This document shows positions 1 to 64,000 of a DNA stretch of 64,000 bases, piece by piece. The DNA comes from Chelativorans sp. J32 (GTDB taxonomy: Bacteria > Pseudomonadota > Alphaproteobacteria > Rhizobiales > Rhizobiaceae): contig NZ_JAEQ01000019.1 in assembly GCF_000518985.1 (NCBI RefSeq), forward strand, positions 353 to 64,352, in the 5' to 3' direction. Below the pieces are notes generated by a model that was given only the letters and a program-made list of their open reading frames with translations, did no database searches and was not told the origin of the DNA. Numbering within the stretch: position 1 is the stretch's first letter; each line of letters opens with the position of its first letter. The position numbers and the translations under genes are program-made.

Positions 1-156
1 GGCGTGCTGGTGTTCCTCTATGGCGTGATCGAAGCCTTCGCGAAGAAGCGCGTCGCTGGCGCCAATCCGTGGGGCGAAGGCGCAACCACCCTCGAGTGGC
101 AGCTTTCCTCTCCGCCGCCTTTCCACCAGTGGGAAGAGCTGCCGAGAATCCGATAA
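1..156 (+). CDS. ctaD: Cytochrome c oxidase subunit I, C-terminal end (partial)
   Basis: Only the last 51 codons are inside the window, and the gene enters from the left edge. The visible peptide has part of the last membrane segment, then the motif [12 protein letters not shown] followed by [15 protein letters not shown]. This is the characteristic cytoplasmic tail of alphaproteobacterial aa3-type cytochrome c oxidase subunit I. The protein is the haem-copper catalytic subunit of the respiratory terminal oxidase in the inner membrane. It ends in TAA and is followed by a hairpin that separates it from the convergent gene on the other strand. It is a core gene and marks the boundary of the accessory region to its right. 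Confidence 0.93.
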
Positions 157-166
157 TGAGCACAGA

Positions 167-196
167 GGCACGGACCGTAGAAAGCCGGTCCGTGCC
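167..196. terminator. Bidirectional hairpin between convergent genes
   Basis: A perfect 10-bp inverted repeat (GGCACGGACC at 167-176 and GGTCCGTGCC at 187-196) has a 10-nt loop and lies between the stop of ctaD and the stop of the convergent beta-propeller gene. There is no clear T-run on either side, so termination strength is uncertain. Confidence 0.65.
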
Positions 197-205
197 GATC
201 GCCGT

Positions 206-859
206 TCACCGCTGGGTCGAGCCGGTTGCCTTACTTGGCCGCCGGACGGCTCTCACTTTGCCGCTGTTGCCTCCGCCGCAGAAAAAGAGATCGCCGCCAT
301 CGGATTCCAGCCCTGATATGCCCGCTCCGGCGGGCATATGAATTCTTTCCAGAACCATTCCCGTTTGCGGGTCGATGCGTCGCAACTCGCTCTCGTCGCC
401 TTCCCACGTGCCGTGCCAGAGTTGATCATGGACCCAGGTGACGCCGGTCACAAATCGATTGGATTCGATGGTGCGGAGAACGGCTCCCGTTTCGGGATCG
501 ACCTGATGGATCTTGCGGTCCCGGTACTGCCCGACCCAAAGCGTTCCTTCAGCCCAGGCAAGGCCGGAGGCCCCGCCGCTCGGTGTCGGTATGGTGGCAA
601 GCACATCGCCGGTTTCCCAATCGATCTTCTGGATGCGATCCTCCGAGATCTGGAACAGGTGCCGACCGTCAAACGCCGTTCCCGCATGTGCAGGAACATC
701 GATCGAGCGCAATATCTTCCCGCTCTCAGGATCGAGCGCATTGATCTTGTCTCCCGAGGCGAACCAGACATTGCGGCCGTCATAGGTGAGGCCGTGCACG
801 TTGTCGACGCCAGGAAATGGGCCGTATTCGCTAAGGATTTCCGCTTCTTGTCGGTTCAT
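206..859 (-). CDS. Beta-propeller repeat protein (Vgb / SMP-30-like)
   Basis: The 217-residue product has four or five repeats of a pattern like I..DPETG.VL..I with G(L/V).W..G.LW between them. This is the blade pattern of virginiamycin B lyase-like, glutamine-cyclotransferase-like and SMP-30-like propellers. No signal peptide or membrane segment is visible, so it is probably cytoplasmic. Its function is unknown; catalytic residues cannot be assigned from the repeats alone. I chose the ATG at 859 because GGAG lies 7 nt upstream. In-frame ATG 898 and GTG 907 would give longer forms that reach or overlap the end of the upstream regulator gene. It is probably co-transcribed with that regulator, which ends 40 nt upstream. 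Confidence 0.7.
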   Translation of the reverse strand: MNRQEAEILSEYGPFPGVDNVHGLTYDGRNVWFASGDKINALDPESGKILRSIDVPAHAGTAFDGRHLFQISEDRIQKIDWETGDVLATIPTPSGGASGLAWAEGTLWVGQYRDRKIHQVDPETGAVLRTIESNRFVTGVTWVHDQLWHGTWEGDESELRRIDPQTGMVLERIHMPAGAGISGLESDGGDLFFCGGGNSGKVRAVRRPSKATGSTQR

Positions 860-899
860 GACTTCACTCCGTGCGGGTTCTGGTTCTGCCACGGTCATA

Positions 900-2120
900 T
901 TAGCCACCAGGCAGCGCGGCAGGGAGTAACAAGGTTGTCGGGAATCCTGGGACCGGCGGGGTCATCCACCGGCGCGCCCGCGCGCGGCCGAAAGACTGCA
1001 CCTTTCCCTGCGCGGCGAGTTGCTCGAGCGCCCGCTGCACGGTTCTCTGGCTGGTTCCGAGCGCAACAGCCAGGGCAGAGCTGGACCAGGCCTCGCCGTC
1101 CGCCAGCAGGGCAAGCACCGCTGCGTGCTCTTCCTCTACCGGCTGCGCCAGGACGGCCACCTCCCTCGCGCCCCGCGGCAAAAGTTGAAATCCGTCAGGC
1201 GTCGCGTTTACTCCAGCAACCGCCTCAATTTCGGCCCGGAGCCGTCCGATCTCGACACGCAGTCGCGCCCGATGCGATTCGTCGGCATGCCTTGCCCGGA
1301 AAGCACGTGCAAGAAGTGTAGCCCTCGAAACATCCCCGGGCCATGCTTCAGCCAGCGCACGCGCAAGGACGAACAGGACCGGGCGTCTCGCGAGCGAAAT
1401 GGTGGTGCCCGCGTGGCGCACAGCAAAACGGCATGCATCTATGATGAGGGTTTGCGATGCCAGCAAAGCCTCAACTTCTTCGAGCAGGACAGGGCGTTCG
1501 TGCCCATGTTCGAAAAGACGCGCCGCAGGCTTCTCCATCACGAGAGAAACGCTTTCGACCTCCGCGGTTAGCGCGGGTATCGCAGCGTGGATTGCCGCAC
1601 GCTCCGCCCTTGCCAGCGCTGCGCGGGCAGGCTGTGACCGGAGGCGGCGCATGGCAATGCCTGCGACGACAAGTTCGTATGCCGCCCGCGACGCCGGGGG
1701 AAACGGAGACGAATCCATCTCGGCGAGCCCACGCTCCGCCTCGTCGAGGCGGCCGATCAGGAGGAGGCGCCGCACTTCTAGATACTGCGCATAAGAAGAA
1801 TTGAGCTGGTCGCCATGTCTTTCCAGCGTGGCCCTGGCTTCTCTGAGCAACTTCGTAGGCCATGCGAGATCGCGCGAAACGAGCGCGATCTCCGCTTCGG
1901 CGACGATGCAGCGCGCGCGTGCCGCCGCTTCCTTCGGTCCAAAGGCGCGCGCGGCCTCTTTCAACAGGGCCTTCGCGCGGGCGAGATCACCGAGTTGGGC
2001 CATCGCGATGCCGCGAAGCGCGAGTGCCGGGGGATCGTCGCGCAAGGCCACGCGGTTGAGTGCGCCGAGGGGATCGCCTCCGGCGAGCGCGCGTGCTGCC
2101 GCCGTGATCAATGAGTCCAT
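900..2120 (-). CDS. TPR-like regulator with C-terminal winged HTH
   Basis: The 406-residue protein is rich in Ala, Leu and Arg. Its N-terminal two thirds look like a helical TPR-type array, with repeated segments such as ALALRGIAMAQLGDLARA. The C-terminal part (about residues 340-385) has a helix-turn-helix of the form SSSALAVALGTSQRTVQRALEQLAAQGKVQSFG, with the recognition helix TSQRTVQRAL. It is therefore a likely transcription regulator that senses through its helical part. It is divergent from the DUF899 gene, with about 90 bp between them, and lies just upstream of the beta-propeller gene on the same strand. It may control both. It belongs to no classical family I can name. Confidence 0.65.
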   Translation of the reverse strand: MDSLITAAARALAGGDPLGALNRVALRDDPPALALRGIAMAQLGDLARAKALLKEAARAFGPKEAAARARCIVAEAEIALVSRDLAWPTKLLREARATLERHGDQLNSSYAQYLEVRRLLLIGRLDEAERGLAEMDSSPFPPASRAAYELVVAGIAMRRLRSQPARAALARAERAAIHAAIPALTAEVESVSLVMEKPAARLFEHGHERPVLLEEVEALLASQTLIIDACRFAVRHAGTTISLARRPVLFVLARALAEAWPGDVSRATLLARAFRARHADESHRARLRVEIGRLRAEIEAVAGVNATPDGFQLLPRGAREVAVLAQPVEEEHAAVLALLADGEAWSSSALAVALGTSQRTVQRALEQLAAQGKVQSFGRARARRWMTPPVPGFPTTLLLPAALPGG

Positions 2121-2212
2121 CGGAATCCCGTCACACTTGTAACTCCCGGCCTTTCCGCCAGAGGCCTAACCTATCTCACGCATGACGATAGCCAAGACAA
2201 GGAATGAACGAG

Positions 2213-3010
2213 ATGACGACGCATATAATTGGAACGCGTGAACAATGGCTTGCGGCAAGGCTCGACCTGTTGGAGGCCGAGAAGGAGCTGACCCGCCGCA
2301 GCGACGAACTGGCCAAGCGGCGGCAGGAACTGCCCTGGGTCAAGGTGGACAAGGATTACCGCTTCGACACCGACGAAGGGAGCGCAACATTGCCGGATCT
2401 CTTCCGCGGACGTTCGCAACTCCTCGTCTATCACTTCATGTTCGGTATCGATTACACGGCGGGATGCCCGTCCTGCTCTTCGATCGCAGACGGGTTTAAT
2501 GGCATCCGCGTTCACCTGGAAAATCACGACGTCGCCTTTTCCGCCGTCTCGCGCGCACGGCTGCAGAAGCTGCAGGCCTTCAAGGAGCGGATGGGCTGGA
2601 CCTTCCCATGGGCCTCCTCGGTCGGGAGCGACTTCAATTTTGACTTCCAGGCCTCCTTCACGAAGGAGCAGCAAAATGAGCAGGGGATTGACTACAATTA
2701 CCGGCGCGAGCCGCCTCTGAATGTTGAGGGCGGTCAGGTTTCGGAAGAGACGATCGCGTCACGCACGACACCAGATGGACCGGCCAAGTTCGCGGCGATG
2801 ACCGGGACGGATCCGGCCACCTTTGCACGCGAGCGGCCAGGCGTCAGCTCGTTTGCCCTCGAGGATGGCGTCGTCTACCACACCTATTCCACCTATTCGC
2901 GTGGCGTGGATGGTCTTTGGAGCGTATATCAGTGGCTCGACCGCGCACCGAAGGGCCGGAATGAAACCGGCGTATGGCTACGGCGCCATGATGAATATGG
3001 CCGGGACTGA
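2213..3010 (+). CDS. DUF899 family protein (thioredoxin-fold-like)
   Basis: The product of 265 residues begins MTTHIIGTREQWLAAR and contains the segments LPWVKVDKDYRF, LLVYHFMFG and GCPSCSSIADGF. These are hallmarks of the DUF899 family, which has a thioredoxin-like fold. The CPSC pair (about residue 92) sits where a redox pair would be expected. Biochemical function is not established for the family. I prefer ATG 2213 because AAGGA at 2199-2203 is 9 nt away, whereas ATG 2204 directly abuts it. It is divergent from the HTH regulator, and a small membrane protein follows 5 nt later, which suggests a two-gene transcript. Confidence 0.85.
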   Translation: MTTHIIGTREQWLAARLDLLEAEKELTRRSDELAKRRQELPWVKVDKDYRFDTDEGSATLPDLFRGRSQLLVYHFMFGIDYTAGCPSCSSIADGFNGIRVHLENHDVAFSAVSRARLQKLQAFKERMGWTFPWASSVGSDFNFDFQASFTKEQQNEQGIDYNYRREPPLNVEGGQVSEETIASRTTPDGPAKFAAMTGTDPATFARERPGVSSFALEDGVVYHTYSTYSRGVDGLWSVYQWLDRAPKGRNETGVWLRRHDEYGRD

Positions 3011-3015
3011 GGTCA

Positions 3016-3294
3016 ATGCGCCCCGATCACACGGATGACGCGCGGGCTCAGCCTCGAAGGCTCGCCGGCTTCGTTAGCCGCATTTCGCGGCCCGCGGCAC
3101 ATTGGCTGAGCCTTGCTGCGGCGCCAATCTTTGCAATCATGGCGCTGTCGGCAGGATCTGACGGGTCAAACCCGCTTTGCCTATCCCAGGCGGGGGCGTC
3201 ACCCCTGAACGGGATGCCCTTCATGTACCTACTCATGAGCGCATTCCATTTGGTGCCTTGGCTGAAGCTGGTCCCTAACCGACGCAATCTTTAG
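3016..3294 (+). CDS. Small two-helix membrane protein
   Basis: This 92-residue protein has a polar N-terminus and two hydrophobic stretches: about residues 29-47 (HWLSLAAAPIFAIMALSAG) and about residues 66-85 (GMPFMYLLMSAFHLVPWLKL). The short linker contains SPLNGM. I do not recognise a named function, but the second helix pattern resembles small uncharacterised proteins of rhizobia. It begins 5 nt after the DUF899 gene, with GAGG just upstream of the ATG, and ends right before a strong terminator. It is therefore likely the last gene of that short operon and may work with the DUF899 protein. Confidence 0.65.
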   Translation: MRPDHTDDARAQPRRLAGFVSRISRPAAHWLSLAAAPIFAIMALSAGSDGSNPLCLSQAGASPLNGMPFMYLLMSAFHLVPWLKLVPNRRNL

Positions 3295-3306
3295 GAGGCC
3301 TGACAT

Positions 3307-3334
3307 GCCGGAGGCTACAAGCCTCCGGCTTTTC
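3307..3334. terminator. Intrinsic terminator
   Basis: A perfect 9-bp stem (GCCGGAGGC at 3307-3315, GCCTCCGGC at 3321-3329) with a 5-nt loop is followed on the plus strand by TTTTC. It lies between convergent genes and fits a rho-independent terminator for the DUF899 operon. Confidence 0.85.
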
Positions 3335-3340
3335 ACAGCA

Positions 3341-3907
3341 TCATCGCGGATCCGGAGCTTCCGCTGCCCTCCGGGCGACATAATCGGCGACGGAAGCTAC
3401 GACGCCGTCCAGAGGCAGCGTCATGTCGACCTTGAGATGAGGTACATCGAGAGGCTCGAACTCCTCGTAGATCCTCTCCGCTTTCTGCGGCGTACGCTGC
3501 GCCCGCATATTTGCTCCGTCGGACAGATCCGCCGTCAGCCGCTGGCGGATCGTTTCGAGCGGCGCGTCGCAATGCACCACATGCACCGATGCGCCATAGC
3601 GGCCGGCAAGCTCCAGAACACTGTGAACCTCATGGGATCGGGAGAAAGGCTTTCCATCGATGATGAGGCACGGCGCTTTGTGGCGCCGCAACAGGTAATC
3701 AAGAACTCGGAGCAGCGTATCGGTCGCCACTTGGTTCTGCTCCGTGGAATAATCCAGATACTTTTCCGGAAAGATCGCATCCCGGATGAGATCGCGGCTG
3801 AGGATCTCCCCATCAAGACGCGTCGTCAGCGCTTTGGCGAGCGTGGTCTTTCCCACGCCCGGAAGGCCGACGAGCAGCACGATGTTGCAAGCGCTTACAG
3901 GCGGCAT
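3341..3907 (-). CDS. P-loop kinase of the AAA / gluconate-kinase-like type
   Basis: The 188-residue product starts with a Walker A motif (GLPGVGKTT, about residues 14-22) and has LIIDGKPF as a probable Walker B region. The size and layout fit small P-loop kinases that phosphorylate sugars or other small metabolites; the zeta-toxin fold is related. It is the last gene of the sugar operon, 6 nt after the class II aldolase gene. In that setting a second phosphorylation step before aldol cleavage is a reasonable inference, because class II aldolases often need a bisphosphate or a phosphorylated ketose. The substrate is unknown. Confidence 0.7.
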   Translation of the reverse strand: MPPVSACNIVLLVGLPGVGKTTLAKALTTRLDGEILSRDLIRDAIFPEKYLDYSTEQNQVATDTLLRVLDYLLRRHKAPCLIIDGKPFSRSHEVHSVLELAGRYGASVHVVHCDAPLETIRQRLTADLSDGANMRAQRTPQKAERIYEEFEPLDVPHLKVDMTLPLDGVVASVADYVARRAAEAPDPR

Positions 3908-3913
3908 GGTCCC

Positions 3914-4759
3914 TCAATCCGCCCGGCCGTTCGCGCCGAACATATGGATGCGGCGCGCGACCGCCTGCTCGGCAAGCACCCGCGCTTCCGCCATCGGCTG
4001 GCGGGTGTCGACGATCGGATCCTCGACGCTATAGGCGTTGATCAGCGCCTCGCGGAATCCGCCCTTCACGGCCGCGTCGATATTGATCTTGGCGATGCCC
4101 GACTGAACCACGGCGGAAACCGTGTCGGCGGGAACGCTGGTGCCGCCGTGAAGAACGAGAGGGATGTTGAGTGCGGACGAGAGTTCCTTCACCAGCGGAA
4201 CATCGATAGGGGCGCCGTCGCCGAGGACGCCCGGTGTGTTGCCGATGGAGACGGCCAGGTAATCGACGCCTGTGTCCTTTACGAAGGCAACGGCTTCGTC
4301 CACCGTCGTCTTGCGCTCGATCACCTCTTCTCCTTCTTCCGCCAGCGTTTCGCCGATCTGGGCCTCGACTCCCACGCCGTGGCGGCGCGCAAGCGCGACA
4401 ACCTTGCGCACGAGCTCGACATTTTCGTCATAGGAGGCGCTCGAAGCATCGATCATGACGGAATCGAACCCCGCCTCGATGCACATGCGCACGGTCTCGT
4501 AATTGGCTCCGTGATCGAGGTGGAGGATCAGCGGCACCGATGTCCGACGACGCGCCACTTCGGCCATCGCCACGAAATAGTCGAGCCCGACATGCTTGAT
4601 CCCGCCCATCGTGGTGCTGAGCATGACCGGCGCACGCGCCTTGTCGGCGGCCGTGGCGATCGCCTGGACCGCTTCGAGATGGTGGGCGTTGAACATGCCG
4701 ACGGCCCAGCCCTCGCGATAGGCCTTGTTGATCCAGTAAGTTGCGCTTTCTCTGATCAT
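3914..4759 (-). CDS. Class II ketose-bisphosphate aldolase family protein
   Basis: The 281-residue protein has the family landmarks: NAHHLEAVQAI near the N-terminus, LILHLDHGANYE with the catalytic Asp and a metal-binding His, LVLHGGTS with the second metal His and phosphate loop, and KINID near the C-terminus. It therefore belongs to the GatY/KbaY/FbaA family, which cleaves ketose (bis)phosphates to dihydroxyacetone phosphate and an aldehyde. One zinc ligand looks absent: where relatives have G(N/T)xHG this protein reads IGNTPG. The ATG at 4759 overlaps the stop of the ROK gene by 4 nt (ATGA), which fixes the start and shows translational coupling. Sugar specificity is unknown. Confidence 0.85.
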   Translation of the reverse strand: MIRESATYWINKAYREGWAVGMFNAHHLEAVQAIATAADKARAPVMLSTTMGGIKHVGLDYFVAMAEVARRRTSVPLILHLDHGANYETVRMCIEAGFDSVMIDASSASYDENVELVRKVVALARRHGVGVEAQIGETLAEEGEEVIERKTTVDEAVAFVKDTGVDYLAVSIGNTPGVLGDGAPIDVPLVKELSSALNIPLVLHGGTSVPADTVSAVVQSGIAKINIDAAVKGGFREALINAYSVEDPIVDTRQPMAEARVLAEQAVARRIHMFGANGRAD

Positions 4760-5556
4760 GATTTCTCCATCGATAGAAAAAGAGCGCCGCAAAGATTGGG
4801 GTCCGCGGCGCTGCTGCGGACCAACTGCGGCTGTCTCGCTGCTGGGTAGGAAAAGCGCGGCAGAAGCTCCGCGAGGGCGGCGAGGTCGAACCAGGGCTGG
4901 TTCAGGGCGCCGCCGGCAAGAATGATGCGTTCGGGCTCGATGAGGGTTATCGCGTTGCCGATGGCGAGGCCCAGCGCTTCGAGCGGGGCGTCGCTTGGCG
5001 CAGTCCCAGCCTGGGCAAGACCGGAGGCGATGGTGCACATGCAGCCCCGATTACCGCAGTAGCAGCGGCTGCCCTGCGGATCGGTCACAAGGTGACCGAA
5101 AGCGTTGGCGCCGCGCTGGCTGCCGCGCCATACCTGCCCATTCAGGATAAAGGCGTGTCCAACGCCAGTGCCGATCGCAATATAAAGGGCGGAGCCAGCC
5201 TCTTTGGCGGCGCCTTCCTGCGCCTCGAAGACGGCGCCGCAGAACACGTCGGTTTCGACGACGGCCGGGCAGGAAAACGCTTCCTCGAGCAGGCGCCGCA
5301 GCGGAACGTCCTTCCAGCCAAGATTTTCCGCCCCGAAAAGTTTCCCGTTTTCATCCACGACGGCGGCAACGGAAACACCGATCGCTTCAGCCGCCCCCCC
5401 GGACCACTGACGGGTGAGGCCGGCCAGGATCTCGATGAATTCCTCCGGTGTCATCCGCCCTTCGTGGCGGGCGCGGTGCTGGTGCAGCCAGTTGCACCCG
5501 CTTTCGGCTGCCGCGATGCGTATATGCGTTCCGCCGAGATCGACAGCGTATCTCAT
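4756..5556 (-). CDS. ROK family sugar kinase
   Basis: The 266-residue protein starts MRYAVDLGGTHIRIA, the ATP phosphate-binding loop of ROK proteins. It has AIGTGVGHAF in the middle and the ROK zinc motif GHLVTDPQGSRCYCGNRGC (His plus three Cys). It lacks an N-terminal HTH, so it is an enzyme rather than a repressor, and it is slightly shorter than the usual 290-320 residues. It likely phosphorylates the sugar brought in by the neighbouring ABC importer. Both ends overlap neighbouring genes by 4 nt (ATGA), so it is tightly coupled in the operon. Confidence 0.87.
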   Translation of the reverse strand: MRYAVDLGGTHIRIAAAESGCNWLHQHRARHEGRMTPEEFIEILAGLTRQWSGGAAEAIGVSVAAVVDENGKLFGAENLGWKDVPLRRLLEEAFSCPAVVETDVFCGAVFEAQEGAAKEAGSALYIAIGTGVGHAFILNGQVWRGSQRGANAFGHLVTDPQGSRCYCGNRGCMCTIASGLAQAGTAPSDAPLEALGLAIGNAITLIEPERIILAGGALNQPWFDLAALAELLPRFSYPAARQPQLVRSSAADPNLCGALFLSMEKS

Positions 5557-6371
5557 TTGACACCTGTCGCGATCGCGCCTTCGACGAAGTAGCGTTGAAG
5601 GCTCAGAAAGAAGATGGCGGTGGGCAGGGCGCCGAAGACGGAGACGGCCATGACCTGCCCGTATTGGGTGTTGAAGCCTGCCTGGAAGGCGGCCATGCCG
5701 AGCGGCAGGGTGCGGAGCGTATCGTCCGACGTGACGATCAGCGGCCAGAGATAGCTGTTCCAGGTCAGATTGAATGTGAGTACCGAGACGACGACGATCG
5801 TGGGCAGGATCATCGGCATGATGATCGAGAACAGGATGCGCAGTTCGCCTGCCCCGTCGATGCGGGCAGCCTCGATATAGGCGTCGGGTATCGAGATCAT
5901 CGTCTGGCGGAAGATGAAGATGCCGACCACATTGAAGGCCGTAGGCAGGATCAGGCCGGCATAGGTGTTCGTCCAGCCGAACGCGTGCACCTGCAGGAAC
6001 AGCGGGATGACGATCGCCTCCAGAGGGATCATGACGGAGATGAGCACCACGATCCAGAAAACCGGCGCCAGGCGGTACCGGAACTTGGCGAAACTGTATG
6101 CGCCAAGCGCGCTCAAAAGCACCGTCAGCACGACCGAGACGGCGGATGCCAGGACCGAGTTCAGGAGATAGAGGAAGAACGGGCGCTCGGCGAAGGCCGA
6201 TGTGTAGTTCGACAGCCCCGCCGCTCCCACCGAGAGAAGGGGTGTGGTGAAGATCTCCTGGCTCGTCTTGAACGAGGCCGAGAGCATCCAGGCGACAGGA
6301 TAGAGCGTGAGCAGGACGGCCAGCCCGAGAATGGCAAAGGCCGCGAAGCGCTGGAAGCTGCTGCTAGCCAT
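5553..6371 (-). CDS. Sugar ABC transporter permease (MalG/UgpE type)
   Basis: The 272-residue membrane protein has about six hydrophobic segments. It carries the conserved permease EAA loop (YIEAARIDGAGELRILFSI) that contacts the ATPase. The N-terminus (LYPVAWMLSASFK) is typical of the second permease of carbohydrate-uptake-1 systems. It overlaps the first permease gene by 8 nt and the ROK kinase gene by 4 nt. It forms the inner-membrane channel with the other permease, fed by the periplasmic binding protein at 7259-8524. No ATPase gene is present in this operon. Confidence 0.92.
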   Translation of the reverse strand: MASSSFQRFAAFAILGLAVLLTLYPVAWMLSASFKTSQEIFTTPLLSVGAAGLSNYTSAFAERPFFLYLLNSVLASAVSVVLTVLLSALGAYSFAKFRYRLAPVFWIVVLISVMIPLEAIVIPLFLQVHAFGWTNTYAGLILPTAFNVVGIFIFRQTMISIPDAYIEAARIDGAGELRILFSIIMPMILPTIVVVSVLTFNLTWNSYLWPLIVTSDDTLRTLPLGMAAFQAGFNTQYGQVMAVSVFGALPTAIFFLSLQRYFVEGAIATGVK

Positions 6372-7248
6372 TGCGATCCCTCAGGAACCAAATCTGCAGG
6401 AGGCTTATCGCCAGGATGCCGCCGAACAGGACGACGGAATAGGCGCTGGCGCGGCCCATATCGAGATAGCTGAACGAGGTCTTGTAGATCAGAAGCGTCA
6501 TGATCTGCGTGGCATTTGCAGGACCGCCGTCGGTGACGATCTGCTGGAAGGCAAAGGTTTTGAGACCGTTCACGGTGGCAAGAACCACTGCGAGCGCGAT
6601 GGTGGGTTTCATCGCCGGCAGGGTGATGTAGCGCAGGACCTGAAAGCCCCGTGCGCCGTCGAGAGCCGCTGCTTCGTAATAGTCCCTTGGAATGGACAGG
6701 AAGCCGGCGAGAAAGATGATCATGTAATAGCTCACCGCGTGCCACCAGCTCATGATGACAATGGCGATCGGCGCATAAGTGCTGTTGTTCAGCCACGGCA
6801 CGGCCTGCCCGCCGGCGAGCGTCACCGCATCGTTCAGCGGCCCATTGAAGTTGAAGATCAGCTTCCAGACGAGGGCTACCGACACGATCGGCATGACGGA
6901 TGGGATGAAAAGCAGGGTTCGCCAGAGCCCGCGCGACTTGCGCACCTGGGTCAATGCCCATGCAAGCAGGAAGGACAGTCCAAGCACCGGCACCACCGTG
7001 TAGACGACATAGGCGATGGTGATCCAGAGCGAGTTGATGAAGGCGCGGTCGTATGGCAGGGCCGCGAAATGCTTGAAGCCGACATAGACCGGATCCGACA
7101 GGAGATCGTAGTCGTGCAAGCTGATGTAGAAGGAAAAGAGGATCGGGTAGAGCTGGAACAGCACGATGTAAAGGAGCGCGGGGAGCGCAAAAAGCGCTCC
7201 CCAGATCGGAATGTGCCGTTCACCAAATCCGCGCTTCCCGATCTTCAT
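6364..7248 (-). CDS. Sugar ABC transporter permease (MalF/UgpA type)
   Basis: The 294-residue membrane protein starts MKIGKRGFGERHIP, and the first helix (GALFALPALLYIVLF) follows. About six membrane segments are visible. The EAA loop reads YYEAAALDGARGFQVLRYI. I chose ATG 7248 because GAGG lies 8 nt upstream and the first helix follows directly; the in-frame extension upstream has no permease character and runs into the binding-protein gene. It is the partner of the permease at 5553-6371. Confidence 0.9.
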   Translation of the reverse strand: MKIGKRGFGERHIPIWGALFALPALLYIVLFQLYPILFSFYISLHDYDLLSDPVYVGFKHFAALPYDRAFINSLWITIAYVVYTVVPVLGLSFLLAWALTQVRKSRGLWRTLLFIPSVMPIVSVALVWKLIFNFNGPLNDAVTLAGGQAVPWLNNSTYAPIAIVIMSWWHAVSYYMIIFLAGFLSIPRDYYEAAALDGARGFQVLRYITLPAMKPTIALAVVLATVNGLKTFAFQQIVTDGGPANATQIMTLLIYKTSFSYLDMGRASAYSVVLFGGILAISLLQIWFLRDRNG

Positions 7249-7258
7249 GATGCGAGCC

Positions 7259-8524
7259 TCAGCGCTGACGGACGCTGTCGATTTCCTGCGCGGCCTGGTC
7301 GAGCGCGTCCTTGACGGGAACGCCCTGCGCAAACTGCTCGATGGCAGCCTTGATCGCATTGCCTTCCTGGGTCCAGGTCGCCGAACGCCACACGAAGGAG
7401 CCGTGCTTCTGGCCTTCCGCAAAAATGTCGGAGCCGCGCGTGTTCTTGGCGGCTTCGGTATCCGCCCATCCCTTGCGCCCCGTCACATAGCCGGTCGCGG
7501 CCAGGTAGCCGTCGCTATCGGAGGTCAGGAAGTTCAGGAACTCGAACGCTTCCTTCTTGTTCTCGGATGCGGCCGTTACCGCCAGAGCGTAGGAGTTGAG
7601 CAGCGTCTTCGGGTTCTCGGGGTCGAGCTGCGGCAGCGGGGCGACCACATATTGCTCCTTCACCTCGTCGGAGAAGAGCGGCGGGGCCCAAATACCGGCA
7701 ATAGCCATCGATTGGCGGCCTTCGCTGAAATCCTGGAGCGCATTGACCGGGTTGACGGTGGCCATGTTGGGGCCGCCGATATTCTTGTCGATGAGCACCT
7801 TCCAGGTTTCCGAGAAAGCTTTCACGCAAGCGTCGGAATTGATGGCTGCCTTGCCCTCGCTATCCACCACTTCGCAGCCATATTGCTGCAGGACCGGCCA
7901 GTACTGCTGCGCATACCAGTAAGGATCGAGATTCCAGACCCAGTTGAAGCCGATGCGCGAGCCATCTTCCTTCGTCAGCTTGGCGGCGAGGTCGAAGAGA
8001 TCGTTCCAGGTCTTCGGCCAGTTCGCCTCGTCCTCGGCGTCGAGCCCGATCTCCTTCAGGTGTTCCTTATTGATGAACAGGGCAAGCGTGTTGAACTCTT
8101 CCGGAACACCATAGACCTTCCCGTCGATGGTGAGGCCGGAAAGGGCCTGCGGCTGGTAGAGCGCTTCCAGCTCTTCCTTGGAGTTCACGCCGAAAGCGGC
8201 GTTGTCGACCTCGGCAAGGATTCCGCGGCTGGCATATTGCGGGAAGAGATAATCGAGCACGTTGACGATGTCTGGCGGATTGCCAGCCGCGATCGCGGCG
8301 AGCAGCTTCACTTCGTAATCGCCATGCGGGTCATCGTGCAGCTTGATCGTGATGTCGGGATTCTTCGCGGTGAACTCCGCGGCCTTCTTCTCGATGAATT
8401 CGCGGGCCGGCGGATATGTGTGGTGCCAGAACGTCAGTTCGACAGCGAAGGACGCACAAACGCTCGCCAGCATGGTCGCTGCCGACAATGCCGCGACGGC
8501 AGTCCGCTTCTTCGTGAAACCCAT
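7259..8524 (-). CDS. Sugar ABC transporter substrate-binding protein
   Basis: The 421-residue protein has an N-terminal signal peptide (GFTKKRTAVAALSAATMLAS, then cleavage after ASFA). The mature part starts VELTFWHHTYPPAREFIEKK and has the family 1 binding-protein layout, with DIVNVLDYLFPQYASRG and a Trp/Tyr-rich central region. It would bind a sugar in the periplasm and deliver it to the two permeases. The start is supported by the strong site AGGAGGAAAG just upstream of the ATG. It is the first gene of the operon, divergent from the RpiR regulator. Confidence 0.92.
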   Translation of the reverse strand: MGFTKKRTAVAALSAATMLASVCASFAVELTFWHHTYPPAREFIEKKAAEFTAKNPDITIKLHDDPHGDYEVKLLAAIAAGNPPDIVNVLDYLFPQYASRGILAEVDNAAFGVNSKEELEALYQPQALSGLTIDGKVYGVPEEFNTLALFINKEHLKEIGLDAEDEANWPKTWNDLFDLAAKLTKEDGSRIGFNWVWNLDPYWYAQQYWPVLQQYGCEVVDSEGKAAINSDACVKAFSETWKVLIDKNIGGPNMATVNPVNALQDFSEGRQSMAIAGIWAPPLFSDEVKEQYVVAPLPQLDPENPKTLLNSYALAVTAASENKKEAFEFLNFLTSDSDGYLAATGYVTGRKGWADTEAAKNTRGSDIFAEGQKHGSFVWRSATWTQEGNAIKAAIEQFAQGVPVKDALDQAAQEIDSVRQR

Positions 8525-8558
8525 TAGCTTTCCTCCTTATTCGATGACGGGCTGCTTT

Positions 8559-8575
8559 CAGCCTCGATTAGGCTG
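8559..8575 (-). promoter_or_regulatory. Small inverted repeat in the leader of the sugar operon
   Basis: CAGCCT (8559-8564) and AGGCTG (8570-8575) form a 6-bp inverted repeat with a 5-nt spacer in the 5' leader of the binding-protein gene. It may be an operator half or a leader hairpin. Confidence 0.35.
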
Positions 8576-8618
8576 CAAATGCGTAGATGAGATTTTCTGT
8601 TTCGCAAAGAGGTTTTTT

Positions 8619-8629
8619 ATGTTTAACAT
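8619..8629. promoter_or_regulatory. Candidate RpiR operator in the divergent region
   Basis: ATGTTTAACAT is a perfect palindrome around a central T, located between the divergent sugar operon and the RpiR-family gene. Position and symmetry fit an operator, but it is short and in an AT-rich stretch. Confidence 0.35.
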
Positions 8630-8665
8630 GAGACAAAACGCATCATACCGGGCGCAACAAAGCAC

Positions 8666-9529
8666 ATGCCTGACAACGGCTCTCTTCTGCATCGTGTCTC
8701 GCGAATGACCTTTTCCGCAGCGGAAAAGAGGGTGATCGAACTGCTCTTGAGCATTGCCGAATATGAGGTCGCCGGGCTCACTTCGATGGGAATTGCCGAG
8801 AGGGCTCGGACGAGCCGGTCGACGGTCGACCGGCTGTGCAAAAGGCTCGGCTATCGGGGTCTGAAGGAACTGCGCAGGGCTTTGCTTATCGAAAGCCGAG
8901 GAATGCAGGCTCCGGTGGCCTCAGGAACGGCCTCGGATGCGATCGCTCAGTCAGACAGTTTTGCGGAGATTGCCTATAAGGTCTTCCATACGGCGTCGGT
9001 GCGGGCGCTTAGATTCGCCGATCTTCTGTCCCATTCCAGTGAGCTTGACCGGCTGGTCAACGCGATCAAGGATGCCAAATCCATTCAGGTTTTCGGTGCG
9101 GGCGGTTCTGCGGTGGTGGCGCTGGACCTGCATCAGAGATTAATGCGCCTCGGCATCCGCATCAGCTTCTCGGAGGATCACCACAACCAGATCGCCGGAG
9201 CCTCGCTCATGGAGCCCGGTGACCTTGCCATCGCGGTCTCCTATTCCGGCCGCACACGCCAGACATTGCACGCCGCCCGTATCGCCAAGGCGCGAGGGGC
9301 CACGCTCGCAGCCGTGATCGGCGTTTCGAAATCATCGCTCGAGGAAATCGCCGATATTCCGATCATCACACCGCCGGGGATCAATCTTTTCGGCGCGGAC
9401 GCCGTCATGACGCGCGCGCTGGAGATCATGTTCAACGAGGTTTTGTTCCACTGCCTGGCATTCGGAAATGCCCGCATGATGCAGAATGTTTCGCGAATCG
9501 AGGAAGATCTGCGCGGCGAGCGCGCATAA
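8666..9529 (+). CDS. RpiR/MurR family regulator (HTH + SIS domain)
   Basis: The 287-residue protein has an N-terminal RpiR-type HTH (about residues 15-80; GIAERARTSRSTVDRLCKRLGYRGLKELRRAL). A SIS sugar-phosphate-binding domain follows (about residues 120-260; VFGAGGSAVVALDLHQRLMRLG and AIAVSYSGRTRQTLHAA). The family senses phosphosugars, which fits its divergent position next to the sugar kinase/aldolase operon. ATG 8666 lacks an obvious ribosome-binding site. ATG 8705 (MTFSAAEKRV) is an alternative start that keeps the whole HTH. Confidence 0.9.
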   Translation: MPDNGSLLHRVSRMTFSAAEKRVIELLLSIAEYEVAGLTSMGIAERARTSRSTVDRLCKRLGYRGLKELRRALLIESRGMQAPVASGTASDAIAQSDSFAEIAYKVFHTASVRALRFADLLSHSSELDRLVNAIKDAKSIQVFGAGGSAVVALDLHQRLMRLGIRISFSEDHHNQIAGASLMEPGDLAIAVSYSGRTRQTLHAARIAKARGATLAAVIGVSKSSLEEIADIPIITPPGINLFGADAVMTRALEIMFNEVLFHCLAFGNARMMQNVSRIEEDLRGERA

Positions 9530-9782
9530 AGTTGTTCAAAACAGCGATAGCGCGGAGTAGGTAGGGCCGCCGCTTCACCCGGCAGGTCTGTCTAGGGGTG
9601 CGCGGGGGTGCGGAGGATGTCCCGGGCCGGACATGGCGAGGGGGGGGGCCAAGCTGCATGTCGAAGGGTAGAGCGCGAAGCTTCTTTTCGGATTTGCGCG
9701 TACCTGACATGCTTCCTGAATTGCCTCTCTCCGCCTTGGCGTGCGGAAATTCTGATTCAGTGACGAATGCAAGGAAGATGCG

Positions 9783-10613
9783 ATGATCTATTACTCGGTT
9801 TCTGACTGGTCGGACGCCTATTCCAATGCCACGCACATCGCCGGGGGTTCCCGCTGGCCGGAGGCTTGGGTGCAGCCCGCCGCCGCCTACCGCGATCGGA
9901 TGGCGGCAGAGGGTCGGGCCGAGTTCGGCGTGGCCTATGGTGACCACCAACGCATGCGGTACGATCTTTTCAGGCCACGCTCCACCGCCCGCGGTCTGGT
10001 CGTTTTCGTTCATGGCGGATATTGGATGAGCCTGGACAATTCCTACTGGTCGCATCTGGCGGAAGGGTGCGTGCAGAATGGCTACGCCGTCGCCGTGCCG
10101 GGCTATGTTCTGTGCCCCGAGGTGCGGATCTCGCAGATCGTGCGCCAGATCGGTGCGGCAATCACCGCCATAGCCGGAAGAGAACAGGGGCCCATTCACC
10201 TTGTAGGACACTCCGCTGGCGGCCATCTCGTCTCTCGGATGATATCCCATACGACGCCTCTGCCGGACGATGTCGCCCGGCGAATTTCAAATGTGGTGTC
10301 TGTTTCCGGCGTGCATGATCTCCGCCCGCTTCGCCGTACCGCGTTGAACGACACGCTTTCGATCGATCATGAGGAAGCGCAAACCGAAAGCCCTGTCCTG
10401 CTGGAGCCGCGCCCAGGTACCCGCCTGTTCTGCTGGGTCGGGGGAAACGAGCGGGCTGAATTCCGGCGCCAGAATGCCTTGCTTGCCAATATTTGGGCAG
10501 GGCTTGGGGCGGAGACCGCAAGCTTTGAAGATCCCAACAAGCACCATTTCGATGTCGTCGATGGGCTGATCGATCCGAAGCACCCCCTTACGAGAACCTT
10601 GCTGGACGTCTGA
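9783..10613 (+). CDS. Alpha/beta hydrolase, arylformamidase (KynB)-like
   Basis: The 276-residue protein has the oxyanion-hole motif FVHGGYW (about residue 77) and the nucleophile elbow GHSAGGH (about residue 140), with a probable catalytic His in DPNKHHFDVV near the C-terminus. This layout is that of arylformamidase-like and esterase-like alpha/beta hydrolases (the HGGxW group). No signal peptide is visible. GGAAG lies upstream of the ATG. It stands alone between the RpiR gene and the DapA-family gene, 215 nt before the latter. The substrate is unknown; an amide, formamide or ester bond next to an amino-acid pathway is plausible. Confidence 0.82.
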   Translation: MIYYSVSDWSDAYSNATHIAGGSRWPEAWVQPAAAYRDRMAAEGRAEFGVAYGDHQRMRYDLFRPRSTARGLVVFVHGGYWMSLDNSYWSHLAEGCVQNGYAVAVPGYVLCPEVRISQIVRQIGAAITAIAGREQGPIHLVGHSAGGHLVSRMISHTTPLPDDVARRISNVVSVSGVHDLRPLRRTALNDTLSIDHEEAQTESPVLLEPRPGTRLFCWVGGNERAEFRRQNALLANIWAGLGAETASFEDPNKHHFDVVDGLIDPKHPLTRTLLDV

Positions 10614-10776
10614 GCCAGCGCGGGATGGTGATCCATTCGCAACGGTGGTCAAATCGTGCTGCAACAAGACGCGCCGGGCCCACCGGTGCGTCCTGCGGAT
10701 ATGCGATCCAGTGTTGTCTAAACCGCAACCAAACCGCTTAACCGTTGATATTGATCGAACGTCAGCCTCCTGCAAA

Positions 10777-10808
10777 TGGAATGCTTTCGATTACGACAAG
10801 GCATTCCA
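10777..10808. promoter_or_regulatory. 8-bp inverted repeat ahead of the DapA-family operon
   Basis: TGGAATGC (10777-10784) and GCATTCCA (10801-10808) are perfect complements with a 16-nt spacer. They end 2 nt before the ribosome-binding site AGGAAGAGG (10811-10819) of the DapA-family gene. The element could be an operator or an mRNA hairpin just before the start. Confidence 0.5.
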
Positions 10809-10828
10809 ATAGGAAGAGGCATATCGGA

Positions 10829-11752
10829 ATGGATAGAAACACGGTCGACTGGAAGGGATACATTCCGGCAATCACAACGCCTTTCAAAGAAGATGGTGCT
10901 TTCGACGTCGCTGCGTTTTCTACTCTTCTGGAATGGCTGCATGGCGAGCGCATGCATGGGCTGGTCATAGCTGGAACGACCGGAGAGTGGTTCAGCATGA
11001 CGCGCGCCGAGCGCGCCGAGCAGATGAAAATGGCAGGGGCCCAGCTCGGCGGCAAGACGACGCTTCTGGCGGGCTGCAACGCCTATACCGCAGCCGAGGC
11101 GATCGAGCTTGCCGGTATTGCCCATGGCGCGGGGTTTGACGGCATCTTGCTGACGCCTCCCCCCTATGTGGTTCCGACCGAAGACGAGACGTTCGCTTAC
11201 TACAAAACCGTGAGCGACGCGATCAAGCTTCCGATTTGCGTCTACAATTGGCCGCGCGGCACAGGGATAGACATGTCGGTGCAGTTGCTCTCGCGTCTGG
11301 CTGAGCTGGACAAGGTCGTTGCGATCAAGCATTCGACCGGCAATATCGGACATTTCCTGAACGTCTTTTTCGCTCTGCGCGACCATGTCCGGGTCTTCGG
11401 CTTCACGATGGACGAACTGGGCCTTACCCTGGTGCATAACGAGGGCGGCGACGGGACCATGGGCGCAGGCGGCGTTCTCGGCAGCGCCCAGCCGGATTTC
11501 TACAACGCGATTTGGCGTGGTGACCTGGATTCCGCGCGTCGCTGCGGCGCGCAGGATCGTGCCATCATGACCAACTGGTTCAACTCCGATTATTCCGCAC
11601 GCTTCGGCTCGCCGCAATCCGTGTTCAAGGCGGCCCTCAATGTACAGGGGCTGCCCGGCGGCTATGTGCGGCCGCCGCTGCTCGATCTCTCCTCCGCGGA
11701 TGAAGAGAAGATCCGCGGTGTCCTCGGCGCATTGGGGCGCAAGCTGGTTTGA
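10829..11752 (+). CDS. DapA (DHDPS) family lyase or deaminase
   Basis: The 307-residue protein is a TIM-barrel enzyme of the dihydrodipicolinate synthase / N-acetylneuraminate lyase superfamily. It has GTTGEW (carboxylate-binding, about residue 46), YNWPRGTG (catalytic Tyr motif, about residue 135) and VAIKHSTG with the Schiff-base Lys (about residue 163). It starts at ATG 10829 behind AGGAAGAGG. The stop overlaps the TTG start of the next flavoprotein gene (TTGA). Since it is coupled to a three-subunit amino-acid dehydrogenase, it may act on the imine or keto product. A role like 1-pyrroline-4-hydroxy-2-carboxylate deaminase is one option, which I cannot confirm. Confidence 0.85.
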   Translation: MDRNTVDWKGYIPAITTPFKEDGAFDVAAFSTLLEWLHGERMHGLVIAGTTGEWFSMTRAERAEQMKMAGAQLGGKTTLLAGCNAYTAAEAIELAGIAHGAGFDGILLTPPPYVVPTEDETFAYYKTVSDAIKLPICVYNWPRGTGIDMSVQLLSRLAELDKVVAIKHSTGNIGHFLNVFFALRDHVRVFGFTMDELGLTLVHNEGGDGTMGAGGVLGSAQPDFYNAIWRGDLDSARRCGAQDRAIMTNWFNSDYSARFGSPQSVFKAALNVQGLPGGYVRPPLLDLSSADEEKIRGVLGALGRKLV

Positions 11753-12948
11753 GCAAAGCGGACTGGGACGTCGCTGTAGTTGGGGGAGGCTTGGTAGGCG
11801 CTGCCAGCGCCTACTATCTCTCAAAGCGCGGGGCGCGCGTCCTTCTCCTCGAAAGGAGGGAGCTTAACGGCCAAGCCTCCGGCCAGAATGCAGGCAGCCT
11901 GCATTTCCAGATCGAACAACGCCTCGTCTCCCACGGCGAAGCCATGACGCGGCAGGCGGCGACCATATTGCCCTTGATCCTCGATGCGATCGAGAGGTGG
12001 CGCGGCATCACTGCCGAGCTCGGAGAAACCGATCTCGACGTGGTGCAACATGGCGGGCTCATGGTTGCTGAAACGCCCCAGCAGGTCGCTACTCTCGAAC
12101 GCAAACTGAAGCTCGAGACCCAGGGCGGTCTGCCGACTCGCATCATAGACGGTGAGGAGTTGCGCTCGCTCGCCCCTTATCTCAGCAACTCCGTCCTGGC
12201 TGCGACCTATTGCGCGGTCGAAGGGCACGGAAATCCACGGCTGATAACGGCGGCGCTGGCGCGCGGCGCGGCCCGGCAGGGCACCGCCATCCGCACCTGG
12301 ACGACCGTCACCGGTCTTCGCCGCGAGGAGGGATGCTGGCGTATCGAAACCGAGAATTCCGACGGTTCGGTCCGCAGGGAGTACGCTAGCACGATCCTGA
12401 ACGCCGCAGGGGCCTGGGCACGCGAACTTGCAGCTTTGGCCGGCGTTCATCTGCCGGTGTTTCCGGTGGCATTGACCATGAACGCCACCGATGCGGCGCC
12501 GCCTTTCATTCCGCTTCTGATCCAGCATGTGGGGCGGCGGTTGTCGTTGAAGCAGATGCGTGAAGGCAATCTTTTGATTGGCGGCGGTTGGCCCTCACGC
12601 TTCGAGCGGGACAGAAATGGTTTGGTGACCACGCGCGCCGCGTATCCGCGGATGGAATCGATCTATGGAAATATGGCGGTTGCGCTGGACGTGGTGCCCG
12701 CGGTCGCACGGCGCACGCTCCTTCGCAGCTGGACCGGTATCGTCGGCATCACGGCCGACCAATTGCCACTGTTGGGCGAGGTGCCCGAGGCTCCGGGCTT
12801 TTTCGTTGCGACCGGCGGATCGGCCTTCACCCTCGGCCTCACTTATGCCGCGCAGATTGCCGAGCTCATCGATAGCGGGCGAACGCCGCTCGATATCGAC
12901 ATCTACGGTCCCCGGCGTTTCGGCCATCTCAACGCATATATGGGGTGA
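11749..12948 (+). CDS. FAD-dependent amino-acid oxidase/dehydrogenase, beta-type subunit
   Basis: The 399-residue DAO-family protein has an N-terminal FAD Rossmann motif (VAVVGGGLVGAASAYYLSKRG, shown in part) and a C-terminal GxxG region (GLTYAAQIAELI). It is the catalytic subunit type found with a small 2Fe-2S protein and a second flavoprotein in opine oxidases (OoxB/NoxB), D-hydroxyproline dehydrogenase and HcnC. TTG is the start, overlapping the upstream stop by 4 nt. The ferredoxin-like subunit follows at once. It probably oxidises a secondary or D-amino acid at the membrane or in the cytoplasm and passes electrons on through its partners. Confidence 0.85.
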   Translation: MSKADWDVAVVGGGLVGAASAYYLSKRGARVLLLERRELNGQASGQNAGSLHFQIEQRLVSHGEAMTRQAATILPLILDAIERWRGITAELGETDLDVVQHGGLMVAETPQQVATLERKLKLETQGGLPTRIIDGEELRSLAPYLSNSVLAATYCAVEGHGNPRLITAALARGAARQGTAIRTWTTVTGLRREEGCWRIETENSDGSVRREYASTILNAAGAWARELAALAGVHLPVFPVALTMNATDAAPPFIPLLIQHVGRRLSLKQMREGNLLIGGGWPSRFERDRNGLVTTRAAYPRMESIYGNMAVALDVVPAVARRTLLRSWTGIVGITADQLPLLGEVPEAPGFFVATGGSAFTLGLTYAAQIAELIDSGRTPLDIDIYGPRRFGHLNAYMG

Positions 12949-13253
12949 TGATGCGGCGCATAATCCCTGTCGAAAACGGGTCACTGACGATCAGCCTCGA
13001 ACTTGATGGTGTCCGCGTCCAAGCGATACCGGGCGAGTCCCTTGCCGGAATGATGTTCGCACGGGGTGTCGGAATTTTCCGCTGGACCAGCGGCGGCAAG
13101 CCCCGCGCACCTTATTGCGCAATGGGGACGTGCTTCGAGTGTCGCGTCGAGGTGCGCAGGGTCGGGCAGGAGCCTGTGGTCGCTCGGGCATGCATGACGC
13201 CGGTCGAGGATGGCATGGTCGTCAACACCGTGGCCCCGCGAGAGAAACTCTGA
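12948..13253 (+). CDS. 2Fe-2S ferredoxin-like subunit of the dehydrogenase (HcnA/OoxA-N type)
   Basis: The 101-residue protein has a ferredoxin cluster motif (YCAMGTCFECRV, then RACMTP), giving four Cys for one 2Fe-2S centre. It corresponds to the small gamma-type subunit of the three-part opine/hydroxyproline dehydrogenases. Its ATG at 12948 overlaps the previous stop by 1 nt (TGATG); ATG 12951 and GTG 12945 are also possible. Its own stop overlaps the next ATG in the same way. The order and coupling strongly suggest a 1:1:1 complex. Confidence 0.87.
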   Translation: MMRRIIPVENGSLTISLELDGVRVQAIPGESLAGMMFARGVGIFRWTSGGKPRAPYCAMGTCFECRVEVRRVGQEPVVARACMTPVEDGMVVNTVAPREKL

Positions 13254-14689
13254 TGGAAAACAGTGTCGACATCGCCATTATTGGCGCCGGACCTGGTGGC
13301 CTTGCGGCGTCGGAAACCTGTGCCCGGTTTGGTGCATCGGTCACCGTCATCGATGAACAGTCGGCGCCGGGCGGGCAGATATACCGTCAGGCCCCAGAGA
13401 ACCTTCGCCAGCGCGCGGAAGGTTTTGGCATCGCCTATGTGGACGGGGTCGCAAAAGCCAATGCCGTCGCTTCCATATCTGCGATTGAATGGCGGCTGGG
13501 CCATGCGGTTTGGAATGTGCTCACACCGCAGCGAACACAGAGCGAGGCCTTTCTGATTTCCACCGTCACCGATGACGGCCTGTCGGAGATCGAGGCAAAG
13601 CGCGTGATCGTCGCCACGGGCTGTTACGATATGCCCGTTCCCTTTCCCGGATGGACGCTTCCGGGCGTCATGGGCGCCGGTGCCATTCAGGCCCTGATGA
13701 AGGGGCAGCGGGTCGTGCCTGGCAAGAAGATCGTGCTTGCCGGCTCGCATCCTCTGCTGCTGATCATCGCCGAGCAGATGCTCGCTTTCGGAGAACGGCC
13801 CGCCGCCGTTGTTTTCAGCCAGCCCATGTGGCGCGCCGGCCGCCTTCTGTCGCGACCCGGTGTGGCTGTAAGCTTTGCAGAGCCTCTCGCGCAGGCCGCC
13901 CGAGCCTATGCCAAGCTCCTGCGCGCCGGCGTTCCGGTCATTTTTAGCGGCGCCGTCCTTCGAGCTGACGGAAACGACCGTGTCGAGTCGGTTACCCTGG
14001 CCCATTTGAACCCGGCGACGGGATTGCCCCAGCCTGACAACACCCGCGAAATCTCCTGTGATGCAGTGGGGATAGGGTTCGGGTTCACGGCTTCCAGCGA
14101 ACTGGTTCGGCTCGCAGGTGCGGCGACGCGATGGTCACGAACGGGCGGTGGGTGGATCGCAGTCCATGATGGCGAGATGCGTTCGACCGTTGCGAATCTG
14201 TATGTCGCAGGCGAGGTTGCGGGCATCGGCGGCGCCAAGACCGCAGCTGCGGAGGGAGCGCTCGCCGCGCTGTCAGCACTTCGAGACGCCGGCTATGGGG
14301 TCGACGCGGCCGAACTGCGCAGGGCGCGCTCCAACTGTCGGCGCAACAGGGCCTTTGCGGCGCTTCTTCAGGAGCTCGCCGATCCCGGTGACGAACTTCT
14401 TCGCGCTCTCCGCGATGAGGGGACGGTCATCTGCCGGTGCGAGGAAATCACCAAAGGGCAAGTCGAGGAGCTCCTTGGACAAAACCCATTTCTCGGCACC
14501 TCCAATGCCTTGAAACTGCTGGGACGAACAGGCATGGGAGCCTGCCAGGGCCGCTACTGCTCACGCAGTGTCTTGGAGCTCATCTCTTCCGCGACAGGTC
14601 GTGGCGTCGAGGACATCGGCCAATTCACGGCCCGGCCGCCCGTAAAGCCCGTGCCCATACACCACTTCGGCGGCGGTGTGCGAGATTAG
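13253..14689 (+). CDS. FAD/NAD-binding dehydrogenase subunit with BFD-like 2Fe-2S domain
   Basis: The 478-residue protein has an N-terminal FAD motif (IGAGPGGLAASETCARFG), a second nucleotide-binding region near residue 165 and a C-terminal BFD-like domain. The latter carries CRCEEIT and GACQGRYC (about residues 390-440), which provide four Cys for a 2Fe-2S centre. This is the alpha subunit (HcnB/OoxA/NoxA type) of the three-part amino-acid dehydrogenase. ATG 13253 overlaps the ferredoxin stop (TGATG). Its stop codon is interlocked with that of the convergent LysR gene. Confidence 0.87.
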   Translation: MENSVDIAIIGAGPGGLAASETCARFGASVTVIDEQSAPGGQIYRQAPENLRQRAEGFGIAYVDGVAKANAVASISAIEWRLGHAVWNVLTPQRTQSEAFLISTVTDDGLSEIEAKRVIVATGCYDMPVPFPGWTLPGVMGAGAIQALMKGQRVVPGKKIVLAGSHPLLLIIAEQMLAFGERPAAVVFSQPMWRAGRLLSRPGVAVSFAEPLAQAARAYAKLLRAGVPVIFSGAVLRADGNDRVESVTLAHLNPATGLPQPDNTREISCDAVGIGFGFTASSELVRLAGAATRWSRTGGGWIAVHDGEMRSTVANLYVAGEVAGIGGAKTAAAEGALAALSALRDAGYGVDAAELRRARSNCRRNRAFAALLQELADPGDELLRALRDEGTVICRCEEITKGQVEELLGQNPFLGTSNALKLLGRTGMGACQGRYCSRSVLELISSATGRGVEDIGQFTARPPVKPVPIHHFGGGVRD

Positions 14690-15660
14690 GGCTTAATTCC
14701 TGAATAGGAAGGAAGGTTCAGAGGATTAGCCGGAGCATGCTCGGCAGATCCGGAATATTTCGCAACGGGGCCGAGACGCTCCCGCACCTTCTGCATCAAC
14801 GAAAGAACAACGGGTGAGAGTTGCCGTCGCTGCCGTGTGATCAGATGCACATAGAGCGATTGAAAATATATCGAATCGATCTCCACCGCTACGAGACGCC
14901 CGGTGTCGAGTTCCGTGCGCACGCTGAATTCCGGAAGCACAGTGGCCGCGCGTTTTGCGCGAGCGGTCCGGATGAGCATCGCGATCGAGTTGGTCGTGAG
15001 CACGGGTGATATGTTCTGCCCGCAATCGCTTGCGGCGAGATCCACCGTCTGCCTGATCCTGAATCTCTGATCCATCAGTGCCAATGGGTGCGCGCACAGC
15101 TCCGCCAGGCCGATCTTGCTCTTCCCGGCCAATGGATGGTCGGGATGGACAATTGCCCTGAGAGGCACGGTCGCCCGAAAGCGAGACAAGATCTGCTGTT
15201 CTGCAGGGGGGTGGAAGGCGAGCCCGAAATGCACCTCGTCTTCCGCAAGCAGCCGCAGCATTTCGGTCGTGTCGGTCACGCGCACCGACAGGGTGAAACC
15301 GGGATGGCTGTCCTGGAATTCGTCGATCGTCGAATAGAGGGCCTCACCGAGGAAACCTTCCCCGAGGGCAAGCTGGACATGGCCTGTACGCATGCCTACG
15401 AGATCCAGCAGCCTGCTTCTTAGTGATTCCTGGCTGGCGAGTTGGTCCTGATAATAATCGAGCAGAAGACGGCCGGCATCGGTCAGATGGATCTCACGCC
15501 GTCCATGCTCGATGAGCCTGATTCCGATCTCGCTTTCGAGCTGTGCGATCTGCCTACTAATGGAGGACGGCGCCACGTCCAGCACTTCGCTCGCGGCCCG
15601 CATCGAGCCGCTGCGCCATGATTGATAGAGAAATCGGATTCGATTGTCGTTGAGCTTCAA
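14686..15660 (-). CDS. LysR family transcriptional regulator
   Basis: The 324-residue protein has an N-terminal LysR HTH (about residues 6-60; AASEVLDVAPSSISRQIAQLE) and a periplasmic-binding-like effector domain after it. It appears to start at TTG 15660 (first residues MKLNDNRIRF); no in-frame ATG precedes the HTH. It is convergent with the dehydrogenase genes, sharing 4 nt at the stops, and divergent from the TRAP transporter operon. A symmetric T-N11-A box in the 189-bp divergent region makes the TRAP operon its likely target; the dehydrogenase operon is a second possibility. Confidence 0.88.
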   Translation of the reverse strand: MKLNDNRIRFLYQSWRSGSMRAASEVLDVAPSSISRQIAQLESEIGIRLIEHGRREIHLTDAGRLLLDYYQDQLASQESLRSRLLDLVGMRTGHVQLALGEGFLGEALYSTIDEFQDSHPGFTLSVRVTDTTEMLRLLAEDEVHFGLAFHPPAEQQILSRFRATVPLRAIVHPDHPLAGKSKIGLAELCAHPLALMDQRFRIRQTVDLAASDCGQNISPVLTTNSIAMLIRTARAKRAATVLPEFSVRTELDTGRLVAVEIDSIYFQSLYVHLITRQRRQLSPVVLSLMQKVRERLGPVAKYSGSAEHAPANPLNLPSYSGIKP

Positions 15661-15712
15661 GCTGCAAATCCTGTCTTACCAGCCATGGATGCCGGGTTCC
15701 GGTATGGCAGTG

Positions 15713-15727
15713 TTGCGTAAAACGCAA
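15713..15727. promoter_or_regulatory. Candidate LysR box (T-N11-A with dyad symmetry)
   Basis: TTGCGTAAAACGCAA has perfect 6-bp arms around AAA and contains the T-N11-A pattern typical of LysR-type sites. It lies between the LysR gene and the divergent TRAP operon. Confidence 0.55.
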
Positions 15728-15849
15728 TGTTTTAGTCATTTGCACGACATTGCATGAAAGGGAAATCCTCTGTGGTATGTCAAGCCACAAGGCAAGGGGA
15801 TCGCGAAGCCCGCGAGAGGAGATCGGCGCCGCGCAATCGGGAGCAATCA

Positions 15850-16332
15850 ATGCATGCACTAATATCGAAGCTGGTCGCGGCTACGCTATCCCTCGTAGCC
15901 GCCGTGGTCGTCGCGGGCATCATGATCGTGTCCTTTGGAGACGTCACGGCCCGGACCTTCGCAAGACCTTTGAGCGGCGCCTATGAGATCACCGAGGTGC
16001 TTGTCGGGCTCATGGTTTTCGCTGCCCTGCCACTCGTCACTTATAACGGCAAGCATGTGACGGTTGGATTTCTCCGCACCCAGTTCGAACGGAATCCGGC
16101 ACTGAGCCTGGCGGTGAAGATCTTTTCGCGCTGTGTCGTGATGGCGGTCTGCATCTTCCTGGGCTGGCATCTCTGGCAGCTGGGCAATCAGTTCGCGGCG
16201 CGCAAGGCGAGCGCGATTTTCGCCGGACTGCCTCTGGCCCCCTTCGCCTATTTCGCTTCTGCGATGTGTTTCCTCTCGGCATTGGCCGCCATCATCCGCC
16301 CCGACAACAATCCCGCAGGCGAAGAGATTTAA
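15850..16332 (+). CDS. TRAP transporter small permease (DctQ type)
   Basis: The 160-residue protein has four hydrophobic segments and the DctQ signature around FGDVTARTFARPLSGAYEIT and GLMVFAALP. It is the small membrane subunit of a tripartite ATP-independent transporter. ATG 15850 is preceded by GGGAG; the in-frame extension upstream is not membrane-like. The large permease starts 3 nt after its stop. Confidence 0.9.
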   Translation: MHALISKLVAATLSLVAAVVVAGIMIVSFGDVTARTFARPLSGAYEITEVLVGLMVFAALPLVTYNGKHVTVGFLRTQFERNPALSLAVKIFSRCVVMAVCIFLGWHLWQLGNQFAARKASAIFAGLPLAPFAYFASAMCFLSALAAIIRPDNNPAGEEI

Positions 16333-16335
16333 GCT

Positions 16336-17625
16336 ATGACAGTCGTTGCCGTCGGAATTATTGCGCTTTTCGCGCTCATGCTCCTGGAGGTGCCGATCGC
16401 CATAGCAATGCTGGCAGTCGGGATTGCCGGCTTCGCCTATGTCGTTGATTGGGGCCCGGCCGCGTTCATGGCGGCGGATACGGCCTACCGAACCGTTCAT
16501 AACTACAATCTCTCCGTGATCCCCCTTTTCATCCTGATGGGAAATCTGATCACGCGGGCTGATATTTCCAAGGAATTGTTCGACCTGGCCTACCGTTTTG
16601 CCGGACATCTCCGGGGCGGGCTGGCGATTTCGACCGTGTTTGCAGGTGCCATGTTCTCCGCCTTGTGCGGTTCGAGCCTGGCGACGGTGGCCACTTTGGG
16701 AAAGGTCGCCTACCCGTCGATGAAGCGGTACGGCTATTCTGATACTCTGGCAGCGGGTTCCGTCGCTTCAGCGGGAACGTTGGGCATCATGATCCCGCCC
16801 AGCGTCGCCTTCATCGTCTATGGCGTGATGACCGGTACCGATATCGGCAAGCTTTTCATTGCCGGCATCCTCCCAGGGCTTTTGGGCGTTCTGCTCTATG
16901 TCGGCGCGATCGTGGTTGCCACCCGCATCGACCCGGAATCCGGTCCCGCCGGTGCGCGCAGCACCTGGCGTGAGCGCATTGCCGGCTTGCGGGGGGCTGG
17001 CGCTGTCATCCTCCTGTTCGGCTTGGTAATCGGCGGCATCTATGGCAACTTCTTCACGCCGACCGAAGCTGCCGGCGTCGGTGCCGTCGGCGCACTCGTC
17101 ATCACGCTCTGGCGCCGCAAGCTCACCTTCCGCCTTTTCTATATCACATTGGCCGAGACGGCGGTCACGAGCGCGGTGATCTTCGTCATCATGGTCGGTG
17201 CGCAGATCTTCGGCACCTTCATCAATGTCGCAGGTTTCACAAGCTTCCTTTCCAGCACCATCAGCAGCATGGATCTTTCACCCTGGGTGGTGATCGCCGG
17301 AATCATCGTGCTGTATCTCGTGCTCGGCTGCCTTCTGGAGGGCATGTCGATGCTTCTCCTGACCCTGCCGATCGTCTACCCGCTCGTCACGGGGATGGGC
17401 TTCGATCCGATCTGGTTCGGTGTCCTGGCGGTGACGCTGATTGAGATCGGACTGATTACGCCCCCGCTCGGCATGAACGTGTTCGTGCTCAACTCCGCTC
17501 TTCCGCAGATCCCGCTGCGGACGATCTTCCGCGGGGTGATCTACTTCGTTCTCGCAGACATCGTGCGCATTGCCTTTATCATTCTGTTCCCGGCCGTCGC
17601 GCTATTCCTGCCGTCACTCATGTAG
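16336..17625 (+). CDS. TRAP transporter large permease (DctM type)
   Basis: The 429-residue protein has about twelve membrane segments with DctM landmarks: FILMGNLITRADISKELFDL, SAGTLGIMIPPSVAFIVYG and IGLITPPLGMNVFV. It is the sodium- or proton-coupled channel subunit in the inner membrane. It lies between the small permease and the binding protein, the usual gene order. Confidence 0.95.
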   Translation: MTVVAVGIIALFALMLLEVPIAIAMLAVGIAGFAYVVDWGPAAFMAADTAYRTVHNYNLSVIPLFILMGNLITRADISKELFDLAYRFAGHLRGGLAISTVFAGAMFSALCGSSLATVATLGKVAYPSMKRYGYSDTLAAGSVASAGTLGIMIPPSVAFIVYGVMTGTDIGKLFIAGILPGLLGVLLYVGAIVVATRIDPESGPAGARSTWRERIAGLRGAGAVILLFGLVIGGIYGNFFTPTEAAGVGAVGALVITLWRRKLTFRLFYITLAETAVTSAVIFVIMVGAQIFGTFINVAGFTSFLSSTISSMDLSPWVVIAGIIVLYLVLGCLLEGMSMLLLTLPIVYPLVTGMGFDPIWFGVLAVTLIEIGLITPPLGMNVFVLNSALPQIPLRTIFRGVIYFVLADIVRIAFIILFPAVALFLPSLM

Positions 17626-17649
17626 CTGCTAATAATGGGAGATAAACAC

Positions 17650-18693
17650 ATGATCAGACTGTCCAAGAAATCGCTTCTTGCGGCATCCATCGCTTTGCTG
17701 GCCAGCCACACCGCAGCTTTGGCGCAAGAGGTGACCTGGCGGTTCTCCAACTGGCTTCCCCCGCAGCATGCGGTTGTGACGAAGATGGTCGAGCCGTGGG
17801 CGCGCGATGTGGAGGCGGCGACCGAGGGGCGCGTCAAAATCCAGATCCTCCCTGCATTGGGCGCTCCAGCCGCGCATTATGAGCTGGTGCGCAACGGCGT
17901 CGCCGACATTGCATTCGGTGTCCATTCCTATTCGCCGGAGCGTTTCAAGCTCACGGAAATTGTCGAGGTTCCTTTCACGGCCGAGAACGCGCTGGTGAAT
18001 TCGATCGCCTATTGGCGCACCTACAATCAGTTCTTCCTCGACAAGAACGAGCATGAGGGCACGAAGCTTCTGGGCCTTTGGGTTCCGGGTTCCTATCAGC
18101 TCTTCACCAACAACAAGGTCGATGACCTGGAAGACCTGGACGGCATCAAGATCCGCATACCGGGCGTGCTTGTCGAGCGCCTCGCCAATGCACTCGGCAT
18201 GGTAACCATCTCCTCGCCTCTGACCGAAGCCTATGATCAGGTTTCACGCGGAATCATCGACGGCATGTTCCAGAACTATGTGACCGTGATCGATTTCAAC
18301 ATGACACAGCACATGCCGCAGCTCTTTACGCTGCCAGGCGGCTTCTCGGCATCGAGCCAGTTCCTCGTCGTGAATGAGAATTCCTGGAACAGCATCTCCC
18401 CAGAGGATCAGGCCGCCATCGAGAAGCTGAGCGGTGAGGCCATGGTGCGCCGTTTCGCTGCCGTATGGCAGGAGGACAACTCGGCCGCTTTTGCGAAATT
18501 GGCCGAGGCCGGCGTGACGGTCCATCCAATCGAGGGAGACGTGTTGGAGAACATCCGGTCCAAAATTTCCTTCCTCGAAGAGGAGTGGGTCGAGGAAGCA
18601 TCGGCCAAGGGGGCGGATGCCAAGGGCGCGATGACCTTTTTTAGGGAGGAGATCGACCGTGTTGCCTCCGAACTCGGCGTGCCAAAAGATTGA
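17650..18693 (+). CDS. TRAP transporter substrate-binding protein (DctP type)
   Basis: The 347-residue protein has a clear signal peptide (KKSLLAASIALLASHTAALA) and then the DctP fold, with FSNWLPPQHAV, a central IKIRIPG segment and EAYDQVSRGIIDGM near the ligand hinge. It binds an organic acid-like solute in the periplasm. ATG 17650 is preferred because GGGAG lies upstream; ATG 17635 is an in-frame alternative. A hairpin overlaps its stop codon. Confidence 0.93.
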   Translation: MIRLSKKSLLAASIALLASHTAALAQEVTWRFSNWLPPQHAVVTKMVEPWARDVEAATEGRVKIQILPALGAPAAHYELVRNGVADIAFGVHSYSPERFKLTEIVEVPFTAENALVNSIAYWRTYNQFFLDKNEHEGTKLLGLWVPGSYQLFTNNKVDDLEDLDGIKIRIPGVLVERLANALGMVTISSPLTEAYDQVSRGIIDGMFQNYVTVIDFNMTQHMPQLFTLPGGFSASSQFLVVNENSWNSISPEDQAAIEKLSGEAMVRRFAAVWQEDNSAAFAKLAEAGVTVHPIEGDVLENIRSKISFLEEEWVEEASAKGADAKGAMTFFREEIDRVASELGVPKD

Positions 18694-18714
18694 CCGGCGC
18701 GGACTGGCCGGTCA
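18691..18714 (+). terminator. Hairpin at the end of the TRAP binding-protein gene
   Basis: TGACCGGC (18691-18698, including the stop codon) and GCCGGTCA (18707-18714) form an 8-bp stem with an 8-nt loop. There is no T-run, so it may attenuate or protect the mRNA rather than terminate fully. Confidence 0.5.
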
Positions 18715-18764
18715 GGCAAGACGCAAGCCGCGTCATCACACGACGGACAACGGAGGAAGACAAC

Positions 18765-19172
18765 ATGGAAACGCGAACAATCAATCCCTGGAGCTGGCAG
18801 GAAGGCTTCGGCTTCTCACACGCCACTGAAGTCACCAACCCTTCCCGCATACTCACGCTCTCCGGCCAATGCGCAACCGGCCCGGACGGCGCCCCACAAC
18901 ACAAAGGAGATATGAGGGCGCAGCTGAAGCTCACGATGGAAAACATCGCCAAGGTGCTGGAGGACGCCGGTTACAGACTCACCGACGTCGCCGGAATCCG
19001 CGTCTTCACCACGGACATGGATGCAACGCTCGCCAATTGGGGTGAGATTGTCGGCCCCTTCAACGCGCTTGGCCATCGTCCTGCCAGCACGCTGATCGGC
19101 GTCACCAGGCTCTTTTCGCCCGATCTTCTGGTCGAGATCGAAGCCACCGCCTATGCGGGAGGTGAGAGCTGA
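18765..19172 (+). CDS. Rid-family protein lacking the RidA arginine
   Basis: The 135-residue protein has the RidA/YjgF fold signatures (ILTLSGQCATGPDG, LTDVAGIRVFTTDMD, VEIEATAYA). The substrate-binding Arg that canonical RidA has in PARxxxEV is replaced here: the segment reads RPASTLIGV. It is therefore unlikely to be a standard imine deaminase and belongs to a divergent Rid group. It starts at ATG 18765 behind GGAGG and is coupled by TGATG to the VOC gene. It lies behind the TRAP genes. Confidence 0.85.
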   Translation: METRTINPWSWQEGFGFSHATEVTNPSRILTLSGQCATGPDGAPQHKGDMRAQLKLTMENIAKVLEDAGYRLTDVAGIRVFTTDMDATLANWGEIVGPFNALGHRPASTLIGVTRLFSPDLLVEIEATAYAGGES

Positions 19173-19648
19173 TGATCCGTGGAATCCATCATCCATCCAT
19201 CACCACGGGCGATCTGGATAGGGCTCTCGGCTTCTATAAGGACCTGCTTGGATTTCAGGAGGTGTTCTCGTTCGGCTGGGAAGCGGGAACCGAGATGGCG
19301 GCAATGGCGGGGAAGATCACCGGTATCCCCGAGTCCACAGCGCGCGCCGTCGTCCTGAAAGCAGGCAACGCCTTTCTCGAGATTTTCGAGTACAGGGAAC
19401 CGGCATCCCGCCGTGGCGACGATCGGGCACTCTCAAATCAGGGCTTTTCGCATGTCTGCTTCGACAGTGACGATGTGATGGCCGATCACGCCAGGCTATC
19501 GGCAGCTGGAGTGGTCTTCACGTCCGATCCCATGGATGTGGGGCCGATGCGCATCGCTTATTGCCGGGATCCTGACGGAAATTTTGTCGAGCTCCAGCAG
19601 ATAACCGATCCGTCCAGCGATTTGGTTCTGAATGGATCAGGGGCCTGA
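19172..19648 (+). CDS. VOC family (glyoxalase/dioxygenase-fold) protein
   Basis: The 158-residue protein has two beta-alpha-beta-beta-beta halves of the vicinal-oxygen-chelate fold. Likely metal ligands are His in GIHHPSITT, His in FSHVCF and Glu in NFVELQQ. Such proteins act as glyoxalases, epimerases or dioxygenases. Here it is the last gene of the TRAP transcript, so it may modify the imported compound. The substrate is unknown. Confidence 0.87.
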   Translation: MIRGIHHPSITTGDLDRALGFYKDLLGFQEVFSFGWEAGTEMAAMAGKITGIPESTARAVVLKAGNAFLEIFEYREPASRRGDDRALSNQGFSHVCFDSDDVMADHARLSAAGVVFTSDPMDVGPMRIAYCRDPDGNFVELQQITDPSSDLVLNGSGA

Positions 19649-19695
19649 GCGTATCGACGGCCAGGAGCCGGCGTGAAGCTGATCCTTTGAAACAG

Positions 19696-19731
19696 CGGGC
19701 GGGGGTAACCACCGCCCGTTGCCGTATCGGC
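19696..19731. terminator. Hairpin pair between convergent operons
   Basis: CGGGCGG (19696-19702) and CCGCCCG (19712-19718) form a GC-rich 7-bp stem with a 9-nt loop. A small second hairpin GCCG-TAT-CGGC (19721-19731) follows. They lie between the convergent VOC gene and the cysteine desulfhydrase-like gene. Confidence 0.65.
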
Positions 19732-19761
19732 AAAATGAACCTGAATTCCTATCGCGACGTC

Positions 19762-20934
19762 TCAGCCTGCACTGTTGCGGTTGGCCGGTAGCCGGTCCAG
19801 GAGCAGGCTTTTCGCATCGAATTCGCCCGTGTCGAGGAATGTCTCGAGCATTTCCCGGTAGGGTTCGATGTCGATGTCGTTCTTCGTCAGCCAGTCCGGA
19901 TCGTAGTAGGTGGAGGTGTAGCGATCGCCACTGTCGCAGATGAGCGAGACGAGGGAGCCTTCCTCTCCTTCCGCCATCATGCACGCGGCAATCCAGCAGA
20001 GGCCGAAGAAATTGGTGCCGGTTGAGCCGCCGACGCGGCGGAAAAGCCGCTCCGACAGGACATACATTGCCGCGATCGAGGCTGCGTCCGGGATCTTGAT
20101 CATGTGGTCGATTACGTCCGGCACGAAGGATGGCTCCACTCGCGGACGACCGACGCCTTCGATACGGGAGGCTTTGCTGCAGGTGGCGTCCAGATTGCCG
20201 GCGAGATACGCCTCATAGAAGGCGGAGTGCTCCACATCCACCACGCAAAGGCGCGTGTCGAGATTGCGATAGCGGATGTAGCGGCCGATCGTGGCCGACG
20301 TGCCGCCCGTGCCAGCGCTCATCACGACCCATTTGGGATGCGGGTACTCTTCCGCGCGCATCTGCTCGAAGATGCTCTCGGCGATGTTGTTGTTGCCGCG
20401 CCAGTCGGTTGCCCGCTCGGCATAGGTGAACTGGTCGAGATAGTAGCCGTCGGTCTCCCGCGCGAGCCGCGCAGCTTCGCTATAGACCTGGGCTGGGTCG
20501 TCCACGAAATGGCAACGGCCGCCGAAGCGTTCGACGGCCGCAATCTTCTGCCCGCTCGTGGAGCGCGGCATGACGGCAATGAAGGGAAGATCGAGGAGGT
20601 GAGCGAAATAGGCTTCGCTCACCGCCGTCGAGCCCGAAGAAGCTTCCACCAGCGTCGTGCCGCGCCTGACCTTCCCGTTGCAGATTCCATAGAGGAAAAG
20701 CGAACGCGCCAGGCGATGCTTGAGGCTCCCGGTCGGGTGGGTGGACTCGTCCTTCAGATAGATCGAGATGCCCTTCAGGCCGCGGAAGACCGGCTTGATC
20801 AGATGCGTATCCGCAGAGCGGCGCCCATCCCCTTCGAGAATGTCGATCGCCCGGCGAGCCCAGCTCCTGTCCTCGTTTTCGGGCAGGCGCATCAGGGGAG
20901 GGCAGGGTGGGCAAACGGGGCCTTCCGCAACCAT
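19762..20934 (-). CDS. PLP-dependent L-cysteine desulfhydrase-like protein (Cds1 type)
   Basis: The 390-residue fold-type II PLP enzyme is of the cysteine synthase family. It contains [13 protein letters not shown] with the PLP-binding Lys, [13 protein letters not shown] and the phosphate loop [12 protein letters not shown]. This set, with the long C-terminus, matches the group that includes the mycobacterial cysteine desulfhydrase Cds1, which turns cysteine into sulfide, ammonia and pyruvate. It follows a canonical RidA gene by 12 nt. RidA hydrolyses 2-aminoacrylate, the intermediate such a reaction releases, so the pair makes functional sense. It is the last gene of the long minus-strand operon. 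Confidence 0.83.
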
Positions 20935-20946
20935 CTCGGTGTCCTC

Positions 20947-21321
20947 TTAAAGCAGAATAACCGCTTCTACTTCGACCTTAGCACCTTTTGGTAGGGCGGA
21001 GACTTCATAACACGCCCGCGCCGGATAGGGCTCGCTGAAAGCCTTTCCGTAGACCTCGTTGATCTCCGCGAATTGGGAGAGATCCGTCAAAAGGATGGTT
21101 GTCTTCACGGTCTTGGAGAGGCTGGTCCCGGCCGCTTCCGCAATCGCGGCGATGTTGGCCAGGCATTGCTGCATTTGCTGTATGGGATCCTCAGAATTGA
21201 AAGCGCCCGTCGAGGGGTCGATGGGGAGCTGGCCGGAGACGAACAGGAGGCCGTTCGCGCGATAGGCTTGCGAGTAAGGCCCGACCGCTGCAGGGGCTTT
21301 CTCTGTGGAAACAGCGCTCAT
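20947..21321 (-). CDS. ridA: RidA family 2-iminobutanoate/2-iminopropanoate deaminase
   Basis: The 124-residue protein has the full RidA pattern: VGPYSQAY, LLFVSGQLPIDP, VKTTILLTDLSQFAEIN and PYPARACYEV with the conserved substrate-binding Arg, then VEVEAVI. It should hydrolyse reactive enamines/imines such as 2-aminoacrylate to the keto acid and ammonia. It lies directly upstream of the Cds1-like gene and 21 nt after the AhpD-like gene, inside the GntR-linked operon. This differs from the other Rid protein in the window, which has lost the Arg. Confidence 0.9.
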   Translation of the reverse strand: MSAVSTEKAPAAVGPYSQAYRANGLLFVSGQLPIDPSTGAFNSEDPIQQMQQCLANIAAIAEAAGTSLSKTVKTTILLTDLSQFAEINEVYGKAFSEPYPARACYEVSALPKGAKVEVEAVILL

Positions 21322-21342
21322 TATAGTCCTCTTTCTTCATGA

Positions 21343-21921
21343 TCACTTGGTTTCGACGGGCGTCGAATGACCGAGCGTGTGCATCAACCGGTTGGCCCAG
21401 CCGAAAATGGCCGCGGCATGGATGAGATCGACGATCTCCGCTTTCGACATCCCCTGATCCAACAGAGCCTGCGCCTGGTCCTTCGTGACCCTTGAAGGGG
21501 TTTCCGACAGGCTTCTGCAGAAATCAACGATAGCCTGTACACGAGGCTCGAACGGTCCGTCGAGACCCTTCAGGTAAATGGCCTCCACCACGTCGGAACG
21601 CCCGGAGAGCTCGATATAGCGGCGCGCATGTACGGATGCGCAATAGACGCAGCGATTGACGGCCGAGGCGACAAGCGCGCCGAGTTCGCGTTCCGCGCGA
21701 TCTAGGCCGCCCTTGGCATACATGATCGCGTTGAAGAGCTTGGTGCGCGCCACGTAGGACTCTGGATCATGCGCGAGCGTGCGCACATAGGGCGAGACTT
21801 TCGTGTTCGAGGGCGTGACCTGCATGGCGGCCAGCTGCTCCTCGCTCGCCGTCTCCACGCTGACTGGTTCTATATAGGGCGCCCATGAAAGCGCCTTTAC
21901 CTTGAAGCGCTGTGTGCTCAT
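21343..21921 (-). CDS. AhpD-like alkylhydroperoxidase / peroxidase-related protein
   Basis: The 192-residue protein has the AhpD/carboxymuconolactone-decarboxylase fold with the redox motif CVYCASVH (CxxC plus His). It matches a group of alkylhydroperoxidase-domain proteins first named from Agrobacterium vitis (Avi_7169-like), which sits next to a CMD-domain partner, as here. It likely reduces a peroxide or a flavin hydroperoxide-derived product. The start overlaps the CMD gene stop by 4 nt (ATGA). Confidence 0.82.
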   Translation of the reverse strand: MSTQRFKVKALSWAPYIEPVSVETASEEQLAAMQVTPSNTKVSPYVRTLAHDPESYVARTKLFNAIMYAKGGLDRAERELGALVASAVNRCVYCASVHARRYIELSGRSDVVEAIYLKGLDGPFEPRVQAIVDFCRSLSETPSRVTKDQAQALLDQGMSKAEIVDLIHAAAIFGWANRLMHTLGHSTPVETK

Positions 21922-22409
21922 GCGATTTCTTCCAGGACTTTTAGCCCCGCGATGACGCGGGCTTCGAAATTCACGAAAGCGATCAGTTCGGAAAGGGCGA
22001 TGATCTGCGGATTCGTGAGGCCGGCTTCTTCAAGCCGCTCGATGTCGGCGCGGGTGCAGTCGCGAGGCGATTTGGTCACCAGGTCGGCATGGCGAACCAA
22101 CGCGATCGTGAAGCGGTCTGCCGTGGAAGGCAAATCATCACCTGCGGCAATCGCCGCAAGGAGTGCGTTTCCTTCATCCTCCAGCAATGCCTCGTAAGTA
22201 GACGCAAGCTCACCAAGCCCAACCATGCGCGCCATGCGGGCAGCAAGTGCGGTGCGCATAGAATGGGTTATTCCAAACCCTGCGTGCGGTCGGAGAACGG
22301 CTTCCCGGCAGATCTCCGTACCTTGCACGAAATCCGGACGTTCCCGCCGGATGCCGTACAGTTCGGAGGCCGGCTCCAAGCCGGAGAGGATGTCTATCTG
22401 GTCGGACAT
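21918..22409 (-). CDS. CMD-domain protein without CxxC (Avi_7170-like)
   Basis: The 163-residue all-helical protein resembles the carboxymuconolactone-decarboxylase domain (ADLVTKSPRDCTRADIERL and ALSELIAFVNFEARV) but has no CxxC pair. Such proteins are known as partners of the adjacent AhpD-like protein in operons with dipeptide-type ABC transporters and flavin monooxygenases. It may be a structural or regulatory subunit. It starts 30 nt after the OppF-type gene. Confidence 0.78.
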   Translation of the reverse strand: MSDQIDILSGLEPASELYGIRRERPDFVQGTEICREAVLRPHAGFGITHSMRTALAARMARMVGLGELASTYEALLEDEGNALLAAIAAGDDLPSTADRFTIALVRHADLVTKSPRDCTRADIERLEEAGLTNPQIIALSELIAFVNFEARVIAGLKVLEEIA

Positions 22410-22439
22410 GTCACTCCTTGGGGAAACGAGAAAACGGCC

Positions 22440-23372
22440 TCAGCCGCGCAGCACGAAGTGCCCGTCGCCTACCGGTTCAAGCACGGCTGATTGCGGCGGC
22501 AGATTGGCGTTCACGTCGAAGGCGATGGGATGCCGTTTGCTTTCCAGGTCCGGGTCCGGAATCGGGATCGCCGAGAGAAGCGCGCGCGTGTAGGCGTGCT
22601 GGGGATTCTCGAAAATCGCCTCGCAGGGGCCGATTTCCACGATCCGGCCGCGCAGCATGACCGCCACGCGATGGCAGAGGAAACGGATCATGGAAAGGTC
22701 ATGCGCTATGAAGAGATAGGCAAGCCCCAACTCGTCCTGAAGGTCCTGGAAAAGATTGACGATCTGCGCCTGGATCGAGACGTCGAGCGCGGTGATCGGT
22801 TCATCGGCGACGATGAAGGCAGGATTGAGCGCGATTGCCCTAGCAATGTTCACGCGCTGGCGCTGGCCGCCTGAAAATTCATGCGGGTAGCGTTTCATGA
22901 AGGCTGGATCGAGCCCAACTTTCCTGAAGAGAGCAGCCACCTTGTCCTGACGCTCGGACCTGTTCGGGCACACGCCGTGGACGATCAAGGGCTCGCTCAC
23001 GAAATCGCCGACCGTCATGCGCGGATTGAGCGAGGCGTAGGGATCCTGGAAGATGATCTGCATGTCCCGGCGGTAGGGCCGAAGCAGATGCTTGGACAAG
23101 CCGGTGATGTTGCTGCCCTTGAAGAGGATGTCGCCGCTGGTCGGCGCTTCCAGTTGCAGGAGCACACGGCCCGTCGTGGATTTGCCGGAGCCGGATTCGC
23201 CAACCAGCCCCAATGTTTCTCCAGGCATGACTGCGAAGCTGACGTCGTTCACCGCCCTCAGCTGTGGCTTGGCTGCGCCGAGCAGGCTGCGCTCTCCGCC
23301 ATAGGTCTTGCAAAGCCGCTCCACCTGAACGAGCGGTGCAGGGCTTTCCTGAGCGGTGACCATTTCAGTCAT
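22440..23372 (-). CDS. Dipeptide/oligopeptide-type ABC transporter ATPase (OppF/DppF)
   Basis: The 310-residue ATPase has Walker A GESGSGKST, signature FSGGQRQR and Walker B FIVADEP. The C-terminal ENPQHAYTRALLSAIP segment is typical of OppF/DppF. ATG 23372 overlaps the OppD stop by 8 nt; the longer upstream frame is the OppD coding region. With OppD it powers uptake by the B and C permeases. Confidence 0.93.
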   Translation of the reverse strand: MTEMVTAQESPAPLVQVERLCKTYGGERSLLGAAKPQLRAVNDVSFAVMPGETLGLVGESGSGKSTTGRVLLQLEAPTSGDILFKGSNITGLSKHLLRPYRRDMQIIFQDPYASLNPRMTVGDFVSEPLIVHGVCPNRSERQDKVAALFRKVGLDPAFMKRYPHEFSGGQRQRVNIARAIALNPAFIVADEPITALDVSIQAQIVNLFQDLQDELGLAYLFIAHDLSMIRFLCHRVAVMLRGRIVEIGPCEAIFENPQHAYTRALLSAIPIPDPDLESKRHPIAFDVNANLPPQSAVLEPVGDGHFVLRG

Positions 23373-24381
23373 GGGATGCCGCCTCCAGCTTTGCGAGTTC
23401 TTGCCTGAGGTCATACCAGGCGGCAACCTTGTGGCCGGAAACGCTGTCCGCAGCGTCGACGAGCGGCGGGGTTTCGCGGAAGCAGCGCTCGGTGGCAAAC
23501 CGGTTGCGCGGAGCGAATGGGTCTCCCACGGGCTCGCGCGTCATGTCCGGCGGATTACCGGGTATCTGATAAAGTCGCTTCACTCCGCGCTGGCTCCCAT
23601 GGGGAAGAGATTTGAGGAGCCCCCATGTGTAGGCGCTGCGGGGATCGTTGAAGACTGCACGGACCGGGCCGCGCTCCATGATGCGGCCGCCATACATTAC
23701 CTGCACGGTATCGGCGAGGCCTGCAACCACGCCCATGTCATGCGTGATCCAGATGACGGTGGTGCCGATCTTCTTCTTGAGGTCGCGGACGAGTTCCAGG
23801 ATCTGGGCCTGTACGGTGACGTCCAGCGCCGTTGTCGCTTCGTCGGCGATCAGGAGTTTGGGATTGCAGGACACGCCTATGGCGATCATGACGCGCTGGC
23901 GCATCCCACCGGAAAATTCGTGCGGATACTGGCCGGCGCGGCGCTCCGCGTCGGGTATGCCTACGAGTTCAAGGAGTTCGACGACCCTCTTTCGGGCCTG
24001 ACTGGCAGACAGGCCGAGATGCCTTCGCAACGGTTCGGCGATCTGGCGCTCGATCGTCAGGACGGGGTTGAGCGAGGTCATCGGGTCCTGGAAAATGAAG
24101 CCGATCTCCTTGCCTCGGAGGTCGAAAAGCTCTCTTTGCGACAGCGCCAGCAAATTCCTGCCGTTGAAAAGCACCTCGCCTCTCACGACCCGCCCCGGAG
24201 GCATCGCGATCAGGCCGACCATGGACAAAGCGTGCACGCTTTTGCCCGATCCGGATTCACCTACGATTCCCAACGTTTCTCCTTCCGCGAGCGTGTAGGA
24301 GACGTCGTTCACCGCGTGAACCGTGGCCGAGGCCGTATTGAACTCGACGGTAAGATTACGGACTTCCAGAAGCGGTTTCAT
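23365..24381 (-). CDS. Dipeptide/oligopeptide-type ABC transporter ATPase (OppD/DppD)
   Basis: The 338-residue ATPase has Walker A GESGSGKS, signature FSGGMRQR, Walker B LLIADEA and the C-terminal region with YQIPGNPPDM of the OppD group. ATG 24381 overlaps the permease stop by 4 nt (ATGA). Confidence 0.93.
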   Translation of the reverse strand: MKPLLEVRNLTVEFNTASATVHAVNDVSYTLAEGETLGIVGESGSGKSVHALSMVGLIAMPPGRVVRGEVLFNGRNLLALSQRELFDLRGKEIGFIFQDPMTSLNPVLTIERQIAEPLRRHLGLSASQARKRVVELLELVGIPDAERRAGQYPHEFSGGMRQRVMIAIGVSCNPKLLIADEATTALDVTVQAQILELVRDLKKKIGTTVIWITHDMGVVAGLADTVQVMYGGRIMERGPVRAVFNDPRSAYTWGLLKSLPHGSQRGVKRLYQIPGNPPDMTREPVGDPFAPRNRFATERCFRETPPLVDAADSVSGHKVAAWYDLRQELAKLEAASHD

Positions 24382-25235
24382 CGGGACGTCCTCAGCTTCG
24401 GATCGAAATAATCGCGCAGCCAGTCTCCCAGAAGGTTCACGCTGAGAACGGTGAGCAGGATGGCGATGCCGGGGAAGGTGACGATCCACCACGCGGTGGA
24501 GATATAGACGCGCCCGTCCGACAGCATGCGTCCCCAGCTGGGGTTCGGCGGCTGGATTCCGAGGCCCAGGAAGGAAAGCGCCGCGTCCATGATGATGATG
24601 CGGGCGAGCTCCAGGGTGGCGATGACGAGCGCGGGCGTGAGCACGTTCGGCAGGAGGTGGCGCAGCATGATGCGCCATGTGCCGGCACCGATCGCATGGG
24701 CGGAGAGGATGAACTCGCGTTCGCGCAGGGCAAGCACCTGACCGCGAATGATCCGCGCGTAGCGCAGCCAACTCGTCAGCGCGAGAACGATAATGAGGTT
24801 GCGCGTGGAAGGCCCGAGCGCGGCCACGACCAGGAGTGCCAGCAGCATCAGCGGTAGGGCGAGCTGGATATCGACGATCCGCATCAGAACCCGGTCGACG
24901 ATCCCGCGATAATAGCCGGCGATGATGCCGAGCAGGACGCCGACCACGCCGCCGAGGACAACGGCCGAGCACGCGACGATCAACGTGACCCGGCTGCCAT
25001 AGACAATGCGCGAGAGGATGTCGCGGCCCAGCTCGTCAGTACCGAGGGGGTGTGCGCCGGGCGAGAAAAGGCCTGTCCAGGTGGGTGGCGCCATGCGCGC
25101 AAGGAGATCCGAACGCGTGGGCGAGGGGAGGCCAAGAAACGGCGCAAGGATCGCCGCAAGGACGAAGACCGTCACAAGGACGAAGCCGAATAGTCCGGCG
25201 CGGCTTTGCAGAAGCGCGGAAAAGAAGGATTTCAT
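24378..25235 (-). CDS. Dipeptide/oligopeptide-type ABC transporter permease (DppC)
   Basis: The 285-residue membrane protein has a single N-terminal helix (GLFGFVLVTVFVLAAILAPF), the HPLGTDELGRDILSRI motif of DppC/OppC permeases and an EAA loop (FILSAHAIGAGTWRIMLRHL). ATG 25235 is chosen because the permease N-terminus begins there; it leaves 7 nt after the DppB stop. Confidence 0.93.
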   Translation of the reverse strand: MKSFFSALLQSRAGLFGFVLVTVFVLAAILAPFLGLPSPTRSDLLARMAPPTWTGLFSPGAHPLGTDELGRDILSRIVYGSRVTLIVACSAVVLGGVVGVLLGIIAGYYRGIVDRVLMRIVDIQLALPLMLLALLVVAALGPSTRNLIIVLALTSWLRYARIIRGQVLALREREFILSAHAIGAGTWRIMLRHLLPNVLTPALVIATLELARIIIMDAALSFLGLGIQPPNPSWGRMLSDGRVYISTAWWIVTFPGIAILLTVLSVNLLGDWLRDYFDPKLRTSR

Positions 25236-25242
25236 GAGTTCC

Positions 25243-26160
25243 TCACCGCTGGCGAATGCGTGGATCGAGCACGCCATAGAGGAGGTCGACCAGCAGGTTT
25301 GTTACGACGAAGATCACGGCGACCAGCGCCACGCCGGCCTGGATGACCGGAAAATCCTGCGCCTGGATAGCCTGCATGATGACGCGGCCCACTCCCGGCC
25401 AGGCAAATACCGTCTCTATGACCACCGACCCTCCGAGAAGCTCGCCGGCAATGATGCCGATCATGGTCACGACGGGAATGAGAGCGTTGCGTGCAATGTG
25501 CCAGAAGAAAACGGTTCTCGGCATCAGCCCCTTTGCGCGCGCTGTCCGCACATAGTCTTCGCGCATGATGTCGAGAAGGGAAGAGCGCAGGAGGCGGGCG
25601 ATCGAGGCCGACACGAAGACCGAAAGCGTGAGGCCTGGCAGGATGAGATGGGCAAGGCTTCCCGAGCCTCCGGTTGGGAGCCAGCCCAGTTGCACGGAGA
25701 AGAACAGGATGAGCATGATGCCCAGCCAGAAGACCGGCGTGGCCTGCCCGAGAAGGGCCGCCGTCATCACGACGAATTCCGAAATCGTGCCGCGGCGCAG
25801 CGCCGCGATGGCGCCTGCCACAGCACCGATGAGCGTGCCGAAGAAAAGAGCCGTACCGGCGAGCATGCCTGTCGCCGGCATGCGTTCGAGCACCACGTCG
25901 AGCGCCGGCCGCGTATGCTGGAAGGAGATTCCAAAATCCCCCCGCAGCATGGAAAGGAGCGCAATGCCGTATTGCTCCAGGATCGGCCGATCGAGGCCGA
26001 GTGCTGCGCGCAAGGTGTCGATATCCTGCTGGCTCGCGCCCATGGGCAGCAGAAGCACTGTCGGATCGCCCAGCACACGGCTGACGAAGAACACGATCGT
26101 CACCACCCCCCAGATGGCCAGGGCGGCTTCAAACAGTTTAGAGAGGAGGTAGCGAGCCAT
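25243..26160 (-). CDS. Dipeptide/oligopeptide-type ABC transporter permease (DppB)
   Basis: The 305-residue membrane protein starts MARYLLSKLFEAALAIWGV and shows about six membrane segments. The EAA loop reads YVRTARAKGLMPRTVFFWH, the DppB/OppB form. ATG 26160 matches the usual DppB N-terminus; upstream in-frame codons lack permease character. A 97-nt gap separates it from the monooxygenase gene upstream. Confidence 0.93.
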   Translation of the reverse strand: MARYLLSKLFEAALAIWGVVTIVFFVSRVLGDPTVLLLPMGASQQDIDTLRAALGLDRPILEQYGIALLSMLRGDFGISFQHTRPALDVVLERMPATGMLAGTALFFGTLIGAVAGAIAALRRGTISEFVVMTAALLGQATPVFWLGIMLILFFSVQLGWLPTGGSGSLAHLILPGLTLSVFVSASIARLLRSSLLDIMREDYVRTARAKGLMPRTVFFWHIARNALIPVVTMIGIIAGELLGGSVVIETVFAWPGVGRVIMQAIQAQDFPVIQAGVALVAVIFVVTNLLVDLLYGVLDPRIRQR

Positions 26161-26257
26161 TAAAGCCTCGCCCTCGCAAAACGCCGCGCTCGCACGACCG
26201 GGCTTACACCCGAAGGCGGTGCAGGGCACACGGGATCAAACACGGTGCTCAACCTTT

Positions 26258-27733
26258 TCATCCTGCGGTATCTTGCTCCAAAACGGCATTCTCTCCGGCA
26301 TCTGCCCATTCGTCGCCCAGCAGTTCAGGCGTGTCGAAGCCAACGAGGCGTTCGAAGTGAAGCTGGCAATCGGCCACGAAGAGGCTTCGAGCGATGCTCT
26401 TGGCCAGGCGGTTTGCCCCGTCGCTAACGGCGGGAATATCGCCGGAAAGCTTTCCGTGGCTCAGTGTGGCCGGATAATTGAAGCAGTGGATCTGCTTGAG
26501 GGCGGGGCAGCTTCCCGGTGTCTTTTCGGTGAACTCGAAACCGGTACCCAGATAGGGCGAAGTCGCAAGCTCGCTGTTGTCCATCCCCGGCTGCGGCGTG
26601 AAGCTGTCCTGCCAGAAGCGAATGTACGGCGCGAAGTGTTGCAGCTCGGGCCGCTGGGAGAGGTCAACTTTGAACCCGGTCGCAAAGATCACGAAATCGA
26701 GGTCAAAATCTCCCTTAGGGGTCTTGATGACCGCTGCTCCGCCGCGTTCCTCGAAGCCGATGACCGGCGTGCCCAGATGGAAGCGGGCGTTCGGATGGCG
26801 GGAGACGCGAAGCGTGGAATCCCGAGGAGGCGGGGTCTGGGCGCGCAACACGTAATCGAGAAATTTCCATTTCCATGCATCTTCAAGGCCGGCGAAGCCG
26901 TGAACCACTCCCTGGCTTGAGATGCCGGTGAACTTGTTCACCCGGGGCAGATCCTTGCGGCGTATGAAAAGGTCGAGGCTCGCCGCTCCTTCCTCCAGCG
27001 CCGTGGCGGCATTGTCCATGGCGGAAGCGCCCGCGCCGACGACGCCGATCCGTTTCCCCTTCAGTTGCGCGAAGTCGATATCGTCGGCCGAATGGGCCCA
27101 GAATTTGCGGTTCACGGTCCGCACGAAGTCGGGCACATGGCCGCCGCCCAACCCGTCGCGACCGGTTGCAAGCACGACATGGCGCGCATAGAGCGTCTCC
27201 ACCGAACCAGCGGCATCGTCTCGCACCGCGATCTCGATGAGGTCGTCACGGGCTGGCTTGAGTTCCAGGACGGTGACGCGGTTACGGACGGGAAGCGACA
27301 GGACCTTCCTGTACCAGACCAGGTATTCCATCCACTGGGTTCTCGGTATCTTGCCGAGCGCCTCCCAGGCCTGCTCGCCAAATTGCGCCACATACCACGC
27401 CCTGAAGGTCAGGGCCGGCAGTCCGAGTGCAGGTCCCGTGAGCTGCTTCGGCGAACGCAGCGTCTCCATCCGCGCGAACGTCACCCAGGGGCCTTCCAGT
27501 CCCTCGGGAGCGCGGTCTAGGCAGACGGTGTTGGTGATGCCGAGCAATTTCAGGCTGGCAGAGGCGACCAGTCCGCACATGCCGCCACCGACGATGGCGA
27601 CGTCCAGAACCCGCCTTCCGTTGAACTCCGTTACCGGCACCCATTCCGCTGCCGGGAGCTGCAGGTAGGAAAGGTCTTCGGCAAGCCTCTTCTCGAGGTT
27701 GGCAAGCCCCTCAAAGGACTTTTGCTGAATCAA
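26258..27733 (-). CDS. FAD/NADP-dependent monooxygenase (FMO/BVMO-like), copy 1
   Basis: The 491-residue flavoprotein has an FAD motif VAIVGGGMCGLVAS (about residues 45-60), an NADP motif IGVVGAGASAMDNAA, an FMO/BVMO-like fingerprint around FWAHSADDIDF and a conserved late segment FVIFATGFKVD. It would use NADPH and O2 to oxygenate a soft nucleophile or a carbonyl. It sits between the binding-protein gene and the permease genes of the dipeptide-type importer, so the imported compound is the likely substrate. I chose TTG 27733 because GGAG lies 10 nt upstream; TTG 27760 is also possible. A close paralogue is at 58877-60340. Confidence 0.78.
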   Translation of the reverse strand: MIQQKSFEGLANLEKRLAEDLSYLQLPAAEWVPVTEFNGRRVLDVAIVGGGMCGLVASASLKLLGITNTVCLDRAPEGLEGPWVTFARMETLRSPKQLTGPALGLPALTFRAWYVAQFGEQAWEALGKIPRTQWMEYLVWYRKVLSLPVRNRVTVLELKPARDDLIEIAVRDDAAGSVETLYARHVVLATGRDGLGGGHVPDFVRTVNRKFWAHSADDIDFAQLKGKRIGVVGAGASAMDNAATALEEGAASLDLFIRRKDLPRVNKFTGISSQGVVHGFAGLEDAWKWKFLDYVLRAQTPPPRDSTLRVSRHPNARFHLGTPVIGFEERGGAAVIKTPKGDFDLDFVIFATGFKVDLSQRPELQHFAPYIRFWQDSFTPQPGMDNSELATSPYLGTGFEFTEKTPGSCPALKQIHCFNYPATLSHGKLSGDIPAVSDGANRLAKSIARSLFVADCQLHFERLVGFDTPELLGDEWADAGENAVLEQDTAG

Positions 27734-27768
27734 GTTTCTTGCTCCTGTCTTCCGACGCAAGCTCGGGG

Positions 27769-27794
27769 TGGCCCGATCGCAGGCGATCGGGCCA
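27769..27794 (-). terminator. Strong hairpin behind the dipeptide-type binding-protein gene
   Basis: TGGCCCGATCGC (27769-27780) and GCGATCGGGCCA (27783-27794) are perfect 12-bp complements separated by 2 nt. The element lies between the binding-protein stop and the monooxygenase start. It has no T-run and may protect the binding-protein mRNA or reduce read-through. Confidence 0.6.
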
Positions 27795-27859
27795 TGTGGA
27801 ACATCATGCGGTGGCTTCAGTCGAGCTGAATTGGCCGATGGCTTGCGCCATCCGCAACG

Positions 27860-29365
27860 TTAGTTCCTCAGCGTCATGTCGAACGCACGCACCCAGTCGT
27901 CGCCCCGCGACTGCCAGCTGATGCGCTTCGAAATGCCATAGGTGGCCGGCTGCGCATAGAGGAACAGAGCGCCTGCCTCTTCGCACATCAGCTTGGTGGC
28001 GTCGGCATAGATCTTCTTGCGCTCTTCCGGATCCACCGAGGCACGGCCCTTGTCCAGGAGAGCCCCGAACTCGGCATTGTTCCAATAATCGTAGACATTT
28101 CCGGGAGCAAACATCGTCAGCATGCCATCGGCATCGATCGTGGGCCAGGCGAGCCCCTGGACGGCGATTTGTGCCAGGTCGCGCGCCTTCAGCTGTTTGT
28201 TCATGAAGGCACCGAACTCGATTTCGGTGATCTTCACATTGAGGCCCACCTCCTGAAGCTGGGAAGCGATGACCTGGGTGACCTCCTCGCCCTGCAGATA
28301 GGTACCGACGGGGATCTCGATCTCGATTGGCTGGCTCAGGTCCACGCCGGATTCGGCCAGAAGCTCCTGCGCCTTTTCGGGATCATAGGGATAGGGCTTC
28401 AGGTCAGGATTGTAGCCGAAATAGGCAGGGGTCAGGAGTTGGCAGTTGGCAACCGTCGCATTGCCGTCAAAGATGGCCTGGGCGATACCTTCCTTGTCTA
28501 TGGCATAATTGATCGCCTGACGGAGCTTCAGATTCTCCATCGGCGCCTTCTGGTGATTGAACTTGCCCAGCATCATGCGGATGGAGTCGATCGCGCCCGC
28601 CTCGGCGGCGCCTCTCTCATTGATCCGCTTGATCTCCGTGGCAGGCACGCCCGTGATAAGATCGACCTCGCCGGCTTCCAGTGCAGCGGTGCGGGCCGCG
28701 GATTCCGGAATAGTGCGGAAGATAACCGTCTCGAATTCGGGCTTCGGCCCCCAGTAGTCCGGATTGGCCGCAAGGGTGATGTGGTCGCCCGGCACATTCT
28801 CTTTCACCACATAGGGACCGCCCGACATGGTTTCGTTCGCGGGATTGTGGGTCTTCGCCCATTCCGGCGGCAGCAGGAGGAACATCGAGAGCTGGTCGGC
28901 CAATGCCGGGTATGGCGAGGAGGTCTTTACTTCGACAGTCGTTTCGTCGATTGCGGTCACCTCGGAGACCAGTTCGAACCAGGCTGCAATGCGTGCTCCC
29001 ACGGCGTCGTCGCGCACGCGGTCGAGATTCCATTTCACCGCGGCCGCATCCAGCTTTTCGCCATTCGCGAAATGTGCACCCGATTTGAGCTTGAACCGCC
29101 AGGTGGTCGGATCCGTCATCTCCCAGCTTTCGGCGAGCGCCGGCTGGAGCTTCAGATCGGGACCGCGGAGGATAAGCGCGGGATAGATATGGCTCAGAAC
29201 GCTGAGGTCGGAGCCGACGGAAGCGGTCATGTGCGGATCAAGAGTGTTCACTGCCACCCGCAAAGCGATGGTGACGGTATCGTTCTCCTGCGAGAGGGCC
29301 GGTGATCCGATCAGCGCAACCGCCGTTGCACCCATAAACACTGTAGTGCGGAATATCCCATTCAT
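27860..29365 (-). CDS. Dipeptide/oligopeptide-type ABC transporter substrate-binding protein (family 5)
   Basis: The 501-residue protein has a signal peptide (TTVFMGATAVALIGSPALS) and the family 5 layout: NTLDPHMTASVGSDLSVL, LAESWEMTDPTTWRFKLK, FNHQKAPMENLKLRQAINYAID and PYDPEKAQELLAESG. It binds a peptide-like or other solute in the periplasm. GAGGGAA lies upstream of the ATG. It is separated from the other transporter genes by the monooxygenase gene, an unusual interruption. Confidence 0.93.
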   Translation of the reverse strand: MNGIFRTTVFMGATAVALIGSPALSQENDTVTIALRVAVNTLDPHMTASVGSDLSVLSHIYPALILRGPDLKLQPALAESWEMTDPTTWRFKLKSGAHFANGEKLDAAAVKWNLDRVRDDAVGARIAAWFELVSEVTAIDETTVEVKTSSPYPALADQLSMFLLLPPEWAKTHNPANETMSGGPYVVKENVPGDHITLAANPDYWGPKPEFETVIFRTIPESAARTAALEAGEVDLITGVPATEIKRINERGAAEAGAIDSIRMMLGKFNHQKAPMENLKLRQAINYAIDKEGIAQAIFDGNATVANCQLLTPAYFGYNPDLKPYPYDPEKAQELLAESGVDLSQPIEIEIPVGTYLQGEEVTQVIASQLQEVGLNVKITEIEFGAFMNKQLKARDLAQIAVQGLAWPTIDADGMLTMFAPGNVYDYWNNAEFGALLDKGRASVDPEERKKIYADATKLMCEEAGALFLYAQPATYGISKRISWQSRGDDWVRAFDMTLRN

Positions 29366-29395
29366 TTTGGTTCCCTCGTTCTTCTCGATTGCCTC

Positions 29396-30247
29396 TTAGC
29401 TTTGGGATGGCTGTGTGCGGGCCAGAAAATCCCGCACAGCGGCGACGACCACGTCGTTCGCTTCGATGTGAACAGCGTGATTGGCGCCCGGCACTTCCAG
29501 CAATTCCGCATTGGGAATTTTCTCTGCGATCAGCCGGGAGTGGTTGGGCGGGCAGATCCAGTCTTCCGCCCCGCAGATCACAAGTGTGGGGACCGCGATG
29601 TCCTTGAGCTGGTCCCGGACGTCATAAATGCGCTCGGCAAACAGCGCATTGTGGGTTTCGGCATGCAAATGCATGGTCCGGGTACGTTCCAGGGCCGCAT
29701 CCGGATCGAAATTCTCGTAATAGAGCGGCTGGAGCGCAAGCCAGATAAGGCGCAGCTCCATGTCGTCCTTCACCTGGTCGGAGAAGAGCTTCTCCAGCAT
29801 GCGCACAGAAGCGCTCGGCGCCTTGTGGAGACGCTGCTTGAAGGTGACGAATGCGTCATCCTCGTTGTGGTGGCTCGCAGCGGTGCCCCGCAGGATGAGT
29901 CGTGACAGCCCTTCGGGATGTCTTACCGCATAGGTGAGCGCGATCATGCCCCCAAACGAGCCGCCGAGGAGAATGATCTTGCGACCGCCGCAAAGATTTT
30001 GGCGGAACGCTTCCACATCGTCGGCGAACTGCTCGAAAGTGTATGGCGGCGTCAGGCTCGTCTCGCCGCAACCGCGCTGATCGTAGGCGATCAGGCGATA
30101 ATTGTCCGAAAGCGCCTTGTACGCGGAGAACTCTCCGCGGCGATCGCCGATGCCTCGGCCTCCATGAAGGGCTACGATGACGTCTGCATCTTCATCGCCG
30201 ATATCGTCGTAGACGAATGTTGCCCCGTTGAGTGTCACTGTCGGCAT
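29396..30247 (-). CDS. Alpha/beta hydrolase (proline iminopeptidase-like)
   Basis: The 283-residue protein has the oxyanion region LHGGRGIGDRRGEF, the strand-turn YDQRGCGETS, the nucleophile elbow LGGSFGGM and the catalytic His in GANHAVHIEAND, with an acid near ICGAEDWICP. The YDQRGxGxS motif is that of proline iminopeptidases and related amide or ester hydrolases. GGAGGAG lies just upstream of the ATG. It is the first gene of the long minus-strand operon, and two GntR-type palindromes sit directly upstream. Confidence 0.85.
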   Translation of the reverse strand: MPTVTLNGATFVYDDIGDEDADVIVALHGGRGIGDRRGEFSAYKALSDNYRLIAYDQRGCGETSLTPPYTFEQFADDVEAFRQNLCGGRKIILLGGSFGGMIALTYAVRHPEGLSRLILRGTAASHHNEDDAFVTFKQRLHKAPSASVRMLEKLFSDQVKDDMELRLIWLALQPLYYENFDPDAALERTRTMHLHAETHNALFAERIYDVRDQLKDIAVPTLVICGAEDWICPPNHSRLIAEKIPNAELLEVPGANHAVHIEANDVVVAAVRDFLARTQPSQS

Positions 30248-30278
30248 CTTACTCCTCCGGACATGCAGCCGAGAGCTG

Positions 30279-30336
30279 GGCGCCGATGCTTGGCGCCAAT
30301 CTCATACTAAAAAGATAGAACATTAAATGGCGCCAA
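30279..30336. promoter_or_regulatory. Two candidate GntR operators (plus a degenerate third)
   Basis: TTGGCGCCAA at 30290-30299 is a perfect palindrome. ATGGCGCCAA at 30327-30336 holds the same core. A further GGCGCC lies at 30279-30284. They are in the leader of the hydrolase/importer operon, and the same TGGCGCCAAT occurs in front of hyuA at 31113. Confidence 0.6.
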
Positions 30337-30384
30337 TTTCAAATATAATTTTTCCGGGTTGCCTGACGTCCTTAGAATCGGAGT

Positions 30385-31023
30385 CTACCGATCACCGGAT
30401 CCGAAGTGGTACTGGCTCACATGCCGCTCGGTGATCATGCGCAGGCGATCCGCGTCTTTGGTGCGCAGAGCTTCGATCATTTCGAAGTGATCCCGCGCCG
30501 AGCGTTCAAGCTTTGCAGGGGTGTTGCTCGCCCGCTGTGCGGCAAGGGGGACACGCATTCGCAAGTCCCAGATGATTTCCACCATCACCGAATTTCGGCA
30601 GGATTTAAGCAGCTCCCGGTGGAAGGCATGGTTCGCGCTGTCCTGCTCCAGGACCGTACCGGTCTTGACCGTTTCTGCGAACACGCTGGCGAGGTAGGAA
30701 AGGCGCGCCAGGGATTCATCTGTAATATTTTGAATCAACTCCTCGACAACGGACATTTCCACAAGCGCGCGTGCGCGCAGGATATTGTGGACATGTTCGC
30801 TGTCGATGGGAGGCACGTAATAACCGCGATTGGGGATATGCTGAACCACCTTGCGCGAATGGAGCTGCTCCAGCGCGTGACGCAAAGCGAGACGGGCGCA
30901 TTTGTAGCGCTGCTCCAGATCGATCTGCTTGAGCCACATCCCGGGCGCAAGCGCGCCGCTATAGATGTCGGCTTCGATCAGTTCGGCGAGAGAACCTGAT
31001 TCTCGAACCGCGCTCGTACTCAC
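30385..31023 (-). CDS. GntR family regulator (FadR/FCD subfamily)
   Basis: The 212-residue protein has an N-terminal winged HTH (LKQIDLEQRYKCARLALRHA, then IPNRGYYVPP) and a C-terminal all-helical FCD ligand domain. It starts at GTG 31023 behind GGAGG. It lies between the hyuA operon (divergent) and the hydrolase/importer operon (same strand, downstream). Shared palindromes in both leader regions make it the likely regulator of both. Confidence 0.9.
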   Translation of the reverse strand: MSTSAVRESGSLAELIEADIYSGALAPGMWLKQIDLEQRYKCARLALRHALEQLHSRKVVQHIPNRGYYVPPIDSEHVHNILRARALVEMSVVEELIQNITDESLARLSYLASVFAETVKTGTVLEQDSANHAFHRELLKSCRNSVMVEIIWDLRMRVPLAAQRASNTPAKLERSARDHFEMIEALRTKDADRLRMITERHVSQYHFGSGDR

Positions 31024-31096
31024 AAATCCTCCATCCGTTGCTGCGACTGCACGTCCGAAAAGACGCGGACAAATTTTCTAGCACAACTTTCCTTGG

Positions 31097-31122
31097 TTGA
31101 CATTGGCTAATTTTGGCGCCAA
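31097..31122 (+). promoter_or_regulatory. Candidate -35 box overlapped by a GntR operator, upstream of hyuA
   Basis: TTGACA at 31097-31102 is followed by the palindrome TTGGCGCCAA at 31113-31122, placed where RNA polymerase would contact the spacer and -10 region. No good -10 match is visible, so the promoter call is weak; the palindrome itself matches those at 30290 and 30327. Confidence 0.55.
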
Positions 31123-31159
31123 TTTTTGAACAAATCCAATCAGACCCAAAGAGGCTTGC

Positions 31160-33235
31160 TTGTTAAAGGATAGGGGTTCCCGTTTTCGGGTCGGCGTCGA
31201 TTCAGGCGGTACTTTCACTGACATCTGCATATTCGACGAGGAGAAATCGGAAGTCTTCGTCTGGAAGATCTCCAGCACTCCGTCCGATCCCTCGGAAGGC
31301 ATTTCGGAGGGTGTCGCACAGGGCCTCGGTGCTATGCCCGGGGGAGGGGATCCGGCCTCCGTCGTTTACTTCGGCCACGGCACGACCGTGGGCACCAATG
31401 CGCTCATCCAGGGGCGCGGCGCCGATTGCGGTTTGATCACCACCGAAGGTTTCCGCGACGTTTTGGAAATCGGCCGGCAGAAGCGTCCCGAACTCTATTC
31501 GCTCCAGAGCGTAAAAGCACCGATCCTTGCCACGCGTGACAAGCGCATGGAGGTGCGCGAGCGGGTCCTTTTCGACGGTACGATCGCCCAGGAACTCAAT
31601 GAGGACGACGTCCGGAACGCCGTTCGTGAACTCAAGGCGAAGGGCGTCAAGGCAATCGCCATCTGCACCCTCTTCTCCTTTATCGAGCCCGGGCACGAGA
31701 AGCGCATTCGCGAGATCGTTCTAGAAGAGATTCCGGATGCGTTTTTGAGTGTGTCCCACGAGATCGCACCTGAATTCCGCGAATATGAGCGGACCTCCAC
31801 CACGGTGGTGAACGCCTATCTCGGACCCGTGATGCGCACCTATCTCGACCGCCTCACTCCGAGATTGCTGGAGGCCGGCATTTCCGCCGAGCCGCATCTG
31901 ACGCAGAGCAATGGCGGTGTCATTTCCTGCGAAACGGCGAAGAACCAGCCGGTGCGTACCGTGCTCTCCGGGCCGGCCGCTGGCGTCACCGCGGCCGTCG
32001 AGCTCGGCCGGGCCACGGGCATCGAGAACCTCATCACCTTCGATATGGGCGGAACGTCGAGCGATGTCGCGCTCATCGATCGCGGCCAGCCGCAGATGGC
32101 GAACGATATCGTGGTCCACGGCTATCCCCTGAAAGTGCCGATGCTGGATATCCACACCGTCGGTGCTGGGGGAGGCTCGATTGCGTATGTGGACAATGGC
32201 CTCCTCAAGGTTGGGCCGCGCAGCGCCGGCGCCAATCCCGGCCCCGTCTGCTACGGGCTCGGCAATGAGGAGCCGACCGTCACCGACGCCAATATCGTGC
32301 TCGGCATCCTGAACCAGACGCACTTGCTCAATGGCCGGATGGCGATCGACGCAGAAGCTTCCAAACAGGCTGTGGCGCGCTTGGCCGAGCAGCTTGGCAT
32401 CGGTGTGATGGAGGCTGCACAAGGTATCATTCGCGTGGTGACCGCCAATATGGCAAAGGCCATCCGGGTCATCTCCGTGGAGCGTGGCTACGATCCGCGC
32501 GATTACACGATGCTGGCGTTCGGCGGGGCGGGCCCGATCCATGCCGCGCGCCTTGCCAAGGAACTTGAAATACCGAAGCTTCTCATCCCGAAGCACCCCG
32601 GCATCATGTGTGCCATCGGTCTTCTTCAGGCAGACCTGCGGACGAACATCTCGCTCACCCGTATGTCACCGTTGTCGCTTGAAGCTCTGCCGATGATCGA
32701 GGCTGGTTTCGCACAGCTTCGCGAGCGTGCGGATGAGTGGTTCGAGGCGGAGGCGATCCCGCCTGCGGCGCGCACGCTGCGGCTTGCGATCGATGTGCGC
32801 TATGGCGGCCAGGCATATGAATTGACGATCGACTGGCCGGAAGATTCCACGGGCGAAGCACTGATCAAGGCGATCAGGGAGCGGTTCGAAGGCGCTCACA
32901 AGCAGCTCTACGGTTATATAGCCGAGGAAGAGCCGATCCAGGCGACGACGCTACGCGTCGAGGCGATCGGCCATGTGCCGAAAGCCGAGCTGAAGCGCTA
33001 TCCGCCTGCTGCCGGAAAGGCTGAGGACGCCATCGTCGGAACGAGGAAAGTATATCTGCCCGAACTCGGCAGCTTCACGGAATGCCCCCTCTACGAGCGC
33101 GAGCGGCTCGGGCCCGGGCATGTCGTGGCCGGCCCCGCCGTCGTCGAGCAGATGGATTCCACAACATTCATCCTCCCTGGCCAGAAAGCCACGGTGGATC
33201 CTTACCTCAATCTCCTGATCGAGTGGAAAGCATGA
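31160..33235 (+). CDS. hyuA: Hydantoinase/oxoprolinase subunit A (HyuA)
   Basis: The 691-residue protein has the ASKHA-type phosphate loops FRVGVDSGGTFTD (N-terminus) and FDMGGTSSDVAL (middle), plus GTNALIQGRG and FGGAGPIHAARLA. It belongs to the ATP-dependent hydantoinase / 5-oxoprolinase family, which opens lactam or hydantoin rings. TTG 31160 is the likely start, with AGAGG 6 nt upstream. Its stop overlaps the HyuB start (ATGA). It likely forms a complex with HyuB. The exact ring substrate is unknown. Confidence 0.92.
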   Translation: MLKDRGSRFRVGVDSGGTFTDICIFDEEKSEVFVWKISSTPSDPSEGISEGVAQGLGAMPGGGDPASVVYFGHGTTVGTNALIQGRGADCGLITTEGFRDVLEIGRQKRPELYSLQSVKAPILATRDKRMEVRERVLFDGTIAQELNEDDVRNAVRELKAKGVKAIAICTLFSFIEPGHEKRIREIVLEEIPDAFLSVSHEIAPEFREYERTSTTVVNAYLGPVMRTYLDRLTPRLLEAGISAEPHLTQSNGGVISCETAKNQPVRTVLSGPAAGVTAAVELGRATGIENLITFDMGGTSSDVALIDRGQPQMANDIVVHGYPLKVPMLDIHTVGAGGGSIAYVDNGLLKVGPRSAGANPGPVCYGLGNEEPTVTDANIVLGILNQTHLLNGRMAIDAEASKQAVARLAEQLGIGVMEAAQGIIRVVTANMAKAIRVISVERGYDPRDYTMLAFGGAGPIHAARLAKELEIPKLLIPKHPGIMCAIGLLQADLRTNISLTRMSPLSLEALPMIEAGFAQLRERADEWFEAEAIPPAARTLRLAIDVRYGGQAYELTIDWPEDSTGEALIKAIRERFEGAHKQLYGYIAEEEPIQATTLRVEAIGHVPKAELKRYPPAAGKAEDAIVGTRKVYLPELGSFTECPLYERERLGPGHVVAGPAVVEQMDSTTFILPGQKATVDPYLNLLIEWKA

Positions 33236-34896
33236 ACCAGAACTCCAATCCTACTGCCGCGTCAGGCCTTTACGTCGATCCCGTCACCGTGGAGGTGATC
33301 GGCAGCGCGCTTTCCACCATTGTAGAGGAGATGGGCAAGGCAATCGTCCGCGCCGCTTACTCCACAAACATCAAGGAGCGGCAGGACTGCTCGACGGTGC
33401 TTTTCGACGCGGAAGGCCGCACGATCGCACAGGCCGAGCGGATCCCCATCCATTTGGGCTCTCTCCTGGGGATCGCGGAATATGTGCTGAAGCATGTCGA
33501 TATCTCGACGGTCGAGCCGGGTGACGTGTTTGTCGGCAATGACGCCCATACCGGCGGCGGCACGCATCTCAATGACATCGTGTTCCTCGAGCCGGTCTTC
33601 TTCGAGGGGGAGCTGGTCGCATGGGTCACGAATCTGGCGCACCATTCCGATTTCGTCGATCGCGGCCATAAGCATATCTTCCAGGAAGGCCTGCGCATCC
33701 CGCCGATCAGGCTTTATAGAAAGGGTGTCCTGCAGCAGGACGTCATGGATCTGATCCTGTTGAACTGCCAGGTGCCGCGGGAACGCATCAACGACTTCCG
33801 CGCGCAGATGGCGGCCAATCGGCTGGGCGTCCAGCGTTATCAGGCACTGTGCACCAAATACGGCAAGGAGGTCGTGAAGGCGGCGAGCGCCGAAATCCTG
33901 AACTATGCCGATCGCAAGACGCGCGCGGGCATAGCGAAGATCCCGGACGGGGTTTACGAGCATAGCTGCCGTTTCGATAGCAATCTGGTTGATGAGGTGA
34001 TGGACCTCAAGGTCAGGATCGAGGTGCGCGGCGACGAGATCTTCTTCGATCTCTCCGGCAACCCGGAACAGGTGCGCGCACCGATCAACATGGTCTATAC
34101 GGCAACGCTTGCCACGGTCTATTTCGCCGTGAAAACCCTTGTCGACCCCGACATTCCCGCCAATTCAGGCTTTCACCGGCCCATCCATGTCGCCGCGCCG
34201 GAGGGCTCGCTCTTCAACGCAGTCGAGCCTGCTGCCGTCTATAGCCGCACAGACCCCGCTCAGCGTCTTGTCGACCTCATCTTTGCAGCCCTCTCCAAGG
34301 CAATTCCGGAGGAGGTTTGCGCCGCCTGCACGGGCGGGGGGCTGATGACCTTCAGCGGCATTCATCCGAGGACGAACCGCTTTTACGTCTATAACGAGAT
34401 GTGCGGCGGCAGCATGGGAGCCCGCGCCGGCAAGGACGGCTTGGATGGAGTGCAAGTGCACACCACCAACACCGCGAATATCCCGATCGAGGCGCTGGAA
34501 TTCGAACACCCGATCATGGTCGAGCGGTATGAACTGGTGAAGGATTCGGGCGGCCCGGGCCAGTGGCGTGGTGGAATGACCATTCGGCGCAAGGTTAAGG
34601 CGCTTGATCATACCGCTACTGTTTCGGCCGGTGGGACCAATGCCATAGTGCCGCCTTGGGGCCTCTTTGGTGGAATGGACGGCACCACGACGAATGTTGA
34701 GCTCGGAGAGGGCGTGGCACCGCTTCACAGGCGCGTCGGGCAGGTCGGTCCCGGCCAGTCGATCGCTATGGTGGCGTCTTCGGGCGGGGGATATGGCGAT
34801 CCGAAAAAGCGCGATCGCGCCCTCGTTCTGAAGGATCTGCGGGAGGACCGCATTTCCGAGGAGGCTGCCCGCGAAATCTACGGCCTGGAACTATGA
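33232..34896 (+). CDS. hyuB: Hydantoinase/oxoprolinase subunit B (HyuB)
   Basis: The 554-residue protein has HyuB landmarks: AIVRAAYSTNIKERQDCST, VGNDAHTGGGTHLNDIV, NLAHHSDFVDRG and the late Gly-rich tail SSGGGYGDPKKRD. ATG 33232 overlaps the HyuA stop by 4 nt; the longer upstream frame is inside HyuA. The opine dehydrogenase-like gene again overlaps its stop by 4 nt. Confidence 0.93.
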   Translation: MNQNSNPTAASGLYVDPVTVEVIGSALSTIVEEMGKAIVRAAYSTNIKERQDCSTVLFDAEGRTIAQAERIPIHLGSLLGIAEYVLKHVDISTVEPGDVFVGNDAHTGGGTHLNDIVFLEPVFFEGELVAWVTNLAHHSDFVDRGHKHIFQEGLRIPPIRLYRKGVLQQDVMDLILLNCQVPRERINDFRAQMAANRLGVQRYQALCTKYGKEVVKAASAEILNYADRKTRAGIAKIPDGVYEHSCRFDSNLVDEVMDLKVRIEVRGDEIFFDLSGNPEQVRAPINMVYTATLATVYFAVKTLVDPDIPANSGFHRPIHVAAPEGSLFNAVEPAAVYSRTDPAQRLVDLIFAALSKAIPEEVCAACTGGGLMTFSGIHPRTNRFYVYNEMCGGSMGARAGKDGLDGVQVHTTNTANIPIEALEFEHPIMVERYELVKDSGGPGQWRGGMTIRRKVKALDHTATVSAGGTNAIVPPWGLFGGMDGTTTNVELGEGVAPLHRRVGQVGPGQSIAMVASSGGGYGDPKKRDRALVLKDLREDRISEEAAREIYGLEL

Positions 34897-35933
34897 AGGT
34901 CGGCATTGCCGGGTGCGGCGGCATAGCGCTTGGCTATGCCGCCTTCCTTCTGAAGGAAGGACATCAGGTAACGGTCTGGTCTCCCTCCGGCGTCAGTTCC
35001 CGCCCTCTCGTTGGCACGGAACTCGAAGTTTCCGGCGTGTTAGAGGGCAGGTTCGCAGTCAAGGTCAGTGCGTCGGCAGCCGAGATGATGGCGTCGTCCG
35101 ATGTGATCATCATTGCCGTGCCGGGCTATGGTCATCGCAAGGTCATCGACGTCATTGTCCCGTTCGCCCGGGACGGCCAATCCCTCATCGTCAGTGCGCA
35201 ATTGTCGCTTAGCGCCTATTACCTGAGCCGCGCCTTGGCTGCGCGCGGTATTGCAGCCGACGTCGCCGCCTGGGCGACGACAGTATTGATGAGCCGGCGT
35301 ACCGGACCCACCAGCATTGCCGTTGGCGGAGTAAGGCAACTGCTCGAAATCGCAGCGCTTCCCGGCGAGAGGGGAGAGGCGTGCCTGGACCTGTGCAGGT
35401 CCCTGTTCGGGGAGCGCTTTCGGCTTGTTCCAAACATATTTGCGATTGCCCTCGGCAATCTCAACCCGCCCATCCACTTGGCAAGCGCTCTGTGCAATTT
35501 CACGCGGATCGAGAAGGCGGAATACTGGGCGAATTACGACGGCATTACGCCCTCGGTCGCTCGGCTGATCGAAGCGCTGGACAAGGAACGGGTGGCCTTG
35601 GCCGACGCCTATGGTGTCAAGGTTCGAACGGTCGAGGAACATTACCGGCTCACCTTCGGGTTCCCCGAAGGACACCCGATCGCCGAGATGGCCGCGATGG
35701 TTCACAAACAGCGTCAGGGACCACCCGGTCCCACATCGCTGGAGACGCGCTTTATAACGGAGGACGTGCCTTTCGGGATCGTGCCGCTGGTCAAGCTGGC
35801 CGAACGGAAAGGAGTCGCCTTGCCGCTCCACCAGGCGGGTGTCCAGATCTTCAACGCCTTATGCGGGCGAGACTTTGTTCGAGAAAACGACTTGTTGGAT
35901 GAGATCATCGATCATTTAGGCGCGATGGCCTGA
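34893..35933 (+). CDS. NAD(P)-dependent opine dehydrogenase family protein
   Basis: The 346-residue protein has an N-terminal Rossmann motif (GIAGCGGIALGYAAFL) and a C-terminal helical octopine/nopaline-dehydrogenase domain with NLNPPIHLASALCNF and the probable catalytic His region in VEEHYRLTFGFPEGHPI. The family interconverts an opine (or a related secondary amine) with an amino acid and a keto acid. It is coupled to HyuB (ATGA), so it likely acts in the same pathway. It is the last gene of the operon and ends at a very stable hairpin. Confidence 0.85.
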   Translation: MKVGIAGCGGIALGYAAFLLKEGHQVTVWSPSGVSSRPLVGTELEVSGVLEGRFAVKVSASAAEMMASSDVIIIAVPGYGHRKVIDVIVPFARDGQSLIVSAQLSLSAYYLSRALAARGIAADVAAWATTVLMSRRTGPTSIAVGGVRQLLEIAALPGERGEACLDLCRSLFGERFRLVPNIFAIALGNLNPPIHLASALCNFTRIEKAEYWANYDGITPSVARLIEALDKERVALADAYGVKVRTVEEHYRLTFGFPEGHPIAEMAAMVHKQRQGPPGPTSLETRFITEDVPFGIVPLVKLAERKGVALPLHQAGVQIFNALCGRDFVRENDLLDEIIDHLGAMA

Positions 35934-35950
35934 CACGTTCGGTCGTTTGC

Positions 35951-35987
35951 AATGAGGCGTGGATTGGAGTCCAAGCCACGCCTCATT
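35951..35987. terminator. Bidirectional terminator between convergent genes
   Basis: AATGAGGCGTGG (35951-35962) and CCACGCCTCATT (35976-35987) form a perfect 12-bp stem; the loop can pair further (TTGGA and TCCAA). It lies between the opine dehydrogenase-like gene and the BhcA-like gene. Confidence 0.8.
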
Positions 35988-36038
35988 CGTTGATACTGCT
36001 CCGGCGACCGACGTCCTCAGCAAGATGTCAGCCAACCG

Positions 36039-37235
36039 TCATGCGGCTTTTGAGAGGCCAATGTCGGTCGCTGCGGTCTGGCGGTAATAATCCTGAGCTG
36101 CTGCGACACCAGTCCCCAGATGGATGGGAAAGCCCAAATCGGCCATGACCATTTCCGCCGTCGCTATGCCGGAAAGCGCCATCACGTCGGTCATGGCGCC
36201 GAGATGCCCGATGCGGAAGACCTTCCCCGCCACATCGCCCAGCCCGACTCCAAAGGCGACGTCGTATTTCTGCGCTGCAAGCGTGACGACTTTCGTCCCG
36301 TCGAAACCTTCCGGCACGCGGACGGCGCTTACGGTATCCGAGTATAGCGACGATTCCGCAGCGCAGAGTTCGAGGCCCCAGGCCGATACGGCTCGGCGCA
36401 CGCCCTCGGCGATGCGGCGATGGCGAGCGAAGACTTTCTCCAGCCCTTCTTCCTCCAGCATAGCGATCGCCTCGGCGAGGCCGCGGATCAGGCTGACGGG
36501 TGGCGTGTAGGGATATCCGCCCGCAGAATTAGCACTTAGCATCGCGCGAAAATCGAAGAAAGCACGTGGACACCCGGCTTTCTCGGTTGCAGCAAGCGCC
36601 TTGGGGCTTACACCGAGGATCGCCAGGCCGGGCGGGAGCATAAAGCCCTTTTGCGATCCGGTGACGGCAATATCCACGCCCCATTCCTCCATACGGAAAT
36701 CCATGGACGCGATGGAACTCACGCCATCAACCAGGAGTAGGGCGGGGTGGTCGGCCGCGTCGAGAGCGTGGCGCACCGCGGCCACATCCGAGCGAACGCC
36801 GGTAGCCGTCTCGTTATGGGTGACCAAAACCGCCTTGATCTTATGCTCGCGGTCGGCAGCCAGAGCTTTTCCGAAAGCATCGACCGGAGCGCCTTCGCCC
36901 CACGGACGATCGATCACTTGCACGTCGAGCCCATGCGCAAGGCAAAGGTCGATCCAGCGGCGGGAGAACATGCCGTGACGGGCGGCGAGCACGCGGTCTC
37001 CCGGCGACAGTGTATTGGTAATGGCGGCTTCCCAACCGCCGGTACCCGTCGATGGGAAGATCAGGACTTCGCTATGGGGTGCCTTCAATACGCGCTTCAC
37101 ACCCTCACGGGCGGGCTCGAACATCTTGGCGAAAGCTGGCGAACGATGATCAATGGTCGGGAAATCGACTGCCCGGCGCAGCCGCTCCGGTATGTTCGTG
37201 GGGCCCGGAATAAAGACGGGATTTTCGATGCGCAT
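36039..37235 (-). CDS. bhcA: Aspartate-glyoxylate aminotransferase-like protein (BhcA-like)
   Basis: The 398-residue class V aminotransferase starts with FIPGPTNIPERLRRAVDFPT and has FPSTGTGGWEAAITNTLSPG and the PLP-Lys motif GSQKGFMLPPG. Such sequences belong to the serine/alanine-glyoxylate aminotransferase family. The details, especially the N-terminus and the IDHRSPAF and HNETATGVRSD segments, match what I recall of BhcA from the beta-hydroxyaspartate cycle, which makes glycine and oxaloacetate from aspartate and glyoxylate. GAGGAGG precedes the ATG. The divergent IclR gene is also like BhcR. No bhcB, bhcC or bhcD lies next to it, so serine-glyoxylate aminotransferase remains an alternative. 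Confidence 0.8.
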   Translation of the reverse strand: MRIENPVFIPGPTNIPERLRRAVDFPTIDHRSPAFAKMFEPAREGVKRVLKAPHSEVLIFPSTGTGGWEAAITNTLSPGDRVLAARHGMFSRRWIDLCLAHGLDVQVIDRPWGEGAPVDAFGKALAADREHKIKAVLVTHNETATGVRSDVAAVRHALDAADHPALLLVDGVSSIASMDFRMEEWGVDIAVTGSQKGFMLPPGLAILGVSPKALAATEKAGCPRAFFDFRAMLSANSAGGYPYTPPVSLIRGLAEAIAMLEEEGLEKVFARHRRIAEGVRRAVSAWGLELCAAESSLYSDTVSAVRVPEGFDGTKVVTLAAQKYDVAFGVGLGDVAGKVFRIGHLGAMTDVMALSGIATAEMVMADLGFPIHLGTGVAAAQDYYRQTAATDIGLSKAA

Positions 37236-37346
37236 CGCAAAAGCCTCCTCATAGCGACCTCAATGTGAGCAACCATAGCTGGGCTGGACATATGCAGCAA
37301 TTTTTTTGAAAAAATATTTTATTCTACCCGGAAAAATGCCAAGTTG

Positions 37347-37382
37347 CTGAAGCAAAAAAGATTTATAGTTTTTCAGCTTCAG
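37347..37382. promoter_or_regulatory. Inverted repeat in the bhcA/IclR divergent region
   Basis: CTGAAGC (37347-37353) and GCTTCAG (37376-37382) are perfect complements 22 nt apart in the 158-bp divergent region, ending 11 nt before the IclR start. The stretch before it (37300-37322) is AT-rich with TTTTTTGAAAAAA symmetry. Either could be the IclR operator. Confidence 0.4.
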
Positions 37383-37393
37383 GGGAGGGCAGG

Positions 37394-38245
37394 ATGGAGA
37401 CGTCGAGAGCGCGGGGCAGGCCGAGGTCGTTCCACGACAGCGGGCTCGGTACTCGCATTCGAGCGCTCGACCGGGCCATCGACGTGTTGCGGGTGGTGGC
37501 AGGCGGCGACGGCATGTCGCTGACGGAGATTTCAGGCGCCGCCGGACAGCCCGCTGCAACGGTCTACCGTATCCTGATCACGCTCGAGGCGCACAAGATC
37601 GTCACCTTCGACGAGGGGTCGCAGCTTTGGCAGATCGGTATCGAGGCCTATCGGATCGGCACCGGTTTTCTGCGCCGCACGAAACTCGTTGAGCAGGCGA
37701 GACCGGTTCTGCAACGCATCATGCATGAAACCGGTGAAACGGCGAATATGGCCATTATCGATCAAGGCGAGGTGGTGTTCCTGACACAAGTGGAGACGCA
37801 TGAGCCCATTCGCGCTTTTTTCCGTCCGGGAACGCGCGGGCCGATCCACGCGTCGGGCATAGGTAAGGCGGTGCTGGCCTTCCAGCGTCCGGAGCGAATC
37901 GAGGCATTGCTGAATGGGCATCGGTTTGAAACCTTCACCGACACGACCATCACCAACCGGGAGAAGATGCTGGAAGCATTAGCACGTATTCGCGCGCGCG
38001 GCTGGGCCGTGGATAATGAGGAGCGCACGAGAGGCATGCGTTGCGTGGCCGCCCCCATCTTCAACGAATATGGTGAGGCGGTCGCGGGGATCTCGCTATC
38101 AGGTCCGTCCGTTCGAGTGACGCCAGACAGGGACGAGGCTTTCGGACGAACGATACGTGCTGCGGCCGACGAGATCACCCTCGCCACAGGTGGAACTCCG
38201 GAAAAGCGAATAGGCGGCGCAACCGCTGGATTTTCCGCACCATAA
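37394..38245 (+). CDS. IclR family regulator (BhcR-like)
   Basis: The 283-residue protein has an N-terminal winged HTH (MSLTEISGAAGQPAATVYRI, about residues 42-61) and a C-terminal IclR effector domain with HASGIGKAVLAF and GMRCVAAPIFNEYGEAVAGISLSGP. The N-terminus ARGRPRSFHDS and the divergent position next to the BhcA-like gene resemble BhcR, the glyoxylate-responsive regulator of the beta-hydroxyaspartate cycle. GGGAGGGCAGG precedes the ATG. The deaminase/BMP operon lies downstream on the same strand, after 176 nt. Confidence 0.87.
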   Translation: METSRARGRPRSFHDSGLGTRIRALDRAIDVLRVVAGGDGMSLTEISGAAGQPAATVYRILITLEAHKIVTFDEGSQLWQIGIEAYRIGTGFLRRTKLVEQARPVLQRIMHETGETANMAIIDQGEVVFLTQVETHEPIRAFFRPGTRGPIHASGIGKAVLAFQRPERIEALLNGHRFETFTDTTITNREKMLEALARIRARGWAVDNEERTRGMRCVAAPIFNEYGEAVAGISLSGPSVRVTPDRDEAFGRTIRAAADEITLATGGTPEKRIGGATAGFSAP

Positions 38246-38266
38246 TCATCGACGCTGCATCGCCGC

Positions 38267-38291
38267 AATTGTTCAAAAACGACAAACAATT
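38267..38291. promoter_or_regulatory. Inverted repeat ahead of the deaminase/BMP operon
   Basis: AATTGTT (38267-38273) and AACAATT (38285-38291) are perfect 7-bp complements with an 11-nt spacer in an AT-rich stretch upstream of the amidohydrolase gene. It is a candidate operator for an unknown regulator. Confidence 0.4.
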
Positions 38292-38421
38292 TATATGAAT
38301 AATAAATTTGCCTGATGAATGGGCCGTCGATAAACTCCAAAAATCCTGAATGAACGGTAGGGTAAATCGGCTGATGCGGGCATCTTGCTGGAACCGTTTT
38401 AGAGAGAGCAAGGGTCCGTAC

Positions 38422-39672
38422 GTGCTGCTCGGCGGACGCGTCGTCGAAAGCGGCGGCGCTGCAAGGCGGGCGGATGTCCTGGTTTCCGAACGGGGCCGGA
38501 TCGAGCGGATCGCCGAAGACATCGAGGCGCCATCCGGAATAGAGCGGATCGACGTTAGCGGCGCGCTGATTTCGCCCGGTTTTGTCGATGCTCACCAGCA
38601 TCTCGACAAGACAGGCGTGCTTCGCTTCGCTCCCAACCCTTCCGGCACTCTGCAGGGGGCACGGGAAGCGTTCGCGGTCTACGCGCGCAATGCGCCTCCA
38701 GAAGACATCACCCGGCGTGCGGCCCGCACCATGTCCCGCTGCCTGCGCAGGGGCACCACGGCCATTCGCAGCCACATCAATATCGACAAGGATGCCGGCT
38801 TCAACGGTATCAACGCGCTTGCAGCGTTGCGGCAGGAATGGAGCGATCGGCTGACGTTGCAGCTCGTTGCCTTCATGACGCCGCACCCAAACCAGGATCT
38901 CGACTGGCTGGAGGAGAATATCGACGCCGCCGTCGAAAACGCCGATGCGGTCGGCGGCACGCCGGCCGTGGCCGAGGATCCGCTGCGCTATATGGATATC
39001 CTCTTCGAGGCGGCCGTCCGACATGGTCGACCGCTCGACTTTCACCTGGATGAGCATCTGGACACCTCGCGCCCGCTTTTCGATGCGGTCTTCGAACGGG
39101 TTCGCAAGTATGGCATGCAAGGCCGAACCGTGCTCAGCCATTGCTCCGTCTTGAGCGCATTGCCACGCTCGGACTATGAACGGATACGCGACGAGATGCT
39201 GGAGCTGGATCTCGGGGTCGTAACGCTGCCAGCCGCCAATCTCTACCTGCAGGGCCGCGCCCACGATGTGCTGCCCCCGCGTGGGCTTACGCGGGTGGCG
39301 GATCTGGTGCGTTCCGGCGTGCCCGTGGCGACCGCTTCGGACAATATCCAGGACCCCTTCGTGCCCACCGGATCCGGAGACATGCTGGAAATCGCGCGCT
39401 GGACGCTTTTGGCGGGCCATCTCTATGCGTCCGAATTTCCGGCCGTCTATTCGATGATCACGGACATTCCTGCCCAGCTTATGGGGCTTGAGGGATACGG
39501 GCTGAAGGAGGGATCCTGGGCCGATATGGTCGTCACCGATTGTGAGGACGTGGACACGCTTGTGGCGGGCGGGCCTGACCGAGTGCAGGTCCTCGCCAGA
39601 GGGAGGCCCGTTTTTGTGGACGAGAACGAAACCGCAGAAGCGGAGGGGAGAATGATCGAAAAGGTGAGCTGA
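38422..39672 (+). CDS. Amidohydrolase, cytosine deaminase-like
   Basis: The 416-residue metal-dependent hydrolase has DAHQHLDK (HxH metal site), HLDEHLD (His plus catalytic Glu), LSHCS and the late ATASDNIQDPF (Asp). These match the cytosine deaminase / N-isopropylammelide hydrolase branch of the amidohydrolases. It likely deaminates or dechlorinates/deaminates a ring nitrogen compound. I prefer GTG 38422, which has AAGGG 7 nt upstream and begins VLLGGRVV as relatives do. ATG 38350 or 38374 would add residues without family character. It is the first gene before a nucleoside-type ABC transporter, which suggests an imported nucleobase-like substrate. Confidence 0.82.
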   Translation: MLLGGRVVESGGAARRADVLVSERGRIERIAEDIEAPSGIERIDVSGALISPGFVDAHQHLDKTGVLRFAPNPSGTLQGAREAFAVYARNAPPEDITRRAARTMSRCLRRGTTAIRSHINIDKDAGFNGINALAALRQEWSDRLTLQLVAFMTPHPNQDLDWLEENIDAAVENADAVGGTPAVAEDPLRYMDILFEAAVRHGRPLDFHLDEHLDTSRPLFDAVFERVRKYGMQGRTVLSHCSVLSALPRSDYERIRDEMLELDLGVVTLPAANLYLQGRAHDVLPPRGLTRVADLVRSGVPVATASDNIQDPFVPTGSGDMLEIARWTLLAGHLYASEFPAVYSMITDIPAQLMGLEGYGLKEGSWADMVVTDCEDVDTLVAGGPDRVQVLARGRPVFVDENETAEAEGRMIEKVS

Positions 39673-39711
39673 GGCCTTCAAACCAGCGCATGATGAAAAG
39701 GGAGGAGCATC

Positions 39712-40692
39712 ATGAAACTCAAGAGACGGGGCTTCCTGGCGGGAGCTGCCGTGCTGGCCGTAGCCATTGGCTTTGGTCCCGCAAAGGCCCAGAGCGAATT
39801 CAAAATGGGCCTGCTGGTGCCAGGCAGCGTGGCGGAGGAGGGCTGGAACCGCATCGCCTATGAGGCGCTGAAGCGCGTGGAGAAGGAGCTGGGCGCCAAG
39901 ATCAGCTATGTGGAGCTGCATGAGAATCCGGCCGCGTTCGAGAATGCGTTTCGCGACTATGCGAGCCAGGGCTATCAGGTCGTCCTGGGCCACGGCTTCC
40001 AGTTCCAGGATGCTGCGCTGACGGTCGCGCCGGAATTCCCCGATACGACTTTTCTCATCTCGTCGAGCTATGTGCACGAGGGGAACGTCATCGGTCTCAA
40101 TACCGACGCCAGCCAGCCTTTTTACCTCATGGGCGTGATCGCAGCAAAGATGGGGAAGGGCGCGGGGCTGGTTGGTGGCATCGAGATCCCCCCGATCAAA
40201 CAGGCCTTCGAAGGTTTCATGGACGGCGCCAAGAGCGTCGATCCGAACTTCCCTGTCTCTACGGTCTATATCGGCAGCTTCACCGATGCGACGGCCGCCA
40301 AGGAAGCCGCGCTGAGCATGATCTCCCAGGGAAGCGATTTCGTCGTGCCCAATGCGAATTCGGCGGGGCTGGGCGTTATCCAGGCGGTGCGGGAAGCGGG
40401 GACCGGCATCGGCACCTTCAGCGTCTATAGCGACTACACCGAGGTCGCTCCCAAGAACATAGCCGGCACTTTTGTCGCCGATTACGGGCAGGGCATCGTG
40501 CGCATCGTGTCCGGGATCAGAGATGGCGCGGTGCCGGAGACCAATGTCGATTTCGGCCTCAAGGACGAGGACGTGATCAAGTTCACCTACAATGACGGGG
40601 CGGACAAACCGGTCCCGGAAGACATACGCAAATATGTCGAGCAGGTAAGGGCGAAGATCGTCGCCGGGGAGATACAGACCAGAGCGAAGTGA
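39712..40692 (+). CDS. BMP family ABC transporter substrate-binding protein, copy 1
   Basis: The 326-residue protein has a Tat-like signal (KRRGFLAGAAVLAVAIG, then PAKAQ) and the BMP/PnrA layout: MGLLVPGSVAEEGWNRIAYE, FPDTTFLISSSYVHEG, AQ..FYLMGVIAAKMG and VADYGQGIVRIVSG. BMP proteins bind nucleosides or related compounds in the periplasm. It has no lipobox Cys. The second copy follows directly. Confidence 0.9.
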   Translation: MKLKRRGFLAGAAVLAVAIGFGPAKAQSEFKMGLLVPGSVAEEGWNRIAYEALKRVEKELGAKISYVELHENPAAFENAFRDYASQGYQVVLGHGFQFQDAALTVAPEFPDTTFLISSSYVHEGNVIGLNTDASQPFYLMGVIAAKMGKGAGLVGGIEIPPIKQAFEGFMDGAKSVDPNFPVSTVYIGSFTDATAAKEAALSMISQGSDFVVPNANSAGLGVIQAVREAGTGIGTFSVYSDYTEVAPKNIAGTFVADYGQGIVRIVSGIRDGAVPETNVDFGLKDEDVIKFTYNDGADKPVPEDIRKYVEQVRAKIVAGEIQTRAK

Positions 40693-40733
40693 TCCACGCC
40701 TTTTTCAGGGGAACAAATAAAGGGAGGAATAGC

Positions 40734-41717
40734 ATGAATCTTACACGGAGAGCATGCCTGGCAGGAGCGGCAGGGCTGCTTCTCGCCGGCATTTCTGCCT
40801 CGGCAATGGCTCAGGACGGGGAGTTCAAGATGGGCCTCCTCGTGCCGGGCAGCGTCAGCGAGGAAGGCTGGAACCGCATCGGCTACAATGCGCTGAAAGG
40901 TGTGGAGGAGCAACTCGGCGCCAAAGTGAGCTATGTCGAATTGCAGCAGAACCCGGCTTCCTTCGAGAAGGCATTTCGCGATTATGCGAGCCAGGGCTTC
41001 AATGTGATCCTAGGCCATGGCTTCGAGTTTCAGGATGCCGCCCTTACGGTCGCGCCGGAATTTCCCGACACCACATTCCTCATTTCCTCGAGCTATATCC
41101 ACGAGGACAATGTCATCGGGCTCAATACGGATACCAGCCAGCCCTTCTACCTCATGGGCTATATCGCCGCGAAAATGGGTAAGAAGGCGGGTCTCGTCGG
41201 CGGCATGGAGATCCCCCCGATCCAGCAGGCCTTCGAAGGGTTCGTGAATGGAGCCAAGGGCGCCAACCCGGCTTTCGAGGTCAATCAGGTTTATATAGGT
41301 AACTTCACCGACATTTCGGCAGCCAAGGAGGCAGCGCTCGGCATGATCGCGCAGGGTGCTGATTTCGTCGTGCCCAATGCGTCCGGTGCGACAGTGGGCG
41401 GATATCAGGCGATTGCCGAGTCAGGTCCCGACGTCAAGACCTTCAGCATTTTCAGCGACTTCACCGAGGTAGCGCCCAAGAACATACTGGGGCTATATGT
41501 CGCCGACTATGCCCAGGGCGTCGTGCGCATCGTCAAGGGGATCATGGAAGGCCAGCGGCCGGAATCCAATGTAGACTTCGGTCTGGCGGATGCGGACGTG
41601 ATGAAATTCACCCTGAGTGACGAAGCCGCACATCCCGTTCCTGAAGAGCTGCGTAAGGAGATCGAGGACGTCAAAGCGAAGATCGCGGCCGGCGAGATCG
41701 TGACACGGCAAAAATGA
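40734..41717 (+). CDS. BMP family ABC transporter substrate-binding protein, copy 2
   Basis: The 327-residue protein aligns with copy 1 along its whole length almost without gaps, sharing MGLLVPGSV.EEGWNRI, FPDTTFLISSSY, GLNTD.SQPFYLMG and EIPPI.QAFEGF. It has a Tat-like signal (TRRACLAGAAGLLLAG, then SAMAQ). ATG 40734 is behind GGGAGG. It appears to be a tandem duplicate, perhaps with a different ligand range, serving the same permease pair. Confidence 0.9.
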   Translation: MNLTRRACLAGAAGLLLAGISASAMAQDGEFKMGLLVPGSVSEEGWNRIGYNALKGVEEQLGAKVSYVELQQNPASFEKAFRDYASQGFNVILGHGFEFQDAALTVAPEFPDTTFLISSSYIHEDNVIGLNTDTSQPFYLMGYIAAKMGKKAGLVGGMEIPPIQQAFEGFVNGAKGANPAFEVNQVYIGNFTDISAAKEAALGMIAQGADFVVPNASGATVGGYQAIAESGPDVKTFSIFSDFTEVAPKNILGLYVADYAQGVVRIVKGIMEGQRPESNVDFGLADADVMKFTLSDEAAHPVPEELRKEIEDVKAKIAAGEIVTRQK

Positions 41718-41737
41718 TCCTCGCCAGAGCATTCAAG

Positions 41738-41757
41738 GCCGCCGGCACGGGCGGCCC
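41738..41757 (+). terminator. Hairpin between BMP copy 2 and the permease gene
   Basis: GGCCGCC (41738-41744) and GGCGGCC (41751-41757) form a 7-bp GC stem with a 6-nt loop and no T-run. It is a likely attenuator or RNA stabiliser behind the binding-protein gene. Confidence 0.5.
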
Positions 41758-41779
41758 CATCCAACTGCGATAGACGTTC

Positions 41780-42877
41780 ATGGCCAACATCGATAGCGAA
41801 CGCTCGCCGAGCGCGGGTTCGGATATTTTGAACGGTCTCGGCCGCGCGTTCACCAAGACGTGGCAGGCCGTTGCCATGCCTGCCGCCGCCGTGCTGGTCT
41901 CAATGGGGTGCGGTGCGCTGCTCCTCGCTCTGAATGGCTTCAACGGCTGGGACATCTTCACGGTTATGCTCAGTGGCGTGTTCCAGGATACCCGCTCCAT
42001 TGCCGAAGTGCTGCTGAAGGCCACGCCGCTGATCCTGATCGGTGTCGGCCTCTGCGTCGCTTTCCGCTGCAGCATCTGGAACATCGGTGCCGAGGGACAG
42101 CTTTATGCCGGTGCCGTGGCGACAACCGCCGTCGGCATCGCTTTCCCAGGGCTGACATCCTGGATCTACGTACCGCTGGTGATCCTTGCGGGTGCCTTGG
42201 CCGGTGCGGCCTGGGCAGCGATCGCCGGTCTGCTCAAGATCTATTTCCGGGCCAGCGAGATCGTCACGACGATCATGCTCAACTATATCGCCATCATAGC
42301 CACAAGCTGGTTGGTCACCGGGCCGCTAAAGGACGCGGCCGCCGCCTATCCGCAGTCGGCCCGGCTGCTTCGAGAGGCGTGGATGCCGAAGATCCTGCCG
42401 CCCACAAGGCTTCATATCGGCATACTCATCGCCATCGCTTTGGCGATCGCTGCTTACATTTTCCTCTTTCGTAGCAGCGCCGGTTACGCTGTGCGCGTTG
42501 TCGGGATCAGCCCGCATGCGGCGCGATACGCCGGCATGAGCGTCTCGCGCAACATCCTGCTGGCGATTTCCATCAGCGGCGCCATGGCCGGGCTGGCCGG
42601 CGCGTTCGAGATCGCCGGCGTCACGTTCCGTCTCTATCAGAACATCTCCCCGGGCTATGGTTTCGAAGGCATCGCCGTGGCGCTGCTTGCCAACAACAAT
42701 CCGGTCGGCGCGATCTTCTCCGGCACACTTTTCGCGGTGCTCCGCTCGGGCTCCGAAATCATGCAGATCAACGCGCAGGTGCCGCAGGTCCTGGTCTCGG
42801 TGATCCAAGGCATCGTCATTCTCTCGGTGGTCGGCTTCGGCGTCTACCGGTTCCGCTCCGCGCGGCCCTCGGAATAG
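41780..42877 (+). CDS. Nucleoside-type ABC transporter permease (YufP/NupP-like)
   Basis: The 365-residue membrane protein of the branched-chain-type permease family has about eight to ten hydrophobic segments and signatures such as FRCSIWNIGAEGQLYAGA and GYAVRVVGISPHAARYAGMS. It pairs with the second permease 9 nt downstream. This pair, with BMP proteins and a double ATPase, is the hallmark of nucleoside/nucleobase importers. Confidence 0.92.
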   Translation: MANIDSERSPSAGSDILNGLGRAFTKTWQAVAMPAAAVLVSMGCGALLLALNGFNGWDIFTVMLSGVFQDTRSIAEVLLKATPLILIGVGLCVAFRCSIWNIGAEGQLYAGAVATTAVGIAFPGLTSWIYVPLVILAGALAGAAWAAIAGLLKIYFRASEIVTTIMLNYIAIIATSWLVTGPLKDAAAAYPQSARLLREAWMPKILPPTRLHIGILIAIALAIAAYIFLFRSSAGYAVRVVGISPHAARYAGMSVSRNILLAISISGAMAGLAGAFEIAGVTFRLYQNISPGYGFEGIAVALLANNNPVGAIFSGTLFAVLRSGSEIMQINAQVPQVLVSVIQGIVILSVVGFGVYRFRSARPSE

Positions 42878-42886
42878 GAGAGGTCC

Positions 42887-43819
42887 ATGGACGACATCGT
42901 CACACTCGGCTTTATCGCCACTACGCTCGGTGCCACCTGGCGGCTTGCTGCTCCCTTGGTCTATGCCTCGATCGGAGAAGTGTTTTCGGAGCGCGCCGGT
43001 GTTCTCAATATCGGCATCGAAGGCGTGATGCTGGTGGGTGCGTTTGCCGGTTTTGCCACCGTATTCTGGACCGGCAGCCTTGCGCTGGGCCTGCTCATGG
43101 CGGTCGCCGGCGGCGCGCTCATGGGTTTGCTCTTCGGCCTGTTCACAATCACCATCAAAGCCGACCAGATCGTGGTTGGCGCGGCGATGAACCTGCTGGG
43201 CCTGGGACTCACAGCCTTTCTCTACCGCACATATTTCGTCTCGACCGGCCGCGGCGTGGAAATCGCACCGTCGCTGAACCTGCCGGGCTTGAGCGATCTG
43301 CCATTCGTCGGCGAGGCGTTCTTCCGGCACAACATCCTCGTCTATGGCACCCTTCTGGTGGTGATCGCGGCCGTATTCATCCTCCACCGCACATCCTTCG
43401 GCCTTACCCTTCGAGCGGTGGGCGAGCATCCCAAGGCCGTCGACATCGCCGGAAGGAGCGTCGCGCTTTATCGTTATGGGGCCGTGCTCATCGGGTGTTC
43501 GCTCGCGGGTCTCGGAGGTGCCTATCTGACGCTCGGCCACTCCAACCAGTTCGTGGAGGGGATTGCGTCCGGGCGCGGTTTCATCGCGCTCGCGGTCGTC
43601 GTCTTCGCCCGCTGGTCTCCGATAGGGGCGTTTTTCGTTTCGCTGCTCTTCGGCCTCTTCTATGCGCTTCAACTCCAGCTCCAGGCTCAGCCGGCGCTGC
43701 ACATCCCCTATCAGGCGCTTCAGGCGCTCCCCTATGTGATGACCATCGCGGCGCTCATCCTGGTCCGCAACCGTGTGGATACACCGAGCATGCTTGGCGT
43801 GCCTTATCGCAAGGGTTGA
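42887..43819 (+). CDS. Nucleoside-type ABC transporter permease (YufQ/NupQ-like)
   Basis: The 310-residue membrane protein has the family motifs ERAGVLNIGIEGVMLVGAFA and GLTLRAVGEHPKAVDIAGRS. It is the smaller of the two permeases. The ATPase gene follows after 9 nt. Confidence 0.92.
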   Translation: MDDIVTLGFIATTLGATWRLAAPLVYASIGEVFSERAGVLNIGIEGVMLVGAFAGFATVFWTGSLALGLLMAVAGGALMGLLFGLFTITIKADQIVVGAAMNLLGLGLTAFLYRTYFVSTGRGVEIAPSLNLPGLSDLPFVGEAFFRHNILVYGTLLVVIAAVFILHRTSFGLTLRAVGEHPKAVDIAGRSVALYRYGAVLIGCSLAGLGGAYLTLGHSNQFVEGIASGRGFIALAVVVFARWSPIGAFFVSLLFGLFYALQLQLQAQPALHIPYQALQALPYVMTIAALILVRNRVDTPSMLGVPYRKG

Positions 43820-43828
43820 GGGCGGATC

Positions 43829-45385
43829 ATGGGTGCGACACCTTTCCTGCGCATGGAAAACATTCACAAGCGTTTCGGCCCGGTGATCGCCAGCGCCGGC
43901 GTGAATCTCGAAGTAGAAGAGAAGGAGATCCATGCCCTTCTCGGCGAGAATGGCGCCGGCAAGAGCGTTCTGATGAACATTCTCTGCGGCGTGCTCTCGC
44001 CGACTGAAGGTCAGATCGTTTTCAAGGGCAGCCCGCTGAGGCTGGGCTCGCCCAGGGAAGCGATCCGCCACCGCATCGGCATGGTGCATCAGCATTTCAT
44101 GGTGGTCCCGAACCTCACGGTTGCGGAGAATTATGTACTCGGCCACGGTTCGCCGCTGCGCGTCATTCGTGACATGAAGCAGGTGAGTACCCGTATCCGC
44201 GAACTGAGCCACCGCTACGGGCTAGACGTGCGGCCGGATGCCCGTATCCACGACCTTTCCGTCGGGGAGCAGCAACGTGTGGAAATCCTCAAGGTGCTTT
44301 ATCACGGGGTTGACCTGCTGATCCTCGATGAGCCGACAGCGGTGCTGACCCCTCAGGAGGCGGACCGGCTTCTGGCACTCCTGCGCGACCTGGTGGCAGA
44401 CGGCAAGACGGTCATCTTCATCTCGCACAAGCTGGACGAGGTGATGCGCGTGAGCGACCGCGTCAGCGTGATGCGGGACGGCAAGGTCGTTTTCACGACC
44501 AGAACTGCCGAAACCAATCCGCGCGAGCTTGCACGGATGATGGTGGGTCGTGACGTCCTGATGGACCTGCCGCGCGCGCAGACAAGCCCGGGCCGGGTGG
44601 TGCTCGCCGTTGAAAATCTTTCCTGCAACAACGAGCTCGGCCTGCCTGCCGTGCGCGGCGTGTCCTTCGAAGTGCGCCAGGGCGAAATCGTCGGCGTAGC
44701 CGGCGTTTCAGGCAATGGGCAGAGCGAACTTGCTCTCGCCCTGGTGGGCTTGCTGCCGGCGGCCTCCGGCAGTATCCGCCTCAATGGCGAGGAGATTTGC
44801 GGCCTGACATCGAGCGAGATCAATCACCGGCCGCTTTCGCACATCCCGGAAGACCGGCACAAAATGGGCATCGTGCTGCCGCTGCCGCTCACCGAAAACG
44901 TAATCCTGCAGCGCTATGACCAGGCGCCGTTTTCCTCGCGCGGCATGCTGCGTTTCGGCGAAATCACGGAGCACACGCGCGATTTGATCCGGCGCTTCAA
45001 AGTCAAGGCTTCCCACCCGGGTGAAGCGATCCAGAACCTGTCCGGCGGCAACCAGCAGAAACTGGTCGTCGCGCGCGAACTCGCCCGCAACCCGGATTTC
45101 CTGCTCATCAATCAGCTCACGCGCGGCATCGACATTGGCGCAACGGAACTGGTGATGCAGGAGGTGCTGAAGCAGAAGGAGAAGGGCAAGGCGATCCTCC
45201 TCATCTCTACGGAGCTGGAGGAACTATTCGCAATATGCGACCGCATCCTTGTCATGTTCGAGGGCCAGTTCCTTGGCGAGGTTCCGCCCGACCGAGCCCG
45301 GTTGGAGGAGATCGGCCTTCTAATGGCAGGCAATAGAGAAGAAGCCCAGCGATTGCATAACCGCGCAGGTGCGATAGAGGCGTGA
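43829..45385 (+). CDS. Nucleoside-type ABC transporter ATPase, double domain (YufO/NupO-like)
   Basis: The 518-residue protein carries two ATPase halves: the first with GENGAGKSVLMNIL, LSVGEQQRVEIL and LLILDEPTAVLTP, the second with GVSGNGQSELALAL and LSGGNQQKLVVARELA. The second half has a divergent Walker A, as usual in this group, and the final half binds HIPEDRHKMG. It energises the two permeases. Confidence 0.95.
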   Translation: MGATPFLRMENIHKRFGPVIASAGVNLEVEEKEIHALLGENGAGKSVLMNILCGVLSPTEGQIVFKGSPLRLGSPREAIRHRIGMVHQHFMVVPNLTVAENYVLGHGSPLRVIRDMKQVSTRIRELSHRYGLDVRPDARIHDLSVGEQQRVEILKVLYHGVDLLILDEPTAVLTPQEADRLLALLRDLVADGKTVIFISHKLDEVMRVSDRVSVMRDGKVVFTTRTAETNPRELARMMVGRDVLMDLPRAQTSPGRVVLAVENLSCNNELGLPAVRGVSFEVRQGEIVGVAGVSGNGQSELALALVGLLPAASGSIRLNGEEICGLTSSEINHRPLSHIPEDRHKMGIVLPLPLTENVILQRYDQAPFSSRGMLRFGEITEHTRDLIRRFKVKASHPGEAIQNLSGGNQQKLVVARELARNPDFLLINQLTRGIDIGATELVMQEVLKQKEKGKAILLISTELEELFAICDRILVMFEGQFLGEVPPDRARLEEIGLLMAGNREEAQRLHNRAGAIEA

Positions 45386-45412
45386 TGCCACCGCTCATTC
45401 AATAATTTGAAA

Positions 45413-45437
45413 CAATCCGAGCTTTTCTGCCGGATTG
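45413..45437. promoter_or_regulatory. Inverted repeat between the ABC operon and LysR gene
   Basis: CAATCCG (45413-45419) and CGGATTG (45431-45437) are perfect 7-bp complements 11 nt apart, about 60 nt upstream of the LysR TTG start. It could be an autoregulatory site or a weak terminator; no T-run follows on the plus strand. Confidence 0.4.
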
Positions 45438-45497
45438 AAAAAGAATTCGAATGCAGCCTATCCTGTAAGGGATACTCCGTTGAGAGGCAGCTAGCGG

Positions 45498-46430
45498 TTG
45501 AACGTAACGCTCCGGCAACTCCAGGCATTCGTGGCGGTCGCTGAACTCGGCCGCTTCAACCTTGCCGCCGGACAGCTCAACCTGACGCAATCCTCCGTCA
45601 GCATTCTGATCAGGGAACTTGAAGCGGCGCTCAAGCACAGATTGTTCGACCGCCACACCCGCATGGTCGGTTTGACGAGCGCGGGTCGGGAATTCCTGCC
45701 TCAGGCCAGGAAAATTCTCGAGGATCTGGAAATCGCTGTGGCGAGCGTGCAGGACCTTGCCTTTCTGCGGCGCGGCCGGGTGACTGTGGCTTCGGCCATC
45801 GTCCTCGCAGCCACGCTACTGCCGCCGGTTATTGCGCAATTTGTCCGGAGATATCCGGACATCTCCGTCGAGATCCGGGACATGCCCGAGGAGGAGATAC
45901 GGCCGGCCTTGAAGCGCAACGAGGTCGATCTCGGAGTCGGTACGGTCTCGGGCAATGACCCGGAAATCGAGACGACGTTGATGATGCGAGACAGGTTGAT
46001 GCTGATCTGTCCGGCGGCTCATCCCTTGGCCGAACAGACGCAGGTACGCTGGTCGGAGCTCGCGGACGAGATCGTGATAGGGCTTGCCAAGGAAAATCCC
46101 TTGCGCGACATCGTGGACCGCACATTCATATCCATGGGCGCCGAGATCAGGACGAAATACGAGGTGCGTTTTTCAACGACGGCGATCGCCATGGTTGCCG
46201 AGGGACTGGGCGTTGCGGTGCTGCCGGAGAATTCACGCCAACTCGCAACCAATGTGGACGTCGCGGCGGTGGAATTGATCGAGCCGGCAATCAGTCGTGA
46301 AATTTCCCTTCTGCAACGCCGCCAGCGGATGCTCTCCCCGGCGGCGGCGCAGATGAGGGATTTCCTGATCGAAACCGCCAATCCATTGGCGATGAACGGG
46401 AGAACCCGCCGCCGTAGCACTCGGGTTTGA
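45498..46430 (+). CDS. LysR family transcriptional regulator
   Basis: The 310-residue protein has a LysR HTH at the N-terminus (LRQLQAFVAVAELGRFNLAA, then LTQSSVSILIRELEAAL) and the effector domain after it. TTG 45498 is the start, with GAGAGG upstream and the LRQLQAF sequence at the usual distance. It follows the nucleoside-type ABC operon on the same strand and faces the CobW gene, so its targets are not clear; the ABC operon is the nearest. Confidence 0.87.
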   Translation: MNVTLRQLQAFVAVAELGRFNLAAGQLNLTQSSVSILIRELEAALKHRLFDRHTRMVGLTSAGREFLPQARKILEDLEIAVASVQDLAFLRRGRVTVASAIVLAATLLPPVIAQFVRRYPDISVEIRDMPEEEIRPALKRNEVDLGVGTVSGNDPEIETTLMMRDRLMLICPAAHPLAEQTQVRWSELADEIVIGLAKENPLRDIVDRTFISMGAEIRTKYEVRFSTTAIAMVAEGLGVAVLPENSRQLATNVDVAAVELIEPAISREISLLQRRQRMLSPAAAQMRDFLIETANPLAMNGRTRRRSTRV

Positions 46431-46444
46431 CGCGAGATCGCCTT

Positions 46445-46474
46445 GGACATGGCAATGCAGCCGCTGCCATGTCC
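46445..46474. terminator. Bidirectional hairpin between convergent LysR and CobW genes
   Basis: GGACATGGCA (46445-46454) and TGCCATGTCC (46465-46474) are perfect 10-bp complements with a 10-nt loop in the 53-bp convergent gap. Confidence 0.75.
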
Positions 46475-46483
46475 GCCGCTGGC

Positions 46484-47506
46484 TTACGCCAGACAGGCGA
46501 CGAGCCCTCGCTTCAGTTCCGCCCGATCGAGGTTTCGCCCGATGAAGACCATCTTGGTATAGGGACGGTCTTTTCCCCAGGGATGATCGGGCCGCAGGTC
46601 CAGCAGTCTGTGAACCGCCTGCAGAACGTGGAAGCGCGGATCGTCTTCGACGGCGATAATGCCCTTCAGCCGGAAGATATCGTCGCCTCGCGCGTCGAGC
46701 AGTCCGGTGAGATGCCGCCGAAGCTTATCTTCATCGAAAGCCTGCTGGAATATGAAGGATTCGGAGGTCACGGTGGCATCATGGACATGATGGTGGTGAT
46801 GATGATGATCGTGTCCGTCGAGATCGAGCAGCTTCGCGCGCTCGGAAACATAGGAGGGTGTGAACCCGCTGATGCCCAGAATGCTTTCCAGCTCTACCTT
46901 CGCGTAGCTGGACCGTAGAAGCCCCGCGGTCTCATTGAGCTTCCTGATGTCCTTCTCCAGCGCAACAAGGTCGGGATCTTCCACCAGGTCGATCTTGTTG
47001 ATCACGATCCGGTCGGCAGCCACGATCTGGTCGACGGCCTGATTGTCGCGTCCATCGAGCAGCGGATCGTTGACGTGTTGCTGGATGTGCTTCGCATCCA
47101 CCAAGGTGACTATGGCATCGAGCTTCACATGTTTGCCGACGTGTTCATCGACGAAGAAAGCGGTGGCAACGGGGGTAGGATCGGCTAGCCCGCTGGTTTC
47201 GACCAGGATGTGGTCGAAACGATCCTTTCGCGCGAGCAGCTTTTTCACAACGTCGATCAGATCATTTCTCACATCGACGAAGCAACAGATGCAGCCGTTC
47301 TGCATCTGGAAAATCTCCTCTTCCGACGACAGCACCAGGTCGGAATCGACATCCACCTCGCCGAACTCGTTTTCGATGACGGCAATGCGGTGGCCGTGCC
47401 GCTCTGTGAGGATGTGGTTGAGGAGCGTCGTCTTCCCCGACCCGAGGAATCCGGTCAGGATCGTGACCGGGATCTTGTCCGGTTCGACTTGATGAACGAG
47501 CGTCAT
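46484..47506 (-). CDS. CobW/ZNG1-family G3E GTPase (metal chaperone-like)
   Basis: The 340-residue protein has Walker [16 protein letters not shown], metal-binding CxCC (NGCICC), GTP motif NKIDLV and a His-rich loop ([12 protein letters not shown]) between domains, then a CobW C-terminal domain. Members insert or traffic Zn, Co or similar metals into client enzymes using GTP. It starts just 1 nt after the stop of the Mo-hydroxylase large subunit, so it ends that operon. The two amidohydrolases in the operon need metals and would be natural clients. Confidence 0.93.
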
Positions 47507-47507
47507 G

Positions 47508-49808
47508 TCAGGCTACCTCCTGCTTCTTGGTTCTCAAAGCTGCAAGCACATGTTCCGGCGTGATCGGATAACGACGGAAGCGCACTCCGATGGCGTCGTA
47601 GACCGCATTGGCAATGGCCGGGCCGATGGCGATGATCGGATCTTCGCCGACCCCCTTTGCCCCATAGGGGCCTCCGGGATCGGGGGCGGTCTCCAGGATG
47701 ATCGTGCGGATGGGCGGCATATCCATTGAGAGCGGCATCTTGTAGTCGACAAAACCGGCGTTGAGGGAGCGCCCGGTCTGATGATCGATCACATAGTCCT
47801 CGCTCAGCGTGTGTCCGATCCCCTGTTGTATGCCCCCTTCGATCTGGCCTTGCGCGGCGATCGGGTGGATCACTTTGCCGATTTCGTGCACCGGGATGAC
47901 CTGGAGCACACGAATCTCACCCGTCTCCGTATCGACTTCGACTTCCACGAAATGGGCCGCGAAGGAGTAGGATTTCGTGGGGGTATAGGTGCCGACGCCG
48001 ACGAGTTGGATCGCAGGCATTCCCCTCTGTGGCGCGACCGCCTCGGCAAGGGTCATGGAACGGTTAGAGCCCTCCACGACGATAACCCCATCGCGGATGG
48101 TAAGTTCTTCCGGGGTTGCGCCGAGTTGCGGCGCGGCATGCGCCAGCACCTGCCGCCGCACGTCGGCGGCAGCGATCTGTGCCGCCCTGCCGCCCATATA
48201 GGTCGTATGGCTGGCAAAGGCGCCGATGTCCCAGGGCACCACATCCGTGTCACCCTGCACCACTGAGATCGTCTCGAACGGAACGCCCAATTCCTCCGCG
48301 ACGATCTGCGACAAGGCGGTGTGCGCCCCGGTGCCGAGACCGGCGGTGCCGGTGAGCAGTGTCACCGTGCCGTCCTCGTTCATCTTCACGATCGCGTTGC
48401 CCTGCTCCTTGATGCCGGGATAGGCGCTGGACCCGTGCATTTCGCAGCCGATCCCCCAGCCTCGTCGCTTGACGCCCGTGTCGCGGCCGTGACGCCGCAC
48501 CGCGGGCCAGCCGGTCTCTTCCATGCCGCGGCGGATGCAGTCCTCAAGCCCATGCCCCACGATCGGATGATTGGAAGGGGCGATGTCTCCCTCCCTGACG
48601 GCGTTTTTGAGCTTGAACTCCGCCGGGTCGAAGCCCAGCTTTTCAGCCGCTTCGTCCATCTGCAGGTCGAGAGCGTAATAGGTCTGCACCACCCCATAGC
48701 CGCGGAAAGCTCCTGCTATTGGCGCGTTGGTGTAGATGCAGCGCCCTTCCAGCCGCACATTCTCGCAGCGATAGAGCGAGGTGAGTGCGGCCGTGCCGAC
48801 ATTGGTGACGCCGGGCCCGTGCGAGCCGTAGGCGCCCGAATTGAAGAGCACCTTCGCCTCCCGCGCGGTGATCGTGCCGTCCTTGCGGAAACCCTGCTTG
48901 AGCCAGATGCGACCGGGATGGCGCGTGCGGCCGCCCAGGAATGTCTCCTTGCGGGTGAACTCCATGCGTACTGGCCGGTTCGTCTCCCGCGCAAGCAATG
49001 CGCAGAGGAATTCGTGCTGAAACAGATCCTGCTTGGCTCCAAAGCCGCCGCCCATATGATCCACGAGCACGCGCACCTTGTTGAGCGGAATCCCCAGCAC
49101 CTCTGCCAACGCGCCGCGCACCATGAAGGCGGTCTGCGTTGAACTCCAGAAGGTAAGCTTTCCGTTGCCGTCCCACTGCGCGACGCAGATATTGGGCTCC
49201 ATATAGGCGGGTGTCGGCCGCCCGAGTTCGTATTCGCCTTCGATGACGAAATCCGCATCCGCGAAACCCTTCTCCACATCGCCGCGCTCGACGATCACGG
49301 GGGGGAGCACCTGGTTCTGTGGCAGGCCATTGTCGTGGATGACAGGCGCGCCATCGCGCATCGCATCTTCAATAGTAAAGACGGCAGGCAGCGGCTCGTA
49401 TTCCACCTCGATCAGGTCGAGCGCTTCTTCGGCGATCTCCTCTGAAATTGCAGCGACGGCAGCGACGCCTTCGCCCCAGTATCGCACACGGTTGTCGAGA
49501 ATATATTGGTCGCGCGTGACGGAGGCGGAGCGCGGATGCGGTGAGCCGTAGTGCAACACGCGCGGCACGTTCTCGTGGGTTAGCACAGCCTTCACGCCCT
49601 TGAGCGCAAGCGCCTTGCTCACATCGATCCTCTTGATGATCGCATGCGCAACAGTGCTGCGCTTGGTCTTGCCGTGCAGCATGCCGGGAAGCGCCACATC
49701 GCCGGCATAACAGGCCGTCCCTGTCACTTTTTCCAGCGTGTCGGAGCGTTTCACGCTTCGCCCGACGACGGCAAACTTGCTCTCGAAGGTCTTGTCGTGG
49801 ATGGTCAT
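47508..49808 (-). CDS. Molybdenum hydroxylase large subunit (xanthine dehydrogenase family)
   Basis: The 766-residue Mo-cofactor subunit has the family landmarks [48 protein letters not shown] and the catalytic Glu region [11 protein letters not shown]. It binds the molybdopterin cofactor and hydroxylates an aromatic, heteroaromatic or aldehyde substrate using water. ATG 49808 overlaps the 2Fe-2S subunit stop by 4 nt; the longer upstream frame lies inside that gene. It is part of a three-subunit enzyme. Purine and CO specificity are both possible in principle, but its setting points to an aromatic acid. Confidence 0.92.
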
Positions 49809-50290
49809 GCGCTCTTCGCCCTCTGCAGATCCGCGGCTGTAGCGAGGATTGCTTCGATGATCTTGGTGTAACCAGTGCAGCGGCAGATATTGCCGGCAAT
49901 TCCGAAGCGGACCTCGTCCTCGGTGGGGTTCGGGTTCTCGTCCAGCAATGCCTTGGCCATCATGATGATGCCCGGCGTGCAGAAGCCACATTGCGCGCTG
50001 CCATACCGCATGAAGGCTTCCTGCAGCGGGTGAGGCTTGTCGGGCGCCAGCTGAAGGCCCTCGATGGTTTCGATCATCGCGCCTGCCGCTTCCACCGCGA
50101 GAACAAGGCAAGAATTGACCGGCTTACCGTTCATGATGATGGTGCAGGCGCCGCAATCACCTACATCGCAGCCTTTTTTTGTTCCGGTAAGCCCGCCTTC
50201 GTTGCGCAGCGTGTCGAGCAGGCTGCGATAAGGTTCCAGCGCCAGTTCACGCTCTTCCCCATTGATGGTCATGGAAACGATCTGACTCAT
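49805..50290 (-). CDS. Molybdenum hydroxylase 2Fe-2S subunit
   Basis: The 161-residue protein has both iron-sulfur motifs: KKGCDVGDCGACTI with NSCLVLA (plant-ferredoxin type) and CGFCTPGI with ICRCTGY (helical type). It shuttles electrons from the Mo site to FAD. It overlaps both neighbours by 4 nt. Confidence 0.95.
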   Translation of the reverse strand: MSQIVSMTINGEERELALEPYRSLLDTLRNEGGLTGTKKGCDVGDCGACTIIMNGKPVNSCLVLAVEAAGAMIETIEGLQLAPDKPHPLQEAFMRYGSAQCGFCTPGIIMMAKALLDENPNPTEDEVRFGIAGNICRCTGYTKIIEAILATAADLQRAKSA

Positions 50291-51150
50291 TGAATGGCCT
50301 CCATAGCCAGGGTGATGGCCCGGCGGGTGAGCACGCCCACCATCTCGCGTCGGTACTCCGCGCTGGCGCGCACATTGGAAATGGGGGTGGATTCCGTCAT
50401 CGCGGCTTCCGCCACGGCGGCCACGCGTTCGGGGGTGAATGCCTCGCCCCGCAACAGCGCCTCAGCCTCGCGGGCGCGGATGGGGGTAGGGGCCACCGCC
50501 CCGAGTGCGATGCGGATCTCGCGGCAGTGCCCGGCCTCTCGCTCCAGAGTGACTGCGACCCCGACCGTTGCAAGCTCCATCGCCTTGCGCCGCCCGTGCT
50601 TGATATAGGCGCGGCCACTATGCGCGCCCGGTGGAGGAACGCTGATGCCGGTGACGATCTCGCCGGGGCGGAGGACTGTGCGGCCCGGCCCCGTGAAGAA
50701 CTCTTCGAGTGCAATGCTCCGTTCGCCATTGCCATTGAAGACCGAAAGGCGCGCTCCGTCTGCGATGAGCGGCGGCAGGGTGTCGGCCGAAGGAGAGGCG
50801 CGGCAGATATTGCCCACCACCGTCGCGCGGTTGCGTACCTGAATGGAGCCGAGCTGGCCGACGGCACTTACGAGATTTGGAAAAAGGCGCGCCACCTGTG
50901 GTGAGGTTTCAACCTCGCGTGCGGTAATCAGCGCGCCGACGCGCAAGCCCTGAGCGTCGTCACAGGCAAAGTCGCGCAAGCCGGGAATGCGCTTGATATT
51001 GACCACATGCGTCACCGGCCTCAGATGCTCCCTGATCTCCACGAGCAGATCAGTGCCGCCGGCGAGAACCTGCGCCGTGGCTCCAAGCTCGGCAAGCAGG
51101 CGCGACGCCTCTTCCAGGCTCGCCGGTTCATGATATTCGAAACGCTTCAT
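50287..51150 (-). CDS. Molybdenum hydroxylase FAD subunit (CoxM type)
   Basis: The 287-residue FAD-binding medium subunit has VLAGGTDLLVEIREHLR and the GSIQVRNRATVVGNICRASPSADT segment that is typical of CoxM/KinB-like proteins. It passes electrons to an acceptor. It is 34 nt downstream of the UbiD-family gene and overlaps the 2Fe-2S gene by 4 nt. Confidence 0.93.
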   Translation of the reverse strand: MKRFEYHEPASLEEASRLLAELGATAQVLAGGTDLLVEIREHLRPVTHVVNIKRIPGLRDFACDDAQGLRVGALITAREVETSPQVARLFPNLVSAVGQLGSIQVRNRATVVGNICRASPSADTLPPLIADGARLSVFNGNGERSIALEEFFTGPGRTVLRPGEIVTGISVPPPGAHSGRAYIKHGRRKAMELATVGVAVTLEREAGHCREIRIALGAVAPTPIRAREAEALLRGEAFTPERVAAVAEAAMTESTPISNVRASAEYRREMVGVLTRRAITLAMEAIQ

Positions 51151-51184
51151 TCGCTTCCGTTCCTCCCCAGGTGCGGACTAAAGC

Positions 51185-52618
51185 TCAAGGCAGCTTCTGG
51201 CCCGCATCACGTTGATTGCTGATCGGCGCATGAGCTACCGCCCCCATCCTCCGCAGGATCGCCTCCGCCCTTTCGAATGCGGTGCTGCTGATGCGAGCCA
51301 GCGCGCCTTCGAAATCCGGCCCGCGCGTGGCATCTAGCCCCATGCGGGAGGTCGTGCCGATGCCTGTTGCAGACGGGTCGAGCGCATTGCCCGGCAGTCC
51401 GTCGATTATGACCACGTCGCGATGCGGCTGGAAATGGGTTGAAAGCGCCCACAGCACGTCCGAATCGCGCGTGATGTCCACATCGGAATCCACCGCGATC
51501 ACCGTTTTGAGATAGGCGTCCCAGCCGAGCAGGCCGAGCATGATCTGTCGCGCTTCACCAGGGCGTTGCTGGTTTACGGCCACATAGGCGTGGAAGTGCG
51601 TGCCTGAGCTCGGATAATGCACCGCCGTCACGCTGGGGAAACGCTGTTTGAGTTTCTCCACCATCTCCGATTCACGCGGCACGCGACCGAGATTGAGATG
51701 CTCGGCCGAGTTGCCTCCTGCCACGCTTACCAGCATGGCCTCGCGCCTGCGCATCACGGTCTCGACCTTGAAGAGATTGTTGGTCGACCGGTTTGAGGAA
51801 TAGCCGGTGAACTCGCCGAATGGCCCCTCATCCACCTGCGCCTCATGGTCAATGACACCTTCGAGCACCAATTCCGCGTAGGCCGGCACGCGCAGCCCGT
51901 AGCGGGGCGTCCGCACGACTTTGAGCGGTTCGCCGAGGAGGCCACCTGCCACATGGCGCTCGTCCTCGCCGAAGGCAAGCCGGGCAGAGGCGGCGATCAT
52001 GAAGCAGGGATGGGCGCCGATCACCATGGCCACCGGGAGCGGCTTTCCCTCTTCCCGAGCCATGTTGAGCAGACGCCAGAGATGTCCGCGCGAATGCAGG
52101 CTTGTGGCAAGCTGATCGCGCGAATGGATCATGGCACGGTGATAGCTCAAATTTCCCGCCCCGGTGTCGAGATGCTCCGCCAGCACGATTCCGTTGGTAA
52201 TGTATTTGCCCCGATCGGTTTCGAAATGGCGGATCATCGGCAATGTCGAGAGGTCGATATTCTCGGTTTGCACGACCTCCGTCACCGGCCCGTCCGCCAC
52301 TTCCTGCGGAGCAACAGCCTCTCGCGCGCGGGCCTGATAGCCTTCATGAAGCTGGCCGGGCGCGGCTCCTAAAAGCCGCTCGATGCGGGTGCGCGAGCCA
52401 AAAATATTGCTCACCACCTCCACACCGATCCCGGTCACCTTTTTGAAGTGCAGAAGCGGTGCGCGGCCTTCACCTGCAAGCTTCCAGATGAAGGCGGTAA
52501 CATCCTGATCGTCGGAGATGGCCTCTTCGATCGTCAGCACATCCTCAGGATGGTTTGCGCGATATTCAGCGAGGAAATGCCGAATATCCTGTCTGTCGAA
52601 ATCGGACGCGGCGGTCAT
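51185..52618 (-). CDS. UbiD family prFMN-dependent decarboxylase
   Basis: The 477-residue protein has the UbiD layout: LHFKKVTGIGVEVVSN, SYHRAMIH, the conserved Arg/Glu region with EAQVDEGPFGEFTGY (catalytic Glu residues) and a C-terminal IIDGLPGNALDPSA. Such enzymes add or remove CO2 from aromatic, heteroaromatic or alpha,beta-unsaturated acids using prenylated FMN. No UbiX-type prenyltransferase is in the window, so the cofactor must come from elsewhere. It is in the middle of the importer/Mo-hydroxylase operon, which points to a decarboxylation step. Confidence 0.92.
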   Translation of the reverse strand: MTAASDFDRQDIRHFLAEYRANHPEDVLTIEEAISDDQDVTAFIWKLAGEGRAPLLHFKKVTGIGVEVVSNIFGSRTRIERLLGAAPGQLHEGYQARAREAVAPQEVADGPVTEVVQTENIDLSTLPMIRHFETDRGKYITNGIVLAEHLDTGAGNLSYHRAMIHSRDQLATSLHSRGHLWRLLNMAREEGKPLPVAMVIGAHPCFMIAASARLAFGEDERHVAGGLLGEPLKVVRTPRYGLRVPAYAELVLEGVIDHEAQVDEGPFGEFTGYSSNRSTNNLFKVETVMRRREAMLVSVAGGNSAEHLNLGRVPRESEMVEKLKQRFPSVTAVHYPSSGTHFHAYVAVNQQRPGEARQIMLGLLGWDAYLKTVIAVDSDVDITRDSDVLWALSTHFQPHRDVVIIDGLPGNALDPSATGIGTTSRMGLDATRGPDFEGALARISSTAFERAEAILRRMGAVAHAPISNQRDAGQKLP

Positions 52619-52666
52619 ACTTCACCTGTTCGGCTGTCCTGCCGGCATAATCTTCGGTCTCTGGGC

Positions 52667-52691
52667 GCGGCGGTCCACGAAGGACCGCCGC
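52667..52691 (-). terminator. Strong hairpin between amidohydrolase 2 and UbiD genes
   Basis: GCGGCGGTCC (52667-52676) and GGACCGCCGC (52682-52691) form a 10-bp stem with a 5-nt loop that reads TTCGT on the transcribed strand, a stable UUCG-like loop. No T-run follows. It may tune expression of the downstream half of the operon. Confidence 0.6.
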
Positions 52692-52705
52692 CTTCAAAGC
52701 AAAGC

Positions 52706-53623
52706 CTAGCGCTTCACGCCTGCATAGGTGTCCTTGAGCCTTGCTTCGGCTTCCTCCAGGTTTCTCGGCGGCGGAGTCGGGTCGATGCCGACCAGCTTCG
52801 CTATGTTGTTGCCGAGATAGCCCTCCAGCGTGTCCTCATCGATGCCGAGGCCCTGTGGCGGCTCGTGACAGAGCACTTCGAGCTCGCGCAGCCATATGCC
52901 GGGTTCGTTGGGGGGTGAGTCCGTACCGAAGACGATCTTGTCCTTGGGCAGTTCCTTGGCGAACTCGACGATGCGCGATTGGAAGCACCAGCCGGACTCG
53001 CAATAGACGTTCGGCGTGTCCATCGCCATCCAGAAGGCTTCGAAGGAGTAATTGCCTCCGGTCTGAATGCCGAAATGGCCGATGATGAAGTTCACCATGG
53101 GGAATTCGCGTATGATGGGATAGAACATGGTGGGGATCGTATACGGGCCGTCGCCCGTGTGGATCAGCACCACCACGCCCAACTCCGCGCATTTCTTCAT
53201 GGCCGGCCGCAACCAGTCGAGCGCGCGATCGGGGCGGTAGCCATGCATGTTCGCGTGCAGCTTCAGCATCTTGAAGCCGTATTCCTTCACATGGAATTCC
53301 AGCTCCGCGGCCCCGTTTTCCGGGCCCCAACGCGGATTGTAGGTGAAGTTGCCGATGAAGCGATCCGGGTATTTCTGGCAGAGCTCGGCGATGTAGCTCA
53401 TGTAATCACGGATTCCGTCGCGCCCCATGCGGTTGCCGTCGCGATAGCCGGTGTTGCCGGGGGGCGGCTGGATGAAGCCCATATCGATGCGGCGCGGCTT
53501 GCCGTTGATCATGTAGGGACCGTCCATGAGCTTCAGCATTCGCTCGCCGTTGAAAGGCGTGCCCGTGTGCCGCCAGGCTTCATCAACGAGGTTGGTCGGG
53601 TGAAGATGCGTATCGATGATCAT
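52706..53623 (-). CDS. Amidohydrolase 2 family (ACMSD-like) protein, metal motif intact
   Basis: The 305-residue TIM-barrel protein starts MIIDTHLHPTN with the HxH metal motif, then has VLIHTGDGPYTIP, IIGHFGIQTGG and the conserved Asp in FGTDSPPNEPG. It belongs to the amidohydrolase 2 group, which contains zinc- or manganese-dependent decarboxylases (ACMSD, gamma-resorcylate decarboxylase, 3,6-dihydroxypicolinate decarboxylase) and lactone hydrolases. GGAAAAG lies upstream of the ATG. The closely related gene at 53659-54585 precedes it by 35 nt and looks like a duplicate. Confidence 0.88.
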   Translation of the reverse strand: MIIDTHLHPTNLVDEAWRHTGTPFNGERMLKLMDGPYMINGKPRRIDMGFIQPPPGNTGYRDGNRMGRDGIRDYMSYIAELCQKYPDRFIGNFTYNPRWGPENGAAELEFHVKEYGFKMLKLHANMHGYRPDRALDWLRPAMKKCAELGVVVLIHTGDGPYTIPTMFYPIIREFPMVNFIIGHFGIQTGGNYSFEAFWMAMDTPNVYCESGWCFQSRIVEFAKELPKDKIVFGTDSPPNEPGIWLRELEVLCHEPPQGLGIDEDTLEGYLGNNIAKLVGIDPTPPPRNLEEAEARLKDTYAGVKR

Positions 53624-53658
53624 GTTCTTTTCCGGAAATTCGTGTCGCGAAGGATGGC

Positions 53659-54585
53659 TCAGGCGGCTTCCGCCGATGCTTTGACGTCTCTGAGATACGC
53701 CTCGGCTTCTTCCTTCGTGCGCGGGGGCGGGGTGGGCTCGATCCCGATCATGCGGGCGACATTGTTGCCGAAATAGTCCTCCAGCGTATCCTCATCGAGA
53801 TTTAGCCCCTGCGGCGGCTCGTGGCAGAGCACTTCCAGAAGCCGCAGCCACATGCCCGGCTCGTTGGGAGGCGTGTCGGAACCGAAAAGGATCTTCTCCT
53901 TAGGAAGTTCCTTGGCAAACTCGACGATGCGTGACTGCAGGCACCAGCCGGACTCGCAGTAGACATTGGGGGTGTCCAGCGCCATCTGGTATGGCTCGAA
54001 GCAGTACACGCCACCCGTCTGCACCCCGAAATGCGCCATGATGAAGGGAACCGACGGGAACTCGCGGATGATCGGGTAGAACTCGGTTGGAATCGAATAG
54101 GGCCCGTCGCCCGTGTGGAGTTTCACCATCAGGCCCAGGTCGGCGCACTTCCTCAATGCAGGCCGCAGCCAGTCTAGGGCGCGGTCCGGACGGTAGGCGT
54201 GCATGTTGGCCTGGAGCTGCACCATCTTGAAGCCGTATTCCTTCGCGTGGTGCTCGATTTCAGCTGCACCGTTCTCGGTGCCATAGCGCGGGTTGTAGAC
54301 GAAACAGCCGATGAAGCGGTCTGGATGACGCTGCACGAGCTCGACCGTGTAGGCCATGTAGTCGCGGATGGCTTCGCGGCCGGTCAGGTTTCCCATCCCG
54401 TCCGTATAAATCGTGTTGCCCTGCGGCGGCTGGATGAAGGCCTTGTCGATGCGGCGGGGTTTGCCGTTTACCCAAAATGGACCGTCCATCATTTTCAAAA
54501 GACGCTCGCCGGTAAAGGGAGGGCCGTCATGTCGCCAAGCGAGGTCAGGGATCTTGGTCGGATAGCAGCTAAGGTCGATTATCAT
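53659..54585 (-). CDS. Amidohydrolase 2 family protein lacking the HxH metal motif
   Basis: The 308-residue protein is a paralogue of the neighbour, aligning along nearly its whole length (for example HTGDGPY, ESGWC.QSRIVEFAKELPK, PPNEPG.WLR.LEVLCHEPPQG). At its N-terminus, however, it reads MIIDLSCYPTK where the neighbour reads MIIDTHLHPTN, so both His of the HxH motif are gone (Ser and Tyr in their place). Other ligands (HTGD and FGSDTPPNEPG) remain. It may form a mixed complex with the intact paralogue, bind a different metal or be a non-catalytic partner. ATG 54585 is chosen by alignment to the paralogue. Confidence 0.85.
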   Translation of the reverse strand: MIIDLSCYPTKIPDLAWRHDGPPFTGERLLKMMDGPFWVNGKPRRIDKAFIQPPQGNTIYTDGMGNLTGREAIRDYMAYTVELVQRHPDRFIGCFVYNPRYGTENGAAEIEHHAKEYGFKMVQLQANMHAYRPDRALDWLRPALRKCADLGLMVKLHTGDGPYSIPTEFYPIIREFPSVPFIMAHFGVQTGGVYCFEPYQMALDTPNVYCESGWCLQSRIVEFAKELPKEKILFGSDTPPNEPGMWLRLLEVLCHEPPQGLNLDEDTLEDYFGNNVARMIGIEPTPPPRTKEEAEAYLRDVKASAEAA

Positions 54586-54679
54586 TGCTCGTCTCCACGG
54601 TTTCTTCACGCGCGACGCCACTAGGCGCCGTTTGACCGGTGACCCGACGACAGTCCTGCAAACTGGATTTCATTTCCTG

Positions 54680-54724
54680 TCGGTCGGGCTGCGGATTGGC
54701 CGCTTGCCAGCAATTCCCGACCGA
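54680..54724. terminator. Structured inverted repeat after the ABC ATPase gene
   Basis: TCGGTCGGG (54680-54688) and CCCGACCGA (54716-54724) are perfect 9-bp complements; the 27-nt spacer can itself fold (GCGG and CCGC). It lies in the 234-bp gap between the ABC ATPase gene and the first amidohydrolase gene, and may end the transporter transcript or separate two expression units. Confidence 0.45.
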
Positions 54725-54819
54725 ACCCGCTTGGTGCGGGGAGCGGCTGCTGCTTATACTGGCAATGGCGATCGAAAATGCGATCGCAGACTCGGGTATT
54801 CTGGTGTCAGTCCTCCTTA

Positions 54820-55632
54820 TCAGCTTGGCGCCGGTTCATAGGCCACGGCATCGGCTCGGGCCTCGGCGATCTTCTCGCGCAGCTCATGCACGATCTCGTT
54901 GAACTCAGCCTTGTAGATGAGGTCGATCGGTCGCGGCCGTGCAAAGTCGATGGTTCGTTCCTGGATCACCCGACCGGGCCGCGCGCTCATCACGAAGACC
55001 CGGTCCGCGAGATAGACCGCTTCCCGGAGATCATGCGTAACCAGGATCACCGTGAAGCCCTTGGCAGCGTGCAGGTCGCGAATAACGCCCCACAACTCCT
55101 CGCGCGTGAATGCATCGAGTGCGCCAAAGGGTTCATCCAGCATGAGCAGTGCCGGGTCATGGATCAGCGCCCGGCAGAGATTGGAACGCTGCTGCATCCC
55201 CCCGGATAGCTGCCAGGGGAATTTTGCCCCGAACCCCTTGAGACCGACCAGTTCTAATACGGACTCGGCCTTTGCGACATATTCATCGCGGTGCCTGCCG
55301 AGCCTCTGCCGGTGCGGTTCGACGATCTCCAGCGGCAACATGATGTTGTCGAGCGTCGTGCGCCAGGGAAGCAGCGACGGATTCTGAAAGGCCATCCCGA
55401 CGATGCTGATGGGGCCGAAGACGCGCTTTCCGTCCACGGCGATCTGCCCCTTCTGCGGCCGCACCAGACCGGTGGTGAGCTTCATCAGGGTAGACTTTCC
55501 GCAGCCCGAGGGACCGACGACGGCTGCGAACTCGCCCTTTCGCACCGACATTGAAAGCCCGGAAACCGCGAGCAGCCCTTGTTCGCCGCCATAGGAGAGG
55601 CTGACATCGTTCAGGGAGACGAAGCTTTCCAT
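54820..55632 (-). CDS. Nitrate/sulfonate/taurine-type ABC transporter ATPase (SsuB-like)
   Basis: The 270-residue ATPase has Walker A GPSGCGKSTLMKL, signature LSGGMQQRSNLCRAL and Walker B LLMLDEPFGALDA. The QNPSLLPWRTTLDN segment is typical of SsuB/TauB/NrtD. ATG 55632 is the natural start; the longer upstream frame overlaps the permease. It pairs with the permease at 55650. Confidence 0.93.
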   Translation of the reverse strand: MESFVSLNDVSLSYGGEQGLLAVSGLSMSVRKGEFAAVVGPSGCGKSTLMKLTTGLVRPQKGQIAVDGKRVFGPISIVGMAFQNPSLLPWRTTLDNIMLPLEIVEPHRQRLGRHRDEYVAKAESVLELVGLKGFGAKFPWQLSGGMQQRSNLCRALIHDPALLMLDEPFGALDAFTREELWGVIRDLHAAKGFTVILVTHDLREAVYLADRVFVMSARPGRVIQERTIDFARPRPIDLIYKAEFNEIVHELREKIAEARADAVAYEPAPS

Positions 55633-55649
55633 TCTTCTCTCCTCCTCTC

Positions 55650-56489
55650 TCAGAGGTTCTGCTGGGACCGGAAAGCCCAGCCCGTATAGCGCCGTTCGAC
55701 CAGTGCCGTGACCGCGTAGAGGAGGATGCCCAGCACCGACAGGACGATGAGACAGGCGAAGACCACCGGCACCTGGAACGCAGCTTGCGCGTCCAGCATC
55801 AGCTTCCCGAGCCCCTTGCTGGCACCTGCCGTCTCCGCCACCACCGCACCTACGAAGGCAAGAGTGATGGCCACCTTCAGCGAGCCGAAGAAATGCGGCA
55901 GCGAGCGCGGAATGCCGACCTTGCGCATGATCTGCATCTTCTTTGCACCGAGCGCCCTCAGCACGTCTTCGAGCTCCGGTTCCACGGTCGCAAGTCCCGT
56001 CGCCACATTGACGATGATGGGGAAGAAGGAGATGAGGAAGGCGGTCAGGATCGCCGGCATGGCGCCAAGGCCGAACCACAGGATCAGCACCGGCACGACC
56101 GCCACCTTCGGGATCGAATTGAAAGCGACCAGGATCGGGTACACGGCGGAATAGATCGCTCTGTGCCAGCCGATTCCGATACCCAGAGCCACACCCACCA
56201 CGATCGCCAGCCCGAACCCGACCACGGTGGTCCACAGCGTCACAAGCGCGTTGTCGAAAATCACCGCCCGGAAGGTCCACAGGGCCGCGAAGGTTTCGGT
56301 CGCGGTGGGCAGGATCATCTGCGGTATCGAGAAAGCGCGGCAGACGACCTCCCACAGGAGCAGGAGCAGAATGGTGAAGCCGAGCGGCGCGATCAGCTTT
56401 TCGGTCTTGCCTCCCCAGCTCATCGCGAACCTCCTCCGCAACGCGCCCAAACGGGTCTCGCCATTCCTAGCTGTAGTGATGTAGGCCAT
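55650..56489 (-). CDS. Nitrate/sulfonate/taurine-type ABC transporter permease (SsuC-like)
   Basis: The 279-residue membrane protein has about six helices and the EAA-type loop LEDVLRALGAKKMQIMRKVGIPRSLP (shown in part), as in SsuC/TauC. It is 17 nt upstream of the ATPase gene and 33 nt downstream of the binding-protein gene. Confidence 0.92.
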   Translation of the reverse strand: MAYITTARNGETRLGALRRRFAMSWGGKTEKLIAPLGFTILLLLLWEVVCRAFSIPQMILPTATETFAALWTFRAVIFDNALVTLWTTVVGFGLAIVVGVALGIGIGWHRAIYSAVYPILVAFNSIPKVAVVPVLILWFGLGAMPAILTAFLISFFPIIVNVATGLATVEPELEDVLRALGAKKMQIMRKVGIPRSLPHFFGSLKVAITLAFVGAVVAETAGASKGLGKLMLDAQAAFQVPVVFACLIVLSVLGILLYAVTALVERRYTGWAFRSQQNL

Positions 56490-56522
56490 GCTTTCTCCCT
56501 TCCTCCCAGGGTTTCCCGCAGG

Positions 56523-57539
56523 TCACTCCTTGTACATGCGCTCCTCTAGCGGCGGCAGAAACTCAGGCGTGTAGATATCCTCCGCCTTCGGCCGGTTCTT
56601 GAATTCGTACGCGATCCCCAACTGGTCGATGGATTGCTCCAGGCGCTCCATATTGGCGTCGCCGAAGCCGTTCTTGCGTACGTCGTCGGTCAGGTAGTTG
56701 AGCCCGGCCACGAGTTTCAGCCGCTCCAGCTCCACGTCGGGATTGGCAACCGGATTGTGTTTTACGATGCTCTGGATCGCGCCTTCCGGGTCGCGGAAGG
56801 TTTCGAAGAAGCCGCGGATGGTGGCACGTACGAAGCCGCGCACGGCATCCGGGTGCTCCTGCATGAAAGCTGGGCTCGCCATCACTGCGCTGCCATAGAG
56901 GCTCACCCCGTAATCGCTCATCAGGAGCATGACCACGTCCTCGTCCGGCACGCCATTTGCCTTGAGCGCCAGCTTGTTGCTGGCAAAGGCGGTTACGGCG
57001 TCCACCTGACCTTGGGCGAGGAGGGTTTCGCGCACGGGGAAGCCGACATTCTCGATGGTCATCGTGGAATTATCGATGTCGTTCAGCTTCGTGAAGATCG
57101 GCCAGTGCGAATAGGCTGCGTCCGCCGCCGGCGCTCCGAGCCGCTTGCCTTCCAGGTCCTTGGGCTTGGTGATGCCCTTATCCTTGAGCGTGAGGATGGC
57201 GAAGGGCGCGGTGTTGTACGTGATGAGCACAGCCTTGATGGGCAGGGCATCGGGATTGTCGCGGTATTTGATGAGGGCGTTCAGATCCATCTGGCCCATG
57301 TCGTAAGCACCGGAGGCGATACGGTTGAGCCCGTCGATGCTGCCGGTGCCGGGCTCGATCGTGACCGCAAGCCCCTCTTCCTCGTAAAGACCTTTGTCGA
57401 GCGCCACCAGGAAAGGCGAGACATGGCCTTCGAAGCGCCACTCATGGATGAAACGCACGGGCGTCAACTCCTGCGCCATGGCCGGAACGGCCATCGCCAT
57501 CAAGAGCGCCGCCATTGCAGCACGGAGAACCCTGCGCAT
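56523..57539 (-). CDS. NMT1/THI5-like ABC transporter substrate-binding protein
   Basis: The 338-residue protein has a signal peptide (RRVLRAAMAALLMAMAVPAMA) and the NMT1/THI5-type layout: RFIHEWRFEGHVSPFLVALD, KGLYEEEGLAVTIEPGTG, GKRLGAPAADAAYSHWPIF and VDAVTAFASNKLAL. It binds a small solute such as a sulfonate, aromatic acid or pyrimidine-like compound in the periplasm. ATG 57539 is behind GGGAGGAG. It is the first gene of the operon that ends with CobW. Confidence 0.9.
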   Translation of the reverse strand: MRRVLRAAMAALLMAMAVPAMAQELTPVRFIHEWRFEGHVSPFLVALDKGLYEEEGLAVTIEPGTGSIDGLNRIASGAYDMGQMDLNALIKYRDNPDALPIKAVLITYNTAPFAILTLKDKGITKPKDLEGKRLGAPAADAAYSHWPIFTKLNDIDNSTMTIENVGFPVRETLLAQGQVDAVTAFASNKLALKANGVPDEDVVMLLMSDYGVSLYGSAVMASPAFMQEHPDAVRGFVRATIRGFFETFRDPEGAIQSIVKHNPVANPDVELERLKLVAGLNYLTDDVRKNGFGDANMERLEQSIDQLGIAYEFKNRPKAEDIYTPEFLPPLEERMYKE

Positions 57540-57856
57540 GAAACTCCTCCCATTCATGGGCGCCAGCTGGCACCCGCGCGACCCGTTCCTGCGAACCGCC
57601 TCCGGAAAACTTTCCGGACGGTCGGGCAGGCCGAACCAACAAACCGCGATCGCTGGAACTTCAGTGGAGTTTTTTCTGGGCTTGTGCCGGGGCCAAGCGC
57701 GCTCGCTCCTTGCTGAGACCAGCGAATGAGCAATCATCTTCTAGTCGAATGACCGGAATTGATGCGCTTATACCCATGCGGCAAGTTCAGGTTAGTGCAA
57801 TCTCGGATCACCTGTCAATCGGCTGAATCCCACCATCGGCCTTGTCTTGCCTTCGC
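57540..57856. other. Intergenic region with promoter of the UbiD/Mo-hydroxylase operon
   Basis: This 317-bp stretch lies between the TIM-barrel gene and the first gene of the operon, both on the minus strand. No convincing gene or RNA fold is visible. It holds the ribosome-binding site at 57541-57552 and the palindrome at 57601-57618, so it should carry the operon promoter. Confidence 0.6.
57601..57618. promoter_or_regulatory. 18-bp palindrome upstream of the operon
   Basis: TCCGGAAA (57601-57608) and TTTCCGGA (57611-57618) are perfect 8-bp complements separated by AC, 62 nt upstream of the binding-protein start. Symmetry and position fit an operator. A similar TTTCCGGAAA is at 53629-53638 in front of the amidohydrolase gene, but there it overlaps the ribosome-binding site. 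Confidence 0.5.
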
Positions 57857-58675
57857 TTAAGCCCCGCTTCGGTCGATGGTTTGCAGGATGAAGGCGATGC
57901 TCCTTTCCAGGGCCGGCCTTGGATCGGTCAGGCGGTGGACGGCTTCGGCGAAAGGTTCGAACGAGAAGGCGCCTTCAAAACCGGCACGGAGCAGCAGGGT
58001 TATCTGCCCCGTATTGTCCAACCTGTCCTGTTCCTCGACCAGCACGCGATGCCCGTCACGCATTTCCCTAACGGTCACGACGGGATCCGTTACGCCGGAG
58101 ATGTGGACCAGCCCCGTGTGAGCGGGAAACAGGCCGGGCTCGCCTGCAACGAAGTGGTGGAAGGTATCGTGGACGAGGCGGAAGGTGTTTCCGGCTTCAA
58201 GTGCTTGGATGGCCTCGACTGCTTCTGATTTCAGCCGCAACGAGCAGGTCTCGAAACCGAGCGGCTCGATCAACCCCGTCACGCCGGCGTTCTCCAGCAA
58301 CGGCCGAAGCCCCTGGAGCGCAACACGCAGGTTCTCCCTGGATACGGCTGTCCCGTCATTGGTCGGAACCAATACAACCGCCTTGGCACCACATTCGCCG
58401 GCATAGGCGATCAGCCGTCGTGCTTCTTCCTCGCGCGCTGCATTCCACTCGTTGAAGCGCTGCAGGGCGTTGATGGACAGGATGGTGAGGCCGCGCGCCT
58501 CAGCTTCCGAAGCGATCTGGCTCGGCCGGGTGCCGTCCAGGATGGCGTTGCCTTCAAGATCGTTGCGGATTTCAACGCCGACGGCGCCCACGCTCTTCGC
58601 GAGGTCCAAAAAATCGGGAATGGGAAGCGCCGGCGCGCACATATGGTTCAGCGCGAATACAGGCTTTGCTGCCAT
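57857..58675 (-). CDS. TIM-barrel sugar isomerase/epimerase (IolI / xylose-isomerase-like)
   Basis: The 272-residue protein has the AP-endonuclease-2/xylose-isomerase-like TIM barrel: GVEIRNDLEGN, AVVLVPTNDG, LIEPLGFETCSL (metal Glu), LVHDTFHHFVAG (metal Asp/His), LVHISGV (His) and FSFEPFAE (Glu). It resembles inosose isomerase IolI and related enzymes that isomerise keto sugars. It is between two operons on the minus strand, not coupled to either. The start is at the ATG with AAGAAG upstream. Confidence 0.85.
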   Translation of the reverse strand: MAAKPVFALNHMCAPALPIPDFLDLAKSVGAVGVEIRNDLEGNAILDGTRPSQIASEAEARGLTILSINALQRFNEWNAAREEEARRLIAYAGECGAKAVVLVPTNDGTAVSRENLRVALQGLRPLLENAGVTGLIEPLGFETCSLRLKSEAVEAIQALEAGNTFRLVHDTFHHFVAGEPGLFPAHTGLVHISGVTDPVVTVREMRDGHRVLVEEQDRLDNTGQITLLLRAGFEGAFSFEPFAEAVHRLTDPRPALERSIAFILQTIDRSGA

Positions 58676-58816
58676 GTCTTCTTCTCCTCCTCGCCCTATT
58701 TGAACGAGGATGGCCGAGGAGAAAAGCTTTGGTCAACGGATTCCGGTGACCGCGACGGGAAGACTGGGCCGCTTGGGTGCGGCAACTCCGTCGGCAGACG
58801 CTGCCCGCTGCCTATT

Positions 58817-58838
58817 TACACTGCGTTTGGTGTATAAT
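58817..58838. promoter_or_regulatory. Inverted repeat overlapping a TATAAT box
   Basis: TACAC (58817-58821) and GTGTA (58830-58834) are perfect complements 8 nt apart, and GTGTA overlaps TATAAT (58833-58838). This is 39-60 nt upstream of the monooxygenase ATG. The arrangement fits a repressed promoter; a -35 at proper spacing is not clear. Confidence 0.5.
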
Positions 58839-58876
58839 AGCGTACTTAAAATGCAAAAATAGAATTATAGAGAATT

Positions 58877-60340
58877 ATGAGACCTTCGTCTCTCGGCGAC
58901 CTGGAGCAGAGGGTTGCGCTCGACCTTCTGTGGTTGAACCAGCCGGCCAAGGACTGGGTGCCGCCGCGCGTCGTGGACGGCCAGGACGTCATCGACGTGG
59001 CGGTGATCGGAGCGGGTCTTTGCGGGCTGGCAGCGCTGGCGGCGTTGAAGAGGGTCGGCATCTACAACACCTGCGCCTTCGATCGTGCCCCCGCCGGGCG
59101 GGAGGGGCCGTGGATCACCTATGCCAGGATGGAGACCCTGCGAACACGCAAAGAAGCGGCCGGGCCGGCGCTCGGGGTGCCCTCCCTTACCTTCCGCGCC
59201 TGGTTCGAGGCTCAATTCGGTGCCGAAGCCTATGAGAAGATGGTTCTCATCCCGCGCCCGATGTGGATGGATTACCTGATCTGGTATCGCCGCATCCTCG
59301 AACTGAATGTCGTCAACGATACCGCGCTCACATCCCTCGGTCTGCGTCCCGACGGGCTGATCACCCTGGATTTGCAGGATAATGCCGGAGCCTGGCAGGT
59401 TCTCGCCCGGCGCGTCGTGCTTGCTACCGGGCTCGACGGGCTCGGCGCACCCTCCTTGCCGGACGTCGCCGGCCGGGTGCCCTCACGCTATGTCGGCCAC
59501 AGCGCGGACTTGATCGACATCGCTTCCTTGCGTGGCAAGCGCGTCGCGGTGGTTGGGGCCGGGGCGTCCGCTATGGACAATGCCGCGGCCGCGCTGGAGG
59601 CTGGGGCCGCGCGCGTCGATATTTTCGTCCGCCGCCCCGATATTCCGCGCATCGACAAATTCACGGGTGTCGGGAGCCCGGGAATGACGCACGGATATCT
59701 CGGTCTGCCCGACGCCGACAAATGGTGGCTGATGGTCGAAGGCGAGCGCGCGCAGATTCCGCCCCCGCGCCACAGCGTGCTGCGTGTTTCGCGTCATCCC
59801 AACGCCTTTTTTCATGTCGCAAGCCCCATCGAAGATCTCAAGGAGGCTTCCGGCGGTGTGCTGGTCGTTACACCGAAGGGGCGCTACCCCGCTGATTTCG
59901 TGATCTTCTCGACCGGCTTTTCCGTCGATTTTTCGCGCAGGCCGGAATTTGCGATGCTTGCCGACAAGGTCCAGCTTTGGCGCGATGCGTATACCCCGCC
60001 CGCGGGCATGGAGCACGAGGGCATTGCTTCCTCGCCCTATCTTGGCCCTTCCTTCGAGTTTCTTCCCAAGGCCGGCCTTGATCCGGCCGTTGCCACGGCG
60101 ATCTCCCATATTTCGTGCTTCGCCTATCCCGCGGTCCCCACGCACGGAAAGATCACCAGCGGCATTCCTTCGATCAGCGATGGCGCGATGCGGCTGGCAC
60201 AGGGGCTTGCCCGGTCGTTGTTCGTCGAGGATCGAGCACATCACCTCGAGAAATTCCGCGCCTACGACACGCCGGAACTGCTCGGTGACGAATGGGAGGA
60301 TGCGGATCAACGAGAGGACGCCGACCATGCTTCCATCTGA
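58877..60340 (+). CDS. FAD/NADP-dependent monooxygenase (FMO/BVMO-like), copy 2
   Basis: The 487-residue flavoprotein has FAD motif VAVIGAGLCGLAAL, NADP motif VAVVGAGASAMDNAA, the FMO/BVMO-like fingerprint region YVGHSADLIDI and the tail FVIFSTGFSVDFSRRPE. It aligns with the monooxygenase at 26258-27733 along its whole length, including GPALG.P.LTFRAW, LRVSRHPNA.FH and YDTPELLGDEW. It precedes a DsbA-fold isomerase, an M19-type protein and a polyamine/iron-type ABC importer, so it likely oxygenates the imported compound. The ATG is 14 nt upstream of no clear ribosome site (only AGAGAAT). Confidence 0.82.
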   Translation: MRPSSLGDLEQRVALDLLWLNQPAKDWVPPRVVDGQDVIDVAVIGAGLCGLAALAALKRVGIYNTCAFDRAPAGREGPWITYARMETLRTRKEAAGPALGVPSLTFRAWFEAQFGAEAYEKMVLIPRPMWMDYLIWYRRILELNVVNDTALTSLGLRPDGLITLDLQDNAGAWQVLARRVVLATGLDGLGAPSLPDVAGRVPSRYVGHSADLIDIASLRGKRVAVVGAGASAMDNAAAALEAGAARVDIFVRRPDIPRIDKFTGVGSPGMTHGYLGLPDADKWWLMVEGERAQIPPPRHSVLRVSRHPNAFFHVASPIEDLKEASGGVLVVTPKGRYPADFVIFSTGFSVDFSRRPEFAMLADKVQLWRDAYTPPAGMEHEGIASSPYLGPSFEFLPKAGLDPAVATAISHISCFAYPAVPTHGKITSGIPSISDGAMRLAQGLARSLFVEDRAHHLEKFRAYDTPELLGDEWEDADQREDADHASI

Positions 60341-60965
60341 CATGACCCTGCGGATCTTCTACGGCATTTCCTCTCCCTGGGCTTATCTGGGCGCGCAGCG
60401 GGCGGTCCAGATTGCACAGGAGGCGGGTGCGGCGGTTGAACTGCGGCCGATCCGCATCATCGAAGCCAATGGCGGCATTCCGCTGCGCACCCGGCCCAAC
60501 GCACGCCAGCTTTATCATGAGGTGGAGCTGGACCGCTGGCGCAGACATCTTGGCATTCCGCTCAATCTCAAGCCCAAATTCTATCCCTGCAGGACAATAG
60601 AGCCTGCCGCCCAAGCCGTGATCGCAATTCAGAAAGCCGGACTTGACGCCATCGGCTTCTCCTATGCCGTCCAGCGGGCGCTCTGGGCTGAGGACCGGGA
60701 CATCGCCGATCTTGCCACCCTGCGGGCGATCGCCCGCGCGACTGCGGGCGAGGAAGCAGAAGCGCTGGTACAGGATCCCCAACCGGAGCCTATTCTTGCC
60801 GAATGGCGCGGCAATCTTGCGGAAGCCGAGCGGCTGGGCATCTTCGGGACCCCGACCTATGTGGTGGGCGAAGAGCTGTTCTGGGGTCAGGACCGCCTGG
60901 ATTTTGTCGCCCGTGCTCTGGCTGAGCAGAAGAAACGCGAAGCCCATAAGGAAGACGCTCAATGA
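60327..60965 (+). CDS. DsbA-fold 2-hydroxychromene-2-carboxylate isomerase-like protein
   Basis: The 212-residue protein has a DsbA/GST-kappa fold with the isomerase N-terminus FYGISSPWAYLGAQRAVQIA, where the Ser of SSPWAY replaces the redox Cys. The C-terminal GIFGTPTYVVGEELFWGQDR holds the cis-Pro and substrate loops. Relatives isomerise aromatic ring-cleavage products with glutathione. ATG 60327 has GAGAGG 9 nt upstream and overlaps the monooxygenase stop; ATG 60342 is an alternative. The next gene overlaps by 4 nt (ATGA). Confidence 0.88.
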   Translation: MLPSDMTLRIFYGISSPWAYLGAQRAVQIAQEAGAAVELRPIRIIEANGGIPLRTRPNARQLYHEVELDRWRRHLGIPLNLKPKFYPCRTIEPAAQAVIAIQKAGLDAIGFSYAVQRALWAEDRDIADLATLRAIARATAGEEAEALVQDPQPEPILAEWRGNLAEAERLGIFGTPTYVVGEELFWGQDRLDFVARALAEQKKREAHKEDAQ

Positions 60966-61963
60966 CCGACGCCAGGAAGCTCCACGACGAATCCATCATC
61001 ATCGACGGCCTTCAGACCTGCCAATGGGGGCGCCCGATCTTCGAGGAAATGCGGGCCGGTGGTCTGACGGCCGTCAACGTCTCCTCGCTCCTTTGGGAGA
61101 ATTTTCGCGAGGGCATCGCTTATGTCAGCGAGTGGAAACGCTATTTGCGCGAGAACAGCGATCTGATCCGTCCGGTCAGAACGGTCGATGACATCCACGC
61201 AGCCAAGAAGGAAGGGCGCACCGGCATCATCATCGGCTGGCAGAACACCTCTCCGCTGGAAGACAAGCTCGACTATGTGGAGATCTTCAAGGATCTGGGC
61301 GTGGGCATCATGCAGCTCACCTACAACACCCAGAACTATTCCGGCGCCGGCTATCTGGAGGAGGTGGACAGCGGGCTGACGGGGTTCGGCAAAGAGGTTT
61401 TAGCGGAGATGAACCGGGTCGGCGTGCTCTGCGACCTGAGCCATGTGGGCGACAAGACCACCGCCGACGTGATCGCCCATTCGAAAGCGCCCGTATGCAT
61501 CTCGCATATCCTGCCCCGCGCGCTGAAGGATGTGAAGCGCAACAAGCCGGACGAGCTTTTCGTCGCCTGCGCGGAGAAGGGCGGCATCATCGGCGTCAGC
61601 CTTTTCGCCCCGGGACTGGCAGCCGGCAATGACGCCACGGTCGAGGATTATCTCGATGCGATGGCCTATGTTATCGATCTCGTCGGCGAAGATCATGTCG
61701 GCATCGGCACTGATTTCTCTCTCGATCGGCCACGTCCGGGCCCGTGGCTTCTCTGGGCGAACCGGGACAAGGGCACCGCGCGTAAGCTTACCGAGTTCGG
61801 CTCCGTGAAGATCAACAAGCCGAAGGGAATCGAGCGGATGACCGAGATGCCCAACCTGACCGCACGCATGCTCGCTCGCGGGTGGAGCGAGACGCTCGTC
61901 CGCAAGCTTCTCGGCCAGAACTGGTTGCGGGTCCTTGACGCCGCATGGCGTCCCGCCACCTGA
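60962..61963 (+). CDS. M19 (membrane dipeptidase) family protein with altered metal site
   Basis: The 333-residue TIM-barrel protein has the M19 pattern: VGIMQLTYNTQN, LCDLSHVGDKTTADVI, ISHILPRALKDVKRN and HVGIGTDFS. The N-terminal metal motif DGHxD of active renal-type dipeptidases reads DGLQT here, and the bridging Glu region (usually GIEG) reads IGWQNTS. The two later His (DLSH, ISH) and the Asp remain. It may hydrolyse an unusual amide with one metal, act as another kind of enzyme or be non-catalytic. It is coupled to the isomerase gene by ATGA. Confidence 0.85.
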   Translation: MTDARKLHDESIIIDGLQTCQWGRPIFEEMRAGGLTAVNVSSLLWENFREGIAYVSEWKRYLRENSDLIRPVRTVDDIHAAKKEGRTGIIIGWQNTSPLEDKLDYVEIFKDLGVGIMQLTYNTQNYSGAGYLEEVDSGLTGFGKEVLAEMNRVGVLCDLSHVGDKTTADVIAHSKAPVCISHILPRALKDVKRNKPDELFVACAEKGGIIGVSLFAPGLAAGNDATVEDYLDAMAYVIDLVGEDHVGIGTDFSLDRPRPGPWLLWANRDKGTARKLTEFGSVKINKPKGIERMTEMPNLTARMLARGWSETLVRKLLGQNWLRVLDAAWRPAT

Positions 61964-61992
61964 CCGTCAACCGCCCAACTGGAGGCACTCAC

Positions 61993-63069
61993 ATGACGAT
62001 ACGCACCAGCATATCCCGGCGAGCCGCAGTGGCCTCTGCACTCGCGATCGGGCTCTCTCTTCTTTCTCCCGCGGCCATGGCTCAGGATACGTCCGTCACG
62101 GGCACCGTGAACGTCATCGGCTTCAGCGGGGTCTTTGCCGAGAATTACGAGAAGTTCATCATCGAGCCGTTCGAGGCTAAATATCCCGGCATCGACGTGA
62201 CATACCGACCGAGCAAGAATTCGGCCGAGACGCTGGCGCTTCTCACCTTGCAGCGCGGCAATCCGGAAATCGATGTCGCCCTGATCGACGTTTCGGTCGC
62301 CATCAAGGCCAATCAGGAAGGGCTGTTCGCCCAGCTGGATCCGGCCAAGGTGCCCAATATCGCGGATGCGCCCGATTGGGCCCGGCTGGACGGTGACCGG
62401 GCGGTGGCTTTCTCCCAGGACAATCTCGCGATCCTTTACAACACCGACAATGTGAAGGAGCCGCCGACGAGCTGGAACGATCTGACCGATCCCAAATACA
62501 AAGGCAAGATTGCGGCCAAGCTAGGCGACACCCGCGGCGTCATCCTGCTTCCGATCCTGACGAAACTGAAGGGTGGCGATTACAAGGAAAGCATCGATCC
62601 CGGCATGGAGATGCTGAAGGAGATCGCCCCCAATGTCTCCACTTGGGAGCCGGCGCCGGACTGCTACGCCGTCGTCCAGAGCGGGGAAGTGGATCTGTCG
62701 ATCTGCTGGAACGGCCGCGCCCAGTATCTGCACGATACGCAGGGCGGCAAGATCGCTGTCGCGCTTCCCAAGGAGGGCTCAATCGGTCAGACCAACACGA
62801 TCGGGCTGGTCGAGGGCTCCAAGAACAAGGAAGCCGCGGAGCTCTTTGTGAATTATGCGCTCAGCGCCGAGGCGCAAGCCACCTTTGCCGAGAAAAGCTT
62901 CTACGGGCCGGTGAACACGAAGGTCGAGCTTCCTGACGAGGTCGCAAGCCGCATCTACGGCTCGAAGGAGGCGCAGGCCGCGCAGATGTCGCTCGACTGG
63001 AATTTTGTCGCCGACCAGTATTCCCCCTGGATCCAGCGCATCAACCGCGAAGTCATCGCGCGCTATTGA
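61993..63069 (+). CDS. Polyamine/iron-type ABC transporter substrate-binding protein (PotD-like)
   Basis: The 358-residue protein has a signal peptide with a twin-Arg motif (SISRRAAVASALAIGLSLLS, then PAAMAQ) and the family 1 layout of PotD/Fe(III)-binding proteins: VNVIGFSGVFAENYEKFIIEPF, FSQDNLAILYNTDNVKEPPTSW and LVEGSKNKEAAELFVNYALS. GGAGG precedes ATG 61993. An ATPase gene follows after 23 nt. The substrate is unknown. Confidence 0.9.
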   Translation: MTIRTSISRRAAVASALAIGLSLLSPAAMAQDTSVTGTVNVIGFSGVFAENYEKFIIEPFEAKYPGIDVTYRPSKNSAETLALLTLQRGNPEIDVALIDVSVAIKANQEGLFAQLDPAKVPNIADAPDWARLDGDRAVAFSQDNLAILYNTDNVKEPPTSWNDLTDPKYKGKIAAKLGDTRGVILLPILTKLKGGDYKESIDPGMEMLKEIAPNVSTWEPAPDCYAVVQSGEVDLSICWNGRAQYLHDTQGGKIAVALPKEGSIGQTNTIGLVEGSKNKEAAELFVNYALSAEAQATFAEKSFYGPVNTKVELPDEVASRIYGSKEAQAAQMSLDWNFVADQYSPWIQRINREVIARY

Positions 63070-63092
63070 TGCGACAGGGACGGAAGGCCGCC

Positions 63093-64000
63093 ATGGTTGA
63101 TCATCACGTTGAAATCGAACAGCTCGTGAAGACCTATCCGGGCGCACAGAAACCTTCCGTCGACCGCGTCAGCTTCTCGCTGCCCCGCGGCGAGATGCTT
63201 GCCCTTCTCGGGCCATCGGGCTGCGGCAAGACCACCATCCTGCGCATGATCGCGGGACTGATCGCGCCGACCTCCGGCGCGATCCGCATCGATGGCCGGG
63301 ACGTCTCGGCCATCCCCGTGCACAAGCGCAATATGGGCATGGTCTTCCAGTCCTATGCGCTTTTCCCGCACATGACCGTGGCGCGGAATGTGTCCTTCGG
63401 GCTCGAAATGCGAAAGGTGGGCAAGACCGAGATCGAGGAGCGGGTAAAAAAGGCCCTCGATCTCGTGAAGCTCACCGGGCTCGGCGAGCGTAAGGTCAGT
63501 CAGCTTTCCGGCGGCCAGCAGCAGAGGGCGGCGATTGCCCGCTCGCTGGTGATTGAGCCCGAATTGCTTCTGCTCGATGAGCCGCTCTCAAACCTCGATG
63601 CGAAGCTGCGCGATGAAATGCGGGACGAGATCCGCGAAATCCAGGCCCGTACAGGCGTGACCGCGATCTTCGTTACGCACGATCAGGACGAGGCGCTTTC
63701 CATGGCCGACCGGCTGGCGGTCATGTCCAATGGCAGGCTCGAGCAGATCGGCACCCCGCGCGAGATCTTCGACCGCCCGCAGACGGATTTCGTCGCCACC
63801 TTCATCGGCGCCGGCAATTTCTTCTCGGGCAAGGTCCGGGAGCCCGGGGTGGCTGAAGTGGAGGGGCTCGGCGAGCTTCGTTTTTCCGGCGAGGCGCCGA
63901 CTGGATCTTCCGTCAAATTGATGGTGAGGCCGCACCGGCTCGTGCTTGACGGTACCGGAGCCGCCGGGGTGAACCGCTTTTCCGGCACGGTGGAACATAT
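63093..64000 (+). CDS. Polyamine/iron-type ABC transporter ATPase (PotA-like), partial
   Basis: The reading frame is open to the right edge, with 302 codons visible. It has Walker A GPSGCGKTTILRM, VFQSYALFPHMTV, signature LSGGQQQRAAIARSL, Walker B LLLLDEPLSNLD, switch His VTHDQDEALS and the start of a TOBE-type tail. This is the PotA/FbpC group. ATG 63093 is preferred since GGAAGG lies 5 nt upstream; ATG 63069, overlapping the previous stop, is an alternative. Permease genes would be expected just beyond the window. Confidence 0.93.
   Translation, partial: MVDHHVEIEQLVKTYPGAQKPSVDRVSFSLPRGEMLALLGPSGCGKTTILRMIAGLIAPTSGAIRIDGRDVSAIPVHKRNMGMVFQSYALFPHMTVARNVSFGLEMRKVGKTEIEERVKKALDLVKLTGLGERKVSQLSGGQQQRAAIARSLVIEPELLLLDEPLSNLDAKLRDEMRDEIREIQARTGVTAIFVTHDQDEALSMADRLAVMSNGRLEQIGTPREIFDRPQTDFVATFIGAGNFFSGKVREPGVAEVEGLGELRFSGEAPTGSSVKLMVRPHRLVLDGTGAAGVNRFSGTVEH

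Follow-up and report, generated by a model that had tools for sequence, protein, structure and literature searches.

What might a lactam-opening enzyme pair, an opine dehydrogenase, a flavin monooxygenase and a probable cysteine desulfhydrase accomplish together? Such a set occupies positions 19762-35933 of a 64,000-nucleotide stretch of Chelativorans sp. J32 (the window), arranged as two divergent operons flanking a single GntR/FCD gene. The left operon encodes an alpha/beta hydrolase, an importer binding protein (SBP), an FMO-type flavoenzyme, OppBCDF, CMD, AhpD, RidA and a Cds1-like enzyme. The right operon encodes HyuA, HyuB and a CENDH-type opine dehydrogenase (ODH).

Gene content of the locus

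Family profile matches bore out every gene that the initial annotation had named here. Starts that were over-long in the open reading frame list (HyuB, OppB, OppC, OppD and OppF) were corrected.

19762-20934, minus strand: PLP enzyme of Cds1-like type that closes the left operon, probably an L-cysteine desulfhydrase (PF00291, E 5e-49)
20947-21321, minus strand: RidA-type enamine/imine deaminase (TIGR00004, 162 bits, cut-off 106.25)
21343-21921, minus strand: AhpD-type peroxidase-related enzyme (TIGR01926, 189 bits, cut-off 81.8)
21918-22409, minus strand: CMD-type partner of AhpD (TIGR04029, 95.6 bits, just below the cut-off of 100.75)
22440-23372, minus strand: OppF/DppF-type ABC ATPase (PF00005, PF08352; start revised)
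23365-24381, minus strand: OppD/DppD-type ABC ATPase (PF00005, PF08352; start revised)
24378-25235, minus strand: OppC/DppC-type permease (PF00528, PF12911; start revised)
25243-26160, minus strand: OppB/DppB-type permease (PF00528, PF19300; start revised)
26258-27733 (start uncertain), minus strand: FMO, class-B-like FAD/NADPH monooxygenase (PF13738, PF13434)
27860-29365, minus strand: SBP family 5, importer binding protein (PF00496, 279 bits)
29396-30247, minus strand: alpha/beta hydrolase resembling iminopeptidases/esterases, which opens the left operon (PF00561)
30385-31023, minus strand: GntR/FCD regulator (PF07729, PF00392)
31160-33235, plus strand: HyuA, ATP-dependent hydantoinase/oxoprolinase subunit A (PF01968, PF05378, PF19278)
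33232-34896, plus strand: HyuB, subunit B (PF02538, 556 bits)
34893-35933, plus strand: ODH, CENDH-type opine dehydrogenase (PF02317, 117 bits)
58877-63069, plus strand: second FMO (54% identity) with an M19 dipeptidase and an SBP, which may form a companion cluster

The alpha/beta hydrolase scored 112 bits against TIGR01250, below the cut-off of 167.65. SBP and OppBCDF together form a candidate opine-type importer. The second-FMO/M19/SBP cluster lies near the first cluster in Rhizobium/Neorhizobium (L161, L081, L084 and L133).

A putative operator shared by both promoters

Three copies of a putative operator were located.

30291-30302, no strand assigned: copy 1, TGGCGCCAATCT
30328-30339, no strand assigned: copy 2, TGGCGCCAATTT, immediately downstream of a TTGAAA that resembles a -35 element in the left promoter
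31114-31125, no strand assigned: copy 3, TGGCGCCAATTT, at the hyuA promoter (TTGACA-17-CAATTT), whose -10 position it overlaps

The layout of copy 2 and the spacing of copy 3 are the same in L125, L158 and L159. Across the whole genome (4,697,151 bases) the pattern TGGCGCCAATYT has three copies, all in the two divergent promoters here, against 0 for a reversed control; because the pattern was picked after these sites and their orthologues had been seen, this count is no blind test. A looser search of the window (TTTTGGCGCCAA, 2 mismatches) returned nine matches against a mean of 5.67, not above chance.

In 3.24 Mb scanned, TTGGCGCCAA was found at nine loci, seven of which adjoin an orthologous GntR gene. 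One of these seven is L194, which lacks HyuAB and carries M24/BisC. Such recurrence of the putative operator beside orthologous GntR genes is independent support for the predicted regulon. The GntR/FCD protein is, we infer, the probable repressor of both arms. At L152, HyuAB is present with no operator, and the regulator gene is LysR, not GntR.

The two arms recur together

Whether the two arms are conserved together had been set beforehand as a test that could refute a joint route; they are kept together in other genera. In Neorhizobium (L158 and L125), Bosea (L086-L088) and Microvirga (L159), GntR, HyuAB, ODH, Opp/SBP, CMD and AhpD occur together, the Microvirga locus being without FMO. At the Ketogulonicigenium locus L182, HyuAB is accompanied by the greater part of the left arm (FMO, hydrolase, SBP, Opp, CMD and AhpD), and neither ODH nor GntR was found in the 20 kb examined. 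In L125 and L158 the FMO belongs to another clade (57% identical to the window FMO), but the hydrolase, SBP, GntR, HyuAB, ODH and Opp proteins are 64-86% identical to those of the window, so FMO-CMD-AhpD came to join this HyuAB set on at least two occasions.

Sixteen other genomes of the order hold ODH, and in eight of them it adjoins FMO. Among the four ODH loci of the class set outside this genome, one (L194) is of this cluster kind and three are of other kinds. Relatives with the same transporter can have HyuAB replaced by an M24 hydrolase: seven loci carry HyuAB, 16 carry M24 and none carries both. A BisC-type S/N-oxide reductase accompanies M24 in 15 of these 16. HyuAB relatives at 54-62% identity lie mostly among other genes. 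Ten HyuA relatives at 54-60% examined in the order set had no FMO, ODH or AhpD nearby, and seven had a DAO-type gene; at 61-62%, in Sodalis and genome G352, the neighbours are HutH-like and amino-acid ABC genes. Support for the regulon-level claim, that the arms are kept together under a common operator, is strong, and the gene set is probably kept and switched together in several bacteria.

Predicted properties of the enzymes

ODH matches the structure of CENDH, N-(1-D-carboxylethyl)-L-norvaline dehydrogenase (1bg6), over nearly its full length (E 7e-30). H202, R292 and D297, which we take to be the catalytic residues of CENDH, align with identical residues. With these residue roles, the window protein is an NAD-type opine dehydrogenase with an intact active site. 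Homologues at 45-49% identity belong to opine operons on pTiBo542 and pTiEU6 and, on an A. vitis plasmid, to an operon of opine-oxidase-like type.

HyuA and HyuB belong to the hydantoinase/oxoprolinase superfamily, with PF01968, PF05378 and PF02538 all above cut-off. Both align nearly full length with N-methylhydantoinase (7hk5; the best PDB match of HyuA at 530 bits, with HyuB at 311 bits) and with the caprolactamase-type hydantoinase 6yra. However, the pair falls below the cut-off of 1000 for the caprolactamase CapAB profiles NF050156 and NF050157 (622.9 bits for HyuA, and 292.7 bits). Profile scans of the window cluster proteins gave no carbamoylase or racemase family match.

The glycines of both nucleotide motifs and the TGF of the ATGF motif are invariant in 29 FMO homologues. 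These are taken to be the FAD and NADPH glycine motifs and ATG(Y/F). Together with the predicted fold they place the protein among class B flavin monooxygenases of the NMO type. All 50 PDB matches listed by Foldseek were N-hydroxylases of ornithine or of diamines (TMq 0.61-0.66), and SidA, PvdA and KtzI, ornithine N-hydroxylases, are the nearest solved folds among the matches listed. Sequence identity to these enzymes is nevertheless 13-17%, the best PDB match by sequence reaches only E 9e-5, and the profile scans gave no siderophore-type family match among the window cluster proteins. FMO does match Pfam Lys_Orn_oxgnase. Its modelled fold is nearest to N-hydroxylases, and it may act at S or at N.

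AhpD scores above the TIGR01926 subfamily cut-off with E-CxxC-H kept; E79, C91, C94 and H98 are identical in 83 of 83 aligned sequences. In CMD, no cysteine is conserved at 90% in an alignment of 79. As with CMD against TIGR04029, AhpD scores below the equivalog cut-off of TIGR04030 (164.4 against 233.15 bits). Across 80 FMO loci, AhpD occurs in 61, CMD in 59, ODH in 12 and Cds1 in 5.

The Cds1-type desulfhydrase proposed by the initial annotation is present as a PLP enzyme at the operon end, but it scores 565.6 bits against NF052478, below the curated cut-off of 600, and is therefore named Cds1-like rather than a formal Cds1 equivalog. Cds1 lies within the same clusters at L040, L066 (genome G242), L081/L084/L133/L161, L091 and L137. 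RidA adjoins it at L040, L081, L084, L133, L161, L159 and L191, the last a plasmid with RidA, Cds1 and ODH consecutive. Cysteine-desulfurase-like, Blh-like and TauE genes are in the cluster at L163 and L165, and TauE adjoins ODH in S. meliloti. Neither Cds1 nor RidA was found in the examined stretches of L158, L125, L086-L088 and L182, and among the 31 genomes of the order that hold Cds1 it is linked to FMO in 3 (this genome included) and unlinked in 28, so the cysteine end is no fixed part of the cluster. In line with the link to cysteine drawn earlier, non-homologous sulfur-disposal genes recur near FMO or ODH.

Comparison with known systems

For pTiEU6, published work proposes that HyuAB opens lactam opines; an ODH gene belongs to that region too, and the plan comprises importer, ODH, HyuAB and an asparaginase for the released amino acid (PMC6733357). 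Taken as one comparison, the pTiEU6 succinamopine/lactam-opine and pTiBo542 leucinopine regions share with the window a dipeptide-type importer, an NAD-type ODH from a common family (45-49%), HyuAB with a proposed action on lactam opines, and an enzyme that handles the amino acid set free. In contrast, pTiEU6 has a LysR regulator instead of GntR, asparagine as the released amino acid and a Nox-type flavin opine dehydrogenase that is not among the window cluster families. HyuAB here sits in the same unit as ODH and the importer, as in a lactam-opine region, but HyuA is only 35% identical to that of pTiEU6. Since no Nox/Odh flavin opine dehydrogenase, an enzyme built from two FAD subunits plus one 2Fe-2S subunit, was found among the scanned cluster genes, we do not file the cluster as a lactam-opine member, only as working like one. 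No FMO, AhpD, CMD or Cds1 match was found in the examined stretches of pTiEU6 and pTiBo542.

The Bacillus subtilis Cmo (S-alkylcysteine) and scm/yxe (S-succinocysteine) routes use a flavin monooxygenase on a cysteine S-conjugate to release cysteine, with FMN/LLM-type enzymes (YxeK and CmoJ are homologues) and N-acetylation; the yxe locus includes an importer, and Cmo a step that reduces a sulfenate (PMC10863075, PMC9706529). The window instead has a FAD/NADPH class-B-like enzyme, AhpD/CMD, HyuAB and ODH, and no family match to an LLM-type monooxygenase or N-acetyltransferase was found among its cluster proteins.

Our literature search found no paper describing the whole gene set, in line with the novelty first claimed for it, but pTiEU6 already offers a proposed action of HyuAB on lactam opines with an ODH gene in the region. 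This closest precedent was missed by the initial annotation. Its interpretation is supported in part: the arms occur as one unit with a common putative operator, and a sulfur link recurs; that HyuAB would open oxothiazolidine carboxylate or a hydantoin, and FMO act on sulfur, are predictions.

A tentative pathway and its alternatives

We tentatively read the locus as a GntR-controlled catabolic island, following the plan published for the lactam opines of pTiEU6. It would import and degrade cysteine or S-substituted cysteine in opine-like (N-carboxyalkyl) form, along with the lactam of that compound, and we regard this as possible rather than probable. Its computed basis is the gene set, its recurrence as a unit, the common operator, the active-site residues kept in ODH and AhpD, and the sulfur-gene neighbours; every substrate, and the direction and order of steps, we infer. 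SBP-OppBCDF would import the opine-like compound, the alpha/beta hydrolase would remove an ester or acyl group, and HyuAB would open the lactam with ATP. ODH, in the NAD-reducing direction, would then cleave the secondary amine to yield the amino acid along with a keto acid. FMO may oxygenate the S (or N) substituent, with AhpD and CMD reducing the resulting sulfenate or peroxide, before the Cds1-like enzyme and RidA would convert released cysteine to sulfide, pyruvate and ammonia. It is doubtful that this amounts to a dedicated sulfur-opine and lactam pathway, in which ODH/HyuAB would free the cysteine derivative, the NMO-fold FMO and AhpD/CMD would strip the sulfur substituent, Cds1/RidA would finish, and HyuAB or M24/BisC would be interchangeable front ends for related compounds, with the same importer and, in some lineages, one GntR operator.

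The prominence of FMO-CMD-AhpD as a common core suits, instead, a salvage of S-substituted cysteine (Cmo/2SC-like) with FMO replacing luciferase-like monooxygenases: FMO would oxygenate S, AhpD would reduce the sulfenate and cysteine would be freed, HyuAB, M24, M19 and the hydrolase merely unblocking N-terminal or peptide forms and ODH being accessory. An M19 dipeptidase, an amino-acid-type ABC system and sulfur-oxidation genes adjoin the core in some loci, a Terrarubrum luciferase-like monooxygenase lies with CMD and AhpD 2.8 kb from HyuAB, and the Cmo route passes through a sulfenate that is later reduced. We nonetheless consider this reading doubtful too, given the missing acetyltransferase and LLM-type matches in the window cluster, the greater frequency of ODH than of Cds1 among FMO loci, and the N-hydroxylase-like fold. 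That fold, the Lys_Orn_oxgnase match and the BisC-family reductase in relatives lacking HyuAB favour N-hydroxylation of an amine or secondary amine, with ODH, M24 or HyuAB cutting C-N, sulfur incidental and Cds1/RidA a general cysteine-disposal pair at the operon end. This is unlikely, as the identity to N-hydroxylases is too low to carry substrate and independent sulfur genes recur near FMO.

The route first proposed had HyuAB opening 2-oxothiazolidine-4-carboxylate to give cysteine for Cds1; a thiohydantoin desulfurated by FMO would be a variant of it. The superfamily of HyuA/HyuB and the Cds1-like enzyme in the same locus are consistent with it, and a review describes a cyclic cysteine precursor (DL-ATC) likewise yielding cysteine that a desulfhydrase degrades. 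It is nevertheless quite improbable: ODH is left without a task, relatives under the same regulator type have M24/BisC in place of HyuAB, and Cds1 was not found in the examined stretches of L158, L125 and L182. Genes gained and lost between relatives, many of them on plasmids, could also reflect unrelated catabolic genes that share a promoter region and travel together with no single pathway. Largely similar gene sets in different orders and with different FMO clades, the operator conserved in both promoters, and the retention of the remainder when HyuAB is exchanged for M24/BisC make such hitch-hiking very improbable.

Implications

We know of no sulfur-containing opine. The gene set suggests an undescribed route for consuming a sulfur-containing opine-like compound, and the analysis gathers genes that carry generic annotations into a single regulon, with a defined putative operator and a short list of candidate substrates. 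The pTiEU6 paper states that the role which ODH genes play in the opine regions of Ti plasmids has not been clarified (PMC6733357). If the sulfur-opine reading is true, it would bear on that role, assign tasks to two poorly characterised families (the FMO family and the AhpD/CMD pair) and give the opine field a new class of natural compounds.

Organization and predicted regulation of the island

In the window, drawn from a 4.70-Mb draft genome, 15 genes, counting that of the GntR/FCD regulator, form two divergent units around the regulator gene. The left unit encodes, in order, a hydrolase, SBP, the class-B-like flavin monooxygenase (FMO), OppB, C, D, and F, CMD, AhpD, RidA, and a Cds1-like protein. 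From OppB onward its genes overlap or lie at most ~30 bases apart, and the SBP-FMO and FMO-OppB gaps are each ~100 bases or larger. In the right unit (HyuA, HyuB, and the CENDH-type opine dehydrogenase, ODH) every stop overlaps the following start. A TRAP/glyoxalase region flanks the island on the left, and the following pair on the right:

36039-38245, the beta-hydroxyaspartate-cycle genes BhcA and BhcR, each scoring above its NCBIfam cut-off and directly adjoining the island

BhcA and BhcR had no match in the related loci of Neorhizobium (L158, L125), Microvirga (L159), Bosea (L086-L088), or Ketogulonicigenium (L182) and were assigned to a separate locus. Weak BhcR-like matches (23-36%) occurred in L069, L074, L131, and L172. 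Elsewhere in the window, 50287-54621 holds another catabolic cluster (a UbiD-type decarboxylase, two Amidohydro_2 proteins, and a CO-dehydrogenase-type flavoprotein), and 58877-63069 encodes an M19 dipeptidase, an SBP, and another FMO (54% identical). In Rhizobium/Neorhizobium L161, L081, L084, and L133, a few kb separate the latter set from the first FMO cluster.

The sequence TGGCGCCAATYT occurs at 30291, 30328, and 31114, in both divergent promoters. The genome contains exactly three copies, all in the island promoters (reversed control, 0), a post hoc count because the pattern had been read off its own sites beforehand. Seven genome sites, two of them in the island promoters, match the shorter palindrome TTGGCGCCAA, and matches to a looser pattern within the window were not above chance. 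Recurrence in other loci is stronger support for the operator than this genome count. In L158, L125, and L159, the hyuA promoter retains TTGACA-17-CAATYT, its -10 overlapped by the putative operator; TTGAAA is likewise retained in the left promoter, with the putative operator directly after it. The palindrome also adjoins GntR in Bosea (GntR 42-43%) and in locus L194 (41%), despite differing gene order. Across 3.24 Mb of other loci scanned, TTGGCGCCAA was present in nine, seven of which were L158, L125, L159, the Bosea loci, and L194. No operator site was found in N. lilium L152, where HyuAB is present. The HyuAB-less Rhizobium-type clusters L161, L162, and L078 contained zero TTGGCGCCAA sites, and the regulator beside their FMO is of the LysR type. 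Judging from these sequence patterns, both arms are probably co-regulated as one regulon.

Recurrence of the two arms

FMO relatives were present in 52 of 297 genomes of the order. Among 80 FMO-anchored genome loci, AhpD was encoded in 61, CMD in 59, ODH in 12, HyuA in 8, Cds1 in 5, and RidA in 3, with absences on the several short contigs read as lower bounds. In the FMO tree (FastTree, 106 rows), FMOs with HyuA of at least 57% identity nearby occupied five positions: the window, Bosea, Neorhizobium L125/L158, N. lilium L152, and Ketogulonicigenium L182, which sits on a long branch. The FMOs of L125/L158 belong to a different clade, with 57% identity to that of the window, but the accompanying hydrolase, SBP, GntR, HyuAB, ODH, and Opp proteins are 64-86% identical to those of the window, so the FMO pairing originated or was re-established more than once.

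Anchoring on plasmid HyuA, which is less biased than anchoring on FMO, we examined 12 regions of 720 HyuA records. The two best matches (84% and 81%) represent this same island, one of them without FMO. Among the ten further regions, one carried the left arm (Ketogulonicigenium), one had luciferase-like monooxygenase, CMD, and AhpD genes nearby (Terrarubrum L187, 15444-17766, 2.8 kb from HyuAB), and eight had neither. Within the order, FMO, ODH, or AhpD accompanied HyuA of 54-60% identity in none of the ten loci examined out of 11 non-self matches (genome G106 was left out), nor did they accompany the single non-self HyuA in the wider class set (62%). The left-arm association is thus confined to part of this HyuAB clade and is not a feature of HyuAB generally.

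The gene set is thus real and recurrent. The initial annotation had proposed that the arms form one unit, and HyuAB does recur with left-arm genes in Neorhizobium, Microvirga (without FMO), Bosea, and Ketogulonicigenium. Its expected co-occurrence of hyuAB, ODH, FMO, and Cds1 was borne out in part: HyuAB, FMO, and ODH are linked in several loci, but the stretches examined in Neorhizobium L158/L125, Bosea, and Ketogulonicigenium contain no Cds1 or RidA. Its statement that no pathway with this gene set is known to have been described agrees with our search of the available literature, which returned no paper describing the set as a whole.

Probable exchange of HyuAB with M24/BisC

A reading of HyuAB as an ordinary hydantoinase unit was set aside, since no racemase or carbamoylase family match was found in the window cluster, as was one as a caprolactamase, for which it scored under the family cut-offs. 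Among loci with OppC or hydrolase of at least 60% identity, HyuA was present in seven, without M24 or BisC, versus M24 in 16, without HyuA; Rhizobiaceae dominate these counts, and the loci are not independent events. BisC accompanied M24 in 15 of the 16. One of the seven, L148, has HyuA of only 35% identity, with a PF01177 racemase-family gene beside it. The counts leave out L169-L171, copies of the window, and the Bosea loci, because only the OppB end (62-65%) lies within these; flanks of ~10 kb cut into some clusters (L125, L152). Similarity of the M24 protein to PepQ and DoeA-type hydrolases falls short of the family cut-offs, and the BisC-family S/N-oxide reductase likewise scores under its own (769 bits; cut-off 1018). 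In the FMO tree L152, with HyuAB, groups with L083, with M24/BisC; in-place exchange of the two is therefore likely. L194 retains GntR, the putative operator, and ODH together with M24/BisC.

Related HyuAB proteins also appear in other settings. A different use is seen in L167 and L198, where HyuAB (HyuA 61-62%) is accompanied by HutH-like genes and an amino-acid-type ABC system. HyuAB of 54-60% accompanies a DAO-type oxidoreductase, mostly with an SDR, in another pathway (L172-L175, L178, L180, L181, L183-L188), and the octopine-type Ti plasmid L160 shows a similar FAD-binding oxidoreductase-HyuAB order.

Oxidative and opine-dehydrogenase components

The glycines of the FMO FAD and NADPH motifs and of ATGF were invariant in 29 sequences (L130, with a stop codon, was left out). 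For the predicted FMO structure (pLDDT 89, pTM 0.87), all 50 PDB matches listed were ornithine or diamine N-hydroxylase entries at 13-17% identity, among them SsDesB, which we take to be an ornithine/diamine N-hydroxylase-type enzyme. This settles the enzyme class, not the substrate atom. AhpD residues E79, C91, C94, and H98 were kept in 83 of 83 sequences, and no CMD cysteine was conserved at 90% (79 aligned).

ODH matches CENDH, with identity at H202, R292, and D297, presumably the catalytic residues. It was found in 17 of the 297 order genomes (E 1e-30), within ~3 kb of FMO in eight of the 16 other than the window's. Four non-self matches from the class set were examined: L194 is a similar island, two have other ABC genes as neighbors, and the fourth adjoins a threonine-dehydratase-like gene, named from its sequence rather than a family search. 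Homologues (45-49%) occur on pTiBo542 and pTiEU6, within operons for opine import/oxidation, and on an A. vitis plasmid, next to opine-oxidase-like genes.

Sulfur-linked neighbors and proposed mechanism

Cds1 was present in 31 of the 297 genomes, ten of which also have FMO, and the two are linked in three (the window's own, G242, and G286). Cds1 also lies inside the FMO cluster in L081, L084, L133, L161, L091, and L137. Microvirga VF16 carries RidA, Cds1, Lrp, cysteine dioxygenase, and sulfate-exporter genes ~7 kb from ODH. In Gemmobacter, RidA, Cds1 (70%), and ODH (54%) are consecutive, no more than 10 bases apart, and the stretch examined there has no FMO, AhpD, or HyuAB match. On S. meliloti pSymB, TauE adjoins ODH, ~6 kb from FMO. 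Two Rhizobium plasmids (L163, L165) encode TauE and a class V aminotransferase resembling cysteine desulfurases beside FMO-CMD-AhpD; their block includes a Blh-like dioxygenase (546 bits; cut-off 625), from family scans of L165 proteins, to which the L163 counterparts are 75-80% identical. Rhodanese-like and D-cysteine-desulfhydrase-family genes lie near HyuA (56-59%) in L168 (15247-17139) and L176 (1.3-4 kb), and a Blh-like gene near HyuA in L178. These sulfur-disposal genes belong to different families, an argument for sulfur or cysteine as a genuine product, although the loci noted above as having no Cds1 or RidA in the stretches examined tell against it.

The Lrp, cysteine-desulfurase-like, Blh-like, and TauE block (L163, 5.9-9.7 kb; L165, 18.9-22.8 kb) is a candidate sulfur-oxidation unit, and the L168 and L176 neighbors, without FMO, may be a second HyuAB-sulfur link. 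Another block that recurs (L191, 4377-11047; L159, 23.9-29.5 kb) encodes a uroporphyrinogen-decarboxylase (UROD)-family protein, a Tct transporter, RidA, and Cds1, with ODH next in Gemmobacter L191; a UROD-family match (42%) also lies inside L194.

The window follows the plan of pTiEU6, as given in its description (PMC6733357), of an importer, ODH, HyuAB, and an enzyme for the released amino acid, with Cds1/RidA at the final position. Unlike pTiEU6, the cluster has no Nox-type flavin opine dehydrogenase, and the two HyuA proteins share 35% identity, so we regard the island as working like a pTiEU6-type cluster rather than as a member. An ergothioneine route was also considered and set aside. 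Each mechanistic step, and with it the substrate reading of the island, is proposed by analogy. Given Cds1/RidA at the end of such a plan, the released amino acid would be cysteine or a derivative. The substituent on its S or N would be handled by FMO and AhpD, much as the Cmo route of S-alkylcysteine salvage in Bacillus subtilis passes through a sulfenate.
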